Assembly: GCA_027603945.1 (NCBI GenBank)
Contig: JADIIU010000040.1
Location: 1-64,000 of the forward strand
DNA from: Terramyces sp. JEL0728
Lineage: Eukaryota > Chytridiomycota > Chytridiomycetes > Rhizophydiales > Terramycetaceae
Direction of reading: 5' to 3'
DNA length: 64,000 bases
The position numbers and the translations under genes were made by a program. Positions 1 to 64,000 of this stretch are shown here, in pieces. Each line of letters starts with the position of its first letter. Within the stretch, counting starts at the first letter, position 1. Under the pieces are notes generated by a model. The model was not told where the DNA came from, ran no database searches, and saw only the letters and a program-made list of their open reading frames with translations.

Positions 1-120
1 TTTGTGCATGATTTCAGCGACCGATTTTTGACCCATTTTCAAACCGGCAATGGAAATTGGATTTCCCAATTGAACAAGATCCATAGCGTTAGAGTTTTCA
101 GTGGAAACAACGATACCCAT
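1..120 (-). CDS. N-terminal fragment of an unrecognised protein (cut by the window edge)
   Basis: Forty codons are visible, starting from an ATG at 118-120 and running off the left edge. The protein begins MGIVVSTENSNAMDLVQLG. Gly2 with Ser6 fits the N-myristoylation rule (M-G-x-x-x-S/T), so membrane anchoring is possible. I do not recognise the family. The frame is fully open, and the upstream side holds a short tandem repeat. The start is chosen because it is the only ATG giving this open frame. Inference only; the product could be a signalling or membrane-associated protein. Confidence 0.5.
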   Translation of the reverse strand, partial: MGIVVSTENSNAMDLVQLGNPISIAGLKMGQKSVAEIMHK

Positions 121-174
121 TTTTGAACTTGTCTGCAATTCTCCCTTTTTATAGTTGAATGTGAGACAGGGCTA

Positions 175-260
175 CCTTTTGTTACACCATTTTAGCACCT
201 TTTGTTACACCATTTTAGCGCCTTTTGTTACACCATTTTAGCGCCTTTTGTTTCACGATT
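175..260. repeat. 23-bp tandem repeat, about 3.5 copies
   Basis: Three near-perfect 23-bp copies (175-197, 198-220, 221-243) of a unit beginning CCTTTTGTTACACCATTTTA are followed by a degenerate partial copy from 244. They lie between the start codon of the fragment at 1-120 and the 3' end of DPH1, so they sit in the upstream region of the former. Function is unknown; they could be repeated protein-binding sites. Confidence 0.8.
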
Positions 261-319
261 GTTACAGCGCTAATGCTTTGGAGACTTTCTTTGAATTGAA
301 ATTATATGATTTTATTAAA

Positions 320-1564
320 TTACTTGTGATTTGGAGTCCACGGTCCAAGTGATTTTTGTGCATAATAATCCATGGGGTAGACTGTCCATTTTTCAGTCTT
401 TTCAAACAACACTGCAGCTTCGTATGGAGTCAGCAATGGCTTATCAAAAGCATATCCCCAATCAATAGACAAACGCGGACAACTCGTCTGGATGAAACAA
501 TCAATGTCTTTGAATTTTGCTAATTTGTCTGGCATGATTTCCGACAGCAGAATATTGACAAAGCCAATTCCTTTTTCCACCAAAACACTCTCCAAGTACC
601 GCATAACTTTAGGCGATCCCTGTCTGCCAAGCGTCCCCTGAATAAGTCCAATTTTTTTGGCTTTCTTTGCTTGTTCAATCGCATGGCTCCTAATATCATA
701 CATTTCTTGGTGATCATATCTTTCTCTAGTATATTTCTTGCTGTATGGGTCGTATCTGAATGCTTCAATGTTGGGATTTGCAATCATGATGGCTTCAAGA
801 TGGAATCTGCCGTCTCCCAGATAAACTAGCACATCTGCTTCAATTTTTGGTGCAGTACATCCTAAAATTTCACCTTTAGAGAGCGGTCTACTCTGCGGAA
901 CAACCACCTCATATCCTTGTAACCCTTCCACACACTTTCCCAGCGACCCAACAAACTGTATAGTACCGACCAAGCATATCTTTTTCCCGACCTCAACATT
1001 GAACTTTACGGTATCAACAAAATGCTGAACATCAAACCCAATATCCACAAACACATACAGCGTTTTAATTTTAGTAGTGTCGATAGGAATCAAACACGAA
1101 TGGCCGTAATGGATCATAAAATCACATCCAAGTGCGACTGCAGTGAAATCATCAATGCAACAAGCGCCATAAGTAACGTCTCCCATGATCAGACACTCTA
1201 CACCACAAAAATTCAAAATAATGTCGGAAATAGTCGTTGAATAAACCAATAACCCTTCTGGAAACTGTAGCGCTATCCGTTTTGGCTTGAATTGCTGGAT
1301 TTGATGGATTGATTTGTATATTTCAAAATTATAGTTTGTAGGAAGGGGAGCAATCAAGTCTTTTAGGTATTGGTTTTCTAGGAGTGCTTGCGGTATGGAA
1401 TTTACTATTTTTGTTGGCTGTGTCGTCAGTGCTGACTTTGTTCCTGTTGATTTCTTGCCAGTGAATCTTTTTGGTTTCTTTTTCTGAACAGCTGGAGAGC
1501 ATTGTGCATTTGAATTGCAGCATTCGGATGTGCATTCTTCTGTATTCTTGCAAAGTGCAGTCAT
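320..1564 (-). CDS. DPH1: DPH1: 2-(3-amino-3-carboxypropyl)histidine synthase subunit 1
   Basis: An uninterrupted 414-aa protein of the DPH1/DPH2 radical-SAM family. With DPH2 it transfers a 3-amino-3-carboxypropyl group from S-adenosylmethionine to one histidine of elongation factor 2, the first step of diphthamide synthesis in the cytosol. Family segments visible are FPEGLL, GDVTYGACC (Cys135/136), LGCTAP (Cys236) and QTSCPRLS (Cys362), giving the three spaced cysteines expected to hold the 4Fe-4S cluster. GDGRFHLEA and SPKVMRYLES also fit. The length matches the family. The ATG at 1562-1564 is the first in frame; a GTG lies two codons upstream. The N-terminus carries five extra cysteines (residues 5-22) and a Lys-rich stretch. 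The gene is divergent from eEF2, the substrate of the pathway. Assignment to DPH1 rather than DPH2 rests on overall motif order. Confidence 0.93.
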   Translation of the reverse strand: MTALCKNTEECTSECCNSNAQCSPAVQKKKPKRFTGKKSTGTKSALTTQPTKIVNSIPQALLENQYLKDLIAPLPTNYNFEIYKSIHQIQQFKPKRIALQFPEGLLVYSTTISDIILNFCGVECLIMGDVTYGACCIDDFTAVALGCDFMIHYGHSCLIPIDTTKIKTLYVFVDIGFDVQHFVDTVKFNVEVGKKICLVGTIQFVGSLGKCVEGLQGYEVVVPQSRPLSKGEILGCTAPKIEADVLVYLGDGRFHLEAIMIANPNIEAFRYDPYSKKYTRERYDHQEMYDIRSHAIEQAKKAKKIGLIQGTLGRQGSPKVMRYLESVLVEKGIGFVNILLSEIMPDKLAKFKDIDCFIQTSCPRLSIDWGYAFDKPLLTPYEAAVLFEKTEKWTVYPMDYYAQKSLGPWTPNHK

Positions 1565-2024
1565 CCCCACTTTTTACAAGAAAAAAAAAGAATTATCTGC
1601 AGCTTATTTAGCATGCCAAAGATTGTTTTAAGGTTCAGTTCTGGCAAGCTCGGCTTTATGAACGAGTCCCTTTGCTGATTATCGCGAGCAGCGTCCATTT
1701 TCATTAATCAAATGTTATTCCTGTGACTCACTAGTGTCATTGATGTGCCAGGCTACAGTTTACATGCATCAATTCAGCTAGGAACAACAGGAATAGAAAC
1801 CTGTTTCCACGATTTACAACATATACGTTCCTGCGATTATATCTGTCGTGCGGTTTGGATCTAACCCGGTTAGTTTAATTGCTTTATGCAAACACAACAC
1901 GCGACAAATTTTATTGGTCAAAAATTCTCCGAGATTGAGGACATTTTGTGGCTTGGCCTGAATCAAAAAAAACGGAAAAGCGAAAACGAAATCTCCTCTT
2001 TAATCTTAAAACCATACATACGAA
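1565..2024. other. 460-bp divergent intergenic region between DPH1 and eEF2
   Basis: No ORF or RNA gene is evident. It must hold both promoters. A-rich tracts lie next to both genes (1580-1590 and 1968-1990). No clear TATA box at the usual distance from the eEF2 start; the nearest AT-rich word is TTAATCTTAAAAC at about 2000. Confidence 0.6.
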
Positions 2025-4605
2025 ATGGTATTGAATGACTAATTAAAGGTAAACTTCTCAGTAGATGAAATTCGTGAATTGATGGGGAAATCCACCAATG
2101 TCAGAAACATGTCGGTAAGTACAAAGTAATTCAAGGTTATTGCCCATGTCGATCACGGAAAGAGTACTTTGACAGATTCCTTATTGGCAAAGTCAGGAAT
2201 TATCGCTCACGCTAAAGCCGGTGATGCTCGTGCTATGGACACCAGAAAGGATGAACAAGAACGTGGTATCACTATCAAATCCACTGCCATTTCCATGTAT
2301 TTCGAAATGCCTGAACAAGATTTATCGGCAATTAAACAAAAGACTGATGGTACTTGCTAGTTTAACAATAGGAAACGGATTCTTGATCAACTTGATCGAT
2401 TCACCTGGCCACGTTGATTTCTCTTCTGAAGTAACTGCTGCTCTCCGTGTTACTGATGGTGCTCTCGTTGTCGTTGATACCATTGAAGGTGTTTGTGTGC
2501 AAACCGAAACTGTGTTGCGTCAAGCTCTTGGCGAACGTATTAAGCCTGTTGTTGTCATCAACAAAGTCGATCGTGCACTTTTAGAACTACAACTTACCAA
2601 GGACGATTTATACAACGCTTTCCAAAGAACAATCGAATCCGTCAACGTAGTTATTGCTACCTACAAGGACGAAACTCTTGGTGATGTACAAGTCTACCCA
2701 GAACATGGCACTGTCGCTTTCGGTTCCGGTTTACACGGATGGGCTTTCACTCTTCGTCAATTCGCTCAGAGATACGCAAAGAAGTTTGGTGTTGACCAAC
2801 AAAAGATGATGACTCGTTTGTGGGGGGAAAACTACTTTAACCCAAAAACCAAGAAATGGTCCACTTCTCCAGTTGCTGGTGTTGAACGTGCTTTCAACCT
2901 GTTTGTTTTAGATCCTATCTTTAGACTCTTTGATGCTATTATGAACGTAAAGAAGGATGTTACTGAAACCTTGCTCCAGAAATTAGAAATCACTCTTAAA
3001 CCAGAAGAAAGAGAGTTGGAAGGAAAACCACTCATGAAAATCGTCATGAAAAAGTTCTTGCCAGCTGGTGATGCTTTACTTGAGATGATTGTCATCCACT
3101 TGCCATCTCCAAACACTGCTCAAAAGTACCGTTACGACACCATGTACGAAGGTCCGCTTGACGACGAGTGTGCCATTGCCATGCGCGATTGTGACCCTAA
3201 CGGTCCCCTTATGTTGTACGTCTCCAAGATGGTTCCAACCAACGACAAGGGCCGTTTCTTTGCATTCGGTCGTGTGTTTGCTGGTACCGTCAAGGGTGGA
3301 CAAAAGGTCCGTATCCAAGGTCCAAACTATGTTCCAGGTTCAAAGTCTGACTTGTTTGTCAAGTCTATTCAACGTGTTGTACTTATGATGGGTCGTTCCG
3401 TCGAATCCCTTGACGATTGTCCAGCTGGTAACATTGTTGGTTTGGTTGGTATCGATCAATTCTTGCTAAAGTCTGGTACCATCACCACTTCTGAAGTTGC
3501 TCACAACTTGAAAGTCATGAAATTCTCTGTATCTCCTGTCGTAGAAGTTGCTGTCCAGTGTAAAAACCCTAACGATTTGCCAAAGTTGGTCGAAGGTCTT
3601 AAGCGTTTGTCAAAGTCCGATCCTTGTGTATTGTGTTATACTTCTGAATCTGGTCAACAAATTGTTGCTGGTGCCGGTGAATTGCACTTGGAAATTTGTT
3701 TGAAGGATCTTGAAGAAGACCATGCTGGTGTCCCGCTTATCAAGGGTGACCCAGTCGTGCAATATCGTGAAACTGTCACTGCAGAATCCAACATTGTATG
3801 TCTGTCTAAATCTCCAAACAAGCACAACCGTATCTTCATGAAGGCTTTCCCATTGACTGAAGAAGTTGCTCTGGAAATTGACAGCGGAAAGATCAATGCA
3901 AAGGATGATTTCAAAGCCAGAGCCAAGGTCTTGGCTGAAGAACACGGATGGGATGTTACCGATGCAAGAAGAATTTGGTGTTTCGGTCCAGAAACCACCG
4001 GACCTAACTTGTTGGTTGATACCACCAAGGGTGTTCAATACTTGAACGAAATCAAAGATTCATGTGTTTCTGGATTCCAATGGTGTTCCAAGGAAGGTCC
4101 AATGGCTGAAGAAATCATGCGTGGTATCCGTTTCAACATCCTTGATGTTGTTTTGCACGCTGATGCTATCCACAGAGGTGCTGGCCAGATCATGCCAACA
4201 TGTCGTCGTGTGTGTTACGCTTCCGTATTGACTGCCGAGCCTGCTATTTTGGAACCAGTCTTCTTGGTCGATGTCCAATGTCCAGAAAACGCCATGGGTG
4301 GTATCTACTCTGTGTTAAACAAGAAGAGAGGTCACGTCTTCCACGAAGAACAACGTCCTGGTACTCCACTTTACAACATCAAATGTTACCTTCCAGTCAT
4401 GGAATCCTTTGGTTTCACTGCTGATTTACGTGCTGCTACTGCTGGTCAAGCGTTCCCACAAATGATCTTTGATCACTGGCAAATCATGGGTGGAAACCCA
4501 ACTCAACCAGGTAACAAACCATATGAAATTCTCCGTGCTGTTCGTAAACGTAAGGGTCTCGTTGAAGATATTCCTGGACTTGACAAATACTATGATAAAT
4601 TGTAA
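2025..4605 (+). CDS. EEF2: Translation elongation factor 2 (eEF2), four exons
   Basis: Exons 2025-2027, 2049-2114, 2136-2349, 2372-4605; introns of 21, 21 and 22 nt. The GTPase drives ribosomal translocation in the cytosol. Spliced, the start reads [18 protein letters not shown] and continues into the P-loop [24 protein letters not shown] is the switch-I region with the Thr phosphorylated in other eukaryotes. DSPGHVDF and NKVD are the G2/G4 motifs. The C-terminal domain has [16 protein letters not shown]; the His codon at 4171-4173 is the expected diphthamide site. The protein ends in YYDKL like yeast eEF2. The first coding exon is only the ATG, and all three introns fall in the first 350 nt of the gene. 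Without splicing, the 5' end would look frameshifted. Codon use is more biased (GTC, ACC, AAC, CGT) than in neighbouring genes, as expected for high expression. Confidence 0.98.
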
Positions 4606-4760
4606 GCGGTTTATAAATCAATTTTTATTGCATTATTTCAGTTTGTTTTAGATTCGTACAATATTTGATTCATCGCACCTTTAATTTAGAACAAGGATTC
4701 AACCTAGAGTATTCGTCGATGAGTTCTCGAATAAAACAATCCAATGCAATAACTAAAACT

Positions 4761-5261
4761 TTATTCAGCATATTGAGTAACAATGGGTGGAATGTAAGTT
4801 TGAAGAGGAGGAATGTAAGTTTGGAGAGGAGGAATGTAAGTTTGGAGAGGAGGAATGTAAGTTTGGAGAGGAGGGATGTAAGTTTGGAGAGGAGGTAGAT
4901 CAGTAATCAATTGAGGTTCATCTGTTATAAGGAGTGGAAGAGGTGGTAATTGTGGTATTTGTGGTGGTAATTGTGGTAAATCCGTAACAAGTGGTGGTAT
5001 TTCAGTGATCAATGGCGGCAATTCAGTGAACAGAAGTGGTTGGTCCGTAACGAGTGGTGGTATTTCAGTGACCAATGGAGGCATTTCAGTGTTCAATGGC
5101 GGCAATTCAGTGTTCAATGGTGGTTGGTCCGTAACGAGTGGTGGAATATCAGTAACAAGAGGCGGAATATCAGTCACCAAAGGCGGAATATCAGTAACCA
5201 ATGGCGGGATATCAATTGCCTGTCCGTATACAGCAGCAGCTAATAACACAATAGGTTGCAT
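4761..5261 (-). CDS. Secreted low-complexity protein of 7-residue PPL(V/N/Q)T repeats
   Basis: A 166-aa single-exon protein. It starts with a short hydrophobic leader (MQPIVLLAAAVYGQA) that looks like a signal peptide cut after GQA. The rest is almost entirely a 7-residue repeat: four copies of DIPPLVT, then variants (DQPPLNT, ELPPLNT, EMPPLVT, DLPQLPP), then five copies of YIPPLQT. It has no cysteine and no recognised domain. The regular proline spacing suggests an extended rod, perhaps a cell-wall or surface protein; this is inference. A TATA box lies 32 bp upstream of the ATG, supporting a real, possibly well-expressed gene. The opposite strand is also partly open because of the repeat, but it has no leader or promoter. 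Confidence 0.7.
   Translation of the reverse strand: MQPIVLLAAAVYGQAIDIPPLVTDIPPLVTDIPPLVTDIPPLVTDQPPLNTELPPLNTEMPPLVTEIPPLVTDQPLLFTELPPLITEIPPLVTDLPQLPPQIPQLPPLPLLITDEPQLITDLPPLQTYIPPLQTYIPPLQTYIPPLQTYIPPLQTYIPPIVTQYAE
4785..5216. repeat. 21-bp coding minisatellite
   Basis: Tandem 21-bp units encode the heptapeptides of the secreted repeat protein. Five nearly identical units lie at about 4785-4893 (YIPPLQT, C-terminal) and four at about 5133-5216 (DIPPLVT, N-terminal), with diverged units between. The near-identity of terminal copies suggests recent unequal exchange. Confidence 0.8.
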
Positions 5262-5292
5262 CCAATTTGTGAATGATACAGAGAAAATAACC

Positions 5293-5299
5293 CTTTATA
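5293..5299 (-). promoter_or_regulatory. TATA box of the PPLVT-repeat gene
   Basis: TATAAAG on the minus strand, 32 bp upstream of the ATG at 5259-5261. The same spacing (32-41 bp to the chosen ATG) recurs at several genes in this window. Confidence 0.55.
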
Positions 5300-5511
5300 T
5301 GCTAGAATTTGGTCAGAGACCAATCGGGGTTTGCTATCCGGGTTGCTGAGCTTTATGGTGGACAAATGGTGATTCATGTTGAAGCTACAATATCAATCGG
5401 AGTTCAAACTCAGCTACAATTCCACGCGTTTTTTTTGGAATATATCAAAGCACAATCAATGGGAATTCTGTTACAGTCATACGAATAATAATTTAGATTA
5501 CAAAGTATTTA

Positions 5512-7404
5512 TTACTCTTTTTCCTCAACCAATATCGTATCAGGATTCAGTCGTTGGTCATTAATCTTTTTCCCACTCGTTTTTACTGTGCTTTTGGGAG
5601 AAACATTTTGTATGGAAACATTTTCAACCGCTTGTAAAACTTTGTTGGATAGATCGGCTTCGGGCAATTCGCCAGATTTCTTTTCCAGTTGGATATCATA
5701 GGACAGTTTTCTTCTTGACCCCATACTTAATCGTCGGTTTGTGCTTTTTAGAGCTGATTTCGGATACGGCAATTCGCCAGATCGTTTTTTCAATTGTGAA
5801 TCGTCCAGGATATCTTCATTCAAATCTTCGGGCAAATCTCCGGACGGTCTACTAGCTGAATCTTCTTGCAGCTCGCCACTACGTTTCTTTGAAGCAGCGT
5901 GATTACTGTTTTTTCGGGGTTTGGTATCTGATTTAGAATCGTTTGGTAAATCGGGGGGTTTCTTTGTTTCTGATGGAGATGTTTTACTTGAGCTTTCAAG
6001 CATTTCTCTTGAACCTTTCTTTTTTTGAGAAATCTCGCTATCAGGTAGATCCACAGAGGCAACTGACACGTCTCCACTCAATCTATTTTCTGGCAAATCT
6101 CCACTGACTCGATTTTGCCCAGAAGACAGTGATGCCCTACGAGATTGCAGCTCTCTGCCGTGTATCGACAATCGTCTTTCTGCTGGCGACATAATGGACA
6201 ATCGGTGCTCCCTTCTTTTCACTGTTGCATGTGTTTCAAGTACTGGAATTGTATTACTTTTGGGTATGGAAAGTGGAAACTCGTGCAAAATACCAGATTC
6301 GCTGGCTATGGATGCGTTGGAAGGGCTGCTTGAAGATTTTTGCGCATTACTACTCGAACAATTCGTACTGCTTGCCTTTTTATCACTCGAACAATTCGTA
6401 CTGCTGGCTTTTTTATCGCTCTTTGTTGATATTGATTTTCGTCCTTCAGAATCCGATTCGGGTAAATCTCCAGAAGCCATCTTTCTGGATGCTACTGAAC
6501 TTAAAAGCTCTCCTATCTCCTTGGCTACAATTACTGATCCCCGTCTTTTAATGCTGGCCATTGAGTTCCGCCTTGCACTATGTTTCTGAAGTATTGAGTT
6601 TCGCCGACTGCTGTAAAACTTTAAATCGATTAGTGCATTGTACAATATCATCATCAGGCTGATATGCTGTCCTATGAAATACGCGTGTAATTGAGATATT
6701 AGTTGATTGGTGTACACTAACTGTAATATCGCAAAGGTTATACCTAATAAATCCATGACCAATGTGAATATACTCCAAAATGCAACTCTGCGATAGTTTT
6801 CGTCGAATTCAATCTTTCTCTTTGACGACTTTGACGTTCTAGAAATGAGGTTTACCAGGTATATCGTTTGCAAGTTATCGTAAACTAATATAATGAGCAG
6901 GTAGAATGCCCGGGTATATTCCGCAGCCTAACTTTAGAATATATATACATTTCCCTGGGATGCATTTCCAAATAATGCCCATGTTCCCCCATTTAATAGC
7001 ATATAAGATACCAGCAAACCTATCCGAAAATACTTTACGTAGTCAGCGGATATATTGGTATTGAGCTTATTGAACCACTCGAGTACTTTTACATCCAACA
7101 TTGATATGCCAAATATAATCAAATTTTCCAAACACATTTCAAACACCTTTAGCATTTCATTTTGATTAAAATAGATATAATACTGATATGATAACTGATA
7201 TCCGATATTTAGTGTGTGTAATAAAACCATAGAGTATTTGTACTGCGGGTTTCCTACGAATTCGTAGAATATGTAAAAGATTGAGATAAGGCTGTATAAT
7301 GAACATAGCCAGCCGGCAACGATCCCTATCCAGTCTGTGGGGGTGATGTACATGCGGTAGGAAATTTTTATGTGATGACGCGTTTCTCTTATTTTAGAGG
7401 TCAT
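5512..7404 (-). CDS. Seven-transmembrane protein with long Ser/Lys-rich cytoplasmic tail
   Basis: Exons 7404-6949 and 6927-5512, joined by a 21-nt intron (6928-6948) with an in-frame stop. The spliced protein is 623 aa. About seven hydrophobic segments fall in the first 240 residues (for example GIVAGWLCSLYSLISIFYIF, LLVSYMLLNGGTWALFG, FYLLIILVYDNLQTIYLV). A tail of about 380 residues follows, rich in S, K, R and E. The tail repeats a short motif at least six times (SGDLPE, SGELPE, SGELQE). It resembles fungal GPCR-like proteins in topology, but I see no diagnostic family motif. A second 7TM gene (12912-13807) has similar organisation with a short tail. Receptor function is inference. Confidence 0.75.
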
Positions 7405-7826
7405 TCTGGTTGATGCCGAGTTCTATTATTTCAGCTTGCCGCTATACTCATTTCTTTTCCCGCAATACCGGGTGTCCTTGAGCTAATTCCCACACGGGAG
7501 TACACTTGCTGATTATATCCAGCCATATCGCTTCAAAGATGATTCGCAAGGTTGCTAAAAGCAGGTGTAACAATTTATTTACTACCGGAACGACCCGTAA
7601 ATGTCAGTTATAGACGAATGAACTTGCAGTTGATCATGAACTTGATCTATACTAGATTCCACTCTGCTACTGGGATTCGTCACACATACTTGCTTTTTCT
7701 TTGATATTCTTGACTTTCTCTTTCTTTTCTCTTTCTTTCATTCATTTAAGAAAACCCGAATTTCCATTTTCGGGAGACACTTTTCAATGAGGTTACCAAC
7801 AAATACTTGAGGTTCTGGTTTATTTA
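7405..7826. other. 422-bp intergenic region
   Basis: Upstream of the minus-strand 7TM gene and downstream of the ankyrin gene. It contains a pyrimidine-rich tract (about 7685-7750, CTTT repeats) and no credible ORF or RNA gene. Confidence 0.5.
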
Positions 7827-9407
7827 TTATAGTAGGGTTGATGCGTATACCGAATCAACTCGATCATCCTGTAATAATAGTTTGAGTAGATCTAAATGCC
7901 CATTCGCTGTGGCATTTCGCAAGCATTCATAGTCATTTGCAGTTGGATCTACTTCGCCTTCAAGGATCAGCTGGGTTAGATCAACGTGACCGTTAAGACA
8001 AGCGAGTTTTAAACATTGACTGTTTAGCTGCGTTGAAGGCACAAATAACCTGTATATTTCTGCAGATCCGATTTCAGCGGATTTGAGCAAGGCGTAATTG
8101 TTTTCAAATGATTTGTCGACTCTCGAATCGGTTAATAGAACTAACGCGATATCAAAGTGTTTGTTTTCAAATGCGTTCTTGATTGATTGATACCGATGGC
8201 TGCTTGGTTGCACTCTTTCATCAGTCAGCAACAATTTGACAATTTCCAGGTGTCCATTTTGAGATGCTTTTCGTAGTGCAAAATTGTGTAATGCCGACGG
8301 ATTGATTTTGGGGATTTTCATCAAGTATTCTACTACTTCATAGTGGCCATTACTTGCAGCCATTCTAATTGCAGCATGATTCATTGCTGTTGGGTCCACG
8401 TTTGGTAATTTTGCCAAGACTTTTACGACTTGCAGGTGTCCATTCGTTGCTGCTGATCTAATTGTAAAGCTCTTTTCCATTCCAGCGTTAACGCTTTTAA
8501 AGTTTGTCAGCAACTTTACGATATTTGCAAATCCATTTGAGCTCGCTATTCCAATTGCATAGTTATTATCCAGAGATGGGTCGATATTAAAATTATTGAT
8601 TAAATATTCAGCAATGTCAATGTTTCCGTATTCGCAAGCTGAACACAGTGCCAGGAACCCACAATCATCTATATTAACTTGACTGTGTTTTAAAAACGAT
8701 TTGAGCAAATCAAGATTTCCGATAGAACCAATTTGATGGATTGCATAGTAGCCTGAAAAGGTAGGATCTACTCGTTGGTCGTTGAGCAATAAATTAAATG
8801 AAAGCAAATCTTGGTTGTCGATTGATTTGCGCAAACAGTAGTTTTCATTTACTGTAGGGTCGACAGGATGCTGCAATAGTATTTCTACGATTTGGTTACA
8901 CCTCCGCTTCACTGCTGCACATATAGGCTTGTTATCTGGAAACGATGGATCGATTCCCTTGCCAAGCAAATATTTTGCAAGTCTGATACTATCATTATTC
9001 ACGCTGCACATTAATAATTCATAAAGGATTGGCAAGTCTAAATTCGAATCCAAATAATTTGTAATGAATAAAACGACGATTTCATTAAATTTGGCAGTGT
9101 TTCCGCAATATTCCATTAGTGTAGAAAGTAGCACTTGGGTTGTCATATATTTCACTGATTTGAGAATCTGCATGGTGTGCTTCATTGATATCAAGAACGA
9201 AAACGAGTCTGGGTTAATATACTCTTTTGCAAGCGAGCAGTAAACCGAAATATCTGTGTCGTATAATTTGCAAGTTTCCTTGTAAGCGGAAATATGCAAA
9301 TTTGGTTTGGATGGCAAATTTGTTTTGACAGCAAAGCGCAATTGGTGGTAGTCGTTCAGCGGCAGGTGAGATGCGATTGTTGGCAGTTCAGTTAAATTGT
9401 ATAGCAT
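7827..9407 (-). CDS. Ankyrin-repeat protein, possible N-terminal F-box-like segment
   Basis: A 526-aa single-exon protein. The C-terminal two thirds consist of ankyrin repeats of about 30 residues with the consensus NGHLEVVKLLL...VDP...N(Y/H)A(I/L)R.A. At least nine copies are visible, the best at residues 300-430 and 450-520. The N-terminus (LPTIASHLPLNDYHQLRFAV) loosely resembles an F-box helix pair (LP.I...LP..D...LR.V), which would make it a ubiquitin-ligase adaptor; this is uncertain. The start is the first ATG, and an A-rich/AT-rich leader precedes it. Such repeat proteins are usually protein-binding modules, and no partner can be named. Confidence 0.8.
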   Translation of the reverse strand: MLYNLTELPTIASHLPLNDYHQLRFAVKTNLPSKPNLHISAYKETCKLYDTDISVYCSLAKEYINPDSFSFLISMKHTMQILKSVKYMTTQVLLSTLMEYCGNTAKFNEIVVLFITNYLDSNLDLPILYELLMCSVNNDSIRLAKYLLGKGIDPSFPDNKPICAAVKRRCNQIVEILLQHPVDPTVNENYCLRKSIDNQDLLSFNLLLNDQRVDPTFSGYYAIHQIGSIGNLDLLKSFLKHSQVNIDDCGFLALCSACEYGNIDIAEYLINNFNIDPSLDNNYAIGIASSNGFANIVKLLTNFKSVNAGMEKSFTIRSAATNGHLQVVKVLAKLPNVDPTAMNHAAIRMAASNGHYEVVEYLMKIPKINPSALHNFALRKASQNGHLEIVKLLLTDERVQPSSHRYQSIKNAFENKHFDIALVLLTDSRVDKSFENNYALLKSAEIGSAEIYRLFVPSTQLNSQCLKLACLNGHVDLTQLILEGEVDPTANDYECLRNATANGHLDLLKLLLQDDRVDSVYASTLL

Positions 9408-10007
9408 GAATAATTAAACAAAATTTTCGATAAGGAATATCTGATATATTTTTTTTTGATAAGCTACACGCGGATTTGAAACGTTCCAGATGGACACGAA
9501 CGGTCAACAAGAAAAAAAAAAGAATGAAACATGGGTTTATGCTTCTCTGATATTTGGATACTCTGTGGTTTCCTTGCTGTTTTGAATATGAGCACCAACT
9601 GCAGTCTGACCGCACAATGAGACACCTGTCAAATCACTGGTACCAAATACTGAGTAGAATGGCTATATCATAGTGTTCACAGACAGTTATTGGTATTAAA
9701 CAGATGTTTCACGTGTATTTCAGAGTCGACTAGCAATGGGAAATGGGATTCTCTGGATAGTCGTTGTTCAATTTGAAACAACCAAAAGTTTCATGTCAAA
9801 ATTTCAAATGCTTAGAGATGTTTAGAACTCGGCAAACCAAACACAGCCGAGAGCGTGTCTGACCAGTATATCAGTACTCTAATAAAGACGAAATATCTTG
9901 CTGTTCTAGACAAAGGAGGCGAATACAGTTTGATGGCGCAGGTAAAGCCCGCGTTGCCACTACAGTTATATATCGTCATAAGCATTTCTATTCTTGTAAT
10001 AGATTAA
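9408..10007. other. 600-bp divergent intergenic region
   Basis: Lies between the starts of the ankyrin gene (minus) and the CAP gene (plus). Only short chance ORFs occur. A TATA box for the CAP gene is at 9967-9973. Confidence 0.5.
9967..9973 (+). promoter_or_regulatory. TATA box of the CAP-family gene
   Basis: TATATAT, 41 bp upstream of the ATG at 10008. Spacing matches other TATA boxes in the window. Confidence 0.45.
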
Positions 10008-10607
10008 ATGCTCCATATTGTACTATTAGCTTCAACTGTAATTTCTCAAACTCAAACCGGCATGTGCTGGAAAACAAACAGACCTCAGCCAACAACTACT
10101 GCTGCAGCACCTGTCAAAACCCCACCGCCAAAACCTGCTGCTCCAGTTCACCCTGCACCTCAACCTAAACCAGCAGTTCAAAATGTAGTCAGTCAAGTAG
10201 TTCAACAAGTCCAGCAAGCAGCCGGCGACTTTGGCTGTCTAGCTTTGCATAACACCGCTAGAGCTCTAGTTGGTGCCCCACCACTAACTTACAGCTCGTC
10301 ATTGGCATCAATTGCATCTGGTTGGTCAAATACAATGGCCGCAACAAATAGCTTCCATCATTCCGGTAGAAGTGGCGAGAATATCTATATGGGAGACGAT
10401 TCATCTTGTGCTGGTGCAATGGCTGCTTGGTTGGCGGAAAAAGCTCATTATGGTGGACAACCGATTGATGGCAACTTTGCTGTGTATGGCCACTATACTC
10501 AAATTGTCTGGAAAGAAAGTACACAAGTCGGGTGTGGGAGAAAGAACGGGTATGTTACTTGCAACTACAGTCCAGCTGGTAATATCCTTGGTGTTACCGC
10601 TTATTAA
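10008..10607 (+). CDS. Secreted CAP/SCP/PR-1 family protein
   Basis: A 199-aa protein: signal peptide ([18 protein letters not shown]), a Thr/Pro/Ala-rich linker at residues 23-60, then a CAP domain at about 75-199. CAP features are HNTARA (His81), the [13 protein letters not shown] strand (Glu124), the signature [17 protein letters not shown] (His162) and the CAP2-like [11 protein letters not shown]. The four cavity residues (H, E, H plus a neighbouring His) are present. Such proteins are secreted and in yeast bind sterols or fatty acids; the role here is not known. The architecture (leader, Pro-rich stalk, CAP) is typical of fungal PRY-like proteins. The gene is preceded by a TATA box and converges on LSM3. 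Confidence 0.93.
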
Positions 10608-10696
10608 TTACCCTAATAAATCCTACTTGTCAATTCCACTAATCCAGTCCTTCCAATGGCTCTCCCATATCTACAAATTCCAAAAGTACGTATTTA

Positions 10697-10970
10697 TTAA
10701 TTTCGTTTTGGTGGGCAAACAAGTATAACCCCATCACCTCTAACAAACAACATCTCATATGTTTTCTTCTAAATTAGAAACATTTACATTAATATCATCG
10801 TCTAGCGTTATTGTTTCTGTAACGTCTCCAAGTACCATGTTCATGTGTTGATCGTATGCATGGAGGTGGCCGGAAAGCTCTCGACCGCCTCGCATTTTTA
10901 CGTAGATTGGTTCTGATAGCGATAGGCGGACTAGATCGAGTGGTTGGTCTGCATCAGCGTCTGTCTCCAT
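10697..10970 (-). CDS. LSM3: LSM3: U6 snRNA-associated Sm-like protein
   Basis: Exons 10970-10788 and 10768-10697, separated by a 19-nt intron (10769-10787). Spliced, it is 84 aa. Sm1 is visible in [38 protein letters not shown] follows, and Sm2 is [15 protein letters not shown], recovered only after intron removal. LSM3 is a ring subunit of LSM1-7 (cytoplasmic mRNA decay) and LSM2-8 (U6 snRNP, splicing). The start [14 protein letters not shown] is the first ATG that matches family length; an upstream open stretch has no ATG. It is a splicing factor that itself carries one of the ultra-short introns. Confidence 0.95.
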
Positions 10971-11072
10971 TTCTTTTTTCAAAAAAAAAAAGTAAATTTC
11001 AAAATGTGTTAAGTGTATTTGAGAGCCTTGTCCCAACAGTCAACAAATCGTACAAGTAGATAATGTACTTTA

Positions 11073-12772
<1,700 letters not shown>

Positions 12773-12911
12773 TTGTTGAAAAAAAAAGAAATCTGAAATT
12801 TGGAGTTTGATTTTTCCGTTAAACTTACAGAAAATCCACTGAGAGTACCTGTTGATCGTAATTATTTCTCTTATTTTCGCGCAGCTTGACGTCAGTATTT
12901 TCCAGCTTTAG

Positions 12912-13807
12912 ATGACGGCACAGGACAGCACTGTCTTTGCACTGCAGATTGCTATGGCCGGGATATTCTTTGGATTGCTAGCACTATCATTAATATTTCT
13001 ATTCGTTATAAATTTCAAAATGGAACTGCACGGGCGTTTCAAAGTGATTTTCAATGTGGTAATAACTGTCAGCATCTTACAATCGGCACTTGTTTTGCTT
13101 TGGCTGTATTTTCGATTTGCTGGTACCAATATGCAGTATGATTATACCCTCGAAGCCATCCAGAATCTCATCGCTGATGTCCAAATGACAATAATCCTTG
13201 TAACGAACATGGATATTCTACGGGTGTTTTCTATATTGAATCCAAAGATTGTAAGGGAGAAACTGAAATTCATACGGAAAACAGTTATTTTTGTGTGCAC
13301 TTTATTTCCAATCGCTACAACCGCAGTTTGCATATTCACCACTTGGAATGTCATCAATTCACTCAGCACAATATGCTCAGGGATCTTGGGAGCTGTGTGT
13401 ATCTTTTATGACAATATCCAGAATATATTACTCGTGCGGTCTGTATTCGGTTTGAAAATCACGCGAAGGAATGACCGATCTGTAATGGTTCAGAAACAGT
13501 TTCAGGGATTGGTTAATTACATTTATGCTATGGTGGCTGCCGATTGGGTGGTAAAATATGCTTACATCAGGGACTTTGCAGCTTTTTGGTGGGAAATATC
13601 ACGTACGTTGATACCTTATATTATGATTATATTAACCTTGCTTGTTTATTTACGATTAGCTTGCATACGCTTGGAATGATACTGTGTCTTCACAGGCTGA
13701 GGAAGTTTGTCTTTGATAGCGACCCGTCAAGCGATGGAGGAGCTAAAAGGCTTGACGGGAATTCAGTGGTGAGCTCAACAGATAGCCCGTTTGAAGGATC
13801 TAAATAA
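12912..13807 (+). CDS. Seven-transmembrane protein, GPCR-like, short tail
   Basis: Exons 12912-13550 and 13571-13807, with a 20-nt intron (13551-13570). The spliced protein is 291 aa. Seven hydrophobic segments are visible: residues about 13-37, 45-68, 80-100, 120-145, 152-172, 205-225 and 232-260. They start at AGIFFGLLALSLIFLFVINF and end at INLACLFTISLHTLGMILCL. The short C-terminal tail is Ser/Asp-rich (SDPSSDGGAKRLDG). Unspliced, the frame ends early at 13679, but only the spliced frame puts TM7 before a basic HRLRKF stop-transfer segment. No ligand or G-protein motif can be named. It shares the general organisation of the 7TM gene at 5512-7404. Confidence 0.72.
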
Positions 13808-14087
13808 ATACCGTTTCGAGAACTGTGACAACTACATTGTTTTATGGAGATGAATTGTTCGCAGAAATTTAGTGCGATGAGTTGGTCTCGCTAACCCACA
13901 ACTGTGATTCCATACAGTGCTCATTAATCTGAGAGATTTATCAATCCAGCGCTAGGAGAGCGCCATTCACACAAGAAACTCAAAAACCCTTTGCAGACTC
14001 TTCCAGTTTTCTATTCAAAAGTTTAGAGAAATTTCAAGCTCATCCATTTGCTGAACCCGCAGATCGTTTTCGTGTAAAAAAACAACA

Positions 14088-15990
14088 ATGAACTGCAATC
14101 ACCTGGAAGCGGTTAAAAAGCTGCCCCAATTCACACAGGTATTGGAATCATACCAAGGATTAGTCCGATTCTCACTATTATATCACAATCGCCATTTTCT
14201 TAAAATACACAAGAAAGGGAATCTATTCTTAATGTTAGGAAAGGAACTGAAAATTATGTTGGAAGTAGACGACCAAATAGACGACCAGCTGGATTCTACC
14301 CAATCTAAAGCCAGCTCTACACAGAAAAAGAAAAAAGCGCTTCAGGCTAGTGGAATGGAGAAAATTATCGCTCTGGCGGATAAAGTATTTAGTATTGACT
14401 CAGTTACCTACTCCAATGTGTTCTAAATGCGATGAATTTTTATCCATCTCCCGTTTGCATGCTTGCTTGCACTGTGTATTTATCGGCTGCTGGACTGATT
14501 CGCACTTGAAACCGCATCTAATGGAAAAAAGACACAATTTTGGTTCGTTGATATTAATCTAGCTATGGATATGTCTCGATGCGCCGTCTACTGTCTAGAG
14601 TGTAACGATTATCTGATAGACCACGATTTTGAAAAGATACTACTCTCGGAGCAGTTCAATTTGAACCACATCATATGCAGGATTAGAGGTAAAAATACTT
14701 TAATCAGATCCGTATGGCACGATGCAAGCGCATCAGCTATGGAAACCAACGAATGGCGATATATCAAAAATAACGCAGTTTTCAAAGTCGTTAAAGTGTT
14801 CGGGAATCAGAGGATTAAGAAATATGGGCTCTACTTGCTTTATGAATACTATATTGCAGACATTCTTGCACAACCCGTTCTTGAAAGCACATTTTTTAAG
14901 TGACAAGCATTCTTCAGCAGTATGCCAAAAAGAAGCATCTACATGCATGACTTGTCAGTTGGATAAATTATTCAGCCAGTTTTACGCTTCTGACACTACT
15001 CCATTTACTCCTCATGCTTTCTTGTATGCAATGTGGATGTCGCAAAAGCACTTGGCTGGCTACTCTCAACAGGATGCCCATGAATTTTTCATTTCCGTCT
15101 TGGATGAAATTCACAACAATTGCAGTGGTATATATTGTGTAATCAAGGCACCTTAGATTCATCATCATGCAAGTGTATCGTTCATAAAGTGTTTGGGGGA
15201 ATCCTACAATCAGATGTTACTTGCTTGCAGTGCAACAATGTAACGTTCTCATACGACCCAATCTTGGATTTATCTCTAGAAATCAAAACTTCTGCAAAAC
15301 AAACAAAGAAAAAAAAGGTTGAATCCGAAGAAGACATGGAATATACTCTTTCCGAGTGTCTGGACGAGTATATAAAGCTAACCTAGATTTACTGTGCCAG
15401 AAAAGCTAGGCAGTAACCAGTACCATTGCAAATCGTGCGGGTCTTTTGAAGAAGCGATAAAGCAATTATCCATGAAAACACTACCACCAGTACTCAGTAT
15501 ACAATTCAAACGATTCGAGCATTCGTTAACTTCTTCCAACAAGATTGATACCAAAGTCAAGATTCCATCACAGCTGGATATGACTCCACACACAACTCGA
15601 GCAGTAAAAATGCGCAGTATGATGAACAAGTCTAAAAGCAGCCGCACGCCTAGTAAACAAAACTATGACAGTGTCAGGTAGATTTAGCTAATTCAGTGAT
15701 GGAGTACCTAGCTATCAGTATAACCTTTTTGCTGTAGTTTGCCATGAGGGCAAATTAGATACAGGGCACTACAAAGCATTCTGTAAAATCAATGACGTGT
15801 GGTTTGAATTTGATGACCATAATGTATCAATTGTCGAGTATGCGCAAGTCATGAAGTGCAATGTGTAAGTTTTACTTGATGTAGTTATATGTGCTTTTAT
15901 GTCAAGCAATTCAGCAGTTATGTGCCAAATGAGTTTGGTGACCAGATTCCTATTGAAGTAAAAACCGAAGATGTGGTTATGGATGTATAA
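14088..15990 (+). CDS. UBP8: Ubiquitin C-terminal hydrolase, UBP8/USP22 type
   Basis: Eight exons: 14088-14384, 14404-14542, 14563-14688, 14708-15127, 15148-15367, 15387-15677, 15697-15864, 15885-15990; introns 19, 20, 19, 20, 19, 19 and 20 nt. The product is 588 aa. An N-terminal ZnF-UBP finger (Cys/His pairs in CSKCDEF, CLHCVFIGCW, CLECNDY) precedes a peptidase C19 domain. Its Cys box is GLRNMGSTCFMNTILQ, with HLAGYSQQDAHEFF, SDVTCLQC and YHCKSCGS zinc-ribbon motifs, QFKRFEHS, and the His box LDTGHYKAF. The combination, and the phrases LAGYxQQDAHEF and KRFEHS, match the SAGA deubiquitinase Ubp8/USP22, which removes ubiquitin from histone H2B. It converges on the trehalase gene, with 81 bp between stops. 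Confidence 0.94.
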
Positions 15991-16071
15991 TTAATAAACC
16001 AGACTTGGTCTTGTAGATTCGCTTCTCACCGGATGTTATAATTCCAAAGTACGACGGAAATCTACAATGTT

Positions 16072-18555
16072 TTATTTCTTGAAAACCTTGTCTGGATGGA
16101 CCAGGTTTGCCAAATGCCGTTCAAGTTTAGTATCCAACAAAGTCAATCCAATCTACGTTAATAAGAATTACTTGGTAGCTGGCATTCATCCATCCGAATC
16201 CTTCCTTTGCCACATACTTGAAATCAGTCCCTACATTGCCATACTCAACGTCTACTTGATGAGTTATTACATCCACGTCGAATTTTTCGGGTACGACGCC
16301 ATTGTATTCGACAAAAGATTTTGTAATTGAATATAACCATCGATAGACCAGCTCTTTTTGTTCTTTGATGTAGCCGTAGTGTTGTAGTCCTTTCCATGCC
16401 AGGATTTGGTGTGGTGCCCAGCCAAACGGATAGTCCCACTGACGTTCTGGTCGGTCCAGGCAAATGTGTCCCCTAGATACCTCTGTGCCAGATACAATAC
16501 CGCCAGATAGTGCAAACAGCTCGATACAGGTTTTTACAAGCTTCTCTGCATGCTCTTTATCAGGGATTTTCGCCCATAAAGGCCAGAATGCCGTTGCTGA
16601 TTGGTAAGCCGAACGCACATGAATTGAACAGTCGTAATCATAGTACAAGTTGGCAAGAGGACACCAAAGATACTTGTTGATCGATTCTCTTGTTCGTAGT
16701 GCAATGTCTCTGAAAATTGCAGTTGGGAGTTTGACAGAGAAAAATTTGCCTACATCACTGCAAATTCTGTAATCGACAAACTTTCCTTTGACTATTTCAG
16801 CTTTGGTCTTGTATTGTTCAAATATAACAATCCCTTTTGCCCAGCTGGTATTCCACTCGGTAAACCTGTCAATCAACTTATCGCTTGATTCTAGTAATTT
16901 AAACCACTCTAGGAATAGGTCGTAGTGGACGTTGTTGGTACCATTTTTAACGTAGACCCAGGAATACCCGTCGCAGTAAGTACTAACTAGTTCTGCTAAA
17001 TCCACTTCATATTTAAACAGCAAGCTATTTAAATCTACCGTGACCAAATTTGCACAACGCTTTTCAAAACGGTAGGTGGTATCATGGCCACTTTCTCTCA
17101 CTGCTCTATCATGTAGAAAATATTCATCTAGAGCTGGCTCGAGGATTTCCTTTTTTTGATACTTTTCAGCATAAGTAGCAATATCAAGGCCCATTTCGTC
17201 TGCATATGGTCTAATAGTGTGGTCAAAGTGCGATGCTATTGTCAACAAAAATTACGCTCAGTTTCTGGTGGTATTCCAAGACCTTCTGGATGGTATTTGG
17301 ACAAGCCGGTGGACTTGTCCAACCGCGGTGGACACAGCCAAACCCCGAACAATTCTTTGATTGAGGCTCTAATTCCAGTCGTGATCCACCTTTTTAATCG
17401 CTCTTCGTCAAATTCTGGCTTTGTTTGAAGCATATTATACGTTTGGATCATCATGTCTGTCAAGAATGGGGGTTGGGAACGGGTCAGATAGTAGGACCGA
17501 TTCGCATTTAATATTTTTCCATAATCTATATGAGTATTCGGATTACGTTCAATCTCATACCAAAAGTTTTCTACCATTCCTCTAGCTAATCCTACCCTTC
17601 CATCAATCAATAATCCAAGCGTCTCAAAGTAGGAATCCCAGCCGTACATTTCATTGAACCTTCCACCGGGAACAACAAACGGAGTTCCTACCATTCAGTC
17701 TCAAAATACCTTGATTAGTAACTCAAGAACCTAAATAAAAAAAAAAGAGTACCTTTAATTTGCAAACCAATAGCTGATTCAAAAGTGCGAAGAGCCAAGG
17801 AAAGTATCCCCGGCTTTGTATTGATGCTCTTTACATATTCAGGAGTTATATCTTCAGGTAACACTACCATTTCCAAATTCAAATGAGGTCGTTTCTGAGC
17901 GATATCCTTGTAATATTCTTGTCCCAGTAAATCACCAAACGGTACATAAACCCTGTTTTTCTTGTCTTCAACTTTAGAGTCGTCACAAATCTTTTCAATC
18001 CCATTGGCATCCATTCGTCTGGTCAATTCATCCCAGAAGTGGTATTTGATCAACCGGTTTAGTCGCTGCAGCGGATTTTCGTTTAATCTCTCCAAATCAA
18101 CCGTTATAAAGGTTCTTCCAAATTCCGAAGCCAGTGATAATTCTTGAAGCAGATTTGATAATGCATACGTTCCTCTTACATGCACTGTTCTATAGCCTTC
18201 CGAAGCAGCAGTTCCGAGGGTAAACGCTCTGGGTCCTTGGTCTTGAACAGTTATTTGACAGTCATTGTTGGTATCTTCTTGCTGTAGTAACTCCCGCTTT
18301 GTTTTTTCAACGTCAATGAGGAATGCTTGGTTATGCATAGTGTCGTGCGAGAATCTTCTGGATAGCGGTGTTGGTCTTGAAGGTAATAGAACGGTGGATA
18401 CGTTTCTTTTAAAACCTGATTGTGAGAGTCCGAATACCTAGATCAGCAGATGGATTACCTATACCGTGAGCCTTTTCCAAATCCACATCCGGATATTCCA
18501 ATTCATGTTCCCACTGAGTCTTGTCTTTTTGCTTTGCTTGAAATCGCTTTTCCAT
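16072..18555 (-). CDS. NTH1: Neutral trehalase (GH37), PKA-regulated type
   Basis: Exons 18555-18438, 18415-17753, 17687-17256, 17235-16172, 16152-16072; introns 22, 65, 20 and 19 nt; 785 aa. It hydrolyses trehalose to glucose in the cytosol. The N-terminus has a PKA-type site (LSRRFSHD) and the Ca-binding-like loop [15 protein letters not shown] seen in yeast Nth1. The catalytic domain carries [46 protein letters not shown] and [12 protein letters not shown]. The first exon is chosen from an ATG at 18553-18555 that joins in frame; it matches poorly conserved N-termini, so the exact start is less sure. Intron 2 is unusual: it is three consecutive GT...AG blocks. Other introns are standard for this window. 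Confidence 0.95.
17688..17752 (-). other. 65-nt compound intron of trehalase: three abutting GT...AG units
   Basis: In transcript order: 17752-17731 (22 nt), 17730-17710 (21 nt), 17709-17688 (22 nt). Each block starts GT and ends AG, with no exonic base between. Unit 2 has an ACTAATCAAG end and unit 3 a CTGAATGGTAG end, like single introns elsewhere. Unit 1 has a T-rich core ending ATTTAG. Only removal of all three restores [13 protein letters not shown]; partial removal leaves stops. It is the only intron outside 18-23 nt in the window. Confidence 0.8.
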
Positions 18556-19143
18556 TTTTTAAATTAAACTTTTTTTTGTGGTCAGAAACTATTTTGTTGC
18601 GATTTCCACGATTCGCAATCACAACACTAGTTTGGATATTACTACCGCTGGCCCAGACCATGGAATGGAAAAGTAACACATCGTTTGGACCAGATCTTGT
18701 AATAGATTCAGCGATCCAGACTATTTGACTACAATTTGAATTTGGAGGTTATGGAACAATGGTATTATGCTGGGTATCAGATTTTGAATTTACCGTGGAA
18801 ACCCATGGAATGCCCGGGGTATTGATTGTCCTACCACCTGCTCCTGTGATGGCCATAAGATACTTTAACACCGCGAATTACAATAAAGAACATTGATTTT
18901 CCATATCCCGGTAAGAGCAGCGAATCTGACTGCCATTCCGGTAAGAATGCAATTCGTTATGGCACACAAACTACAGTAGTGTTCCTCAATTTATTTTGGA
19001 CTGCCACGAACTTGATCATATTGGGAAACATTTACAGGCTCGGTGATGTTCCAATAGAAATAATAAAGGTCTGTAATTTCTGGCATTTTGACTCAATCCC
19101 TTAGTTGAAATGTAAACTTTTTTTTCTTTTTTTTTCCAGTAAA
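18556..19143. other. 588-bp divergent intergenic region
   Basis: Between the starts of trehalase (minus) and midasin (plus). No conserved coding potential was found in six frames. A T-rich tract followed by CAG (about 19113-19139) lies just upstream of the midasin ATG and could be a 5'-UTR acceptor, but no donor is evident. Confidence 0.45.
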
Positions 19144-22100
19144 ATGGAAACCAGTTGTATAACAGAGCAGGAAAAATCAAATATAACTGATCCAAATGTA
19201 TTATCTGCACTACTATACAGACCATGTACTTGTTCACTAGTAGTTAAAGAATACTTGCAGATAATACCAGACTTGATATCAAGAAACCAAGTAGTCTCAT
19301 GCAAAACACACCAAATGAAGCCTGAGCTAATGGAATTGATTACCTTTTCAAGACTAGTACCATTGCTGCCTTATTTAAAACCGTATTTATTGTTAATGTA
19401 GATTTTCTTTGAAACCATTAGTAATTGAACCGCGATATGTTTATTATTTATTGAAACACTCCAGAGATTACTTTTCTTTCTTTAGTCCGTTGGATTTTTA
19501 CCCCTACCTGGAAAGGGATTCAGCTGATATCCAGCCAGACGATATTTCTATTTATTATGCTATTTTGTGCATCGGATTGCTCTCTGGAATGGTAGACACG
19601 GAGCAGCAGCAAATGATTAAAAAATGCATTCCAGACTTGAAGCCAGTATTGAAAGAGTAACAAAAATTAACAAAGATTTTACAAGCACAGTTACAAGCAA
19701 TCACTGGACTTGCTTTTATTGTTTAATTACAAGGAAAAAGAGTTTGATATAAAATCGGATAAAGTTGCAAACCTTTGCGGTGTGTTGTTACCAAAACAGC
19801 AACAGGAATACAAATCAGAATTCGTAATGACAGAAACACCAAAAAGAATTTTACATGAAATTGGACTAGCCCTCTCTTGCGAGATGCCGATTTTATTACA
19901 AGGAGAAGAAGGGAGTGGTAAAACCGCCCTTGTTGAAGAAGCAGGAAGAATCCTTGGATGCCAAGGTAATCGATTTTAATCCAGAATTGTTAAAAATTCA
20001 CTTGGGAGATCAAACAGATAGCAAGCTACTCTTAGGCACTTATATGACTACTAGCACGCCAGGTGTATTTAAGTGGCAGCCTGGTATCCTCACTACAGCC
20101 GTTACTGAAGGACGCTGGCTGCTTATTGAAGATATTGACCTTGCACCTGTTGATGTTATAAGTATTCTGCTACCATTATTAGAAACCAGATGGCTACATG
20201 TTCAAAGTAGAGGGGAACGACATTATGCCAAAGATGGATTCAAAATATTTGCCACTAAAAGAACAGAAAACAAGTCTATTGGAGAGAATCTGTGGACTGC
20301 CATTAAAGTGCCAGTGATGGAGTTGGACGAAATTCAACAAATAATAACAGCAAAATTCCCTGAAATATCTCAAATAGAACTAATTATACAAGTGTATGAC
20401 AAGTTGAAAACCATTTACAAGGAATTCCAAAGGCAGTTGTCCATCAGAGATCTGATCAAATGGTGTGATAGAATCAGCCAGTTGTTGGGCATTCAGGAAC
20501 TCAATGAATTGGTATTTAGAGAAGCTTTTGACTGTATCCTTGGAATGATTCCTAAAGAGCAGGTACTGTTCAGTGTGGCATTAGAACTGGGAAATATGCT
20601 GGAATTATCGCAGCATAGAGTTGAATACTATATTCAGCATCACTTGCCATCACTCGTAGTTGAAAAAGACTATATTCAAATTGGACGGGTTACTTTGCCG
20701 AAAATTAAACAAATCGAATCAAATGCACCGTTTGCCAGTACCAGCGCTTCGTTGCGGTTATTGGAAAAGTTGGCAATGTGTGTTTTACAAAAAGAGCCAA
20801 TTTTGCTAGTTGGTGAAACAGGTACTGGTAAAACTACAGTCGTGCAGAAACTGGCTTCGCAGTTGGGCCACAAACTGACTGTAATCAATATGAGTCAGCA
20901 GTCTGATAGTACAGATTTGCTCGGAGGATTCAAACCTGTTGACCAAGTGATGTTGATTGCACCACTAAAAGAAAAGTTTGATGAATTGTTTTCAGCTACT
21001 TTTTCCGCCAAAAACAATACTGCGTTCATTGACTCTATCAACAAATACTACTCAAGAAAAAAATGGGATCAAGTGCTTGTAGGATTCAACAATGCTATTA
21101 AAATGGCTGAAAAAGTACAAGCTAATCAACAGTCTGCAAGATTGTCAATGAATGAAAGTGAAGGCAAAAAGAAAGCAAGAAAAGTGCTTGATCCGTCACT
21201 GTTTGTCGAATGGGAAATTTTTCAAAATATGACTAGAGAATTCCAGCAAAAGATGCAACAGATTAAGAGCAACTTTTTGTTTTCATTTGTTGAAGGAAGT
21301 CTTGTTCAAGCCATGAAGAATGGCCACTGGATTCTCTTGGACGAAATCAATTTAGCAACTGCTGAAACTTTGGAATGTTTATCGGGGCTATTACAAGGGC
21401 CTGATGGATCTATTCTGCTATTAGAAAGAGGTGATGTTCAGCCAATCAAACGACACCAAAATTTCCGTATCTTTGGGTGTATGAATCCAGCAAACGATGC
21501 TGGCAAACGAAATCTTCCCGGTGGACTTCGATCCCGATTCACTGAATTCTGGGTAAACTCTCCTGACTCCAACATTACCGATCTGTTACTGGTAATTAAG
21601 AGTTATATATACAAATTCTTACCTGCAGGTCCAAGTGGAGAGGAAATATGCAGGGATATAGCACAGTTTTACGTTGGATGCAAGAGCCTTGCTGTAGAAG
21701 GAATGGTATTCGATGGGGCTGATCAAAAAGTACATATTAGTATGCGTACACTTACACGCGCGCTTTCTTGTGCTTCATTTATCGCTCCTACTTATGGACT
21801 GCGACGATCGTTGTATGAAGGTTGCTTTATGACTTTTATGACCGGATTGTCAACCGATTCGTTCAAGAAGCTATATGCTATTTTAGAAACCTGCATACTT
21901 AATACAGTTAGGAACGCACAAGCATTTATTAAACAGATTCCGCAATGTCCAGAGGACAATCAACTTAATGCAAAGTACACTCTAGTCGACTCTTTCTGGC
22001 TTGAAAAAGGTCCGCTGGAAATCCCAGAAAACCTGCAGGACCAATTTGTACTTACGCCGTCTGTTAAAGCAAACCTGGCTAATTTGGCCAGAGGTTGTGT

Positions 22101-25100
22101 ATCTAGAAAATACCCTATCCTTATTCAAGGTCCCACATCTGCTGGTAAAACTAGTATGATAGAGTACCTTGCCAAGTGCACTGGCCATCGATTTATTAGA
22201 ATCAATAATCATGAACATACTGATTTGCAAGAGTATCTAGGCGGATATATGAGTAACAATGAAGGCGTGCTTGTTTTCCAAGAGGTGCCTTTTATTAATG
22301 TAGGGAGTACTTGTTGAAGCATTGCGAAAAGGATACTGGATTGTGCTTGATGAACTTAATTTGGCACCAAGTGACGTTCTAGAAGCGCTTAACAGATTGC
22401 TTGACGATAACAGAGAGCTGTTCCTGGCTGAAAAACAAGAAATGATTAAACCGCATCCAAATTTTATGCTCTTTGCGACTCAAAATCCAGCTGGCCAATA
22501 CGGAGGTCGTAAGCAATTATCCAGAGCATTTCGAAACAGATTCTTGGAGTTGCATTTCACAGATATCCCCGAACATGAACTTGAAACTATTTTGGAAAAA
22601 CGGTGTCGAATCGCACCTTCTTATGCAAAGAAATGTGTCGCAGTTTACAAGCAACTGTCGCAGAATAGAGATGCATCCAGGATTTTCCAAGGACGGCAAT
22701 CATTTATCACTTTACGTGACTTATTTAGGTGGGCACTTCGAAATGCTGTGGGCTACGAAGCGCTTGCACAAGACGGGTACATGCTAATTGCCGAACGAGT
22801 GCGAAAACCAGAAGATCGACAAGTGATCCAATGCATAATTGAAAAAGAGCTCAAAGTAAAACTGGATATGCAAAAGTATTATACCGACAAATTTAGCGAA
22901 ATCATCACCCGTTTTACAGTCCAACCGACAATTGTGTGGACCAGAGCCATGAAGAAGCTCTTTGTCTTGATTCACAATTCCACTATTTTTGCAGAGCCTG
23001 TGTTGTTGATTGGTGAAACTGGGTGCGGAAAGACAACTGTCTGTCAGTTGCTAGCTAGTTTGTTTGGACAGCAGCTGCATATTGTTAATGCGCATCAAAA
23101 CTCCGAGACTTCGGATTTTCTTGGAAGTCAACGACCTGCACGAAATCGCGATCAATATGAAGCTCAGCTTCGACAAGCTTTAGTTCCTTTTAACGCTGAT
23201 GAAAATTTAACTTTGGGCCAGCTGGAAGAATTTGTAGCCAGCCTAAAAGCACAAAACACAGATGTTGGCGAGCTCGAAGGGCTGATTACAAAGGCCAAAG
23301 CTTTATTTGAATGGCATGATGGACCCCTGGTTCAAGCTATGCAACAAGGAGATATGTTTTTGCTGGATGAAATCTCGCTAGCCGACGATTCAGTGCTTGA
23401 ACGTCTAAACAGTGTTTTAGAGCCTAGTAGACAACTAACTCTGGTAGAAAAGAATGGAACAGATATATTTGAAATTAGAGCGCATGGAAAATTCCAATTC
23501 TTTGCGACAATGAATCCAGGCGGTGATTATGGCAAAAAAGAACTTTCTCCTGCCCTCCGCAATAGATTTACTGAAATTTGGGTTCCTCAAATATCCGATA
23601 AACATGATTTGCAAATGATTATTTCCAACAAGATGAGGATTGAAAATTCAGAATATTGGGCAATCAAGATTCTTGAATTCTTGGATTGGTACGCCGGTGA
23701 ATTGAACAAGGCTATAGAATCTATATTTTCGTTGCGTGATGTGCTTGCGTGGGCTGGATTCATTGTAAATGTATCTCCTGTAATTGGCATTCCTGAAGCG
23801 TTCTATCATGGCGGCTGTATGGTCCTAATTGATGGGATGGGTGTTAATCCACTTCTTGGTATCGTCGGTCCGGCCAAATCTGAAAGCATGAAAGCCAGAG
23901 AAATGTTGCTCCAGGTTGCTAATATGCATAATGGAATTTCAGACTTTGACAATGTCACAATTCAGGTTTCTAGCACGAATGTCGGAGTTGAACCATTTGT
24001 AGTTCCTTTTGGAAATTGCCCCCCAAAGAATGTGTCGTTTACATTGCAAGCACCAACTACGCTTCAAAACTGTATGCGTGTGTTGCGGTCTATGCAGCTG
24101 ACTAAACCTATTTTACTTGAAGGCTCTCCTGGTGCTGGAAAAACTTCGTTGATTACATCTTTAGCCGCGATTTCAAGGCATAACCTTATTAGAATCAATT
24201 TATCCGAACAAACAGACTTGATGGATTTGTTTGGTTCGGACTTGCCAGTTGAAGGTGGCAGTGGAGGCGAATTCTCGTGGAGGGACGGACCTTTCTTGAA
24301 AGCCATGCAAGATGGTGATTGGGTTTTACTTGACGAACTTAACTTGGCATCGCAGCAAGTGCTGGAAGGGTTGAATGCATGTTTAGATCACAGAGCAACC
24401 GTTTATATCCCTGAATTGGACAAACACTTTTCGTGCCATCCAGACTTTCGTGTATTTGCTGCACAAAATCCGCAAGCTCAAGGGGGTGGCCGTAAAGGGT
24501 TACCAAAGTCATTCGTCAATCGGTTCACTCTTGTATATGTGGAAGAATTGACCAAAGAGGACTTGATCTTTATTTGCAAGAATTTGTACCCCCAGCTACC
24601 CTCGGCGACTAGCGAAAAGATGATTGAATTCAATGAAATTATCAAAAGGGAAACCATGGATTTGCATAACTTTGGCTGGTTGGGTGCGCCGTGGGAATTT
24701 AATCTTCGCGATATCCTCAGATGGATAGATTTGATGATTAAAAACGAAAACTATCACAATCCGGCAGAATACCTGAATATTCTTTATGTGCAAAGAATGC
24801 GCACTGATGAAGACAGGGAAAGTGTCCGTAAGATATACCATGATGTGTTTGGCGAACTTCCTGAAGTAGTGCTGGAATCCCCATATTTCAAACTTACAGA
24901 TGAATTTTTAGTAGTTGGAAATCAAGTATGCAGAAGGACTAATAATCGTGGAACCCATAAACATGGCATACCGGTTGACGGGCTTCAAGTTATGGTTTCT
25001 TCTTTGCCAATTATTCACTCTTTGCTGATGTGTATCAAAACTAGATCGACTGCGTTACTGGTAGGGCCTACTGCATGTGGCAAAAGCAGCTTAGTCAGAC

Positions 25101-28100
25101 TGTTGGCACAATTCTGTGGCGAAAAACTGGAAGAGTTTTCATTGAACCCAGGAGTTGACGCCCTTGAACTTTTAGGCGGATTCGAACAAGTAGATTTAAC
25201 GAGATGTGAACAAGAAATCTTGGAGTACTTTGCAGATATTGTTGAACGTATTACCCGGCAATTATTATTGGAACAAAACATTAGATCTGCAATCGAACTG
25301 TCACATTTTTGGGTTTCAATTGAAAATAGCACTGATTTGCCAAGAAACATTGGGATGTTTGCTGAATTTTTGGAATCTTTGAAACCGCTTATGAATGATG
25401 ACAACCTGTATCTATTCCTTGCTCAAAAAATTGCGAATTTCAAAAAGTTGTTTGAAGGTGGAACCGGAGGGCAGTTTGAATGGATGGATAGTACATTGAT
25501 TACGGCTTTAGAAAGAGGATACTGGCTCTTGGTCGACAATGTCAATCTGTGTTCTTCTAGTGTTTTAGATAGACTCAACTCCTTACTTGAAGTCGGAGGC
25601 AGCTTGGCTGTCAATGAACGTGGGTTGGTGAATGGAGAGGTAAAAATCATCACACCTCATCCAAACTTTAGAATATTCATGACTATGGATCCTAGACATG
25701 GCGAGATTTCCCGTGCAATGCGAAATCGGTCAATTGAAATATTTATCTCTGATTTCTACAATTATTCTGAAGCTGGAAATGTCGACGTGATGAAATTGCT
25801 TACAGAATACGGTTTGCCTGGAATATTTGCTGCAAAATCATTCCTCGATGCCGAAAAGCATCATTTAATGGCAAAGAACGATGTTAGACTTGCTGTAGAA
25901 AGGCTGAGAAGAGGGCAGGAGTGGAAATTCTTGTTTTCTTCTGTTGAAATTAGCTTAGAAAATTCACCTGAAGAAATCCTTTTGGGTTATGATAGCTGGC
26001 CCTTACGCAACTCTGGACAACTGCTTGCCCAAAACTCGACTGTTTCTAATGCATTACACAAAATCAGCATTTTGGCCAATCTTTTGATATCTGACAATGT
26101 TCAACTTTTGTCGCCAAATTCCTTTGAAAATGTTCCATCCAAAGAATATTTGATTGAAGCAGCTTGTAATTTGATATGCCAATTTGAAAATTCATCCAGC
26201 GAAAGCGTTATTGCAATATTAGAGTTTCTGGAGGAGGAATTCCTTGATGAATCGCTTTTTTGGGTGACTGCAATTCTAAAGAAATGCTCTGTTTCAAATA
26301 GAGAATCTTTGTATACTGAAATATCAGCAAGGAATGCTCAAATATTACAAACAGCCAACTTGGGTGATATTGTAAATACCTTGGTAATTAAATGTTAATC
26401 ATTAGCCTTTAGATTTGCGCAAGAGCGGGATCCACACCTTGAAACATGCTACCAATGAAGCCTACTCTGATTTAATTACCCAACTTGCAGTAGAACGAAT
26501 CGTTAACTGCAATGTTCTGGAGGAAACCGAAATTTATGATAGATGCGGAGAAACAGAATCGACCCTGGCTCAACTTTCATATATGGCACACTTTAAGAAA
26601 ATCAGAGTGTCTAGCCTACCGCATGTATCGGTAAAATACTTTTATCCACTTTTGGAAAGTATTCATGATTACTGCCTAGGCGGAGATGGGAACTCTGCTG
26701 TTGGAATGGATTTATTGCAAATCAGAAAAGAGCTTTTTGAATGTTTAGAACACACTGAATTCAAATTTGAAATGATCATTGTAACAATAGACAAATTATA
26801 CGGATTTTTGCAGAATACAGGAGATCTGTCCCATGTAAATCTTGAAAATATTAAAAATGTGCTGTTAGAACTAACCAGCTCTCTATCGTATGATAAATAT
26901 CAATCGTGCTGTACTTTATGGAATTCCGCATCAAATTTGACTTTTGTAGATGAAAATCTTTTTGCTCTATTCTGCCAATTCAAAACACTGGATTTCCAAA
27001 TGTCATTATGGGAGATGAATCCACAAGGTATGGTTATTTTTAATTCAGACTGGTTTGTAAAAACAGCAGATTGGAGTAAATGGTCTAAATTTAAGGTAAT
27101 GGTCATTGAAGCTGTTGCTACTTTGCACTTTTTGAATGATCAAGTCAATATTGAACAGGAATTGCTGTCTGTCCTCGAAAAAGTTCCTCAGGTATGTCTT
27201 TTGCTAACAAGTCTATTATCCTGCCCAACGATGACATTGAAGAATTGAAACCGGATATGCAGCTTGTCGATTCTGCACAGAAAATGTGTACAAGATTTAT
27301 GTTGTGGCCCATTAATGACTTGAATTGCATTATTACTGAAATGAAATGGTTGAAAATGCTGCAAGAGCTATTAGCCCATGAAACCCCAGTAAACTTTGAC
27401 TAATGTTAGAATCTTCAGGGCTTAAGGTCACTGATTACCGAAACTCTACCCTATATGATAGCAAACACTTCCTTCACTCCATTGCATTTCGAACCATCGC
27501 AAAGATTAGCTTGGTATGTTGACTCTAGCAACACTTTGAAAATTTCAGGTGATTTATTCGTAATGTTAGATGAATCGACAAAGACTTTCTTGTCAACTAC
27601 GATGAAAGAAGCATTGCTGCAATGGAATAAGGCGTTATGGGCAAATGGACATACCTTCTGGAATAGACATCTGTATGACGAATCTTTAAAGAGTTTGATA
27701 AATGGTGAAATAGCGCCGTTGATCTACAAAGAGGTGGACATTAATTTACAAGATAATTCAAGCGATTGTCTTCATCCAATAGTTTCAAGCCAGTCTGGTG
27801 TAATCTTTGCTATGACAAAACAAATGAATGATGTTCCGCTATATTCGCTGGAAAGCAAATTAGAGCAGCTGCTTACCTTGCAGAGGGAGCTTTCCGAACC
27901 TTGCACAGAGATGCTCGATATCCTTTGTATGGACACAGAAATCTTTGTCAGCCAATTGATGGACTTTTTCGGCCTATTCAATGCCGCGTTGCAAACCCCA
28001 GAAGTTGCTCGCATTATTCAACTTTTATCCAAGCCGTACAACGGCGCTAAATTCCAGGAAATTGCTATTCTCCTGGCAAATGTCTCTCTGCTTACCGATT

Positions 28101-31100
28101 TGGTAAAAGACAAAATGATATGGATTTTCAGTCACTTGCACTTGATTATTGAAGATCCGAAACATGATGAGCACTTTACGCGAGGTATGTTATGGACGGC
28201 GTATTCTTATTGCTATATCAATACGTATATTCCAGACTTCCCTATGGATCCTGTTGCGGGCCGTAAAGCAAAGCTGCACTTTCTCTCGAAAGAAATGGAC
28301 GAGCTAATTTCCTCTCTGCTGATTGAACAAGAATATCAGTTTATTACTTTTGGAAATTCAAACATATTTGATCAACAGACAAGGCTCGGCACATTGCACT
28401 CGTTGCAAGCTGAACAGAAGAAATTAAAATCCAGGATGCCACTTCGCCCAGAAGTGTCTCAAATGAAAGATCTGTACCTTGAAATGCAAAACTTGAAAAA
28501 CAATGTCTTGTCGGACAAAGCCGTCTCCAGCCTTGCGAGATCATTGGAGCAACCTTCCTTTGCTGATTACCAAAAGGAATCTTCTTTGCAGGAGCTGCTG
28601 TTGTCAATTGTAAAGAGATTGGAAACCAGATACCAACATTACAATGACCTTTTATACCCATTAATTTTGTCCATCTACCAAATGAAGTACGGTCTACGAT
28701 ATTTAAAACAAAAAAAGAAGAATTCAAACAAGCAATTTGTGGACCAAATTCTAGTTGATCAACTGCAATTTGTCAAACTGTTTGACACGCAAGGAATTGC
28801 GGAAAAGCTCCAAACACTGGAAAAGCTCCCAACAAAAGACGCGCAGGATATGTCTATTAAGCTATCTGCACATTTAGCTTATTTAAATCAGATACTATCT
28901 TTCAAGGCAACACTTGTAGACAAAAATGCAGATTTAAATTTAATTATTCATCAACAGTTCAACTCAATTGTCAATTTATGGTCATTTGCAGAGGAGCAGA
29001 GGCTATCTAAATTAGAACAAGATCAAAGTTTGTATAAAGCCCGCTTAAATGAATTCCAAACAAGTGATGAATTCGACGATGAGGAATTTAGAAAGCTATT
29101 CCCAGATTTCCAACAGGAGTTTGCCGATTTGGACGTCGATCCTAACGGGCAAGACCATCTGCCGGCAACGGTTGCTCCAGTCATATATTCAGTTTTTAAC
29201 GAAAAAGTCAACTGGAATATCTGCAACCTGTTTGACAAGCTGAATCGTTCGGATGAACAGAATTTTGAAACTTTATGGAAAAGCTCCTATGAAAATTGCT
29301 TTAATTGTGCTGTCGCTTTGGCTCAACAGTATAATGTGGTTGCTCCTCCGGAAATAGATTCACTGTGTAGAACCGGATTACTCTATGTTACAAAGAACCA
29401 TATTGATAAAATCAAATACCCAATGATACAAGGAGCTGGCCAGCTCTACGATTTTTACAACGACCCGAATGTCCATCAAGCGAGCAAACTTAAGCCAGTA
29501 ATTTTAAGCTACGAAGCTGCCTTAAACAAGGCACTGCAGCAATGGCCAGCGCATGCTGTCCTTGTCAACCTCGCGCTCATTTGCCGAAGAATTCTGTCGT
29601 TCCCGGTAACATCTCCAATTATGAAACTACTCACCGGTTTAGAATTGCTGCTTGTCAAGTCTGCAGATTGGGAAAACTACTCCAGTAAAGAATATTCACT
29701 GAAAAGTGAATTAATGGAAGTTACCAATCTAATTATTCAGTGGAGAAAATTGGAATTAGAAACCTGGAGAGAATTGTTGGAAATTGAAAACAGAAAGTGT
29801 TCTGAAAGAGCTTCTTCCCATTGGTTCCATTTGTGGAAAATTATTACTGGGCTTTCTAGCCACCAGGTATATATTTGCTAATGTAAGGGTGATGATTTAT
29901 CGAACAATGAAATGCTAAACGATATTCTCCAATCTCTTGACGATTTTTTGGTAGGATCTTCAATTGGTGAATTTAAATCAAGGATGAATATGGTAGAGTC
30001 ATTTAGGAATTACTTGGCATCCACCGAGAAAGCTACACCAGTGACTACCTTTGTCAAGGATGCGCTCCACAATGTCCACTCATTCTATCAACAATTTGTT
30101 CCATCAATCGATCATTCAATTGAACAAATCCGTAAACCTATTCTAAAGGAGCTGCGAGAATATGTTAAAATTGCAAGTTGGAAAGATATCAATGTGTTTG
30201 CTTTGAAAGAAAGCGCAACGAGGACTCACCACCACTTGAACAAGTTTGTAAAAAAATACCGGCTGGAATTACTGATGCAAGTTAAGGAAGTCATTGCAGC
30301 TTACCATGAAAATATGCCCCAGCTCAAATCAATTGAAAAAATTGAAATAACGGTTGGCAAATTGCAAAACAATTCATTCTTGTTTATTTCGAATGCCTCC
30401 ATGAAAGGGAAACTGCCTTATTTTGTACCTGTAGATTCGAGAATGTTGCAAGCAGAAAAATTGTATTTGAAAGCAAAGTCATTTGGTCAGGGGCTACTTG
30501 CGCAGACTGACTACTTTGATACTGCTACTTATTTGGACGATTTTAGCTCTGCAATCATTGAAAGGACTCAAGAATTCAGAGACATGAATTCTGGACTAAG
30601 CGCCGGGTCCAAAACAGCAAAAGGGCAAAAGATGATTAGGAAAAAGGCTCTTGTAGACTTGATAAAGACGCTTAATTTTATTGGCCTTAATCCAAGGTGC
30701 AGCCATAAATACTCTGGACACCAAGCTTCAGAGTATATGTACTCACGTCCCGACCCAGAGTTCTCAACTCTAATTGGTGCTTGTGAAAAGTATGGCATTG
30801 CTTCTCAAGTTACGGGTTTAGCCCCTGTAATCGAACGGGCAAACCTTTATTACTATCGCAATATAGCCCGCCTAGGAGCAGTTAGGAAACAGCTTGCTAG
30901 TCACTCCCCTGACATTTCGTCGATGGAAAGGGAATATTTCATTGGCTATTTGGATGATTTGTTGCACATGAGCATAGAACACCGGTCTGTTTTTTCCAAC
31001 TTGGCAGAGAAAATGTCCAACATCATTGAACACCTGATTCAACTCAAAGACATGGACGAAACCAAAAATCCAAGCACTCGCGATGGCACATCATTGTTGA

Positions 31101-34100
31101 AAGAAGCTATAAACCTGGTTTCTGGAATGTACACTTTAATTGTGCAAACTTCAAGTGCTTTGGGTACTTTATCGAATGTGGATTCCGAAGTTTCAACTGC
31201 TTTTGGCAACCTACACATTGAATCACACAATTTGCTCAATAATCTGAAGACTTTTAGCTATTTTGTGATTCAGGAAGAAACCAAATCATTAGCAACTCAA
31301 AAAGTGAACTCTATCATTGCCGACGTAAACTGCTTACAAAAGAAGTGTTTGGACACTGTCGACATAATCACTATGAAATACCCAGCTTTGGATTTCATTT
31401 GCTCCGCGTTGAAAACATACCTTCATCAAAGTCAAGCAATATTTGTAGCGGAGGAAGCCGTAGCAGAAGAATCGTTAGGTGGTTGTCTCAACACCTTAGA
31501 TGCCTGCCTTGATAATACGTTGCTGGTTATTCAAAAGCTCCAATACAGAACAGAAATCAAAGAAACAAATCAGGATGAAAACGACTTTGGATGGAAATCA
31601 AAGCAGTTGTACAATTCCAATATACAACTGGTATCCTCTACGCCGATTGCAAGTTTCGACCACTTGTATGCCAACATTCGCCGAGGATTTGCAATGTGGA
31701 GTTCCTTTTTATCGAGCAAAACTGCAAGCACTGATGACAAATGCATTCTTCAAAACTCATTGCAAAGACTATACCCTATAGTCCACCAATCCATTTTGAT
31801 GATTTTTTATAGATTACATGAACTTGTCCTATTCCACAAGTCGCTCGCTAAATTTCAGTACATTCTTTCAAATACCTTTTACTCTTTGTTAAAGGATGGA
31901 TTCTGCATTCCTAAGCTAGAAGAGAATGATGAAGATGAAGGTGATATGCAAGATAATGTTGATGGAATGGGTATTGGTGAAGGTGAAGGGAAAAAAGATG
32001 TTTCGGATGAAATTGAAAATGAGGATCAAGTTGAAGGGCTGAAGAATGATGCCGACAAAGCTCCCCCTGCAGATAAAAACGAAATGAAGGAAGAAGATGA
32101 TGCTATTGAAATGGAGAATGATTTCGATGGTGTCCTGGAGGATGTTTCCGAAGACGAAAACCAGGATCAACAGGAAGAGGAAGACGAAAAGGAAGAGCAT
32201 GACGAGCAAATGGGCAATCTGGATGATGATTTAGCAGATGTCGTTGATGAAAAGATGTGGGGAGATGAAGATCAGGACCAACAAAATGGAAAAGATGAAA
32301 AAACTGAACGTGACTCTTCCCTTGAAAATCCTGCTGGAGAGTTGGAAACTGCTGCTCAAGAAAATGCCACAGAAGACAACCCCTCTAAAGAAGAGCAAAA
32401 GGATGCCAAGAAAGAGCCTGAGCCTCCAAATGCTTTGGATAACAAGGGCGAAGATGAAGAAGGGAAAATCAACAAAGACACCATAGATAACTTTGAAGAA
32501 AATCACGGCATTGATGTAAAAGAGGAAAATGGGCTGGATGACAAAAATGAGGAAGATATGGAATTGCCTGAAGACTTGGACTTGGATGGCGACGATGACG
32601 GGATAGAAGACCTTCCAGATAATGAAAACATTGGAGAATCAACTGAAGAACCCGAGCAGACTGGTGAAATGGATCTAGATGATGCTAATCAAGAGCCACC
32701 AACGCAGGAAGAAAGCCATATACCAGATTTGGAAGAACTAGAACAAATAGATCAACCTAATGCAGATGAAGCTGAAAATCCAGAAGAAAGTGGGAATGAA
32801 GAGGAAGAACATCCTGAAACAGAACCAACTCACGGATTAGGTGAAAATAATCCAGAAGTAGACGAGCACCAGGACCAAGAAGGTGAAGTTCAAGGCGCTG
32901 AAGCCCAAGAGCAAAATAAAGCAGAATCAAATCAGCCTTTTGGGGTTGAAGGTAAAGGAGGAGATCGCTCAGTTCAAGATGAAAACCAGAATGCAGGAAA
33001 TTCGACTGAACCGCAGGATTCAGCAGAGGATATGAATATGGAAGACACTCAAGGCGAGAAGACCAACAAAAATACTTCAAAAGCAGAGGGCAAAAACAGC
33101 CTCCAAGATAAGGATAGGTCTTCCCAGCCAAACCCGCACCGTAGTGTTGGCGACGCAATGGAAAAATGGCTATCCAGACTTCGAGATATTGCGGATAGTG
33201 TTAATGAAAAGTCTCCCGACTCTGGAGATAAGAATGAACAGGAGGTTAATGTTGAAAATGCAGATTTTGAATATGTAAAGGAAGACGATAAGGATCAAGG
33301 AGACCATCAAGCCCTAGGAGTAGCGGACCAAGACCAACTGGAGAAAATGGATAAGCAAGCGCTTGGCGAGGAAGGTGATAACACCGATGGAGTTCAGGAT
33401 GATAGTTCGATGGATTTGAATGATTTAGACAAGGATAAATCTCCTGGAGAACCAACAGCTACAATCGAGCCTATTGAACGAAACGAAAACAAAGGTGTTG
33501 GCGGACAACTAAAGTCCAAAGTAGAGGACGACGACGAAATGGATATAGACAAAGATGATATTGCAGAACCTTCAAACGAAGAAATAGATGAAATTGAATC
33601 TACTTTCAAAGCTACAAAAATTGATGATCAGCTTGGCGATGACACTGACAGAGTCATGGAGATGGGTTCAGACGAGAGTGTTTTGGACTACGATCAACTG
33701 AGATTGATGCTAGAGCAGAAAATGAGCGAATGGAGGAAGAGTGGTCAAGATCCACTCATAGCAAAGGATTTATGGAAGAACTACACCACTTTAACCCGCG
33801 ATTTATCGTTCTTGCTTTGTGAACAATTGAGGCTTATTCTAGAGCCTACTCTTTCCACAAAATTAAAAGGAGATTATAGAACTGGCAAAAGGTTAAATAT
33901 GCGCAAAATTATTTCATACATTGCCTCCCAGTTCAAGAAAGACAAGATTTGGCTGAGAAGAACAAAGCCGTCAAAGAGAACGTACCAGATCATGATTGCG
34001 ATTGACGATTCTCTTTCAATGTCTTCCACTCATTCTGTTCAATTAGCTTATGAATCGCTGACATTAATTACAAATGCCCTGTCTCAACTGGAAGTTGGTG

Positions 34101-34612
34101 AAATAGCTGTTGTTGGTTTCGGTGAACAAGTGTCGTTATTGCATCCATTTGAAAAGACATGGTCTGATGAAGCTGGTGCACAAGTCCTCCAATCGTTTAC
34201 TTTCAAGCAAGAGAAAACTAAAGTCAAGCTGCTTATGGAGCAATCTTTAGAAATCCTAAAACACTCTCGGCAATTATCTCAAACCAGTGACTTGTGGCAA
34301 TTGCAGCTTGTTCTATCAGATGGCTTGTGCGATGATCATGAATATATTAAAGCAAAGGTTCGTGCTGCAGCCGAAGAAAGAATCGCCATGGTGTTTATTA
34401 TGCTGGATACCAGACCAGAAAAAGACTCGATTCTTAACATGTCAAGCGTATCCTATGATTTTGACGCAGCAACAAACAAGCCAATACTCAAAGTTGAACG
34501 ATATATGGACACTTTTCCATTTGATTATTACGTAGTGGTTAGGAATATTGAAAAGCTGCCCGAAATTCTATCAGACACTCTTCGACAATTTTTTATGTTT
34601 ATCAATCAATAA
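19144..34612 (+). CDS. MDN1: Midasin (MDN1/REA1), AAA+ ribosome-assembly ATPase, nine exons
   Basis: Exons 19144-19382, 19402-19656, 19676-19965, 19985-22284, 22304-26383, 26406-27191, 27212-27388, 27410-29866, 29888-34612; introns 19, 19, 19, 19, 22, 20, 21 and 21 nt. The spliced frame is 15309 nt, 5102 aa, near yeast Rea1 (about 4900). This dynein-like AAA+ protein strips assembly factors from pre-60S ribosomes. All six AAA modules are visible by P-loops: GEEGSGKTAL, GETGTGKTTV, GPTSAGKTSM, GETGCGKTTV, GSPGAGKTSL and GPTACGKSSL. The matching Walker B motifs run from IEDIDLA to LDELNLA; the sixth is degenerate (VDNVNLC). A helical linker (27-31.9 kb) and an Asp/Glu-rich region (31.92-33.64 kb) follow. 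The C-terminal MIDAS domain has IAIDDSLSMSS at about 33994-34026. One exon junction interrupts AAA3 (22285). Apparent breaks are introns, so this is not a pseudogene. Confidence 0.98.
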
Positions 34613-34639
34613 AATTGCCATATTAATCATAAAGATATA

Positions 34640-35890
34640 TTATATGATTGTGGATTTCATTTGGATTTGGTCAAATATCAACTCCTTGATTCTCCTGTCA
34701 AAATGGCTGGTATTGTCAATCACCAAACAACTGGCGCTTGCGGCTGCAAGCCCGTGTTGATAAGCTATACTTGCATTCTAGTATTACTATTAATGTCTAC
34801 CTTTGTGTCTAAATATTCCAGTAAAAATATTGCTGAACAAGTATCTCCCGCGCCTAGTGGATTTAACAGCAGCTCTTGTGAATCGCCCATACTGGCCAAG
34901 TTTTGATGCGACCCGACTCTAGCTTGGAATGCTTCGCCAGTTGCTTCTGGTAAACTTGAAGCTATTGATGAAGATAGTGGTGAGCTACTAAAATCGTAGT
35001 CTTGTATAACATTTTCTAACAGTGGAATATCGTAGGTATGCATTTTGGTTTGCGCTTCTTGTTCGAATAAATAGGCTGTCGAAGGACCGTCTGTGTCAGC
35101 TACCAAATACCTGTAATCGCTAGTATATTCAAATGATACTGCTGAAGGATAGTTTTTGCAACATCAACGACATCCATTTCCTCGTGCCCTCCTATTAATT
35201 TCCTTGATTCCTCGCTGTTGATTTTTAAAATATTAACTTTTCTTGTGTTTAAACATTCAATATTCTGATATGCGTCCAATAACACTACACAGTCATCTGG
35301 TTTAAGTTGAGCAATTAAAGAGTACGTGGAGCCTGAAATACCGGGAGGTAATGTTCCACATAGCGCAATTCCTTCCAATCGCTTTGAATTTGGGACTATT
35401 TTTTTAACTGTTTCTTCCAGAATTTGTCTTTCTTTGATTTCAATTCTACCGGCAGGTTCCTGTTGTCAGCTACGATTACAATTAGCTCTGTCATAAATCC
35501 AGTTTTTTTGTCCAAAACAGTGGTGCATGTCCTGGTAGTCTTTGATATAGGAACTAGTTTAAAAATAATTACTTGTTATATGCTCAATCGAGAGTTCGTC
35601 CAAGTACGAGACAATATATGAACCAGTCATACCCCCAGTCATTTGCAATACTGTAATCTTGTCTGTCTCTCCATATTGAGAACAGGCGATTGCAAAATTT
35701 TGGCCTTTGCCTCCAATAGAGTTGCATTTTCTAGCTGCTCGGTTAACATGTCCTGGCCGAAAATTGTCGAAATGCAGAGTAGATTGAAAAGCCGGATTTA
35801 ATCCTATCATTAGAGATATATACCGACGACTAAAACCTCTCTTGACGTTGTGACTGGGACTGGCGTCTTTGGGGTTTTTCGCAGACTCAT
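34640..35890 (-). CDS. PfkB-family carbohydrate kinase (1-phosphofructokinase/LacC-like)
   Basis: Exons 35890-35824, 35803-35573, 35553-35480, 35459-35111, 35090-34788, 34764-34640; introns 20, 19, 20, 20 and 23 nt; 382 aa. Features are GLNPAFQSTLHF, the first PfkB signature (CNSIGGKGQNFAIA), RTCTTVLD..TGFMTELIEP, ALCGTLPPGISG, and the second signature NPLGAGDTCSAIFL with the catalytic Asp. It ends with HGLAAASASCLV. The NPA start and TELIEP segment are most like 1-phosphofructokinase/tagatose-6-phosphate kinases, not ribokinases; the exact substrate is not shown by sequence. A Ser-rich insertion of about 45 residues precedes the GAGDT motif. It converges on midasin, with 27 bp between stop codons. 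The 23-nt last intron is the longest simple intron here. Confidence 0.9.
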
Positions 35891-36109
35891 TTTAAATTCG
35901 AAACTAATTTGCAAACTTTAATTTTTCCCATCACCATCAATGCGCCTTATCAAAAAGTCAAAAGCTGATACCAGGTGATGGTGATAATACCTTGCTTGGC
36001 TTGCAAATCCCACTAGAATTAATTTGCTTTCAGCCAGTTGATACAAGCAGGATACACCCCACACTTGATTTGAATTTCGGCAATACACAAAATTGTAAAA
36101 ATGGATATA

Positions 36110-36670
36110 TTACCAAAATGCAGGAGTGTCCTCAGAAATATTGCATTGGAATAGCACCTTCTGGGGCAGTTTTACTGGAACGGGCTTAATAATCTCACTT
36201 GGAGATTTTCCCAATTGGCTTTCGTCTGTTACAAAATAATCATGGATGTATGCATCTAAAACCAACATGTAATCCGTTTCTTCTTTGGGAAGATATTTTT
36301 GAATTGACTGCAATTCGCTTTCGCTGAATATCTTTGACAGCTTTTCTGTGTCTTGTCCAGCGGCAAGTCTCAACGGTTGCAAAGTTGGATAGTACAGCGA
36401 ACTGTTTCTAGGGCCAATTGGTGGTTGCGTTGACTGTCTATCTAGTCTAGTGGTATCAGTTAATCTATCAGAGTTTGGATGTGCAATTTCGTTTCTATTG
36501 ATTGTTTTATCTATTTTGACTTCACGCAGATTTATATTTGATTGGTTTCTACTAGATCTAGGTTTTTTACAGATATACACACCGAATACGCATGCGACAA
36601 CCAGTGCGACGCATGCAAGATATGAGTACATGGATCTATGATCTAATGAATCACTGGCTTGTGCAGGCAT
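36110..36670 (-). CDS. Single-pass membrane protein, unrecognised
   Basis: A 186-aa open frame with ATG at 36668-36670. A short polar N-terminus (MPAQASDSLDHRS) is followed by one transmembrane helix (MYSYLACVALVVACVFGVYI) and a basic stop-transfer (CKKPRSSRNQS). A cytosolic region of about 150 residues ends with an acidic/helical segment (SESELQSIQKYLPKEETDYM). No known domain is recognised. The topology resembles a type III signal-anchor protein. There is no intron and the codon use is like its neighbours. It could be an adaptor, but function is unknown. Confidence 0.6.
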   Translation of the reverse strand: MPAQASDSLDHRSMYSYLACVALVVACVFGVYICKKPRSSRNQSNINLREVKIDKTINRNEIAHPNSDRLTDTTRLDRQSTQPPIGPRNSSLYYPTLQPLRLAAGQDTEKLSKIFSESELQSIQKYLPKEETDYMLVLDAYIHDYFVTDESQLGKSPSEIIKPVPVKLPQKVLFQCNISEDTPAFW

Positions 36671-37002
36671 ATAATTAAAAGGCAATTCCTAGCCGTTCTA
36701 AAGGGTTTCGCTGTCCGAATTTATGTGAACGTGAGGTTTTGGCGCACTGACAAGCGGAAACGCGAAAATCAACGCAATTGGTAATTACGGCCAATGGAAA
36801 CCTGAATGGGACTTTTGAAAACAAGACTTGAAATAGGAATGAAAGAAAAAGAAAATGAACAGCATTACACTGATTGACAATATTTACTTGTAGCCAGTGG
36901 ATCATTTGATTTTCGTGCGCCAAGCATTGACATGCAAAGACAACTCAAGACAAGAAGGCCTGACCGTTCGGCCATTGAAACTTTTTTATTATAAAAAACA
37001 TA
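36671..37002. other. 332-bp intergenic region
   Basis: Between the one-TM gene start and the 3' end of the ALIX gene. No ATG-initiated ORF of note. Confidence 0.4.
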
Positions 37003-39771
37003 TTACTGTGGTCTAGGTCCTTGTTGATTCCAAAAGACTGGCGGAGTGTATCCAGAAGGCGGGGGCAACTGTCCAGGCCGTTGGTATTGTTGCTGTCCAG
37101 GTTGAGCTGGTGGGTGTTGTCCAGTATAGCCACCACCTTGAGCCGGCGGAGGGAGATTGCCGTATCCTTGTCCATATTGTTGATTTGGCTGATAGGCACG
37201 TGGTTGGTGCTGCTGGTGACTATTTTGTTGAGGATATGGCTGTTGGTAAGGTTGGTTATATGGATCTTGAGGCTGATTCCACCCTCCAGGGACAGTGTTT
37301 TGAGCTGGAGGTTGGTATCCATATTGAGGTCTGGCTTGTGCAGGATTCCAAACTCCTGGTTGCGGTTGAGCTTGTGGTTGGTTATATGACGGAGCAGGGC
37401 TGTAATTAGGTTGCGCTCCATACATTGGTTGAGCAGGAGGGCCTGGATATGCTGGAGACACAGACATGTTGGAGAATTGCTGCACAAGTCGTTGCTTATC
37501 AAAGGATCTCCCTTTGCAGAAATCTTGGGCTTGTTGACGAAGTTTGTGCAAGGCAGTTTCCAAGTCGTTGTAGAATTTAACCCCTTCTTCTAAATTTCCA
37601 GAAATATCTTTAAACACTTTGTATGCTCGGTCCAAGTTTGACAGTGCTTCTTCTCTTTCTCTTATCATGGCATTGGTTTGCCGAGATTCCATAAATGTTT
37701 TGTTTGCAGTAGTAATAACGTCCATCAACTTTTCTTGATCTGCCAACAATTTGTCAGAAACATCAACATCACTCTGATAGATTTTGATTTGCTGCTCAAA
37801 TAAAATTGATTCCTCTACGGGGGAATTAGATATGGCATTTTGGGTCAACGCAGGTCCAATATCATCATTTTCACCCAGTTTCTTCATTCTTTGGATCAAG
37901 TCGGCTCTTGATTTAATATTTTGATTTAAAAGGTCCAAGTTTTGCTTTAATACTTTTAAATTTGGATCTTTTAATGCCAGGGTGGATGCTTGGGTGCTAG
38001 ATGGAATGGAAGCCTCCAATTCCTTTTGGCTGGATCCTAAATATTCAATCAACGCAATGTTTGTGTCAATCTTTCCTCGGACAATCTCATTAGACTTGTC
38101 GGCAGTTTCAATTTTGGTCTTGTATTCATAGCACTTGTCTCTCAAGTTTCGGGTCAATGTTGAAGAAGGGGTTCTGGTCCATTGCGCTCCGTGCGTTGTT
38201 CTAGATTGCTCATCTTCTTTTTCTTCTTGGTCTAGCAATGCAATGCACTGAATTAGCAATGAAATACCTCCTTGAGTATATCCCAATCTTGCGCAGCGGA
38301 TTTAGTCAGTGTAGCCCACATTGTTTCAACACCTCTAGCTCCTCCTTTTTCTCGCACTTCTTTGGATCGTTCAAGTACACTGTTGGGCAATCCAATTGGC
38401 TGTTCCAAAGCTTCAATTGAACCAGGCAAGCGAAGGGATGCCAAAATGCTGGTATTAGAAATAGTTACCTTTGTGCTAATCCCGTTCCTTCACTCAGCTT
38501 ATCAACAACAGATTTGATTAATTGATCTTTCTTGTAAGAGTATTTGGAGGCAGCTTGGTGGATCTTCAGCGGCACCAAGTTTCTAAACAACGGCTGGGTA
38601 ATAAAAGCAGACAAGACGGATAGTTCAGGGATTGGGGTTGGATTAACCATTCTAGCTGGGGGTAAAGGCTCCAAACTAGCAACAGCTGGTACTGCTTCCA
38701 TGTAAATTTTGTCGTTATCCTTGTTTGCCTTTTGGAACGCAATTTCGGCGGTGGATGCAAAATTCTGGGTCAGCATTTCATTACTTTTAGTTCTGTCTCA
38801 AGTGCAGGCAAGGCCAGGTTTTTGATAATGCTCTTTTCGTTAGCAGCTTTGGACGACTCTACACTGGCTTGCAGCCATCCCACTTGCTCGCCGTACTTTC
38901 CTGCTGCTTCTACTTCAATAGATTTATCTGCATCAATTCATAATTACAATATCTTGCAACTGCGCTGAAATGGTGCTGCTTTGCTTGCATACAACATAGC
39001 CATTGCTAAGTTAAAAGTAATATACCTTGTCGAATAAAGATGTTTGCGATGCAATTTCGTAGGATATGCTGTAGAATGTTGATACTTGCATGGCCAACTT
39101 TGCCAGAGTTCCCTCTCTCATTTTTCCTGGAATTAACACATTAATACCTGCGATGGCTTTTAATAAAAAGACTTCTTGGGCTTGCGCAAGCATCAAGTTG
39201 GAGAGAGCATTTAGTTGCGTGTTTGCAGTGCTGCTGATATCCCAGGCATGCAGATTATCCAAAATACATTGAAATGCCCCTGCAGATTGCTGAATTAGAT
39301 TAGCTTTACTTGATAGTAGGACGCAGCTTTCTTAATTCCTTCTTCAGATGTTGTTCCAGCTTGGTCCGCCAATTGACAGTAAATCGCCCCCAAATTGAAC
39401 AAAACACTTGCTTTTTCGAATCCGATATTATGGCTGCTCACAAATTCCTTCTTGCCAAATGCGTTTCCCCACGTAAAGAATATTTTAATCTTGCTTTAGA
39501 TCATAGTTACATTCTGTTCATTAAAGATAAATTTTGATTCCAAGTAGTGTAATTGAGCATAGTAGCTTGGATTAATATCAATGTACGTTAAATGGGCATT
39601 TGCGCTGGCTTCATGAACTTGCGGCTCCATAATAGACTGTCGTAGCGCTTCCAATGCTTCGAAATCATCGGAATATCCTGAAGGATCTTCATTAAAGATA
39701 TTCAGAATTGCAGACTTTAGCGGTTCTGCAAACGAAATTTCTTCAGTTTTCTTGAATGGGATTTTCAACAT
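37003..39771 (-). CDS. BRO1-domain protein, ALIX/Bro1/PalA type
   Basis: Eight exons: 39771-39511, 39489-39310, 39289-39026, 39005-38948, 38927-38785, 38764-38469, 38448-38268, 38247-37003; introns 21 and six of 20 nt; 875 aa. The N-terminal BRO1 domain (MLKIPFKKTEE, FTWGNAF, FEKASVLFNLGAIYCQLA, KKAASYYQ, QAKQHHFSAVARYYK) binds ESCRT-III Snf7/CHMP4. A coiled-coil V domain (about 390-690) follows, then a 150-residue Pro/Gln/Tyr/Gly-rich tail with repeated PxY and QQPY motifs. It acts in multivesicular body sorting, cytokinesis and/or pH signalling (PalA/Rim20); paralogue assignment is not possible by eye. The start lies only 33 bp from the FAM177 stop codon, so the two genes are almost fused. 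Confidence 0.92.
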
Positions 39772-39804
39772 TTTTGATTTGCAGCAAAGTTTATTTAAAA
39801 AATA

Positions 39805-40294
39805 CTAGGATAGGTGAGTGGCATCGGAGATGGCATTTTGCAATAATTTAGCTTGTTCAGACTCTTGTTCTTGGCGGAGAAGCGACTAGATTAACTGTAC
39901 TGTACCTCTCGCTGGTTTTCGAATTCGATAGCGTCATCCATATATACCTCGTACCTTGGAGTAGTGATTCCAAAAAAGTCGGCGACTCCTTCTGATAATG
40001 CTTCTACTCCCCCCCAAATGTATAATGATATTTGTTTTACTGTCCCGCACATCGGAAATTAGTAAACGTCATACCTTGTTGAACATTGTTTTGTCCACTG
40101 GTTGAATTAATGGTCCCTCTGCAGCAGGAATGTCCAGACGGATTTCATCCAAATCAACAGGTTCAGCGCTGGTTAACACGGAAATACCTGGTTGCGATTT
40201 GATGTATAGGAGCTGGTGCAATAACGATTGGTTGTGGTAAATCATGAGGGAGACTATATTGTTGCTTATCAACGGACATATAAACACTATTCAT
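39805..40294 (-). CDS. FAM177-family protein, with one non-canonical splice junction
   Basis: Exons 40294-40188, 40168-40075, 40052-39906, 39885-39805; introns 19, 22 and 20 nt; 142 aa. The core LYIWGGVEALSEGVADFF leads into GITTPRYE, as in animal FAM177A (...GxxTPKYxYAIDE). Proteins of this family are of poorly known function; human FAM177A1 is linked to Golgi/endosome biology. The second intron (40053-40074) has a normal 5' end (GTATGACG) and branch (TTTACTAATTT) but ends CCG instead of an AG. The only downstream AG gives the wrong frame and a stop. So either the genome has a GT-CG intron here or one base is wrong. The start is the first ATG (40292-40294). Confidence 0.75.
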
Positions 40295-40884
40295 TTTTGT
40301 AAAGTTGGAAAACGCGTAAGATTTGTTTATGCAGATGGGATATGGAATTGAGGAGAACTCGGATGAACCATACTGTTGGAATAATTTTGCAATGCCCTAA
40401 ACGGGTCGAGTACTTTGCAAACCGGTAGCCAGATTTCTAGCACCTTACCAAATCAAAACTTAAACATCAGCCTTTTCCACAACGGCTTGTTCAAGTACAT
40501 AGCCCATTTATGACCTTTTTAAGTAATGTGATGAATCGTTGACATTTTGGGACACTTACCACCTGACTCTTAAAGGAACACCGACATGCTGCTACAAGTG
40601 AAGAGTAACTTGATACACATGTCCACGCCTAGTGTGACCTGTCTTCTCTGAACCACTTTATAATAATGTCTTACGAATGGGCAAAGTATGAATGATACGC
40701 AAGGTTGCTTCGGTTTCTCTGAGATACAAAGAGATTACTCTTACCATTTTTCTTCAAAACCATGCTCTATGTGGGATCGTGCTCCTTCCTCGTGACAAAA
40801 AACAACCCTTTAAAGCAAGATCTTTTAGGCTAAAACTCTGTGACTTTGTCAATATAAATGTAGAGTAACATCTCACACCAAATA
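40295..40884. other. 590-bp divergent intergenic region
   Basis: Between FAM177 and the GH7 gene. No credible ORF. A TATA box for GH7 lies at 40853-40859; the long spacing is unusual here and may hold carbon-source or stress control elements (inference). Confidence 0.5.
40853..40859 (+). promoter_or_regulatory. TATA box of the GH7 gene
   Basis: TATAAAT, 32 bp upstream of the ATG at 40885. Confidence 0.6.
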
Positions 40885-41802
40885 ATGATTTCTCTTGTCA
40901 TATTTCCCACAACAGCATTGGCGTCTCCACTAGCTCAATCTATACCCTCAACAGCCGCAAATGGCCTTTTATCTATGCCGTTGTACTATTGTGATTCAGC
41001 CAGCAACTGCCACTGGAAATCAACTGGTGTAATTATCGATTCCCCAACTGGCCCATCAAAGAATTATGGATACTACGGCGTATCCCAGATTGAAAATGGA
41101 ATCCAAATGAATATGCAGAATGGCGGCTCAAGAATGTACCTGGTAGATGAAAATGGCGCCAATTACTTCAAGTCTCAACTAAACAACAAAGTCTTAGCTT
41201 TTGATGTCAATGTCTCACAGATGCAATGTGGGTTCAATGCAGCCTTGTACTTTTCCCAAATGAATTTGAATGCTCAGATTGGCACGGGGTATTGCGACGC
41301 TCAAGGAACTTGTACTGAATTTGACGTGTTTGAAGCAAATGCTGCTGCTTCTCAAGTTACCTCTCATTCTTGTACAGGAAACAGTGGTAATTGCGATCAT
41401 TGGGGATGTGGAAGGAATTCTAGATCGCTCAATGTATTTGGTCCAAATAGAAAGTTCAACTCCATGAACACTTTTACTGTCTCAACCTATTTTAGGACAA
41501 CAAACGGGGTGCTGTCTTCTGTTGACCAAACCATCTCTCAAAATGGACAAACTGTTCCATTCCCAACTATAAGCGACTCTACTTGTGGAGGCAGTGGTGA
41601 TCCACAATTCCCAACTACTGGCAAACTGCAAGCCATGAGTGATGCCTTCAACGGCGGAATGACTATGGTATTCTCAATTTGGGGGAGTGGTGGTGATGGA
41701 ATGACTTGGTTGGATGGTGGTTCTTCTAATGGGGATTGCAACACGGTTTCTCATGGATCAAATACCTTAAAGTTCTCAAACCTCTCAATCAAGCCAATCT
41801 AG
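40885..41802 (+). CDS. Glycoside hydrolase family 7-like secreted cellulase (compact)
   Basis: A 305-aa single-exon protein. The N-terminal 20 residues look like a signal peptide (MISLVIFPTTALASPLAQS). GH7 landmarks occur in order: GSRMYLVDENG, FDVNVSQMQCGFNAALYF, GTGYCDAQGTC, and the catalytic block EFDVFEAN, which fits E-x-D-x-x-E (Glu145, Asp147, Glu150: nucleophile, assistant, acid/base). CDHWGCGRN, FNGGMTMVFSIWGSGGDG and TWLDGGSSNGDC follow. It ends at FSNLSIKPI, with no linker or carbohydrate-binding module. Typical GH7 catalytic domains are about 430 aa, so this one lacks many loops, including those forming the cellobiohydrolase tunnel. An open endoglucanase-like cleft is therefore more likely (inference). 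Cysteines are numerous, fitting secretion. Confidence 0.88.
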   Translation: MISLVIFPTTALASPLAQSIPSTAANGLLSMPLYYCDSASNCHWKSTGVIIDSPTGPSKNYGYYGVSQIENGIQMNMQNGGSRMYLVDENGANYFKSQLNNKVLAFDVNVSQMQCGFNAALYFSQMNLNAQIGTGYCDAQGTCTEFDVFEANAAASQVTSHSCTGNSGNCDHWGCGRNSRSLNVFGPNRKFNSMNTFTVSTYFRTTNGVLSSVDQTISQNGQTVPFPTISDSTCGGSGDPQFPTTGKLQAMSDAFNGGMTMVFSIWGSGGDGMTWLDGGSSNGDCNTVSHGSNTLKFSNLSIKPI

Positions 41803-41909
41803 AATAAATGATTTCCAATTGTAACAATAGCGTCTCGATTACTATTTCATTCTTACTCATTTTTGCTCATTGTGATGTGCATGATTAGAAAAAATGAGTT
41901 GGAAATTCA

Positions 41910-41916
41910 TATAAAG
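41910..41916 (+). promoter_or_regulatory. TATA box of the first USP gene
   Basis: TATAAAG, 38 bp upstream of the ATG at 41948. Confidence 0.6.
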
Positions 41917-41947
41917 GGACCTAGTAATTCACCAAGCCATTAAAAAT

Positions 41948-42466
41948 ATGCTGGTCGAAGAATACGTTGAAGGCGCCAATGATTTATTCAATTCCACCCG
42001 TTCCATCTTGATACCAGTTGATCACACCGAATCTTCCATCCATGCAGTTGAATGGGCTATACAACACTGGATCAATCCAAGCACCGACAGAGTATTTTTG
42101 GTTTATTGTCGTCAAGTTGATCCACCAGCTTCATTCCTAGCTGATTCAGATTTGGTAATTACTAATCCATCCACTTACAATGACTTTGACTCGGCCAACA
42201 AAGAGTCCAAGCAGGACGCTTGCCAGATGCTGAAGAGTTACTCTGATATCGTAAGGGAAGGAGGGATTCATCATACCTGTATTAGTATGATTGGCAATCC
42301 AAAGGAAGAGTTGCTCAGCTGGATTGAACAGCACAACCCCACCCTAGTTATTATGGGAAATAGAAGATTAGGGAGTATCAAAAAGATGTTTCTGGGATCC
42401 GTGTCCCAGTACTTGTTGGATCATGCCAATGTCCCTGTTACAATCGTCCCAGCAAAATGTCAATAA
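41948..42466 (+). CDS. Universal stress protein (UspA domain), copy 1
   Basis: A 172-aa single UspA domain. The first strand is SILIPVDHTESS (Asp of the nucleotide pocket). HAVEWAIQHWI follows, then the ATP-binding signature G-2x-G-9x-G(S): GNRRLGSIKKMFLGSVSQYL. It ends with PVTIVPAK. Members bind ATP and are induced by stress; the molecular role here is unknown. It is the first of four USP genes within 3 kb. A TATA box lies 38 bp upstream. Paralogues share the N-terminal (R)(S/T)I(L/V)(L/I)PVD pattern. Confidence 0.92.
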   Translation: MLVEEYVEGANDLFNSTRSILIPVDHTESSIHAVEWAIQHWINPSTDRVFLVYCRQVDPPASFLADSDLVITNPSTYNDFDSANKESKQDACQMLKSYSDIVREGGIHHTCISMIGNPKEELLSWIEQHNPTLVIMGNRRLGSIKKMFLGSVSQYLLDHANVPVTIVPAKCQ

Positions 42467-42654
42467 AATGTTCTTTGATTTACAAAATTCAGTTTGATAT
42501 TTGAATTATATGGCACCTGTTTACCTAAATCCGCAGTTGCACACGAAATGGAGTGCTGGCTACAGAAACAAATCTATTACAGCTTCAATCGAAACAGCAA
42601 ATAGAGCGAGTCTGCGAAGGCACTTTTAAGAGTTTATTTTTGATTACTAAGAAT

Positions 42655-43173
42655 TTATTCGACTAGTTTTGGGTTTGGAACAACAGTAACAGGGACAGGA
42701 GAGTGTTGCAAGATGTGTTGGCTCACAGAACCCAAAAATAATCCTACCATGAGATACCTATTACCAGATGACGCAGCTCTTCCTCTGTTACCCATAATAA
42801 CTTGATCCGGACGATTCAACTTAATCCAAGCCAAGACGTCAGTCCTTGGATCTCCAACTAGACAGATGGCTTTAACATTTGCATTTTTTTCGGTAAACAA
42901 TTTTGAAAACGATTTCAATAGTTCGTGCGACTCTAATTTCAGATCCTCGTTGATTATTCTGAACGAATTCTCTTTATCATTGCTAGATCCTTTTGAATGT
43001 GGAATGTGTTCGTGTCTGACGTTGATCAAGATGATATTATCTGTTTCGCTATTCACAATTTGAGATAGTGTCCATTCGGCAGTGTAAAAACTGGTTTCGC
43101 TGACATCTATTGGGATCATAATAGTTCTTTTTGGAGTGAGAATCAGATCATTCAAAATAACTTCTTCAATCAT
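42655..43173 (-). CDS. Universal stress protein, copy 2 (with hidden in-frame intron)
   Basis: Exons 43173-42765 and 42743-42655 with a 21-nt intron at 42744-42764; spliced 165 aa. TIMIPIDVSETSF, TAEWTLSQIV and GNRGRAASS...GLFLGSVSQ are visible. The intron is inferred because its removal restores the exact G-2x-G-9x-GS spacing of UspA ATP sites; if retained it adds seven residues (NRYLMVG region). It is in frame and stop-free, so both forms could be made. It is the only 3n intron in the window without a stop. The start MIEEVILND fits its paralogues; an upstream in-frame ATG at 43263 would add 30 residues. It is transcribed opposite to the other three copies. Confidence 0.8.
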   Translation of the reverse strand: MIEEVILNDLILTPKRTIMIPIDVSETSFYTAEWTLSQIVNSETDNIILINVRHEHIPHSKGSSNDKENSFRIINEDLKLESHELLKSFSKLFTEKNANVKAICLVGDPRTDVLAWIKLNRPDQVIMGNRGRAASSGNRYLMVGLFLGSVSQHILQHSPVPVTVVPNPKLVE

Positions 43174-43578
43174 TGTAAATTTGGCGAAAAATCGTTTGAT
43201 GATTTGTTTTGGGGTCACGATGATTAATTGTGACTCATGACATTTGGGTTCAAATTTATGCATTGTGATTGTAGCGCAAGTGAACAAAAAACCAGAGTCC
43301 GAGTGCGACAACACTCCCGGAGATTCAAAGTTGAAGATCTTGCAGCCAAATTCTGCCAGATTTTAAAAATGCAGATTCAGTGCTGGTTGTATAGAGATGC
43401 TCTAATTAGCCATATACAAGCTCTAGCTAATGAATTATAATTTGCGTATTCCCACTGACCCAGTGTTTATTCAATGTCTTTGGGTCCAGAAATCACGTCA
43501 CGATAGGAAAGTATGATTCATGATAAATTCCAACACCTATAAATACCCTTCATGGCCATAGACGTTTCAGAAATCACT
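43174..43578. other. 405-bp divergent intergenic region between USP copies
   Basis: Holds promoters for copies 2 and 3. A TATA box (TATAAATA) lies at 43538-43545. No coding potential of note. Confidence 0.45.
43538..43545 (+). promoter_or_regulatory. TATA box that decides the start of USP copy 3
   Basis: TATAAATA is only 7 bp before an in-frame ATG at 43552, but 41 bp before the next ATG at 43579. Since other TATA boxes here sit 32-41 bp from the start codon, the second ATG is the likely start. Confidence 0.6.
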
Positions 43579-44112
43579 ATGCCTGCATACGAAGAATTAG
43601 TTATTGGAACCAAAGAAAACTTTACTGGTCGACGAACCATAGTTCTCCCTGTTGATACTTCCGAAACCGCATATAATGCCGTGGTTTGGGCTTCTAAACA
43701 TTTGATTAACCCAGATGCTGACAATGTCGTCCTTATAAACTGCAGGGAAGTTGTCTACCCATTAGCAAACTTGCTCTTAGGAAACTCTGATTACATGCAA
43801 GGGGTGAGGCCAGCTTCGCAGGAAAATCTCGTCACTTTTGAAAAGGAAAGCAAAGAACTATCTCATGCAGTATTGGCAAGATGTTCCAAAGTTTTGCAAG
43901 ATAAAACAGTTCAGGTTAAAGGATTTTCGATTGTTGGGGAAGCCAGACAAGTTTTGATTGACTACATTACAGAACACAAACCAGAAATGATCGTAGTTGC
44001 CGCAACAGGAAAGTCCGCTCTCAGAGCTGCGTATGTCGGGTCTGTATCGAGCTACCTTTTGAACCACTCCACATCGCCTGTTACTGTCATCCCTCATGCA
44101 TTAGTTGCTTAA
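43579..44112 (+). CDS. Universal stress protein, copy 3
   Basis: A 177-aa protein from ATG 43579 (an upstream ATG at 43552 would add 9 residues). UspA domain: TIVLPVDTSETAYNAVVWA, DADNVVLINCREV, ATGKSALRAAYVGSVSSYLL (ATP-site pattern, with the first Gly replaced by Ala), PVTVIPHA. It is close to copy 4 in sequence (DNVVLI(N/H)CR, GKSAL(R/K)AA, E(A/P)R(Q/H)), so the two are recent duplicates. Probably ATP-binding and stress-induced. Confidence 0.9.
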   Translation: MPAYEELVIGTKENFTGRRTIVLPVDTSETAYNAVVWASKHLINPDADNVVLINCREVVYPLANLLLGNSDYMQGVRPASQENLVTFEKESKELSHAVLARCSKVLQDKTVQVKGFSIVGEARQVLIDYITEHKPEMIVVAATGKSALRAAYVGSVSSYLLNHSTSPVTVIPHALVA

Positions 44113-44371
44113 ATAAACAAATACTGTACCAAATTATGTTTTAAAAGCTCCCAGATATCAAACCTTGCACTGTCAAAATAGAATCTCAACAGCAGAGAAT
44201 TCAAATTACGCCTAGATTTCTCGTAATTAGATTCCGGCTGCAATTACTCCAATGATTGTAAATTATTTCGATGGTTTGAGTAACTATTACTCATAATGAC
44301 TTTCTGTAACATTGACTCTTGACGTGGGGTGACAAGTGCATAAATCTGACCCAAAAACAAAACAAATCAAA

Positions 44372-44911
44372 ATGTTGGTCTTCCACCTTGAAAATCATAA
44401 GGATCTCGTTCTTGGCGCAGGTGAAAATCCACAGCTTACCCGTTCAATCTTGCTTCCAGTCGACGGATCGGAAACCTCGTACGAAGCAGTAGTATGGGCA
44501 AATAGCCACCTAATCAACCAAGAAACAGACAACGTAGTGTTAATCCACTGTCGTCAAATCTTTTTCCCTTCATTCAAACCATTTGGTAGTGCAGAAAACC
44601 AAGCATTGGCTGCTGATGGAGTATCGAATAAACAAGACGCACTGGACAGTGAAAGCAAAAAAGCCTCGCATGATATTTTGGAACACTGTGGCCAAGTGTT
44701 CTTGGATAGCCATGTCCAAGTCAAGGGTGTTTCTATTGTTGGTGAACCTAGACATACATTGATGGAGTATATTACAGAGCACAAGCCTGATGTAGTTATC
44801 ATGGCTTCTCATGGCAAGAGCGCTTTGAAAGCTGCTTTGATGGGATCAGTATCTCGTTATTTGGTCTCTCATTCTCCTTCTGCTGTAACTATAATTCCAC
44901 CTCAAAAATAA
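44372..44911 (+). CDS. Universal stress protein, copy 4
   Basis: A 179-aa UspA protein: SILLPVDGSETSYEAVVWAN, DNVVLIHCRQIFFP, MASHGKSALKAALMGSVSRY, AVTIIPPQK. ASHGKSALKAALMGS gives the ATP-site pattern with the first Gly replaced by Ser. A TATA-like CATAAAT lies 33 bp upstream of the ATG at 44372; an upstream in-frame GTG is not used as a start. Its stop codon is 6 bp from the stop codon of the ENPP gene on the other strand, so the two 3' UTRs must overlap. Confidence 0.92.
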   Translation: MLVFHLENHKDLVLGAGENPQLTRSILLPVDGSETSYEAVVWANSHLINQETDNVVLIHCRQIFFPSFKPFGSAENQALAADGVSNKQDALDSESKKASHDILEHCGQVFLDSHVQVKGVSIVGEPRHTLMEYITEHKPDVVIMASHGKSALKAALMGSVSRYLVSHSPSAVTIIPPQK

Positions 44912-44917
44912 AACATT

Positions 44918-46255
44918 TTATTTCCAATGAATAGTCCCATTGTTTGGAGCAGGTTGTATCTGCAGTAGTTTACATAACAGTCCGTAGATTTCTATATTGT
45001 GCAGAGGGAAATCGTAATGAATATCGAGAGATTTGTCAGTAGATACGAAAATAGAGTGCATATCTGGATGGTGCTCTTCGTATCCGTGAGTTCCTAGAGT
45101 TAGATCCGAGTACCTTTGGGAAATGGCGGCTGGTCTGGGCTGTACGTAGATCTAAATACAAAATTCCATCCTCGTTCAGGAATCAATAGAATTGGACCAA
45201 CTCTGATATTGTCATAATGAACATCATACGGAATTTCGTCTTTCAGCCAAATTTTAAAGGTGCCTTGTGATTTTGCTTCTATTTTGAATTTATCTGCGAT
45301 GGCTCTTGTTTGTGCTTGGATTTTGGGATACAGGTAGACTAGGACTCCATTGTAAATCACATCGTATTCATTTTCTGGCACTAAATCGTCCAAGTAAATA
45401 ACCTTTGCGACATCCGTTGCACCCATCCCATGATCGCTGACGATTACAATCTCAGTAGTCGATTCAATCTTTCTATCTGCAATTCCATAAAGCAATTTGC
45501 CAAATCCATCATCCTGAGGTTAATTTTGCTTACAATTTCCTTTAGAGTAGTGTTTACCAAGTCGGATTCTGGTCCAGCTACATGCCCGCTGTGGTCTATA
45601 TCAGGAAAATACACCGAGATGATATTTGGTCTTTTGTTGGATGGCAAATCAATCCAATTGAATATAATTTCGAGTTTTTCGTCTATTGTTGTTGACTGAT
45701 TGAATTTCTTCCAGTATGTAGCATAAATCCCATCTACAGCTGCTTCACTGCCCGGCCAAAAACACACTGCAGATTTCAGCCCGTTCTTTACTGCCGTAAT
45801 CCAGATTGGTTCTCCATTCCACCATCTAGATTCACTGTTTTTCATTGGATCAGTATAGACAAATGTATCATTAAGGACAGGGTCGTAAAATGTGTTACCA
45901 ACTATTCTAAATTAGCTATTAGTAACCCGTGCGATTCGGGATACAGTCCTGTTGCGAGTGTATAATGGTTCGGAAATGTGATTGAAGGAAATACAGGAAT
46001 CATTTCTGTTTTAAATCCGCTAGATCCGATCTTGTTTATATTCGGAGTTAATCCACGTTCAAGGTATTCCGGCCTAGTGCCATCCAGTGATACCAGGATT
46101 ACAAGAGGACGGTCTGCCTTGGTGTAGTGCAACGTAAGAACTGAAGCTCCGAATAAAAATAGGGCTGCAACATAAATAAACTTTTTGAAGCTCTTTTTTT
46201 CCTTCAATAGATGTGATTCGATAATTAATTCCTGTTCTATTCTCTCCAGATGCAT
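44918..46255 (-). CDS. Type II membrane ectonucleotide pyrophosphatase/phosphodiesterase (ENPP-like)
   Basis: Exons 46255-45927, 45906-45534, 45513-45114, 45093-44918; introns all 20 nt; 425 aa. A cytosolic N-terminus is followed by one membrane anchor (FIYVAALFLFGASVLTLHY). The catalytic domain is of the alkaline-phosphatase superfamily: VSLDGTRPEYL (metal Asp), SITFPNHYTLATGLYPESHG (Thr nucleophile in FPN region), YFPDIDHSGHVAGPES (Asp/His ligands), IVSDHGM (Asp-His) and GTHGYEEHHPDMHSIF (last His). It hydrolyses nucleotide pyrophosphates or phosphodiesters outside the cell or in the vacuole, as yeast Npp1/Npp2. Its start codon lies 37 bp from the stop of the upstream CoA-transferase gene on the same strand. 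Confidence 0.93.
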
Positions 46256-46292
46256 TTGATTTTCAATGATCGCAAATAAGTTACAAAGTTTA

Positions 46293-47696
46293 TTAAATTA
46301 GGACTTTAAATCGTTCGTATGCCTGTTTAGATAATTCATCTTGGTGGGATGGGTGAGCAATTTTGATCATGGCTTTTGCTCTTTCTAGTAAATTCTTTCC
46401 AAACAGATATGCGATTCCGTTCTCCGTTACAACGTAATGCACATGGTTTCTTGTTGTCGTGATACCAGCTCCCTGCTTGAGAAATGGTACAATGGTAGAT
46501 CCGCCAGACTTTGCGATAGATGGGAGACAAATTATGGGCAAACCCCCTTTAGATATGGAAGCCCCGTATTCAAAGTCGCATTGTCCGCCTAGTATAAGCT
46601 CATGTTACCCACACCAGATATCATTCTGCTGCCTACAGAATCTGCACAAACTTGTCCTGTGATGTCGACTTCAACCGCTGCATTGATTGCTGTCACTTTG
46701 GGGTTCTTGCCAATTACACTTGGATCATTCACGACTGAAATATCATTAAAGTGGATAGAAGGGTTGTCATCCACAAAGTCATACAATCGTTTAGTTCCCA
46801 TGGCAAAAGCAGTAACTGTTGTATGAGGAAAATGGAATTTTTGCGAGTTATTCACTACCCCGCTTTCAATGAGAGCAATCACACCGTCAGAAAACATTTC
46901 AGTGTGGATTCCCAAATTCTTGTGATTCTTTAGACATTCCAATACTGCGTTGGGAATACCACCAATTCCCATTTGTAACGTAGCTCCATCTGGAATCAGT
47001 TCTGCCAAATGCTTCCCAATTGCTAATTCAACCGGACTAGCTTTTGCTGGCGCGATTTCTGGGATGGGTTCATTCACGTCTACAATGGCATCAAATGAAT
47101 TAATATGAACAAATGATTGCCCTGGATGTTAATCAAAGCTACCATGAGTGCGCGGCACATTTGGATTAATTTGCGCGATCACCAACTTGGCAGTTTCTAC
47201 TGCAGCAAGCGCAGTGCACACCTGTATAAAATATATGTTACTTCCAGGCCGAGAGAGCAAAATCCATGCTTATCAGGAGTGGAGACATTCAGAAATGCAA
47301 CATCCGTAGATCTAACTCCATTGCGCATCAATTTAGGCAGATCCGACAAGAAGCAAGGAATCAAGGAACTGATTCCCTCTGCTACCTGTTTTCGCTGATT
47401 TGGTCCAATGAAATAATTCGAGACAAAGAAAGAATCTTTCAATTCGGTTGTCGAGCATGGATTCTCAGGGATAATATGTAAATGATCGATTTCAACATTC
47501 CTTAATTCTCTTCTTTTTGCCAATGCGCTTGCTAATACCGTTGGGAATGAGGCTACACCATGCATGTAAATTCTATCTCCGGAATTCACCAGCTTCACTG
47601 CGTCATCTGCATTCAATAATGGCGGCGGTGATCCTGCGTTAGCTTGAACCTACTTTTGAATGAAAGAAAAGTTTGTTTAACAGTTTTGGAGAGCAT
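46293..47696 (-). CDS. Acetyl-CoA hydrolase/4-hydroxybutyrate CoA-transferase family enzyme
   Basis: Exons 47696-47654, 47633-47242, 47221-47143, 47121-46609, 46588-46293; introns 20, 20, 21 and 20 nt; 440 aa. The spliced N-terminus (MLSKTVKQTFLSFKRSPPP) is basic and amphipathic, fitting a mitochondrial presequence. The body has LQMGIGGIPNAVL, GIHTEMFSDGV (candidate catalytic Glu246), and GVGGQCDFEYGASISKGG, restored only by splicing. HYVVTENGIAYLFGK follows. The family transfers CoA between acyl groups and acetate/succinate. Its length (440) is like bacterial 4-hydroxybutyrate/butyryl-CoA transferases, shorter than fungal Ach1 (about 525). Which acid is used cannot be read from sequence. The start is decided by the first intron: the other ATG upstream runs into a stop. 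Confidence 0.9.
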
Positions 47697-47822
47697 ATAA
47701 ACCTTTCATTTTTTCAGCTTAAATGTTTGTGAATAATTGTGAGCAAGAATTCCTCAGCGATCATAAGATGAAAAATCAAGGTAACGAATTACTATATTTG
47801 GTATCATTTCGTGGATTGTTTA

Positions 47823-49283
47823 TCAGTTTGTAGGGCCCTTTTCAGTAGTTTTCCCATAGTTTTTTGGCGATGCTCTCTTTCTCCTTCCCAGATGCAATGC
47901 AGCCTCCCTTAATGATTCGTACATCTTGCAAATCACAACATTATGAATCATGTAGCAAAACGAGAGGACAGCTTCGGAAGCGAGCGCATTCCTGTCATTT
48001 TGAAGCGCTGACGTTGCGTACCTGAGAATGGAAATTACGATAAACAGCAAGCAGTTGAACAAATGAACCAGCAAAATACTAAAGATGCTTCCATTTGATA
48101 GCAAAACCTCTTCTGTAGTCTCCTTAGTCTTTTTTGCCTTTGTGAGCTGTTGGAAGAATACCATTTTGAATATAATCAACGGAGGGATCAAATCAAACAC
48201 AAACATAAACAGCATCCAAGCAATCTGCAGGTTAAAGGCAATATTTGCTATTGCGTAATATGCCATTACATCTGTCAGTGCGAAAAAACATGATACATAG
48301 TATGGGCCAACCAGCGAAAAGTGCAATGCAAGGAGGGAAACGCTTCCCACAATTAAAAATAGATTAGAATTGCTCTTCTTATTGATCTCTGTGGTGATTC
48401 TGAAGCTGATGAGCACGGAGAGCAAAGAGCACACTTCTGTGGTTCCAAGTAATGCTTTGAATAGCGCGACATCTGTGCTGCTATGAAAAACTGCGTATGT
48501 GTAGTATACAACCAACAAGGAGCGTATTAGCCATAAGGTTTGAGTTGTAAACATTGCGAAATCTCGCAGTTTCTTTGATCTTCCGCTATATAGTTTTTGG
48601 CCGTACACTGAAGACGTTACCAGAAACCCTCCAATAGTCAGCGCAAACGCTATCAGCGCTATAATTTCCATCGTTGTGTGTGAATTTGGAACAAGCATCC
48701 AGCTTGGGGTATACGCAATCCATCTGTAGTCCGTGATTCCGCTATTTACCGTATGCTGCGACACTGTGATACCTCCAAGGTATAATGAATTGTAATAGGC
48801 AGGATCCATTGATAGTGGATAGTACTCTGCATTTCCTTCAATTATATATTTAGTACCGTTACAATTCGTTCCTCCGTAAACCGTCAAATGGGTATTATTG
48901 CAAATAAACTGGGATTCCGTACATGAATTGGAGTTTAAAAGAAACATATAGTCGTAACCCCAGATAGACATTCCGTCTCCTTCGATCATGCAATATTGAC
49001 TATCAATTGCAGATTTTGGCGGTGATGTTTCAACTGTATAGTCGCTGGATATCAAGTGTCGTGAAAAACTCTTGTATCCAAAAGTTTGAGTGGTATCTAG
49101 TGACGAAAAGCAGCATGAATATCCATTATACCCGCCTTCACTCCCGCACAACGGAAATGGAAAGTCTTTCAATTCAAATCGATACAATTTCGTTGGTCTC
49201 GTTTCTTTAAACACAAGCATTGTTGAAGGCGGTCCTTGACAGGCATCAACTTGCCATGTGGACTGAAATACGGTGGATAGCAT
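47823..49283 (-). CDS. Seven-transmembrane protein with Cys-rich N-terminal ectodomain
   Basis: A 486-aa single open frame from ATG 49281-49283. An N-terminal region of about 215 residues contains 8-10 cysteines (CGSEGGYNGYSCCF, YCMIEGDG, SCTESQFIC, TNCNGT) and several N-glycosylation sequons (NNTH, NGTK). About seven hydrophobic helices follow, from EIIALIAFALTIGGFLV to the segment before a basic C-terminus (LGRRKRASPKNYGK). It looks like a receptor with an extracellular domain, of a family expanded in zoosporic fungi, but I cannot name a relative. No clear signal peptide is visible, so a short upstream exon may be missing. Confidence 0.65.
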   Translation of the reverse strand: MLSTVFQSTWQVDACQGPPSTMLVFKETRPTKLYRFELKDFPFPLCGSEGGYNGYSCCFSSLDTTQTFGYKSFSRHLISSDYTVETSPPKSAIDSQYCMIEGDGMSIWGYDYMFLLNSNSCTESQFICNNTHLTVYGGTNCNGTKYIIEGNAEYYPLSMDPAYYNSLYLGGITVSQHTVNSGITDYRWIAYTPSWMLVPNSHTTMEIIALIAFALTIGGFLVTSSVYGQKLYSGRSKKLRDFAMFTTQTLWLIRSLLVVYYTYAVFHSSTDVALFKALLGTTEVCSLLSVLISFRITTEINKKSNSNLFLIVGSVSLLALHFSLVGPYYVSCFFALTDVMAYYAIANIAFNLQIAWMLFMFVFDLIPPLIIFKMVFFQQLTKAKKTKETTEEVLLSNGSIFSILLVHLFNCLLFIVISILRYATSALQNDRNALASEAVLSFCYMIHNVVICKMYESLREAALHLGRRKRASPKNYGKTTEKGPTN

Positions 49284-49369
49284 TTGAAATTTCAAAGAAA
49301 GTCGCCTCTTATTCTCCGGAGATTACGTAAAGATAGCTCTGTATGGACATTTCAAACAATAATTCTTTA

Positions 49370-50836
49370 TTAATCATTTCTATTGGCCTTGAAAGTAAAG
49401 AAATTTCTTGTTACTAGTCCTGGAGGCAAATAGTCTTGCTTGACAGGATCCTTGAATTCCGGGTTATATTTGTAACCATCGGAATATCCCATCTCTTTCA
49501 TCAACTAATATTAGAACCGAGTACTGGTGTTGGGGCGTTTCTAATATGCAGAGGAACTGGGTAATTGGACTCTGTCTGGATAGTTTTGTGTACCATCTTT
49601 ATCGCTTGATAGGTTTCAACGCTTTTTGGAGACCTAGCCAAGTAGGTAACACAGTGCGCAAGTATAGCATCGCATTCGGGCATTCCTATTACTTGGCATG
49701 CCTGGTATGTCGATAACGCAAGCGGAAGGGCTTCATTATTTGCCAACCCAATGTCTTCCGATGCAAACCGCACTGTAATTAATAAACATGAACCTAAACG
49801 TCTTGAAACATACAAGGGATCTTCTCCAGCATAAATCATCCTTCCCAGCCAATACAGCGCGGCATTAGCATCAGAGCCTCTTAAACTTTTGTGCAGTGCT
49901 GATATAATATTGTAATGTTCTTCCCCATCCCTATCGTACAACACATTATGCTTCAAAATTGCCTTTTTAGCTAGTTCAATTGTGATTTCCTGGCCGCTCG
50001 ACAAAAGATAATCTAATACGTTTAGCGCTGTTCTAGCATCACCGTCGCACATGTTTGCAATATATCCATATACATCATCTGACACTGACTTTACTTTTTG
50101 CCCTTCGTTTTCCAAATCCATTATTTTAAGCTCCATTGCTCGTTTTAGAATTTCAACTAAATACTCGGTAGTTAATTTTTCGAGGACGAATACACGCACT
50201 CTGGATAGCAGAGCATTGTTGACTCTAAAGGATGGATTCTCTGTGGTAGCCGCGATAAAAACATATTCTCCCTTTTCAATATCCAAGAATATATCCTGTT
50301 GCGCTTTGTTAAATCTATGAATTTCATCCAAGAATATGACTCCTTTAGTATTTGTCCTTTTGTAATGCTCTTTTGCTTTAGCGATCGCTTGCTTTACGTC
50401 CTGGATGGTGTGTGTTGTTGCACTAAATTCCTTATACCATCTACTCCTGCTAATCAGCCTTGCAAGGGTGGTTTTGCCTTGTTAAGAAGATTATACCACA
50501 TCCGGGAGGTCCGTAGAATATCATTGACGATAATCGATCGTTTTCAATCAATTGGCGAAGGATTGAATCTTCCTTTACTATTTCCTGGCCTTTAAAATCC
50601 TTGAAATCCATTGGCCTTGACATTTCTGCCAGTGGTTCAGTCCTCTTTCTCTTCTTTGATGGTATCGATTTTGAATTTTCCTGCAATTCGCCTTTAGTTG
50701 CATCGTCGGTTTGCTTCATTGGCACTTCATTGGATTTTGCGGGTTTATCCTTTACCGCACCGCATTGAATATCCAAGTGAAAGTTTATTTCAGGCTCCTT
50801 TACTTTCTCTCCACAGATTGGACAATTAACAAACAT
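49370..50836 (-). CDS. MGS1: MGS1/WRNIP1 AAA+ ATPase
   Basis: Exons 50836-50497, 50477-49525, 49504-49370; introns 19 and 20 nt; 475 aa. A RAD18-type ubiquitin-binding zinc finger (CPICGEKVKEPEINFHLDIQC minus its last residue pair) begins the protein. An AAA+ clamp-loader-like domain follows: Walker A GPPGCGKTT (spans intron 1), Walker B GVIFLDEIHRFNKAQQD, sensor AATTENPSF and the Arg-finger region LLSRVRVF. The MGS1 C-terminal domain has GRMIYAGEDPLYVSRR, ASEDIGLAN and PVPLHIRNAPTPLMKEMGY. It acts at stalled replication forks with ubiquitinated PCNA. Every junction is fixed by conserved motifs. Confidence 0.96.
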
Positions 50837-50904
50837 AAAAATCGGACATTCAAAATTACAATTTAATTATTACAGTATAAAACATTAAAAGTGCTATTAA
50901 AAGT

Positions 50905-53358
50905 TTAGGTTTTAACTCCGCAGTAATCTCCTCCAAAGTAGGATGCATTTGGATTCAAGGCGTAGACGGGGATTTGGTCTGTAATGTCGACTTGTGTCAG
51001 TCCTTGGATTGTGAATACAATCAATGGGATGAGGGCCGCACCACAGTCTAAAGCCGCAGAGAGAATGTAATTGTAGCGATCGTACCATTTGCGATGATAT
51101 TTTCTACAGTATACTTGAGAAATGAACACCACAATAATGGTGGACAGGATCGCATTGGAGTAGCCAACTCCAATATACGAAGTGGACACAAAAATAATCG
51201 GCCAATTGACGTACTGGAATCCAATTCTTGGAAATTGTTTGGCAAGGTAAAATGTGATTACCGGCAATACAGCTCCAGCGAGGAAAAACCAGTATAATGA
51301 GACATATGGAGTCTCTGTGGTATCAAAGAACTTCTTTGGCCCCAGCAGTCCCCAGATTTTGGTAGCCGTATCTAAAATTAAAGGTTGTTGGCCAGACCAA
51401 TTGTCGTAGCCGCCACCAGTGGAGTTGGATGCTTTTCTGATTTGGGGAACATGGTCAATCATATAATCCATAGTAGCGTAGTTGACAATAGCACCAAGTA
51501 TGCTTCCATAAATTTGATAAAAGAAAACTTGGCGGGGAGGAAGCTTCATATAATATGCAAACTTCAACTGAGCAAGATAGTTGAGACTTTGGTTCAGCAA
51601 ACTAGTTGTGTATGCTTTGAAAGCAGCATTTGCAATGGGGAATCCAGGTTTCAAATAGCCCATAACCATTTCTGAAATGATGTTGAGACTGATAGATTGG
51701 TTTGCAACTGCTCTAAGAATCCCAACAGGCACAATGAAAACAACAGTCATTAAAAGTGCGAGGGGAATCACCCAAAAATCACCCAATAGTTGAAAATCGT
51801 TGGTGGAAACATTCAACGCAAACATTGAGCAAAGAATCATCGCTGCAAGGAACCCAATGTACCAGGCAAGTGGCACATCCTTGTACGTTTTCATTAATTT
51901 ACTGTGAATGTCACTTTCCGATACTGATTGCTTTAGGCTTTTCTTTAAGCCTTGAAAGTTGTTCAAGAAGAAATGTACAACAACTGATGACAGAGCTGCG
52001 AATCCACATCCATAAGCCAAAGCCCAGTAGATCGAAAGGCGCATTGCTGGAGTCTTGGTAGATTCCCCGATAAAATCAACCTTCATTGGGGTATTGGCTG
52101 GTGACAAATTGTATGGATTTCCATTTTCATCAAATGTTTTAGTTGAAAACATTGGAAACTTTCTTGCATTCCAGACGTTAAAGTGGTAGAGTATTGGGAC
52201 TATAATCCAGCCAAGAGCAACATTGGAAAACAGCACATTCATTTGTGCCCATACAGGCGTAATCATAGGAGAAAAGATGGAAATGGCATTCCAGTCAAAT
52301 GTCAGACTGAGTACGCCGCCTCCCAATCTTGAACCGAGTTGAGACAAAACAGGATGAACCTGTCTAAGGTTGATACTAGTTCCGCCCCCAAATATACAGA
52401 GCAGAGAGATGCATTGCAGCAACGGCATAAAAACCTGGGGCAGGAACTGGTAAGTTAGGGCCATTAGCAAAAAGAAGCCAAAAGCCTTTACTCTGAGCTT
52501 TGTAATCTTCTTGTTGATTACACTATGAAAGGTGTGAATCAAATTAGCAGGAACCAGGTTTTCTGGCCACCACATTTCAGCTGGAACTACCAAGAATCTT
52601 TGGAATAGTCCACCCAAACCAAAGCCAAGGCATTGGACAGATATTAAAAACAAGATTGCAATTGGGTAGCCTACATTGATTCCAGCTCCTGGGGCACCAT
52701 AAAACAACCTTTGGACTACCAATAGGATAATACCATACGCTTCCCCAGACGAGGTTGCCGCAATCATGATCATAGAATGTTCTTTGTAGTTGAATGGCCC
52801 AGGATTCAGCATTGTCCAGGAACGGGGTATTTTTGATAGCAGTAGTCCCATAGGGTAGGAGAGTATAATTATAGGAACGTCTATGATTAGTTAAATGATA
52901 CAGCTGATTGGTACATTGTTTAGTCTAAAAAAGAAGAATTGGGAGCAGAATGAATCAATTACAATGAGTATTGTGGATATAGTGAGGATGCGAAAAGTTG
53001 AAATGGATATGTTTGGATCATCGCTAATTGGAATGGTAGCTGCAACTTCCGGTATGGCTGAATTCCACTCTTTCTCTTGGTGATCAGGACTGTAATTGTC
53101 TGCATACTCTTCAGGATCGCTGTCTGACGAATAAGTTTCCAGCCCAAAGAATTGCTTAGAGCTGTTGTTGCTCTGATCGAATATATTTTGCACACTGGAA
53201 TCTACAGTTGAATTCGAATTGACTGGTGACTGTGGAGGGTAATTTTGCTTTGTAGTTGCCATGTCTAATTGGCCCGTAGTGAGTGACAGATCGATATTGC
53301 CTCCACCAAGTTCAGTGTTTGGCTCTTTATTTACACTTTCCTTCGGTTTCTCTTCCAT
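50905..53358 (-). CDS. Oligopeptide transporter (OPT family), copy 1
   Basis: Exons 53358-52902 and 52880-50905, with a 21-nt intron (52881-52901); 810 aa. An N-terminal cytosolic region of about 130 residues contains FFGLETYSSDSDPEEY and IPEVAATIPISDDP. About 14-16 hydrophobic helices follow, with OPT landmarks SWTMLNPGPFNYKEHSMI, PAEMWWPENLVPANLIHTFH, SRLGGGVLSLTFDWNAI, GDFWVIPLALLM and NWPIIFVSTSYIGVGYSNAI. It imports tri- to pentapeptides or related peptides by proton symport. It ends at YFGGDYCGVKT. The start is the first ATG; an upstream open stretch has none. It is divergent from its paralogue, 632 bp away. Confidence 0.95.
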
Positions 53359-53990
53359 AAATGAAATAAATTCCAAATCGAAGAATGTGATTGTTCAAAT
53401 TAGTGGCTTTTCACGGGCTCTGGCGCATTGACAATTCGGAAAGACAGCGTTGTAAATTGAATATAGTTGACTAACTCAACCCACGCATTAAGTACCGTGT
53501 GAGCATTGTTGGGCATCCATTGATCTTGTGGTTTGCGGGGTTTGTGGTGTGAAATTTTTGGAGATGACGGCTCTGCACATTTCATTTACACTTTTGCGTA
53601 GACGTTCAAAAAGTGATTAAAGTTAATCGCCATGTGAATGCTATTCAACGGATTCTAAAGCAAAGACTCCGTCAAAGTTGAGACATTGCGCGAATGGCGG
53701 CTGAAAACACAAGCTGATTCCTTAGTAAACAACCCAATAGAAAAAGCATCATGCAGTCTTGGCACTACAGCTACGAATTACTGGCTTGCAGTTGAACTGG
53801 CAATTGAATTGCAAAGTGGGAAATCACCAATCAAAAAGGATCGGATATGCATCGCAGGTATTCCCGATCACTTTTACCTGTAATTTGGACTATTTATGAC
53901 TTGTATTCGTTGAACGTTTTAAATTGTTTTTCAATGTTTCACTAACAAGCCTTGGTTCTCAGGTGAGCAAAATTTTCACCATTTTTCAAC
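53359..53990. other. 632-bp divergent region between two OPT transporters
   Basis: Contains the promoters of both transporters. A 61-codon ORF (53400-53585, minus) is listed separately with low confidence. No repeat or RNA gene is visible. Confidence 0.45.
53400..53585 (-). CDS. Small ORF, doubtful
   Basis: A 61-aa ORF from an ATG (MKCAEPSSPKISHHKPRKPQ). No domain, no membrane segment. It lies just upstream of OPT copy 1 on the same strand. A frame of this size can arise by chance in 632 bp. If translated, it could act as an upstream ORF of the OPT transcript; this is speculation. Confidence 0.2.
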   Translation of the reverse strand: MKCAEPSSPKISHHKPRKPQDQWMPNNAHTVLNAWVELVNYIQFTTLSFRIVNAPEPVKSH

Positions 53991-56664
53991 ATGATAGAAC
54001 AAAAGCTGGATGTACATGACAAGGTTGAACTTCGAAAATCAGAAGACACCATAAACAATTCACCGATTAGCCCAGCAGAAAGCACTCTTGAAAGTGCAGG
54101 CACATTCAATGAGGAATCTCCCAGCCCACCAAAACAGAAATGTTTAGTGAGGAGAGCACTAAACAAAGCAGAGACACAGCTGTTTGAAGCGGAAAATACA
54201 AAAAAATCTCAATTTTATGGAATCGAAACTTATTCTTCAGATGATGAGTGGGATCCATACGAAGAAAAGAAAAAAAGGGATTCAGATTTTTATGGATATG
54301 GACCAGAAATTAGTTATGAAAAAGAGAATTCGATTATACCTGAGGTCGCAGTTACCGTGCCCGTAGAAGACGATGTTACAATGCTGGCACTTACTTTTAG
54401 AATGTTTCTCATATCGACTGTAGTAGTTGGAACCACCAGTTCAACTGCAAACTTTTTTTTCTTTAAATTAAATAGAGTGTATCTGGATGGTAACTAGGAA
54501 TTAATGGTAGTGTTGTCTGTTATTATCTGTGCATATTTTATTGGGAATGGGATGGCGAAATTACCAAAATCATGGAAATGGCTGAATCCAGGCCCTTTTA
54601 CACACAAGGAGCACACATTGATTGCAATCGCTTCAATGGCGGCAAGCTCTAATCTGGGAATGAATGTGATATCACTCCAAAGATTAGTGTATGGGAAAAC
54701 CAACGATTCCAACTTTGTGAATAGCGGGATCAATATTGGCAACGCAAGCGCAATTTTATTCTTGATATCAACTCAATGTATTGGAATTGGGTTAGGCGGC
54801 TTTTTGAACAAGTATTTGGTGCTTCCAGCTACCTTTTGGTGGCCAGAAACTATTACTTCTGCAAACTTGATCCACACTTTCCACAGCACTGTCAGCCATA
54901 TCATCACAAAGTATCGTATGCTTGCGTTTTTCACTGTATTTGGCATTGGCTTTGTATATCAATTCCTACCACAATTTTTCATGCCTTTGCTCCAGTCGAT
55001 TTCCATCCTATGTTTGGCAGCAGGAGGTGCTTCTGGAAAGTTCAATCCGCCTGATAAGCCAATAGCGAAACAGCATTACAAGCAGCCGTTGATTGGGCAA
55101 TTAGGTTCAAGCCAAGGTGGCGGGATCCTTTCACTTACCTTGGATTGGACTGCAATTTCATTTTTGGATCCTTTGGTTACCCCAATCTGGTCCCAAGCCA
55201 ATGTACTATTTTCCAGCTATTTCTTGGCGTGGATTGTTACCCCGATTTTGTTTGCTTTGAATACTTGGAGTGCTCAATCTTTTCCCTTATACATGCCTGT
55301 AAACTTTCTCCAAAATGGGACCAGATATAGATTACAGCAGTATCTGGTAAATGACACACTGCCGGAAGGGGTTGAAGTGCCTCCAATGTGGATTCCGCCG
55401 TATTGGGCTATATGCTATGGCTGTGGGTTCGCAGCACTCTCATCTGTAGTCGTTCACTACTTGGTTCATTATGCTGCGAATTCATACAAAGTCTTTTTCC
55501 TCTCTTCAGACGAACTTGCTCAAAAAGATATCCACAGTAGATTGATGAAGAGATATGAACAAGTTCCATTGCTGTGGTATGTAGGCTGCACCGTTACAAT
55601 GCTAATTATTGGCGCATATGTAACCACGCTCAATCCCATTGGATTTCAGATCTCTGGCGACTTTTGGGTTATTCCTCTAGCTCTGCTTATTGCGACTGTG
55701 TTTGCAATTCCCACTGGTATTATCAGATCAATTTCAAATCAAACGATCGATCTTTCCATTATCACTGAATTGATTATGGGGGTGCTTAAGCCAGGATTTC
55801 CCTTGGCAAATGCAACTTTTACCGCGTTTGCGAATGCTGCGTTGCAACAAAGTCTTGGTTGTGCTGCTCAAATGAAATTGGCCTACTACATGAAAGTTCC
55901 ACCAAAAGCTGTCTTTATCATGCAAGTATATGGTGCTGCTTTAGGATGTATCGGTTTGTTTATTATTAATTCTAGTAAACTACTTTTCGTTTGATTACAT
56001 GGTTCGCAATGTTCCTCAAATCTGGAAAGCTACGCATACGATGTTTAGTACCGATCAATGGAGTGGTAGATCGTCTGCTATTCTCGAAACCGGGTCAGAA
56101 ATCTTTGGAGCTCTTTCCCCTTTGAGATTCTTTGATGGAAACAGCACTCCGTACAGCCTGCTCTTCTGGTTCTTTTTGCTTGGAGCAACTTTGCCTTTAG
56201 CGTTTTATTTATTAGCCCGATTCTTCCCTAAAGCTGGTTTACACTATGTCAACTGGCCTATCATCTTTCAATCAGCTGCTGTCGTTGGCGGTGGCCATGG
56301 AAATGCTATTCTATCTGCCACGCTTGTTGTTATTGGAACTCAATTCTTTTTAAGAAAGTACAAACGAAGTTTCTATGACAAGTACAACTATATCACAGCT
56401 GCCGGTTTAGACTGTGCTGCCACTGCAGTGCCTATTCTGTTGTATTTACTCTCTCAATTAAAGAGAATCACTGCAGGTGGAACCCACTATGGCTGGGACG
56501 ATATCACAGATCTTATTCCATATTACGCCTTGAAGCCTGACCCGACTACCTTTGGACAGGATTACTGTGGAGGATTCAAATTCTTTAAACCAAATCATAC
56601 CGGTCAATTTAATGGATCAATAGCCTCTGGGTTCAACAGTACCAGCGGCCATTCTTGGCATTAA
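53991..56664 (+). CDS. Oligopeptide transporter (OPT family), copy 2
   Basis: Exons 53991-54489, 54511-55953, 55976-56664; introns 21 and 22 nt; 876 aa. It has the same plan as copy 1: an acidic N-terminal region with FYGIETYSSDDEWDPYEE and IPEVAVTVPVEDDV, then SWKWLNPGPFTHKEHTLI, PATFWWPETITSANLIHTFH, SSQGGGILSLTLDWTAI, GDFWVIPLALLI and NWPIIFQSAAVVGGGHGNAI. A C-terminal tail of about 28 residues after DYCGGFKFF is extra. Intron 1 is at the same position and phase as the single intron of copy 1; intron 2 is specific to this copy. Proton-coupled peptide importer of the plasma membrane. Confidence 0.95.
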
Positions 56665-56772
56665 TCACATAATATATTATTGTAATTTGTACTATTTTTC
56701 TTTTGGATAACCCCACTGCGATGTAATTGAACGCCTACTTCAGGTTTCCCTCAAATAATTTTTTCAACCAAA

Positions 56773-57406
56773 ATGGCAAAACCAAAAATTGTAGTTTTCA
56801 TTTCTGGAAGCGGTACCAACCTTCAAGCCCTGATAGACGCAACAAAGTCTGGTGATTTGGATTGCGAAATTGCTCTTGTAGTTTCCAACAAAGCTGGTGC
56901 ATATGGTCTGAAACGAGCTGGTAAGTTATGTTAATCCAGAACAAAATAATATCCCGACACTTGTAAAAACCCTAAAACCATACAAGGATCAAGGGAAAAC
57001 GAGATTGGATTTTGATATTGATTTGGCGACTGAAGTTATTGAAAAAATAGAGTGCACACCTTCTTTGATTGTACTTGCTGGATTCATGCACATTCTATCT
57101 GCTGATTTTCTTCAGCTATTCCCAAAGGACAGTGTCATCAATCTACATCCGGCTTTACCAGGAGCATTTGACGGAGCCAAAGCAATTGAAAGAGCATTTG
57201 AAGCTTTCCAAAAAGGAGAGATCGAACATACCGGAGTGATGGTCCATCGCTGCATTCCAGAAGTTGATAGAGGAGCAGTTATAGTAAAGCAAATATGTCC
57301 GATTGAAAAGACAGACACTATTGGTGATTTGGAAGAGAAAATTCACAAGATGGAACATGAACTTATAGTCCAAGGCACCGGGTTAGCTTTGATGATGGGC
57401 AAGTAA
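56773..57406 (+). CDS. ADE8: Phosphoribosylglycinamide formyltransferase (GART, ADE8 type)
   Basis: Exons 56773-56920 and 56940-57406; intron 19 nt; 204 aa. It adds a formyl group from 10-formyl-tetrahydrofolate to GAR in purine synthesis (step 3). The N-terminal phosphate loop is FISGSGTNLQALI. VSNKAGAYGLKRA follows, and the active-site block is LAGFMHILSADFLQLFP ... INLHPALPGAFDG (Asn/His). MVHRCIPEVDRGAVI holds the catalytic Asp. The stand-alone form (not fused to GARS/AIRS) is as in yeast Ade8. The short spacing to RRP42 (41 bp between stops) is typical for this locus. Confidence 0.95.
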
Positions 57407-57447
57407 TTTTTATATAAATCGCGTCGTTTAATTTCGTTTATTATAAA

Positions 57448-58387
57448 TTATCTAAATCCTACTGGTTCTTGCAGGTCGATTATTCTCCTTTCTTCATTAG
57501 TCAAAAAGCTGTTCATTGCATTGATTACCTCCCGGCCTTTCACTTGGCAATGCTATGTTAACCCGGAAATACTTGAATCATCCCAATTAGTAGACTGGTA
57601 TCTAGTGAACCCTTGAGTCCCTTTTGCACACCGCATAGTTTTCCCTGAGAATTCACCATGACAGATACCAAAGAATCTGAACACTGCTCTTCGGCAGGAG
57701 TGGCATCTATTACGTGATACTTGTCGATCTGGAATGCAGTAACTGATATCGGAACATTTTCCCTTCCTTCAAGCACTTCAGTCTCATCATCGGCAACATC
57801 AAAGTCGTATGCACCATCAGTGCTTTCAACATTAACTTTGGCAAGACGGGTATTGTATATGGCGCCTAAATTAACAACAACAGACCTCTAACTGCCATGA
57901 ATATCGCATCTAATACACCGCCTCCATAGTTTAAAACCAATACGTCAATATTTAAAACCCAGCAGACAGATCCAGGAACAATACATAGCTTGTACAAATC
58001 TAAACCGCCTTGCGGACCATTTAATGTTCTATTTAATATCTGTGTATACAAGATACACATTTCTTCAATTTGGCGTTTATCCAACATTACTTTTGCAGAG
58101 GGCGAGCATTCTACAGAACAGACAATTCGGCCAACATCGTTCTTGTTTTTTGTAGATTCTTCATCTTCATCTCGCGAATCCAATTCCTGAATATCTCCAA
58201 CAGATACTTTGATCCCAACCAATACCTCAGTTCCACTTTGAACAGACACTCTGCATGACCCAGATGCCTGGTTAATAATTCCCGTTTCCAAATATAGCTG
58301 GCGGGATTCGTTCTGTGCTCTCCCGTCATTCCTTATGCCTGCAGCTATTCCTTTTGAAATATAATCTTTTTCCACTCTTGAAATCAT
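57448..58387 (-). CDS. RRP42: Exosome ring subunit RRP42 (EXOSC7, RNase PH-like)
   Basis: Exons 58387-57886, 57865-57573, 57552-57448; introns 20, 20 nt; 299 aa. The RNase PH fold is visible: VEKDYISKGI, RNDGRAQNESRQLYLETGII, ASGSCRVSVQSGTEVLVGIK, GRIVCSVECSP, then VLVLNYGGGVLDAIFMAVRG and PISVTAFQI. It is a ring subunit of the RNA exosome (3'-5' RNA processing and decay); eukaryotic RRP42 is catalytically inactive. RRP42 is favoured over RRP43/RRP45 by the N-terminal (E)K.YI..G segment. The ATG at 58385-58387 lies just 24 bp from the divergent TFIIS start. Confidence 0.9.
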
Positions 58388-58411
58388 GAAAAAATTTTCA
58401 AAAACAAAAAA
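58388..58411. promoter_or_regulatory. 24-bp divergent spacer between RRP42 and TFIIS start codons
   Basis: Only 24 A/T-rich bases (an A-tract on both strands) separate the two start codons. Both promoters and leaders must overlap or extend into the opposite gene. Confidence 0.7.
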
Positions 58412-59336
58412 ATGACGCTGGAAGCTAATGAGATTCCAATGATCAAGAATCAAATATCCAAAGCACTGAAAGAAAAGGATTTCACTGTAAGACATTTCTA
58501 ACATAGAATGTTGCAGATCTTTTATCGCAGCTGGAACATTTTAAAGCCTCTACAGAAACCTTAAAAGTAATTTTTGCTAACCGCAGTCGACGAGGATTGG
58601 AGTATTTGTTACTGATATCAGAAAGCATCCTGATATATCAGAAGACATTAAAAGCCAAGCCAGAGTTCTGGTGAATCGATGGAAGCATGACATTGGGAGA
58701 ACAGTTGAAATTAAACGGCAAGACTCTATAAGCTCGCAAATCTCTACTCCGACATCGCCTGTAGATAGAACTGTCACTACGGATAGTATCAAAGTGAAAA
58801 ATCTGGGAGATAAAGTTCGCATCAAGTGTACCGAAATGATTTATGCAGCTCTGGCAACTGGATCTAATGAAGGTTTTTTGTATTAATGTAGAACCAAAGG
58901 ATGTATTGGAGATATGTGAAACAATTGAAAAGACTGTTTTTGCAGAATACGGTGCTACAAATGAGCACTACAAGAAACGGTTCCGTGCACTGGTATCAAA
59001 TCTCAAAGACAAGTCCAACCCAACCCTAAAAGCTAAAGTGGTAATCCGCAAAATTAAACCTGATGTTTTTGCCCTAATGTCTACGGAAGTAAGAATTTCT
59101 AAACCTAGGATATGATGTCAGAAGATAGACGAGCAGTAGTAGATGAGGCCGCAAAAGAAGCATTAGAAGAAGCCACCTCTGCGCAACCAGTATTACAAAC
59201 CACAGATATGTTCCGGTGCGGAAGATGCAAACAAAGAAAAGCTACATACTACCAAATGCAAACCAGAAGTGCTGATGAGCCTATGACTACCTTTGTTACC
59301 TGTGTAAATTGTAATAATAGATGGAAGTTTTGTTGA
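58412..59336 (+). CDS. DST1: Transcription elongation factor TFIIS
   Basis: Exons 58412-58486, 58507-58566, 58587-58872, 58892-59088, 59109-59336; introns 20, 20, 19, 20 nt; 281 aa. The N-terminal TFIIS N (LW) domain (LLSQLEHFKAST, TRIGVFVTDIRKHPDI, ARVLVNRWKHD) is followed by a Ser/Pro/Thr linker. The central domain has VRIKCTEMIYAAL and NLKDKSNPTLKAKV. The C-terminal zinc ribbon has FRCGRCKQRKATYYQMQTRS, then ADEPMTTFVTC. It contains the invariant RSADEP loop that enters the Pol II active site to stimulate transcript cleavage. The start is the first ATG; a second in-frame ATG at 58439 is possible. It shares a 24-bp divergent spacer with RRP42. Confidence 0.96.
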
Positions 59337-59387
59337 TCCATCCAATAAAGTTTTATCCTTGCCTTGTTTATACTGGGTCTTGCTCAA

Positions 59388-59648
59388 TCACACTCTGCTG
59401 CGATCATGAATATCAAGCACAAGTTGAAAGAAAGCAGAGTCCATGCCAATCGCAAGATATGAGTGGATTGAACCCCAACCTCTTAATCTCGATTTGGTTA
59501 TGTCATTAGGCTCAGTAGCAACAAGATATTTTTGGAGATACCCTGAGGTCAACTGTGAAACTGCGAGACTGGATGGCATCGCAATAAACAAAAAATAGCT
59601 TGATTGATAGGTGCTTTGTGCTTTTCCATTCACAATCGGTTCCGGCAT
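59388..59648 (-). CDS. Hypothetical 86-aa ORF, uncertain
   Basis: ATG at 59646-59648; MPEPIVNGKAQSTYQSSYFL ... KSRLRGWGSIHSYLAIGMDS. No recognised domain. It ends 51 bp from the TFIIS stop, convergently. The plus strand is also open over part of this stretch in two frames, so the coding strand is not secure. No TATA box seen. A GT...AG block of 21 nt near the end (59368-59388) would extend the frame antisense into TFIIS, which is improbable. Confidence 0.3.
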   Translation of the reverse strand: MPEPIVNGKAQSTYQSSYFLFIAMPSSLAVSQLTSGYLQKYLVATEPNDITKSRLRGWGSIHSYLAIGMDSAFFQLVLDIHDRSRV

Positions 59649-59790
59649 CCTAAACTGGATTGATTTATTAATTGCCTCGTTTTTGTGCTACTTACTCCTG
59701 CAACAGGGGGTTCAACTGGGAACCTGGCTTTCAAGGTGGCGAATCAAAAAAAGAATAAATAGTGGAGGCTTGCAGCAACCGTACTCTCAT

Positions 59791-60078
59791 ATGGCAAAAA
59801 TCGACTTGTCTCTGTTCGATGAGCTGATGGCAGATATGCCTTCCACATTACTGCCAAAGCAGAAAAGACACAAATACCAGCAAAAGAACGACGACCTGTA
59901 CTTTTTAAATGTAAATCCAACCCCAGGAAGGAATTCTTCAAACTGCCCAGTTGTAAAAAGTCCACTCACAAGATATTCAGCTCATGTATTATATGTTCAC
60001 TATGAAATTGAAGAAATCGAATGTCCAAAAAGTGCCCCGTTACCTAAGCTGAGGGATAGCGGTGTGTACATGAATTAA
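59791..60078 (+). CDS. Hypothetical protein; open frame continues upstream without an ATG
   Basis: From the ATG at 59791, 95 aa (MAKIDLSLFDELMADMPSTL ...). The same frame is open upstream to 59611 and there encodes a good transmembrane helix (LLIASFLCYLLLQQGVQL) followed by a basic WRIKKR. This suggests the real protein is longer and begins in an upstream exon I could not place, because no donor occurs 18-23 nt before the likely acceptor at 59610. No family recognised. It ends VYMN. Confidence 0.45.
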   Translation: MAKIDLSLFDELMADMPSTLLPKQKRHKYQQKNDDLYFLNVNPTPGRNSSNCPVVKSPLTRYSAHVLYVHYEIEEIECPKSAPLPKLRDSGVYMN

Positions 60079-60552
60079 ACCTTATATATATATCTCATAA
60101 TAAACTTAATTTTAGTATATCTTTGGGACATTCTTACCACGTGACCTTAATTATGTTTATGAACTATTGAAGCAACCAAGGTGCTGGAAGACTCGTGCCG
60201 AGAACGCTGCGAATTAATGTTGCATACAATTAAGGATATCCTTGATTACCAGACTGCAACAACATTGCGGCAATTGTAAATATTTCTACACCAGCTTAAA
60301 ACGGTAACCAAATGAGATGTTCAGCCCATGCGGAATGAATAGATTCGCCGTCAATCAACTCTTAACTAATGTCCATAATTGAAGATAGCCTGCAAGGAAC
60401 CAAATTTAATATCTGACTGCGCTTAAAAATACTGAGACGTTGGCTAGTCTATTTTGTTTCATGGTTTGCTGGCTGTTTGCCCGCATTGCAAACCAAAAGA
60501 GATTTGCCAGCCACACCAGTTATAAATGACAAGGAAAAATTACTTTTTGCCA
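60079..60552. other. 474-bp intergenic region
   Basis: No credible ORF. A TATA box (TATAAAT at 60521-60527) serves the following small gene and overlaps an in-frame ATG at 60526. Confidence 0.45.
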
Positions 60553-60834
60553 ATGGCAGAAGGGAAAATTAAAGGAAGATCAACAAAAAAGCCAAACCTC
60601 AGAGTATTTATACCAACAGTGAGTTCGCTTGACCAGAAAAGTTTGACCACAAATTCAATCATGAAAAGAAAGAGCTCGGTTGACTGCTACTCTGCAACAA
60701 CTCCAAAGTCAGTCCACACATTAATAAAATCTGCTGCACCAGAGAGGCGGTCCATGAATACCATTCTCTCATTAATGGATACGCTGCTGCTGGAGATAAA
60801 TGGAGACTTGAACGAAAAAGTATTACCTTGCTGA
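60553..60834 (+). CDS. Small basic protein, unrecognised
   Basis: A 93-aa protein (MAEGKIKGRSTKKPNLRVF ... LEINGDLNEKVLPC). An ATG at 60526 would add 9 residues but is part of the TATA box (TATAAAT at 60521), so the ATG at 60553, 32 bp downstream, is chosen. Rich in Lys/Ser/Thr in the first two thirds; a C-terminal helix (SMNTILSLMDTLLLEINGD) may mediate an interaction. KRKSS is a possible kinase site. Function unknown. Confidence 0.5.
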   Translation: MAEGKIKGRSTKKPNLRVFIPTVSSLDQKSLTTNSIMKRKSSVDCYSATTPKSVHTLIKSAAPERRSMNTILSLMDTLLLEINGDLNEKVLPC

Positions 60835-60911
60835 ATTAATTATATATATTACCATTAGACTAATAAAAACCTTGCGAATTTTATGCTTGAATTTTTAGAC
60901 TTTTTTTGAAA

Positions 60912-61804
60912 ATGTTAATCACAAGCCCATTGCTTCCTATTGTATTTTGGCACGGTATGGGAGACTCTTGCTGTGACGGAATCAGTAGGATTGAAAATGA
61001 AATACAATCTTGGTATCCTGGAACGTTCACATATTCAATCATGGTAGGGAAAGACAAAGATGAGGATAAAAAGGCAGGATTCTTTGACAAGATTGACCGC
61101 CAGGTATTATAAATTAACAAGATTGAATATGTGTGTCAAGACTTGAAGTCTAAACCAGAACTTGCCAGTGGATTCAACGCGATTGGGTTCTCGCAGGGAG
61201 GTTTATTCTTAAGAGGATTAGTTCAGAAATGTGATTCGATTAGAATTGTAAATCTAATGACTTTTGGTTCCCCGCATGCCGGCGTAGCTGATATTCCTAA
61301 CTGCGAAGAAGAGTCTGCGAATTGCTCCTTGATGCGATCGATTGTAAAAGCCGGTGCATATTGGAGCTGGATTCAGTCCTCTGTGGTTCAAGCGCAATAC
61401 TACAAGGATTGGAAAAACTTGGAAACGTACCTTGAATCAAATATCTTCTTGCCAGACTTGAATCAGGAGCTGCCAGATGTTGATAACAAGTATTCTGATA
61501 GGTTGAAATCGCTGAAACGACTGATTCTGATAAAGTTTGATCAGGATCGCATGATAGTTCCCAAGGAAACAGCGGTAACTGATTTCTAATCAAGTGGTTT
61601 GGATTCTATGATAATGAAGGAAAAGTAGTGGATTTGAAAAACCAGGAATGGTACAAGGCCAACAAACTAGGACTCAAAGACATGGATAATCAGGGGAAGA
61701 TTGCATTCGTAACTTTGCCTGGAGAACACATGAAAATTACTCATGAAGATCTCAAAAAATTGATTGAAGAGTATTTTATCTCTCTAAATATACTGAATAT
61801 TTGA
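60912..61804 (+). CDS. PPT1: Palmitoyl-protein thioesterase (PPT1 type)
   Basis: Exons 60912-61103, 61122-61574, 61595-61804; introns 18 and 20 nt; 284 aa. An alpha/beta hydrolase that removes fatty acids from S-acylated proteins. PIVFWHGMGDSCC (oxyanion region), GFNAIGFSQGGLFLRG (nucleophile Ser88), LMTFGSPHAGV, FLPDLNQELP, then WFGFY and LPGEHMKI (catalytic His), all in family order. Known PPT1 proteins are lysosomal and have a signal peptide; here the first 20 residues start directly with the beta strand and no hydrophobic leader or upstream exon is visible. The 18-nt intron (61104-61121) is among the two shortest. Confidence 0.93.
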
Positions 61805-62500
61805 ATCTGTTTGTAGTTATGAAGCCGTTTTCTTACTTTGACAGATGACTCACATAGACATAGGGGGTGAGAGGTAATAGATCTGCACTGATCCTCTCGC
61901 AGAGACAACAAACAAAGGCGCTAGGGAAATCTATGATACAATGATATGCTGTCTGTTGGCCCGCTAATTCATATATTCGTTATATCTGACAGTCTGGCTT
62001 GATGGAATGCTATTGATCTCACCTCGGCTCAGATACCGAAATAGACGGCCCCGCATGCGTCGCATTGAAGTGGGGCGAAATCAATTTCATAAAAGACTTT
62101 TATCTGACAGGTAATGCAAGTTAGGACAAAAGGAAATGCCAATCCCGTTTAGATTTCAAGTTTTTCAGTGTGTAGGTTCAATTGGTCCTAATATTATTGT
62201 CCATTCACCTCTATATTTAGAGCTTTCATGAGCTAATTTCCGAAAACAGATGACTTTTCATACGACCCAAAAACCGCTGGGCAAGGCACAAGTCAGAAGA
62301 TGGCAGCTGAAAAAGCCGTATTGCCGCTCAATCGATCTAACAAACGCATTCCTTTGCGATATCCGTTGATCGGCCTAGTATTGCAAATTTTCCATTCTGC
62401 ACGTTTGTTTATGACGTCTGTGTGCTTCAGTGCCATTTCTTGTGTAACCGAGCGTGGGTTTATAAGGGGCAAATGAATGACCTACTCACAGTAATTAATA
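61805..62500. other. 696-bp intergenic region, the longest in the window
   Basis: No ORF with support, no RNA gene or repeat recognised. It lies upstream of the C2H2 gene. A TATA box is at 62461-62467. Confidence 0.5.
62461..62467 (+). promoter_or_regulatory. TATA box of the C2H2 gene
   Basis: TATAAGG, 40 bp upstream of the ATG at 62501. Confidence 0.5.
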
Positions 62501-62954
62501 ATGATTTCGATCGCATCCTTGTTGAATGAGGAGGTAGTATGCAAACCCGAACCAGTCCACTACACTCCATACGAATACCCCAAATCTAAACCAAGAACCA
62601 ATGGCATCGGTAAGATAAAAGCTAACTGTAGAAATCCTTCTTCATTCAGCCGATCTTGTCAGCGAACCTCCAAAGCCTTCCCCAATCAATACCAATATAC
62701 ATTCATTCCGCAGCGACCACTTGTCCGATGGCACAATTTCGCCAATCTCTCCAAATGGAAATCGGCCTTTCCCTTGCAGCCGCTGCGATCAGACATTTTC
62801 AAGAAAGCACGATTTAATTCGCCATGTACGCATTCACACTGGAGTAAAGCCATTCCAATGCACCAGATGCGGAAAAGGATTTGTTCGCAAGGATGCCTTG
62901 AAAAGACATGAAGCTATGGACGTCGAAATCCGAAGATTTCGCTGTGTAGTTTAA
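62501..62954 (+). CDS. Two-finger C2H2 zinc-finger protein
   Basis: Exons 62501-62609 and 62632-62954; intron 22 nt; 143 aa. A Pro/Ser-rich N-terminal half precedes two tandem C2H2 fingers: FPCSRCDQTFSRKHDLIRH and, after the linker VRIHTGVKPFQ, CTRCGKGFVRKDALKRHE. The finger pair and its position near the C-terminus resemble fungal Msn2/4- or Crz1-like regulators. Key helix residues of finger 1 (R-K-H-D-L-I-R) and finger 2 (R-K-D-A-L-K-R) are visible. The unspliced frames are both open, which could mislead gene callers. The target sequence is unknown. It has a long 5' intergenic region and a TATA box. Confidence 0.88.
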
Positions 62955-63069
62955 ACGAGGACTCCATTGTACTATAAATGCATCTTAATATATTTTTAAT
63001 CCGTATTTCATTGTATCCGCAGATCATTGACATGGCGTTTTTTCAAAATAGACTTTTCCAAATACAATC

Positions 63070-64000
63070 ATGTCCTTGCTGGAATTTCCATTACCCCCAA
63101 CAATACAGACGGAAGATCAGCAATGGTCCCTGCCGGAACCAACAGCCTATGTATCTCCAAATAGCAGCGACTCATCTGACTCTGAATTTGAACAGTTTGT
63201 AAATCCCGAAGACCCATCAACTCATTCATTTTATATTAAACCGCAACATAGACCTGTTCGGGATATTTTCTTTCTATTTTTATATGGACTCTGCATATTG
63301 GCGTTTGTTGCAACAGGATTGTATGAAGTACTCTCAAACACTTCAAAAATAGCAATTGCAAAATCAATATTTTCTATACTTGTGAAAAATGCTGGTAATG
63401 CAATATGTTGATACAGGTTTACTTTCAACCCTTTCCTTCCTTTCGATCCTTGGATCAATTTTATGGCTGCTCATGCTAAAGCAGTTTTCAAAGGTACGAA
63501 AATGCTAATAAGGCAATTATTGTAGCGACTGGAATGTTTGTACCCGTCAGTATTGTCTCTATATCTGTTTTTAGCCTTGCGCAATTCGCAAAGGAAGCAA
63601 GATCTAAGGATTCTCTGTTTGAATTGAACATGATGACTGCTATATCCTGCTTTGGAATATTACTGGGTCTTTATGCAGCCTTCCATACTTGGAAAAATAG
63701 GAATTTGGCAGTTGTGTTGGACAGTATTGTCCAGCTTTCTATGGTGATACTTAGGGCAAACCCCAGCTTGATTCTCCTATCATTCTTTTTGACAGGAATT
63801 CACATTCTCTTCTCCTTGTTTTGGTTTTGGGTATTTGTTCACATCTTTTTGCACGGATCCCCTGTTTCCGATGGAGACAAGATATCGTTTGTTTTGGACA
63901 GTTCTGGCCCTTGGATCATATTTTTCTTCCTGCTGGTTTATTTCTGGACATCTTCTTTACTAAAAAACCTGGAGAAGGTAACAGTTGCATCCGTTGTTGG
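63070..64000 (+). CDS. PNS1: Choline-transporter-like protein (SLC44/PNS1), 5' part
   Basis: Exons 63070-63394, 63417-63493, 63513-64000 and beyond the window; introns 22 and 19 nt. The visible 296 codons give an acidic Ser-rich N-terminus (SPNSSDSSDSEFEQFVNPED), TM1 after RPVRDIFFLFLYGLCILAF, a loop, and several more helices. The conserved CTL segments are VLDSIVQLSMVIL, then FFLLVYFWTSSLLKNLEKVT and VASVVG, where the family has (Y/F)xxxWTxxVxxNxxHVTVAGVVA. CTL proteins are plasma or vacuolar membrane proteins; some move choline, but yeast Pns1 does not clearly do so. It is cut by the window end. Confidence 0.9.

Follow-up and report, generated by a model that had tools for sequence, protein, structure and literature searches.

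The window, i.e. the whole stretch of 64,000 nt that was analysed, comes from the 15 Mb nuclear genome of a chytrid, Terramyces sp. JEL0728 (Rhizophydiales). The genes, introns and intron arrays placed in it are as follows.

174..260, minus strand: putative array, 3.8 copies of a 23-nt unit with inner boundaries AG|GC or AG|GT
2025..4605, plus strand: eEF2, homologue-checked; introns 2028-2048 (21 nt), 2115-2135 (21 nt), 2350-2371 (22 nt)
11073..12772, minus strand: ELP3; introns 12484-12503 (20 nt), 12283-12304 (22 nt), 11834-11851 (18 nt), 11620-11639 (20 nt)
14088..15990, plus strand: UBP8/USP22-like; introns (19-20 nt) 14385-14403, 14543-14562, 14689-14707, 15128-15147, 15368-15386, 15678-15696, 15865-15884
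16072..18555, minus strand: neutral trehalase; single introns 17526-17546 (21 nt), 17236-17255 (20 nt), 16153-16171 (19 nt)
17688..17752, minus strand: trehalase triple, 22+21+22 nt; homologue protein continuous across the site
18416..18458, minus strand: trehalase pair, 21+22 nt (43 nt); public Boothiomyces protein of the same length here
19144..34612, plus strand: presumably MDN1/Rea1-like (named after the initial annotation), 5103 codons; introns 19383-19401, 19657-19675, 19966-19984, 22285-22303, 26384-26405, 27192-27211, 27389-27409, 29867-29887
34765..35890, minus strand: presumably sugar-kinase-like; introns 35804-35823, 35554-35572, 35460-35479, 35091-35110
37003..39771, minus strand: BRO1/ALIX-like; eight introns (20-21 nt) 39490-39510, 39290-39309, 39127-39147, 39006-39025, 38928-38947, 38765-38784, 38449-38468, 38248-38267
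44918..46255, minus strand: presumably phosphodiesterase-like; introns 45907-45926, 45514-45533, 45094-45113
46293..47696, minus strand: CoA-transferase; introns 47634-47653, 47222-47241, 47122-47142, 46589-46608
49370..50836, minus strand: presumably an AAA ATPase (WRNIP1/MGS1-like); introns 50478-50496, 49505-49524
50905..53358, minus strand: presumably oligopeptide transporter-like; intron 52881-52901
53991..56664, plus strand: presumably oligopeptide transporter-like; introns 54490-54510, 55954-55975
58412..63512, plus strand: further genes, from the trained model alone; introns 58487-58506, 58567-58586, 58873-58891, 59089-59108, 61104-61121, 61575-61594, 62610-62631, 63395-63416, 63494-63512

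Intron lengths and their controls

The trained model used for the window has a length prior favouring 15-26 nt and bars abutting introns. It places 70 introns in 23 genes, 67 of them 18-23 nt long, with a mode of 20 nt (31 cases) and a GTA start in 64/70; the others measure 17, 65 and 106 nt, one each. These counts are nearly those of the initial annotation (68 of 69 introns, in 23 genes, within the 18-23 nt class, 31 of them at the mode of 20 nt; 63 with GTA), and the spliced length of 15309 nt that it gave for MDN1 is recovered exactly, the 5103 codons including the stop. The 17-nt (59304-59320) and 106-nt (62946-63051) introns are doubtful, as they lie in models without homology support.

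A sample of 304 kb, chosen without regard to introns, was analysed with a trained model carrying a prior for 16-26 nt. It holds 386 intron sites, 383 of them single, and 368 of the 383 single introns are 17-24 nt long; 123 of the 169 gene models contain introns. An untrained gene finder was also run on 264 kb with a flat length distribution of 10-150 nt and any GT..AG allowed, without other length or motif preference. The 18-23 nt class then comprised 101 of 193 introns, versus 10/169, 17/167, 26/166, 12/165, 14/163 and 8/163 for six fake dinucleotide pairs, all of these runs sharing a codon table learned from GT-AG models. Introns of a narrow range below about 25 nt, the mark of ultrashort introns, are thus the rule in this Terramyces sequence.

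About 20 nt is no absolute limit, because the RPS3 intron of 45 nt, which cannot be divided into units, passes the homology check; the statement that no intron exceeds about 25 nt was dropped for this reason. Single introns of at least 28 nt were predicted 15 times in the 304 kb, the RPS3 one being homology-tested and the others possibly model errors. With the trained model, stop codons are in excess in introns of 3n length, an excess that we set aside since the gene finder hardly sees stop-free 3n introns. The trehalase intron 17526-17546, in frame and stop-free, was missed by both the trained and the public models and is visible only against homologues.

Three public gene models from this contig could be compared at 15 intron sites. 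They match the present placement at 2/3 sites in eEF2 (model P0001 uses the last two introns; exon 1 contributes just the ATG to the coding sequence), 1/7 in UBP8 and 3/5 in trehalase. The expectation of the initial annotation that gene callers would fail on such genes is borne out in part, 6 of the 15 sites being in agreement; the public models compared are partly wrong because the introns are tiny.

Splice signals and homologous proteins

Single introns carry a branch motif YTAAY, the key T and A columns being occupied in 101/102 cases each, and an A at donor position 3 in 92/102. With GT-AG ends and a YTNAY branch site they fit the U2 type. The branch A lies at intron position 14-15 in 326/363 and is followed by 5-6 nt in 320/363; a position term fitted to these same introns helped to choose the site. 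A U2 snRNA (140 bits) carries the standard GUAGUA, complementary to the branch motif. SF1 scores over its family cut-off, and a U2AF65-like gene reaches 251.7 bits in one frame, under the family cut-off of 310.3. A genome search run without a working control gave no match for U1 snRNA. Two U6-like sites match under the family threshold and were too divergent to be called U6; genome searches for the U6 core, uninterrupted or gapped, found none.

Among homologue-checked junctions, 26/28 are clean. All four ELP3 junctions fall within a gap-free alignment to Elp3 8ptx_C, and seven of the eight BRO1/ALIX-like junctions are gap-free within three residues against ALIX 2r02_A; for CoA-transferase, the alignment covers three junctions, all without gaps, and does not reach the first (positions by hand in all three cases). 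Six of the seven UBP8 junctions are clean against chytrid and other fungal homologues, and one lies in a loop of variable length. At UBP8 site 15368-15386 nine additional residues occur in one relative, Globomyces; their interpretation as a retained tiny intron was ambiguous and was dropped.

Boothiomyces belongs to the same family as Terramyces. The peptides RKSILTTA and VIISNLD of its public trehalase coincide in position and phase with two introns of Terramyces. These peptides can encode GTA..YTNAY..AG introns of 21 and 19 nt, respectively, as can only 10 of the 11475 combinations of position, phase and length in that protein.

Short segments that often shift the frame could also stay in the RNA and be bypassed by the ribosome, or be frameshifting assembly errors. 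We consider this extremely improbable: the segments have GT, YTAAY and AG in common, at a near-fixed spacing and matching U2 snRNA, fake site pairs produce no such size class, and the public Boothiomyces protein reads as if introns of 21 and 19 nt had been translated at two of the same positions. The fake-site control, the motifs and the homologues support the view of the initial annotation that spliceosomal introns normally measure about 20 nt in this genome.

Tandem arrays of abutting introns

Some of the longer introns consist of 2-9 complete introns of about 21 nt each, abutting as AG|GT; a nine-unit and a five-unit locus (L036 and L038) are among them. In trehalase, the 65-nt intron is split in three by a trained gene finder that allows abutment, and the 43-nt pair 18416-18458 is a better reading than the 22-nt intron 18416-18437 of the trained model. 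The candidate array at 174..260 lies upstream of a minus-strand gene starting near 119 and has no open frame through it. Tandem arrays were absent from the initial annotation.

Genome-wide, an array pattern gave 42 matches versus 11 when reversed, and 2 versus 12 with one base inserted between units; a second pattern gave 83 versus 36. Chains were found in 22 of 25 loci examined, the other three being without a chain, and the 22 arrays span 40-198 nt. Chains admit units down to a signal of -3, a level at which 21/736 single-intron flanks would also extend. Arrays are rare: the gene finder assigns one to 3 of the 386 sites in the unselected sample, and inspection by hand raises this to 5 at most. 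In that sample, abutment was seen 6 times versus a mean of 0.76 (unit score >2), 2 versus 0.18 (>4) and 0 versus 0.04 (>5), evidence that is thin at these stricter unit scores. An abutting unit with a signal of at least 2 stands beside 1 of 368 single introns, which is the trehalase pair itself.

Some units are exact repeats and near-duplicated matches occur in several contigs, which would fit assembly or repeat artefacts. This, too, is very improbable, since units are divergent in most arrays and array removal joins open frames (at least 20 codons on both sides) in 20/22 cases. Shifting the cut by 1, 2, 4 or 5 bases lowers this to 9-13/22, and removing only the first unit, or all but the last, to 7/22. 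Moreover, three conserved proteins (tyrosine aminotransferase, an E2 enzyme and GID8) are gapless across the array site; homology also spans arrays in a TPR motif and in trehalase. Matching stretches of contigs C37 (within 35001-35700) and C56 (within 21051-21650) differ, over 583 aligned bases, by 6 mismatches and by a single gap that spans precisely one 21-nt unit.

The arrays might instead be single longer introns, cut from first donor to last acceptor, with the inner AG|GT as relics of tandem duplication. The RPS3 intron, 45 nt without inner units, implies that the machinery can take longer introns, so that arrays might be cut in one step, and the mRNA would be identical by either route. 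Some neighbouring units are indeed alike: 4/58 pairs are identical, 12 lie above the 95th percentile of identity among random pairs, and the mean identity is 0.656 versus 0.597 for random pairs. However, the other 46 neighbours are no more alike than that percentile, yet donor, branch and acceptor are kept; units are mostly unlike each other and still keep their splice signals. Relics should decay, whereas YTNAH is present in 20/22 untouched non-last units versus 18.5% of random GT..AG segments. The signal exceeds 2 in 24/28 units outside the search pattern (random GT..AG, 7.9%), although A occupies position 3 in only 15/20 untouched inner or last donors, compared with 92/102 single introns. 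We regard one-step removal as possible but the less probable course.

Proposed mechanism and known systems

Our preferred explanation, which we hold to be very probable, is that U2-type introns have shrunk to about 20 nt in the nuclear genes of this chytrid, and that a few sites are tandem complete introns, each most likely spliced in turn. That splicing occurs, in what order, and what caused the shrinkage, we infer from sequence. An intron starts with GTA and carries YTAAY, the adenosine of which lies at position 14-15; another 5-6 nt complete the intron, the final AG among them. Recognition would be by intron definition, and downstream of the branch site no space is left for a polypyrimidine tract. 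At a small share of sites, where more DNA has built up, complete introns stand one behind the other; most likely these are removed successively, with each AG|GT boundary remaking a donor.

We are evenly divided on a further proposal, that the intron is a modular unit of about 21 nt, gained or lost whole like a minisatellite, with up to nine units removed singly via zero-length exons, so that unit number would vary between alleles and the mRNA stay unchanged. If true, this would constitute a novel way for introns to be gained and to change in length.

The tiny introns that we found described elsewhere are from relict nuclei, ciliates and parasites. Terramyces is culturable and is not known as a reduced parasite, and in such a fungus a minimal splicing geometry is testable. 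The arrays would bear directly on three questions: whether the spliceosome counts length, whether exons of zero length function when spaced 21 nt apart, and by what means introns multiply. Introns this small, in places strung together, make the fungus a natural test case for the minimum size and the modularity of splicing.

Chlorarachniophyte nucleomorph introns measure 18-21 nt (PMC10245619), the commonest length being 18, 19 or 20 nt by species (PMC4494063). They resemble those of Terramyces in size class and narrow range, but a nucleomorph is a relict nucleus with about 300 intron-bearing genes, not a fungal nuclear genome. Introns of the heterotrich ciliate Stentor coeruleus are 15-16 nt, with a near-fixed branch A, a 5-nt tail and a U2 with GUAGUA (PMC9505925). 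These three features are shared with Terramyces, but Stentor introns are shorter, vary by 1 nt and occur in 18% of genes, in contrast to lengths of mostly 19-22 nt, 123/169 models and tandem arrays in Terramyces. Both parallels had been drawn in the initial annotation and stand; its list was short, lacking mikrocytids and Babesia microti. Mikrocytids, reduced intracellular parasites, share uniform tiny introns with Terramyces (16-17 nt, 224 predicted in Mikrocytos mackini; PMC10245619). Babesia microti, a blood parasite and not a fungus, has introns of similar size (20-25 bp, in 70% of genes; PMC7293334). In a survey of 644 fungal genomes, 63 bp is cited as a relatively short mean intron (PMC8476143). 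The literature searched yielded no fungus with a size class of about 20 nt.

The arrays recall recursive splicing in Drosophila, where ratchet points are abutting AG|GT in long introns and depend on cryptic exons (PMC8605326). Juxtaposed AG|GT inside an intervening sequence is common to both, but the fly host introns are very long, whereas the Terramyces arrays have a spacing of about 21 nt. Stwintrons of Hypoxylaceae consist of neighbouring U2 introns that are excised in successive reactions (PMC9024468). They are nested pairs in which the internal intron disrupts a splice element of the external one; Terramyces arrays are abutting strings, each unit has its own GT and AG, and no such disruption is seen. 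An earlier stwintron form, its internal intron lying beside the donor (PMC9024468), would look most like a two-unit array.

Size class and signals of the introns

The window spans positions 1–64000 of contig C40 in an assembly of 15.0 Mb and 231 contigs. Introns were called with an untrained gene finder, which relies on a codon-use score whose table is iterated from its own GT-AG models and accepts any GT..AG of 10–150 nt at a flat cost, with no further motif. Run on the window and twenty 10-kb stretches (264 kb), it placed 101 of 193 introns in the 18–23 nt class, compared with 10, 17, 26, 12, 14 and 8 out of 163–169 when six fake dinucleotide pairs replaced GT..AG. No excess over the fake pairs was observed in the 10–17, 24–35 and 36–150 nt classes. 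In the untrained set, A occupied position 3 in 92 of the 102 introns of 18–22 nt, which have a YTAAY motif in common.

A trained model, with signals and lengths learned from these calls and carrying a length prior, gave 70 introns in 23 genes of the window: 67 measure 18–23 nt (mode 20) and 64 start with GTA, in line with the initial annotation, which had proposed this size class as the rule. With a trained model that also had a length prior, a 304-kb sample chosen without regard to introns yielded 169 models of at least 150 residues (250661 coding nt; 123 intron-bearing) and 386 intron sites, 383 of them single, of which 368 measure 17–24 nt. When branch sites were picked with a learned position term, the branch adenosine lay at intron position 14–15 in 326/363 and the tail after it, AG included, was 5–6 nt long in 320/363.

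The genome carries a canonical U2 snRNA, a U2AF65-like gene and an SF1 gene. Genome searches found no U1 (in a search without a working control), no proper U6 and no U6 core of canonical sequence; the U6 gene could be absent from the assembly, have diverged or contain an interruption of its own. Two near-identical U6-like sequences fall below the Rfam threshold:

Contig C199, 4823-4928 (stretch L022)
Contig C111, 34941-35045 (stretch L023)

Junctions, public models and a relative

Twenty-eight single junctions were checked in homologue alignments, a junction being clean when no gap lay within three residues.

Table. Clean single junctions by gene
eEF2: 3/3
UBP8: 6/7
Trehalase: 3/3
ELP3: 4/4
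BRO1/ALIX: 7/8
CoA-transferase: 3/3; fourth junction outside the aligned part

The start of eEF2 is missing in two relatives, nine extra residues occur in Globomyces at one clean UBP8 junction, and Boothiomyces has an insert at one clean trehalase junction. The trehalase gene is arranged as follows.

16072..18555 (-): trehalase gene
18416..18458 (-): 43-nt intron
17688..17752 (-): 65-nt intron
17526-17546 (-): 21-nt intron
17236-17255 (-): 20-nt intron
16153-16171 (-): 19-nt intron

The 21-nt intron is stop-free, and its seven residues are missing in 9/9 relatives shown. A 45-nt RPS3 intron without inner units (stretch L005, 4814-4858, +) passes the homology check; it is an exception within a ribosomal protein gene.

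The spliced eEF2 sequence matches the public 'Elongation factor 2 [Terramyces sp. JEL0728]' with 100% identity across 817 residues, and the matches for trehalase and UBP8 carry the same species name. Mapped to the DNA, the public eEF2 uses the 21- and 22-nt introns and misses the first intron. The coding part of exon 1, missed by this model, is ATG alone (window 2025-2027), followed by a 21-nt intron. Public UBP8 maps with introns of 316, 86, 329 and 20 nt, and conserved exons are therefore dropped; public trehalase maps with introns of 43, 65 and 20 nt, the 19-nt intron being translated through. Tiny introns would explain the dropped exons or translated introns of the Terramyces and Boothiomyces proteins P0124, P0121, P0241 and P0242.

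Boothiomyces macroporosus belongs to the same family as Terramyces (Terramycetaceae, Rhizophydiales, Chytridiomycota). Where Terramyces trehalase has its 20-nt intron, the Boothiomyces protein carries RKSILTTA instead of a single residue, seven residues more and in matching phase; its ending, VIISNLD, falls where the 19-nt intron lies. Read from the protein alone, the two segments are compatible with GTA..YTNAY..AG introns (21 and 19 nt, respectively), which only 10 of 11475 position/phase/length combinations in the whole protein could encode.

Tandem arrays of abutting units

The 43-nt trehalase intron is exactly 21+22 and the 65-nt intron 22+21+22, every piece being GT..AG. Such exact division was found in 4/27 gene-finder introns of 36–69 nt, where length-matched random GT..AG would give 0.117 and the fake pairs gave 0–1 out of 42–64. 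In the same unselected DNA sample, intron-like units with a score above 2 abutted 6 times versus a mean of 0.76 at other gaps (above 4, 2 versus 0.18; above 5, 0 versus 0.04).

Genome-wide, CTAAY-AGGTA-YTAAY at unit spacing gave 42 matches versus 11 for the reversed pattern, and 2 versus 12 with one base between units; a second pattern gave 83 versus 36. Matches overlap within arrays, so that these totals are not array counts. Chains of complete units abutting as AG|GT were present in 22 of 25 places fetched out of 34, 11 with two units and 11 with at least four, up to nine. Three units have weak signals (-0.8 to -0.2): the ninth and final one of locus L036, the final one of L045 and the initial one of L050. 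The last of eight in L037 was left out as coding.

Removal of the array joined open frames of at least 20 codons on both sides in 20/22 (best of three frames), compared with 9, 12, 10 and 13 out of 22 for cuts shifted by 1, 2, 4 and 5 bases, and 7 each for removal of the first unit only or of all but the last. Alignment across the array site is gapless in tyrosine aminotransferase, an E2 enzyme and GID8. Of eight joined pieces searched with Pfam, one has a TPR motif running through a five-unit array, one an RRM match that takes in three residues preceding a two-unit array, and one a TFIIH p62 match, slightly below cut-off, that bridges a four-unit array; the dynein-like piece matched away from the array site, one further piece gave sub-threshold matches only, and three gave no match.

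Two other repeats of the window were considered:

174-260 (-): 23-nt unit, 3.8 copies, immediately upstream of a minus-strand gene; units start with GC or GT, finish with AAAAG and have a GTAAC close to that end; a possible intron array in a 5' UTR
4761-5261 (-): coding tandem repeats of 21 nt (PPLVTDI-like) within a small predicted protein; not intron arrays

Persistence and proposed removal of array units

Neighbouring units are identical in 4/58 pairs and exceed the 95th percentile of random identity in 12/58, a set that counts the dynein-like array twice (two contigs) and includes the dropped L037 unit; most neighbours are therefore unrelated or long diverged. Chain building accepts units down to a signal of -3; outside the search pattern, 24/28 units exceed 2, versus 7.9% of random GT..AG, and 15/20 array-unit donors have A at position 3. 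An abutting unit with a signal of at least 2 accompanies 1/368 single introns (the trehalase pair), and one of at least -3 lies at 21/736 flanks of single introns. Stretches of contigs C37 and C56 that carry the same dynein-like gene differ at 6 of 583 aligned bases and by a single 21-nt gap, which corresponds to one whole unit. Kinase matches recur inside C18, C3, C26 and C42 at constant distance (~62 kb in C18) with near-equal scores, which suggests long duplications or joined haplotypes.

Introns would be defined by U1/U2 across a donor-branch distance of ~14 nt, with the AG reached from the branch site in a short step. Unit-by-unit removal is the favoured reading for arrays, since the inner signals have been kept in units that are not related in sequence. 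Against it stands the RPS3 45-nt intron, which passes homology without inner units, so that short arrays, at least, may be excised in one step. Among the matches listed in the open-licence literature, no publication was found that describes tiny introns in any fungus or arrays of introns that abut. Comparisons with known systems draw on PMC9505925, PMC10245619, PMC8476143, PMC4494063, PMC7293334, PMC5126111, PMC8605326, PMC9024468, PMC6110457 and PMC11649378.
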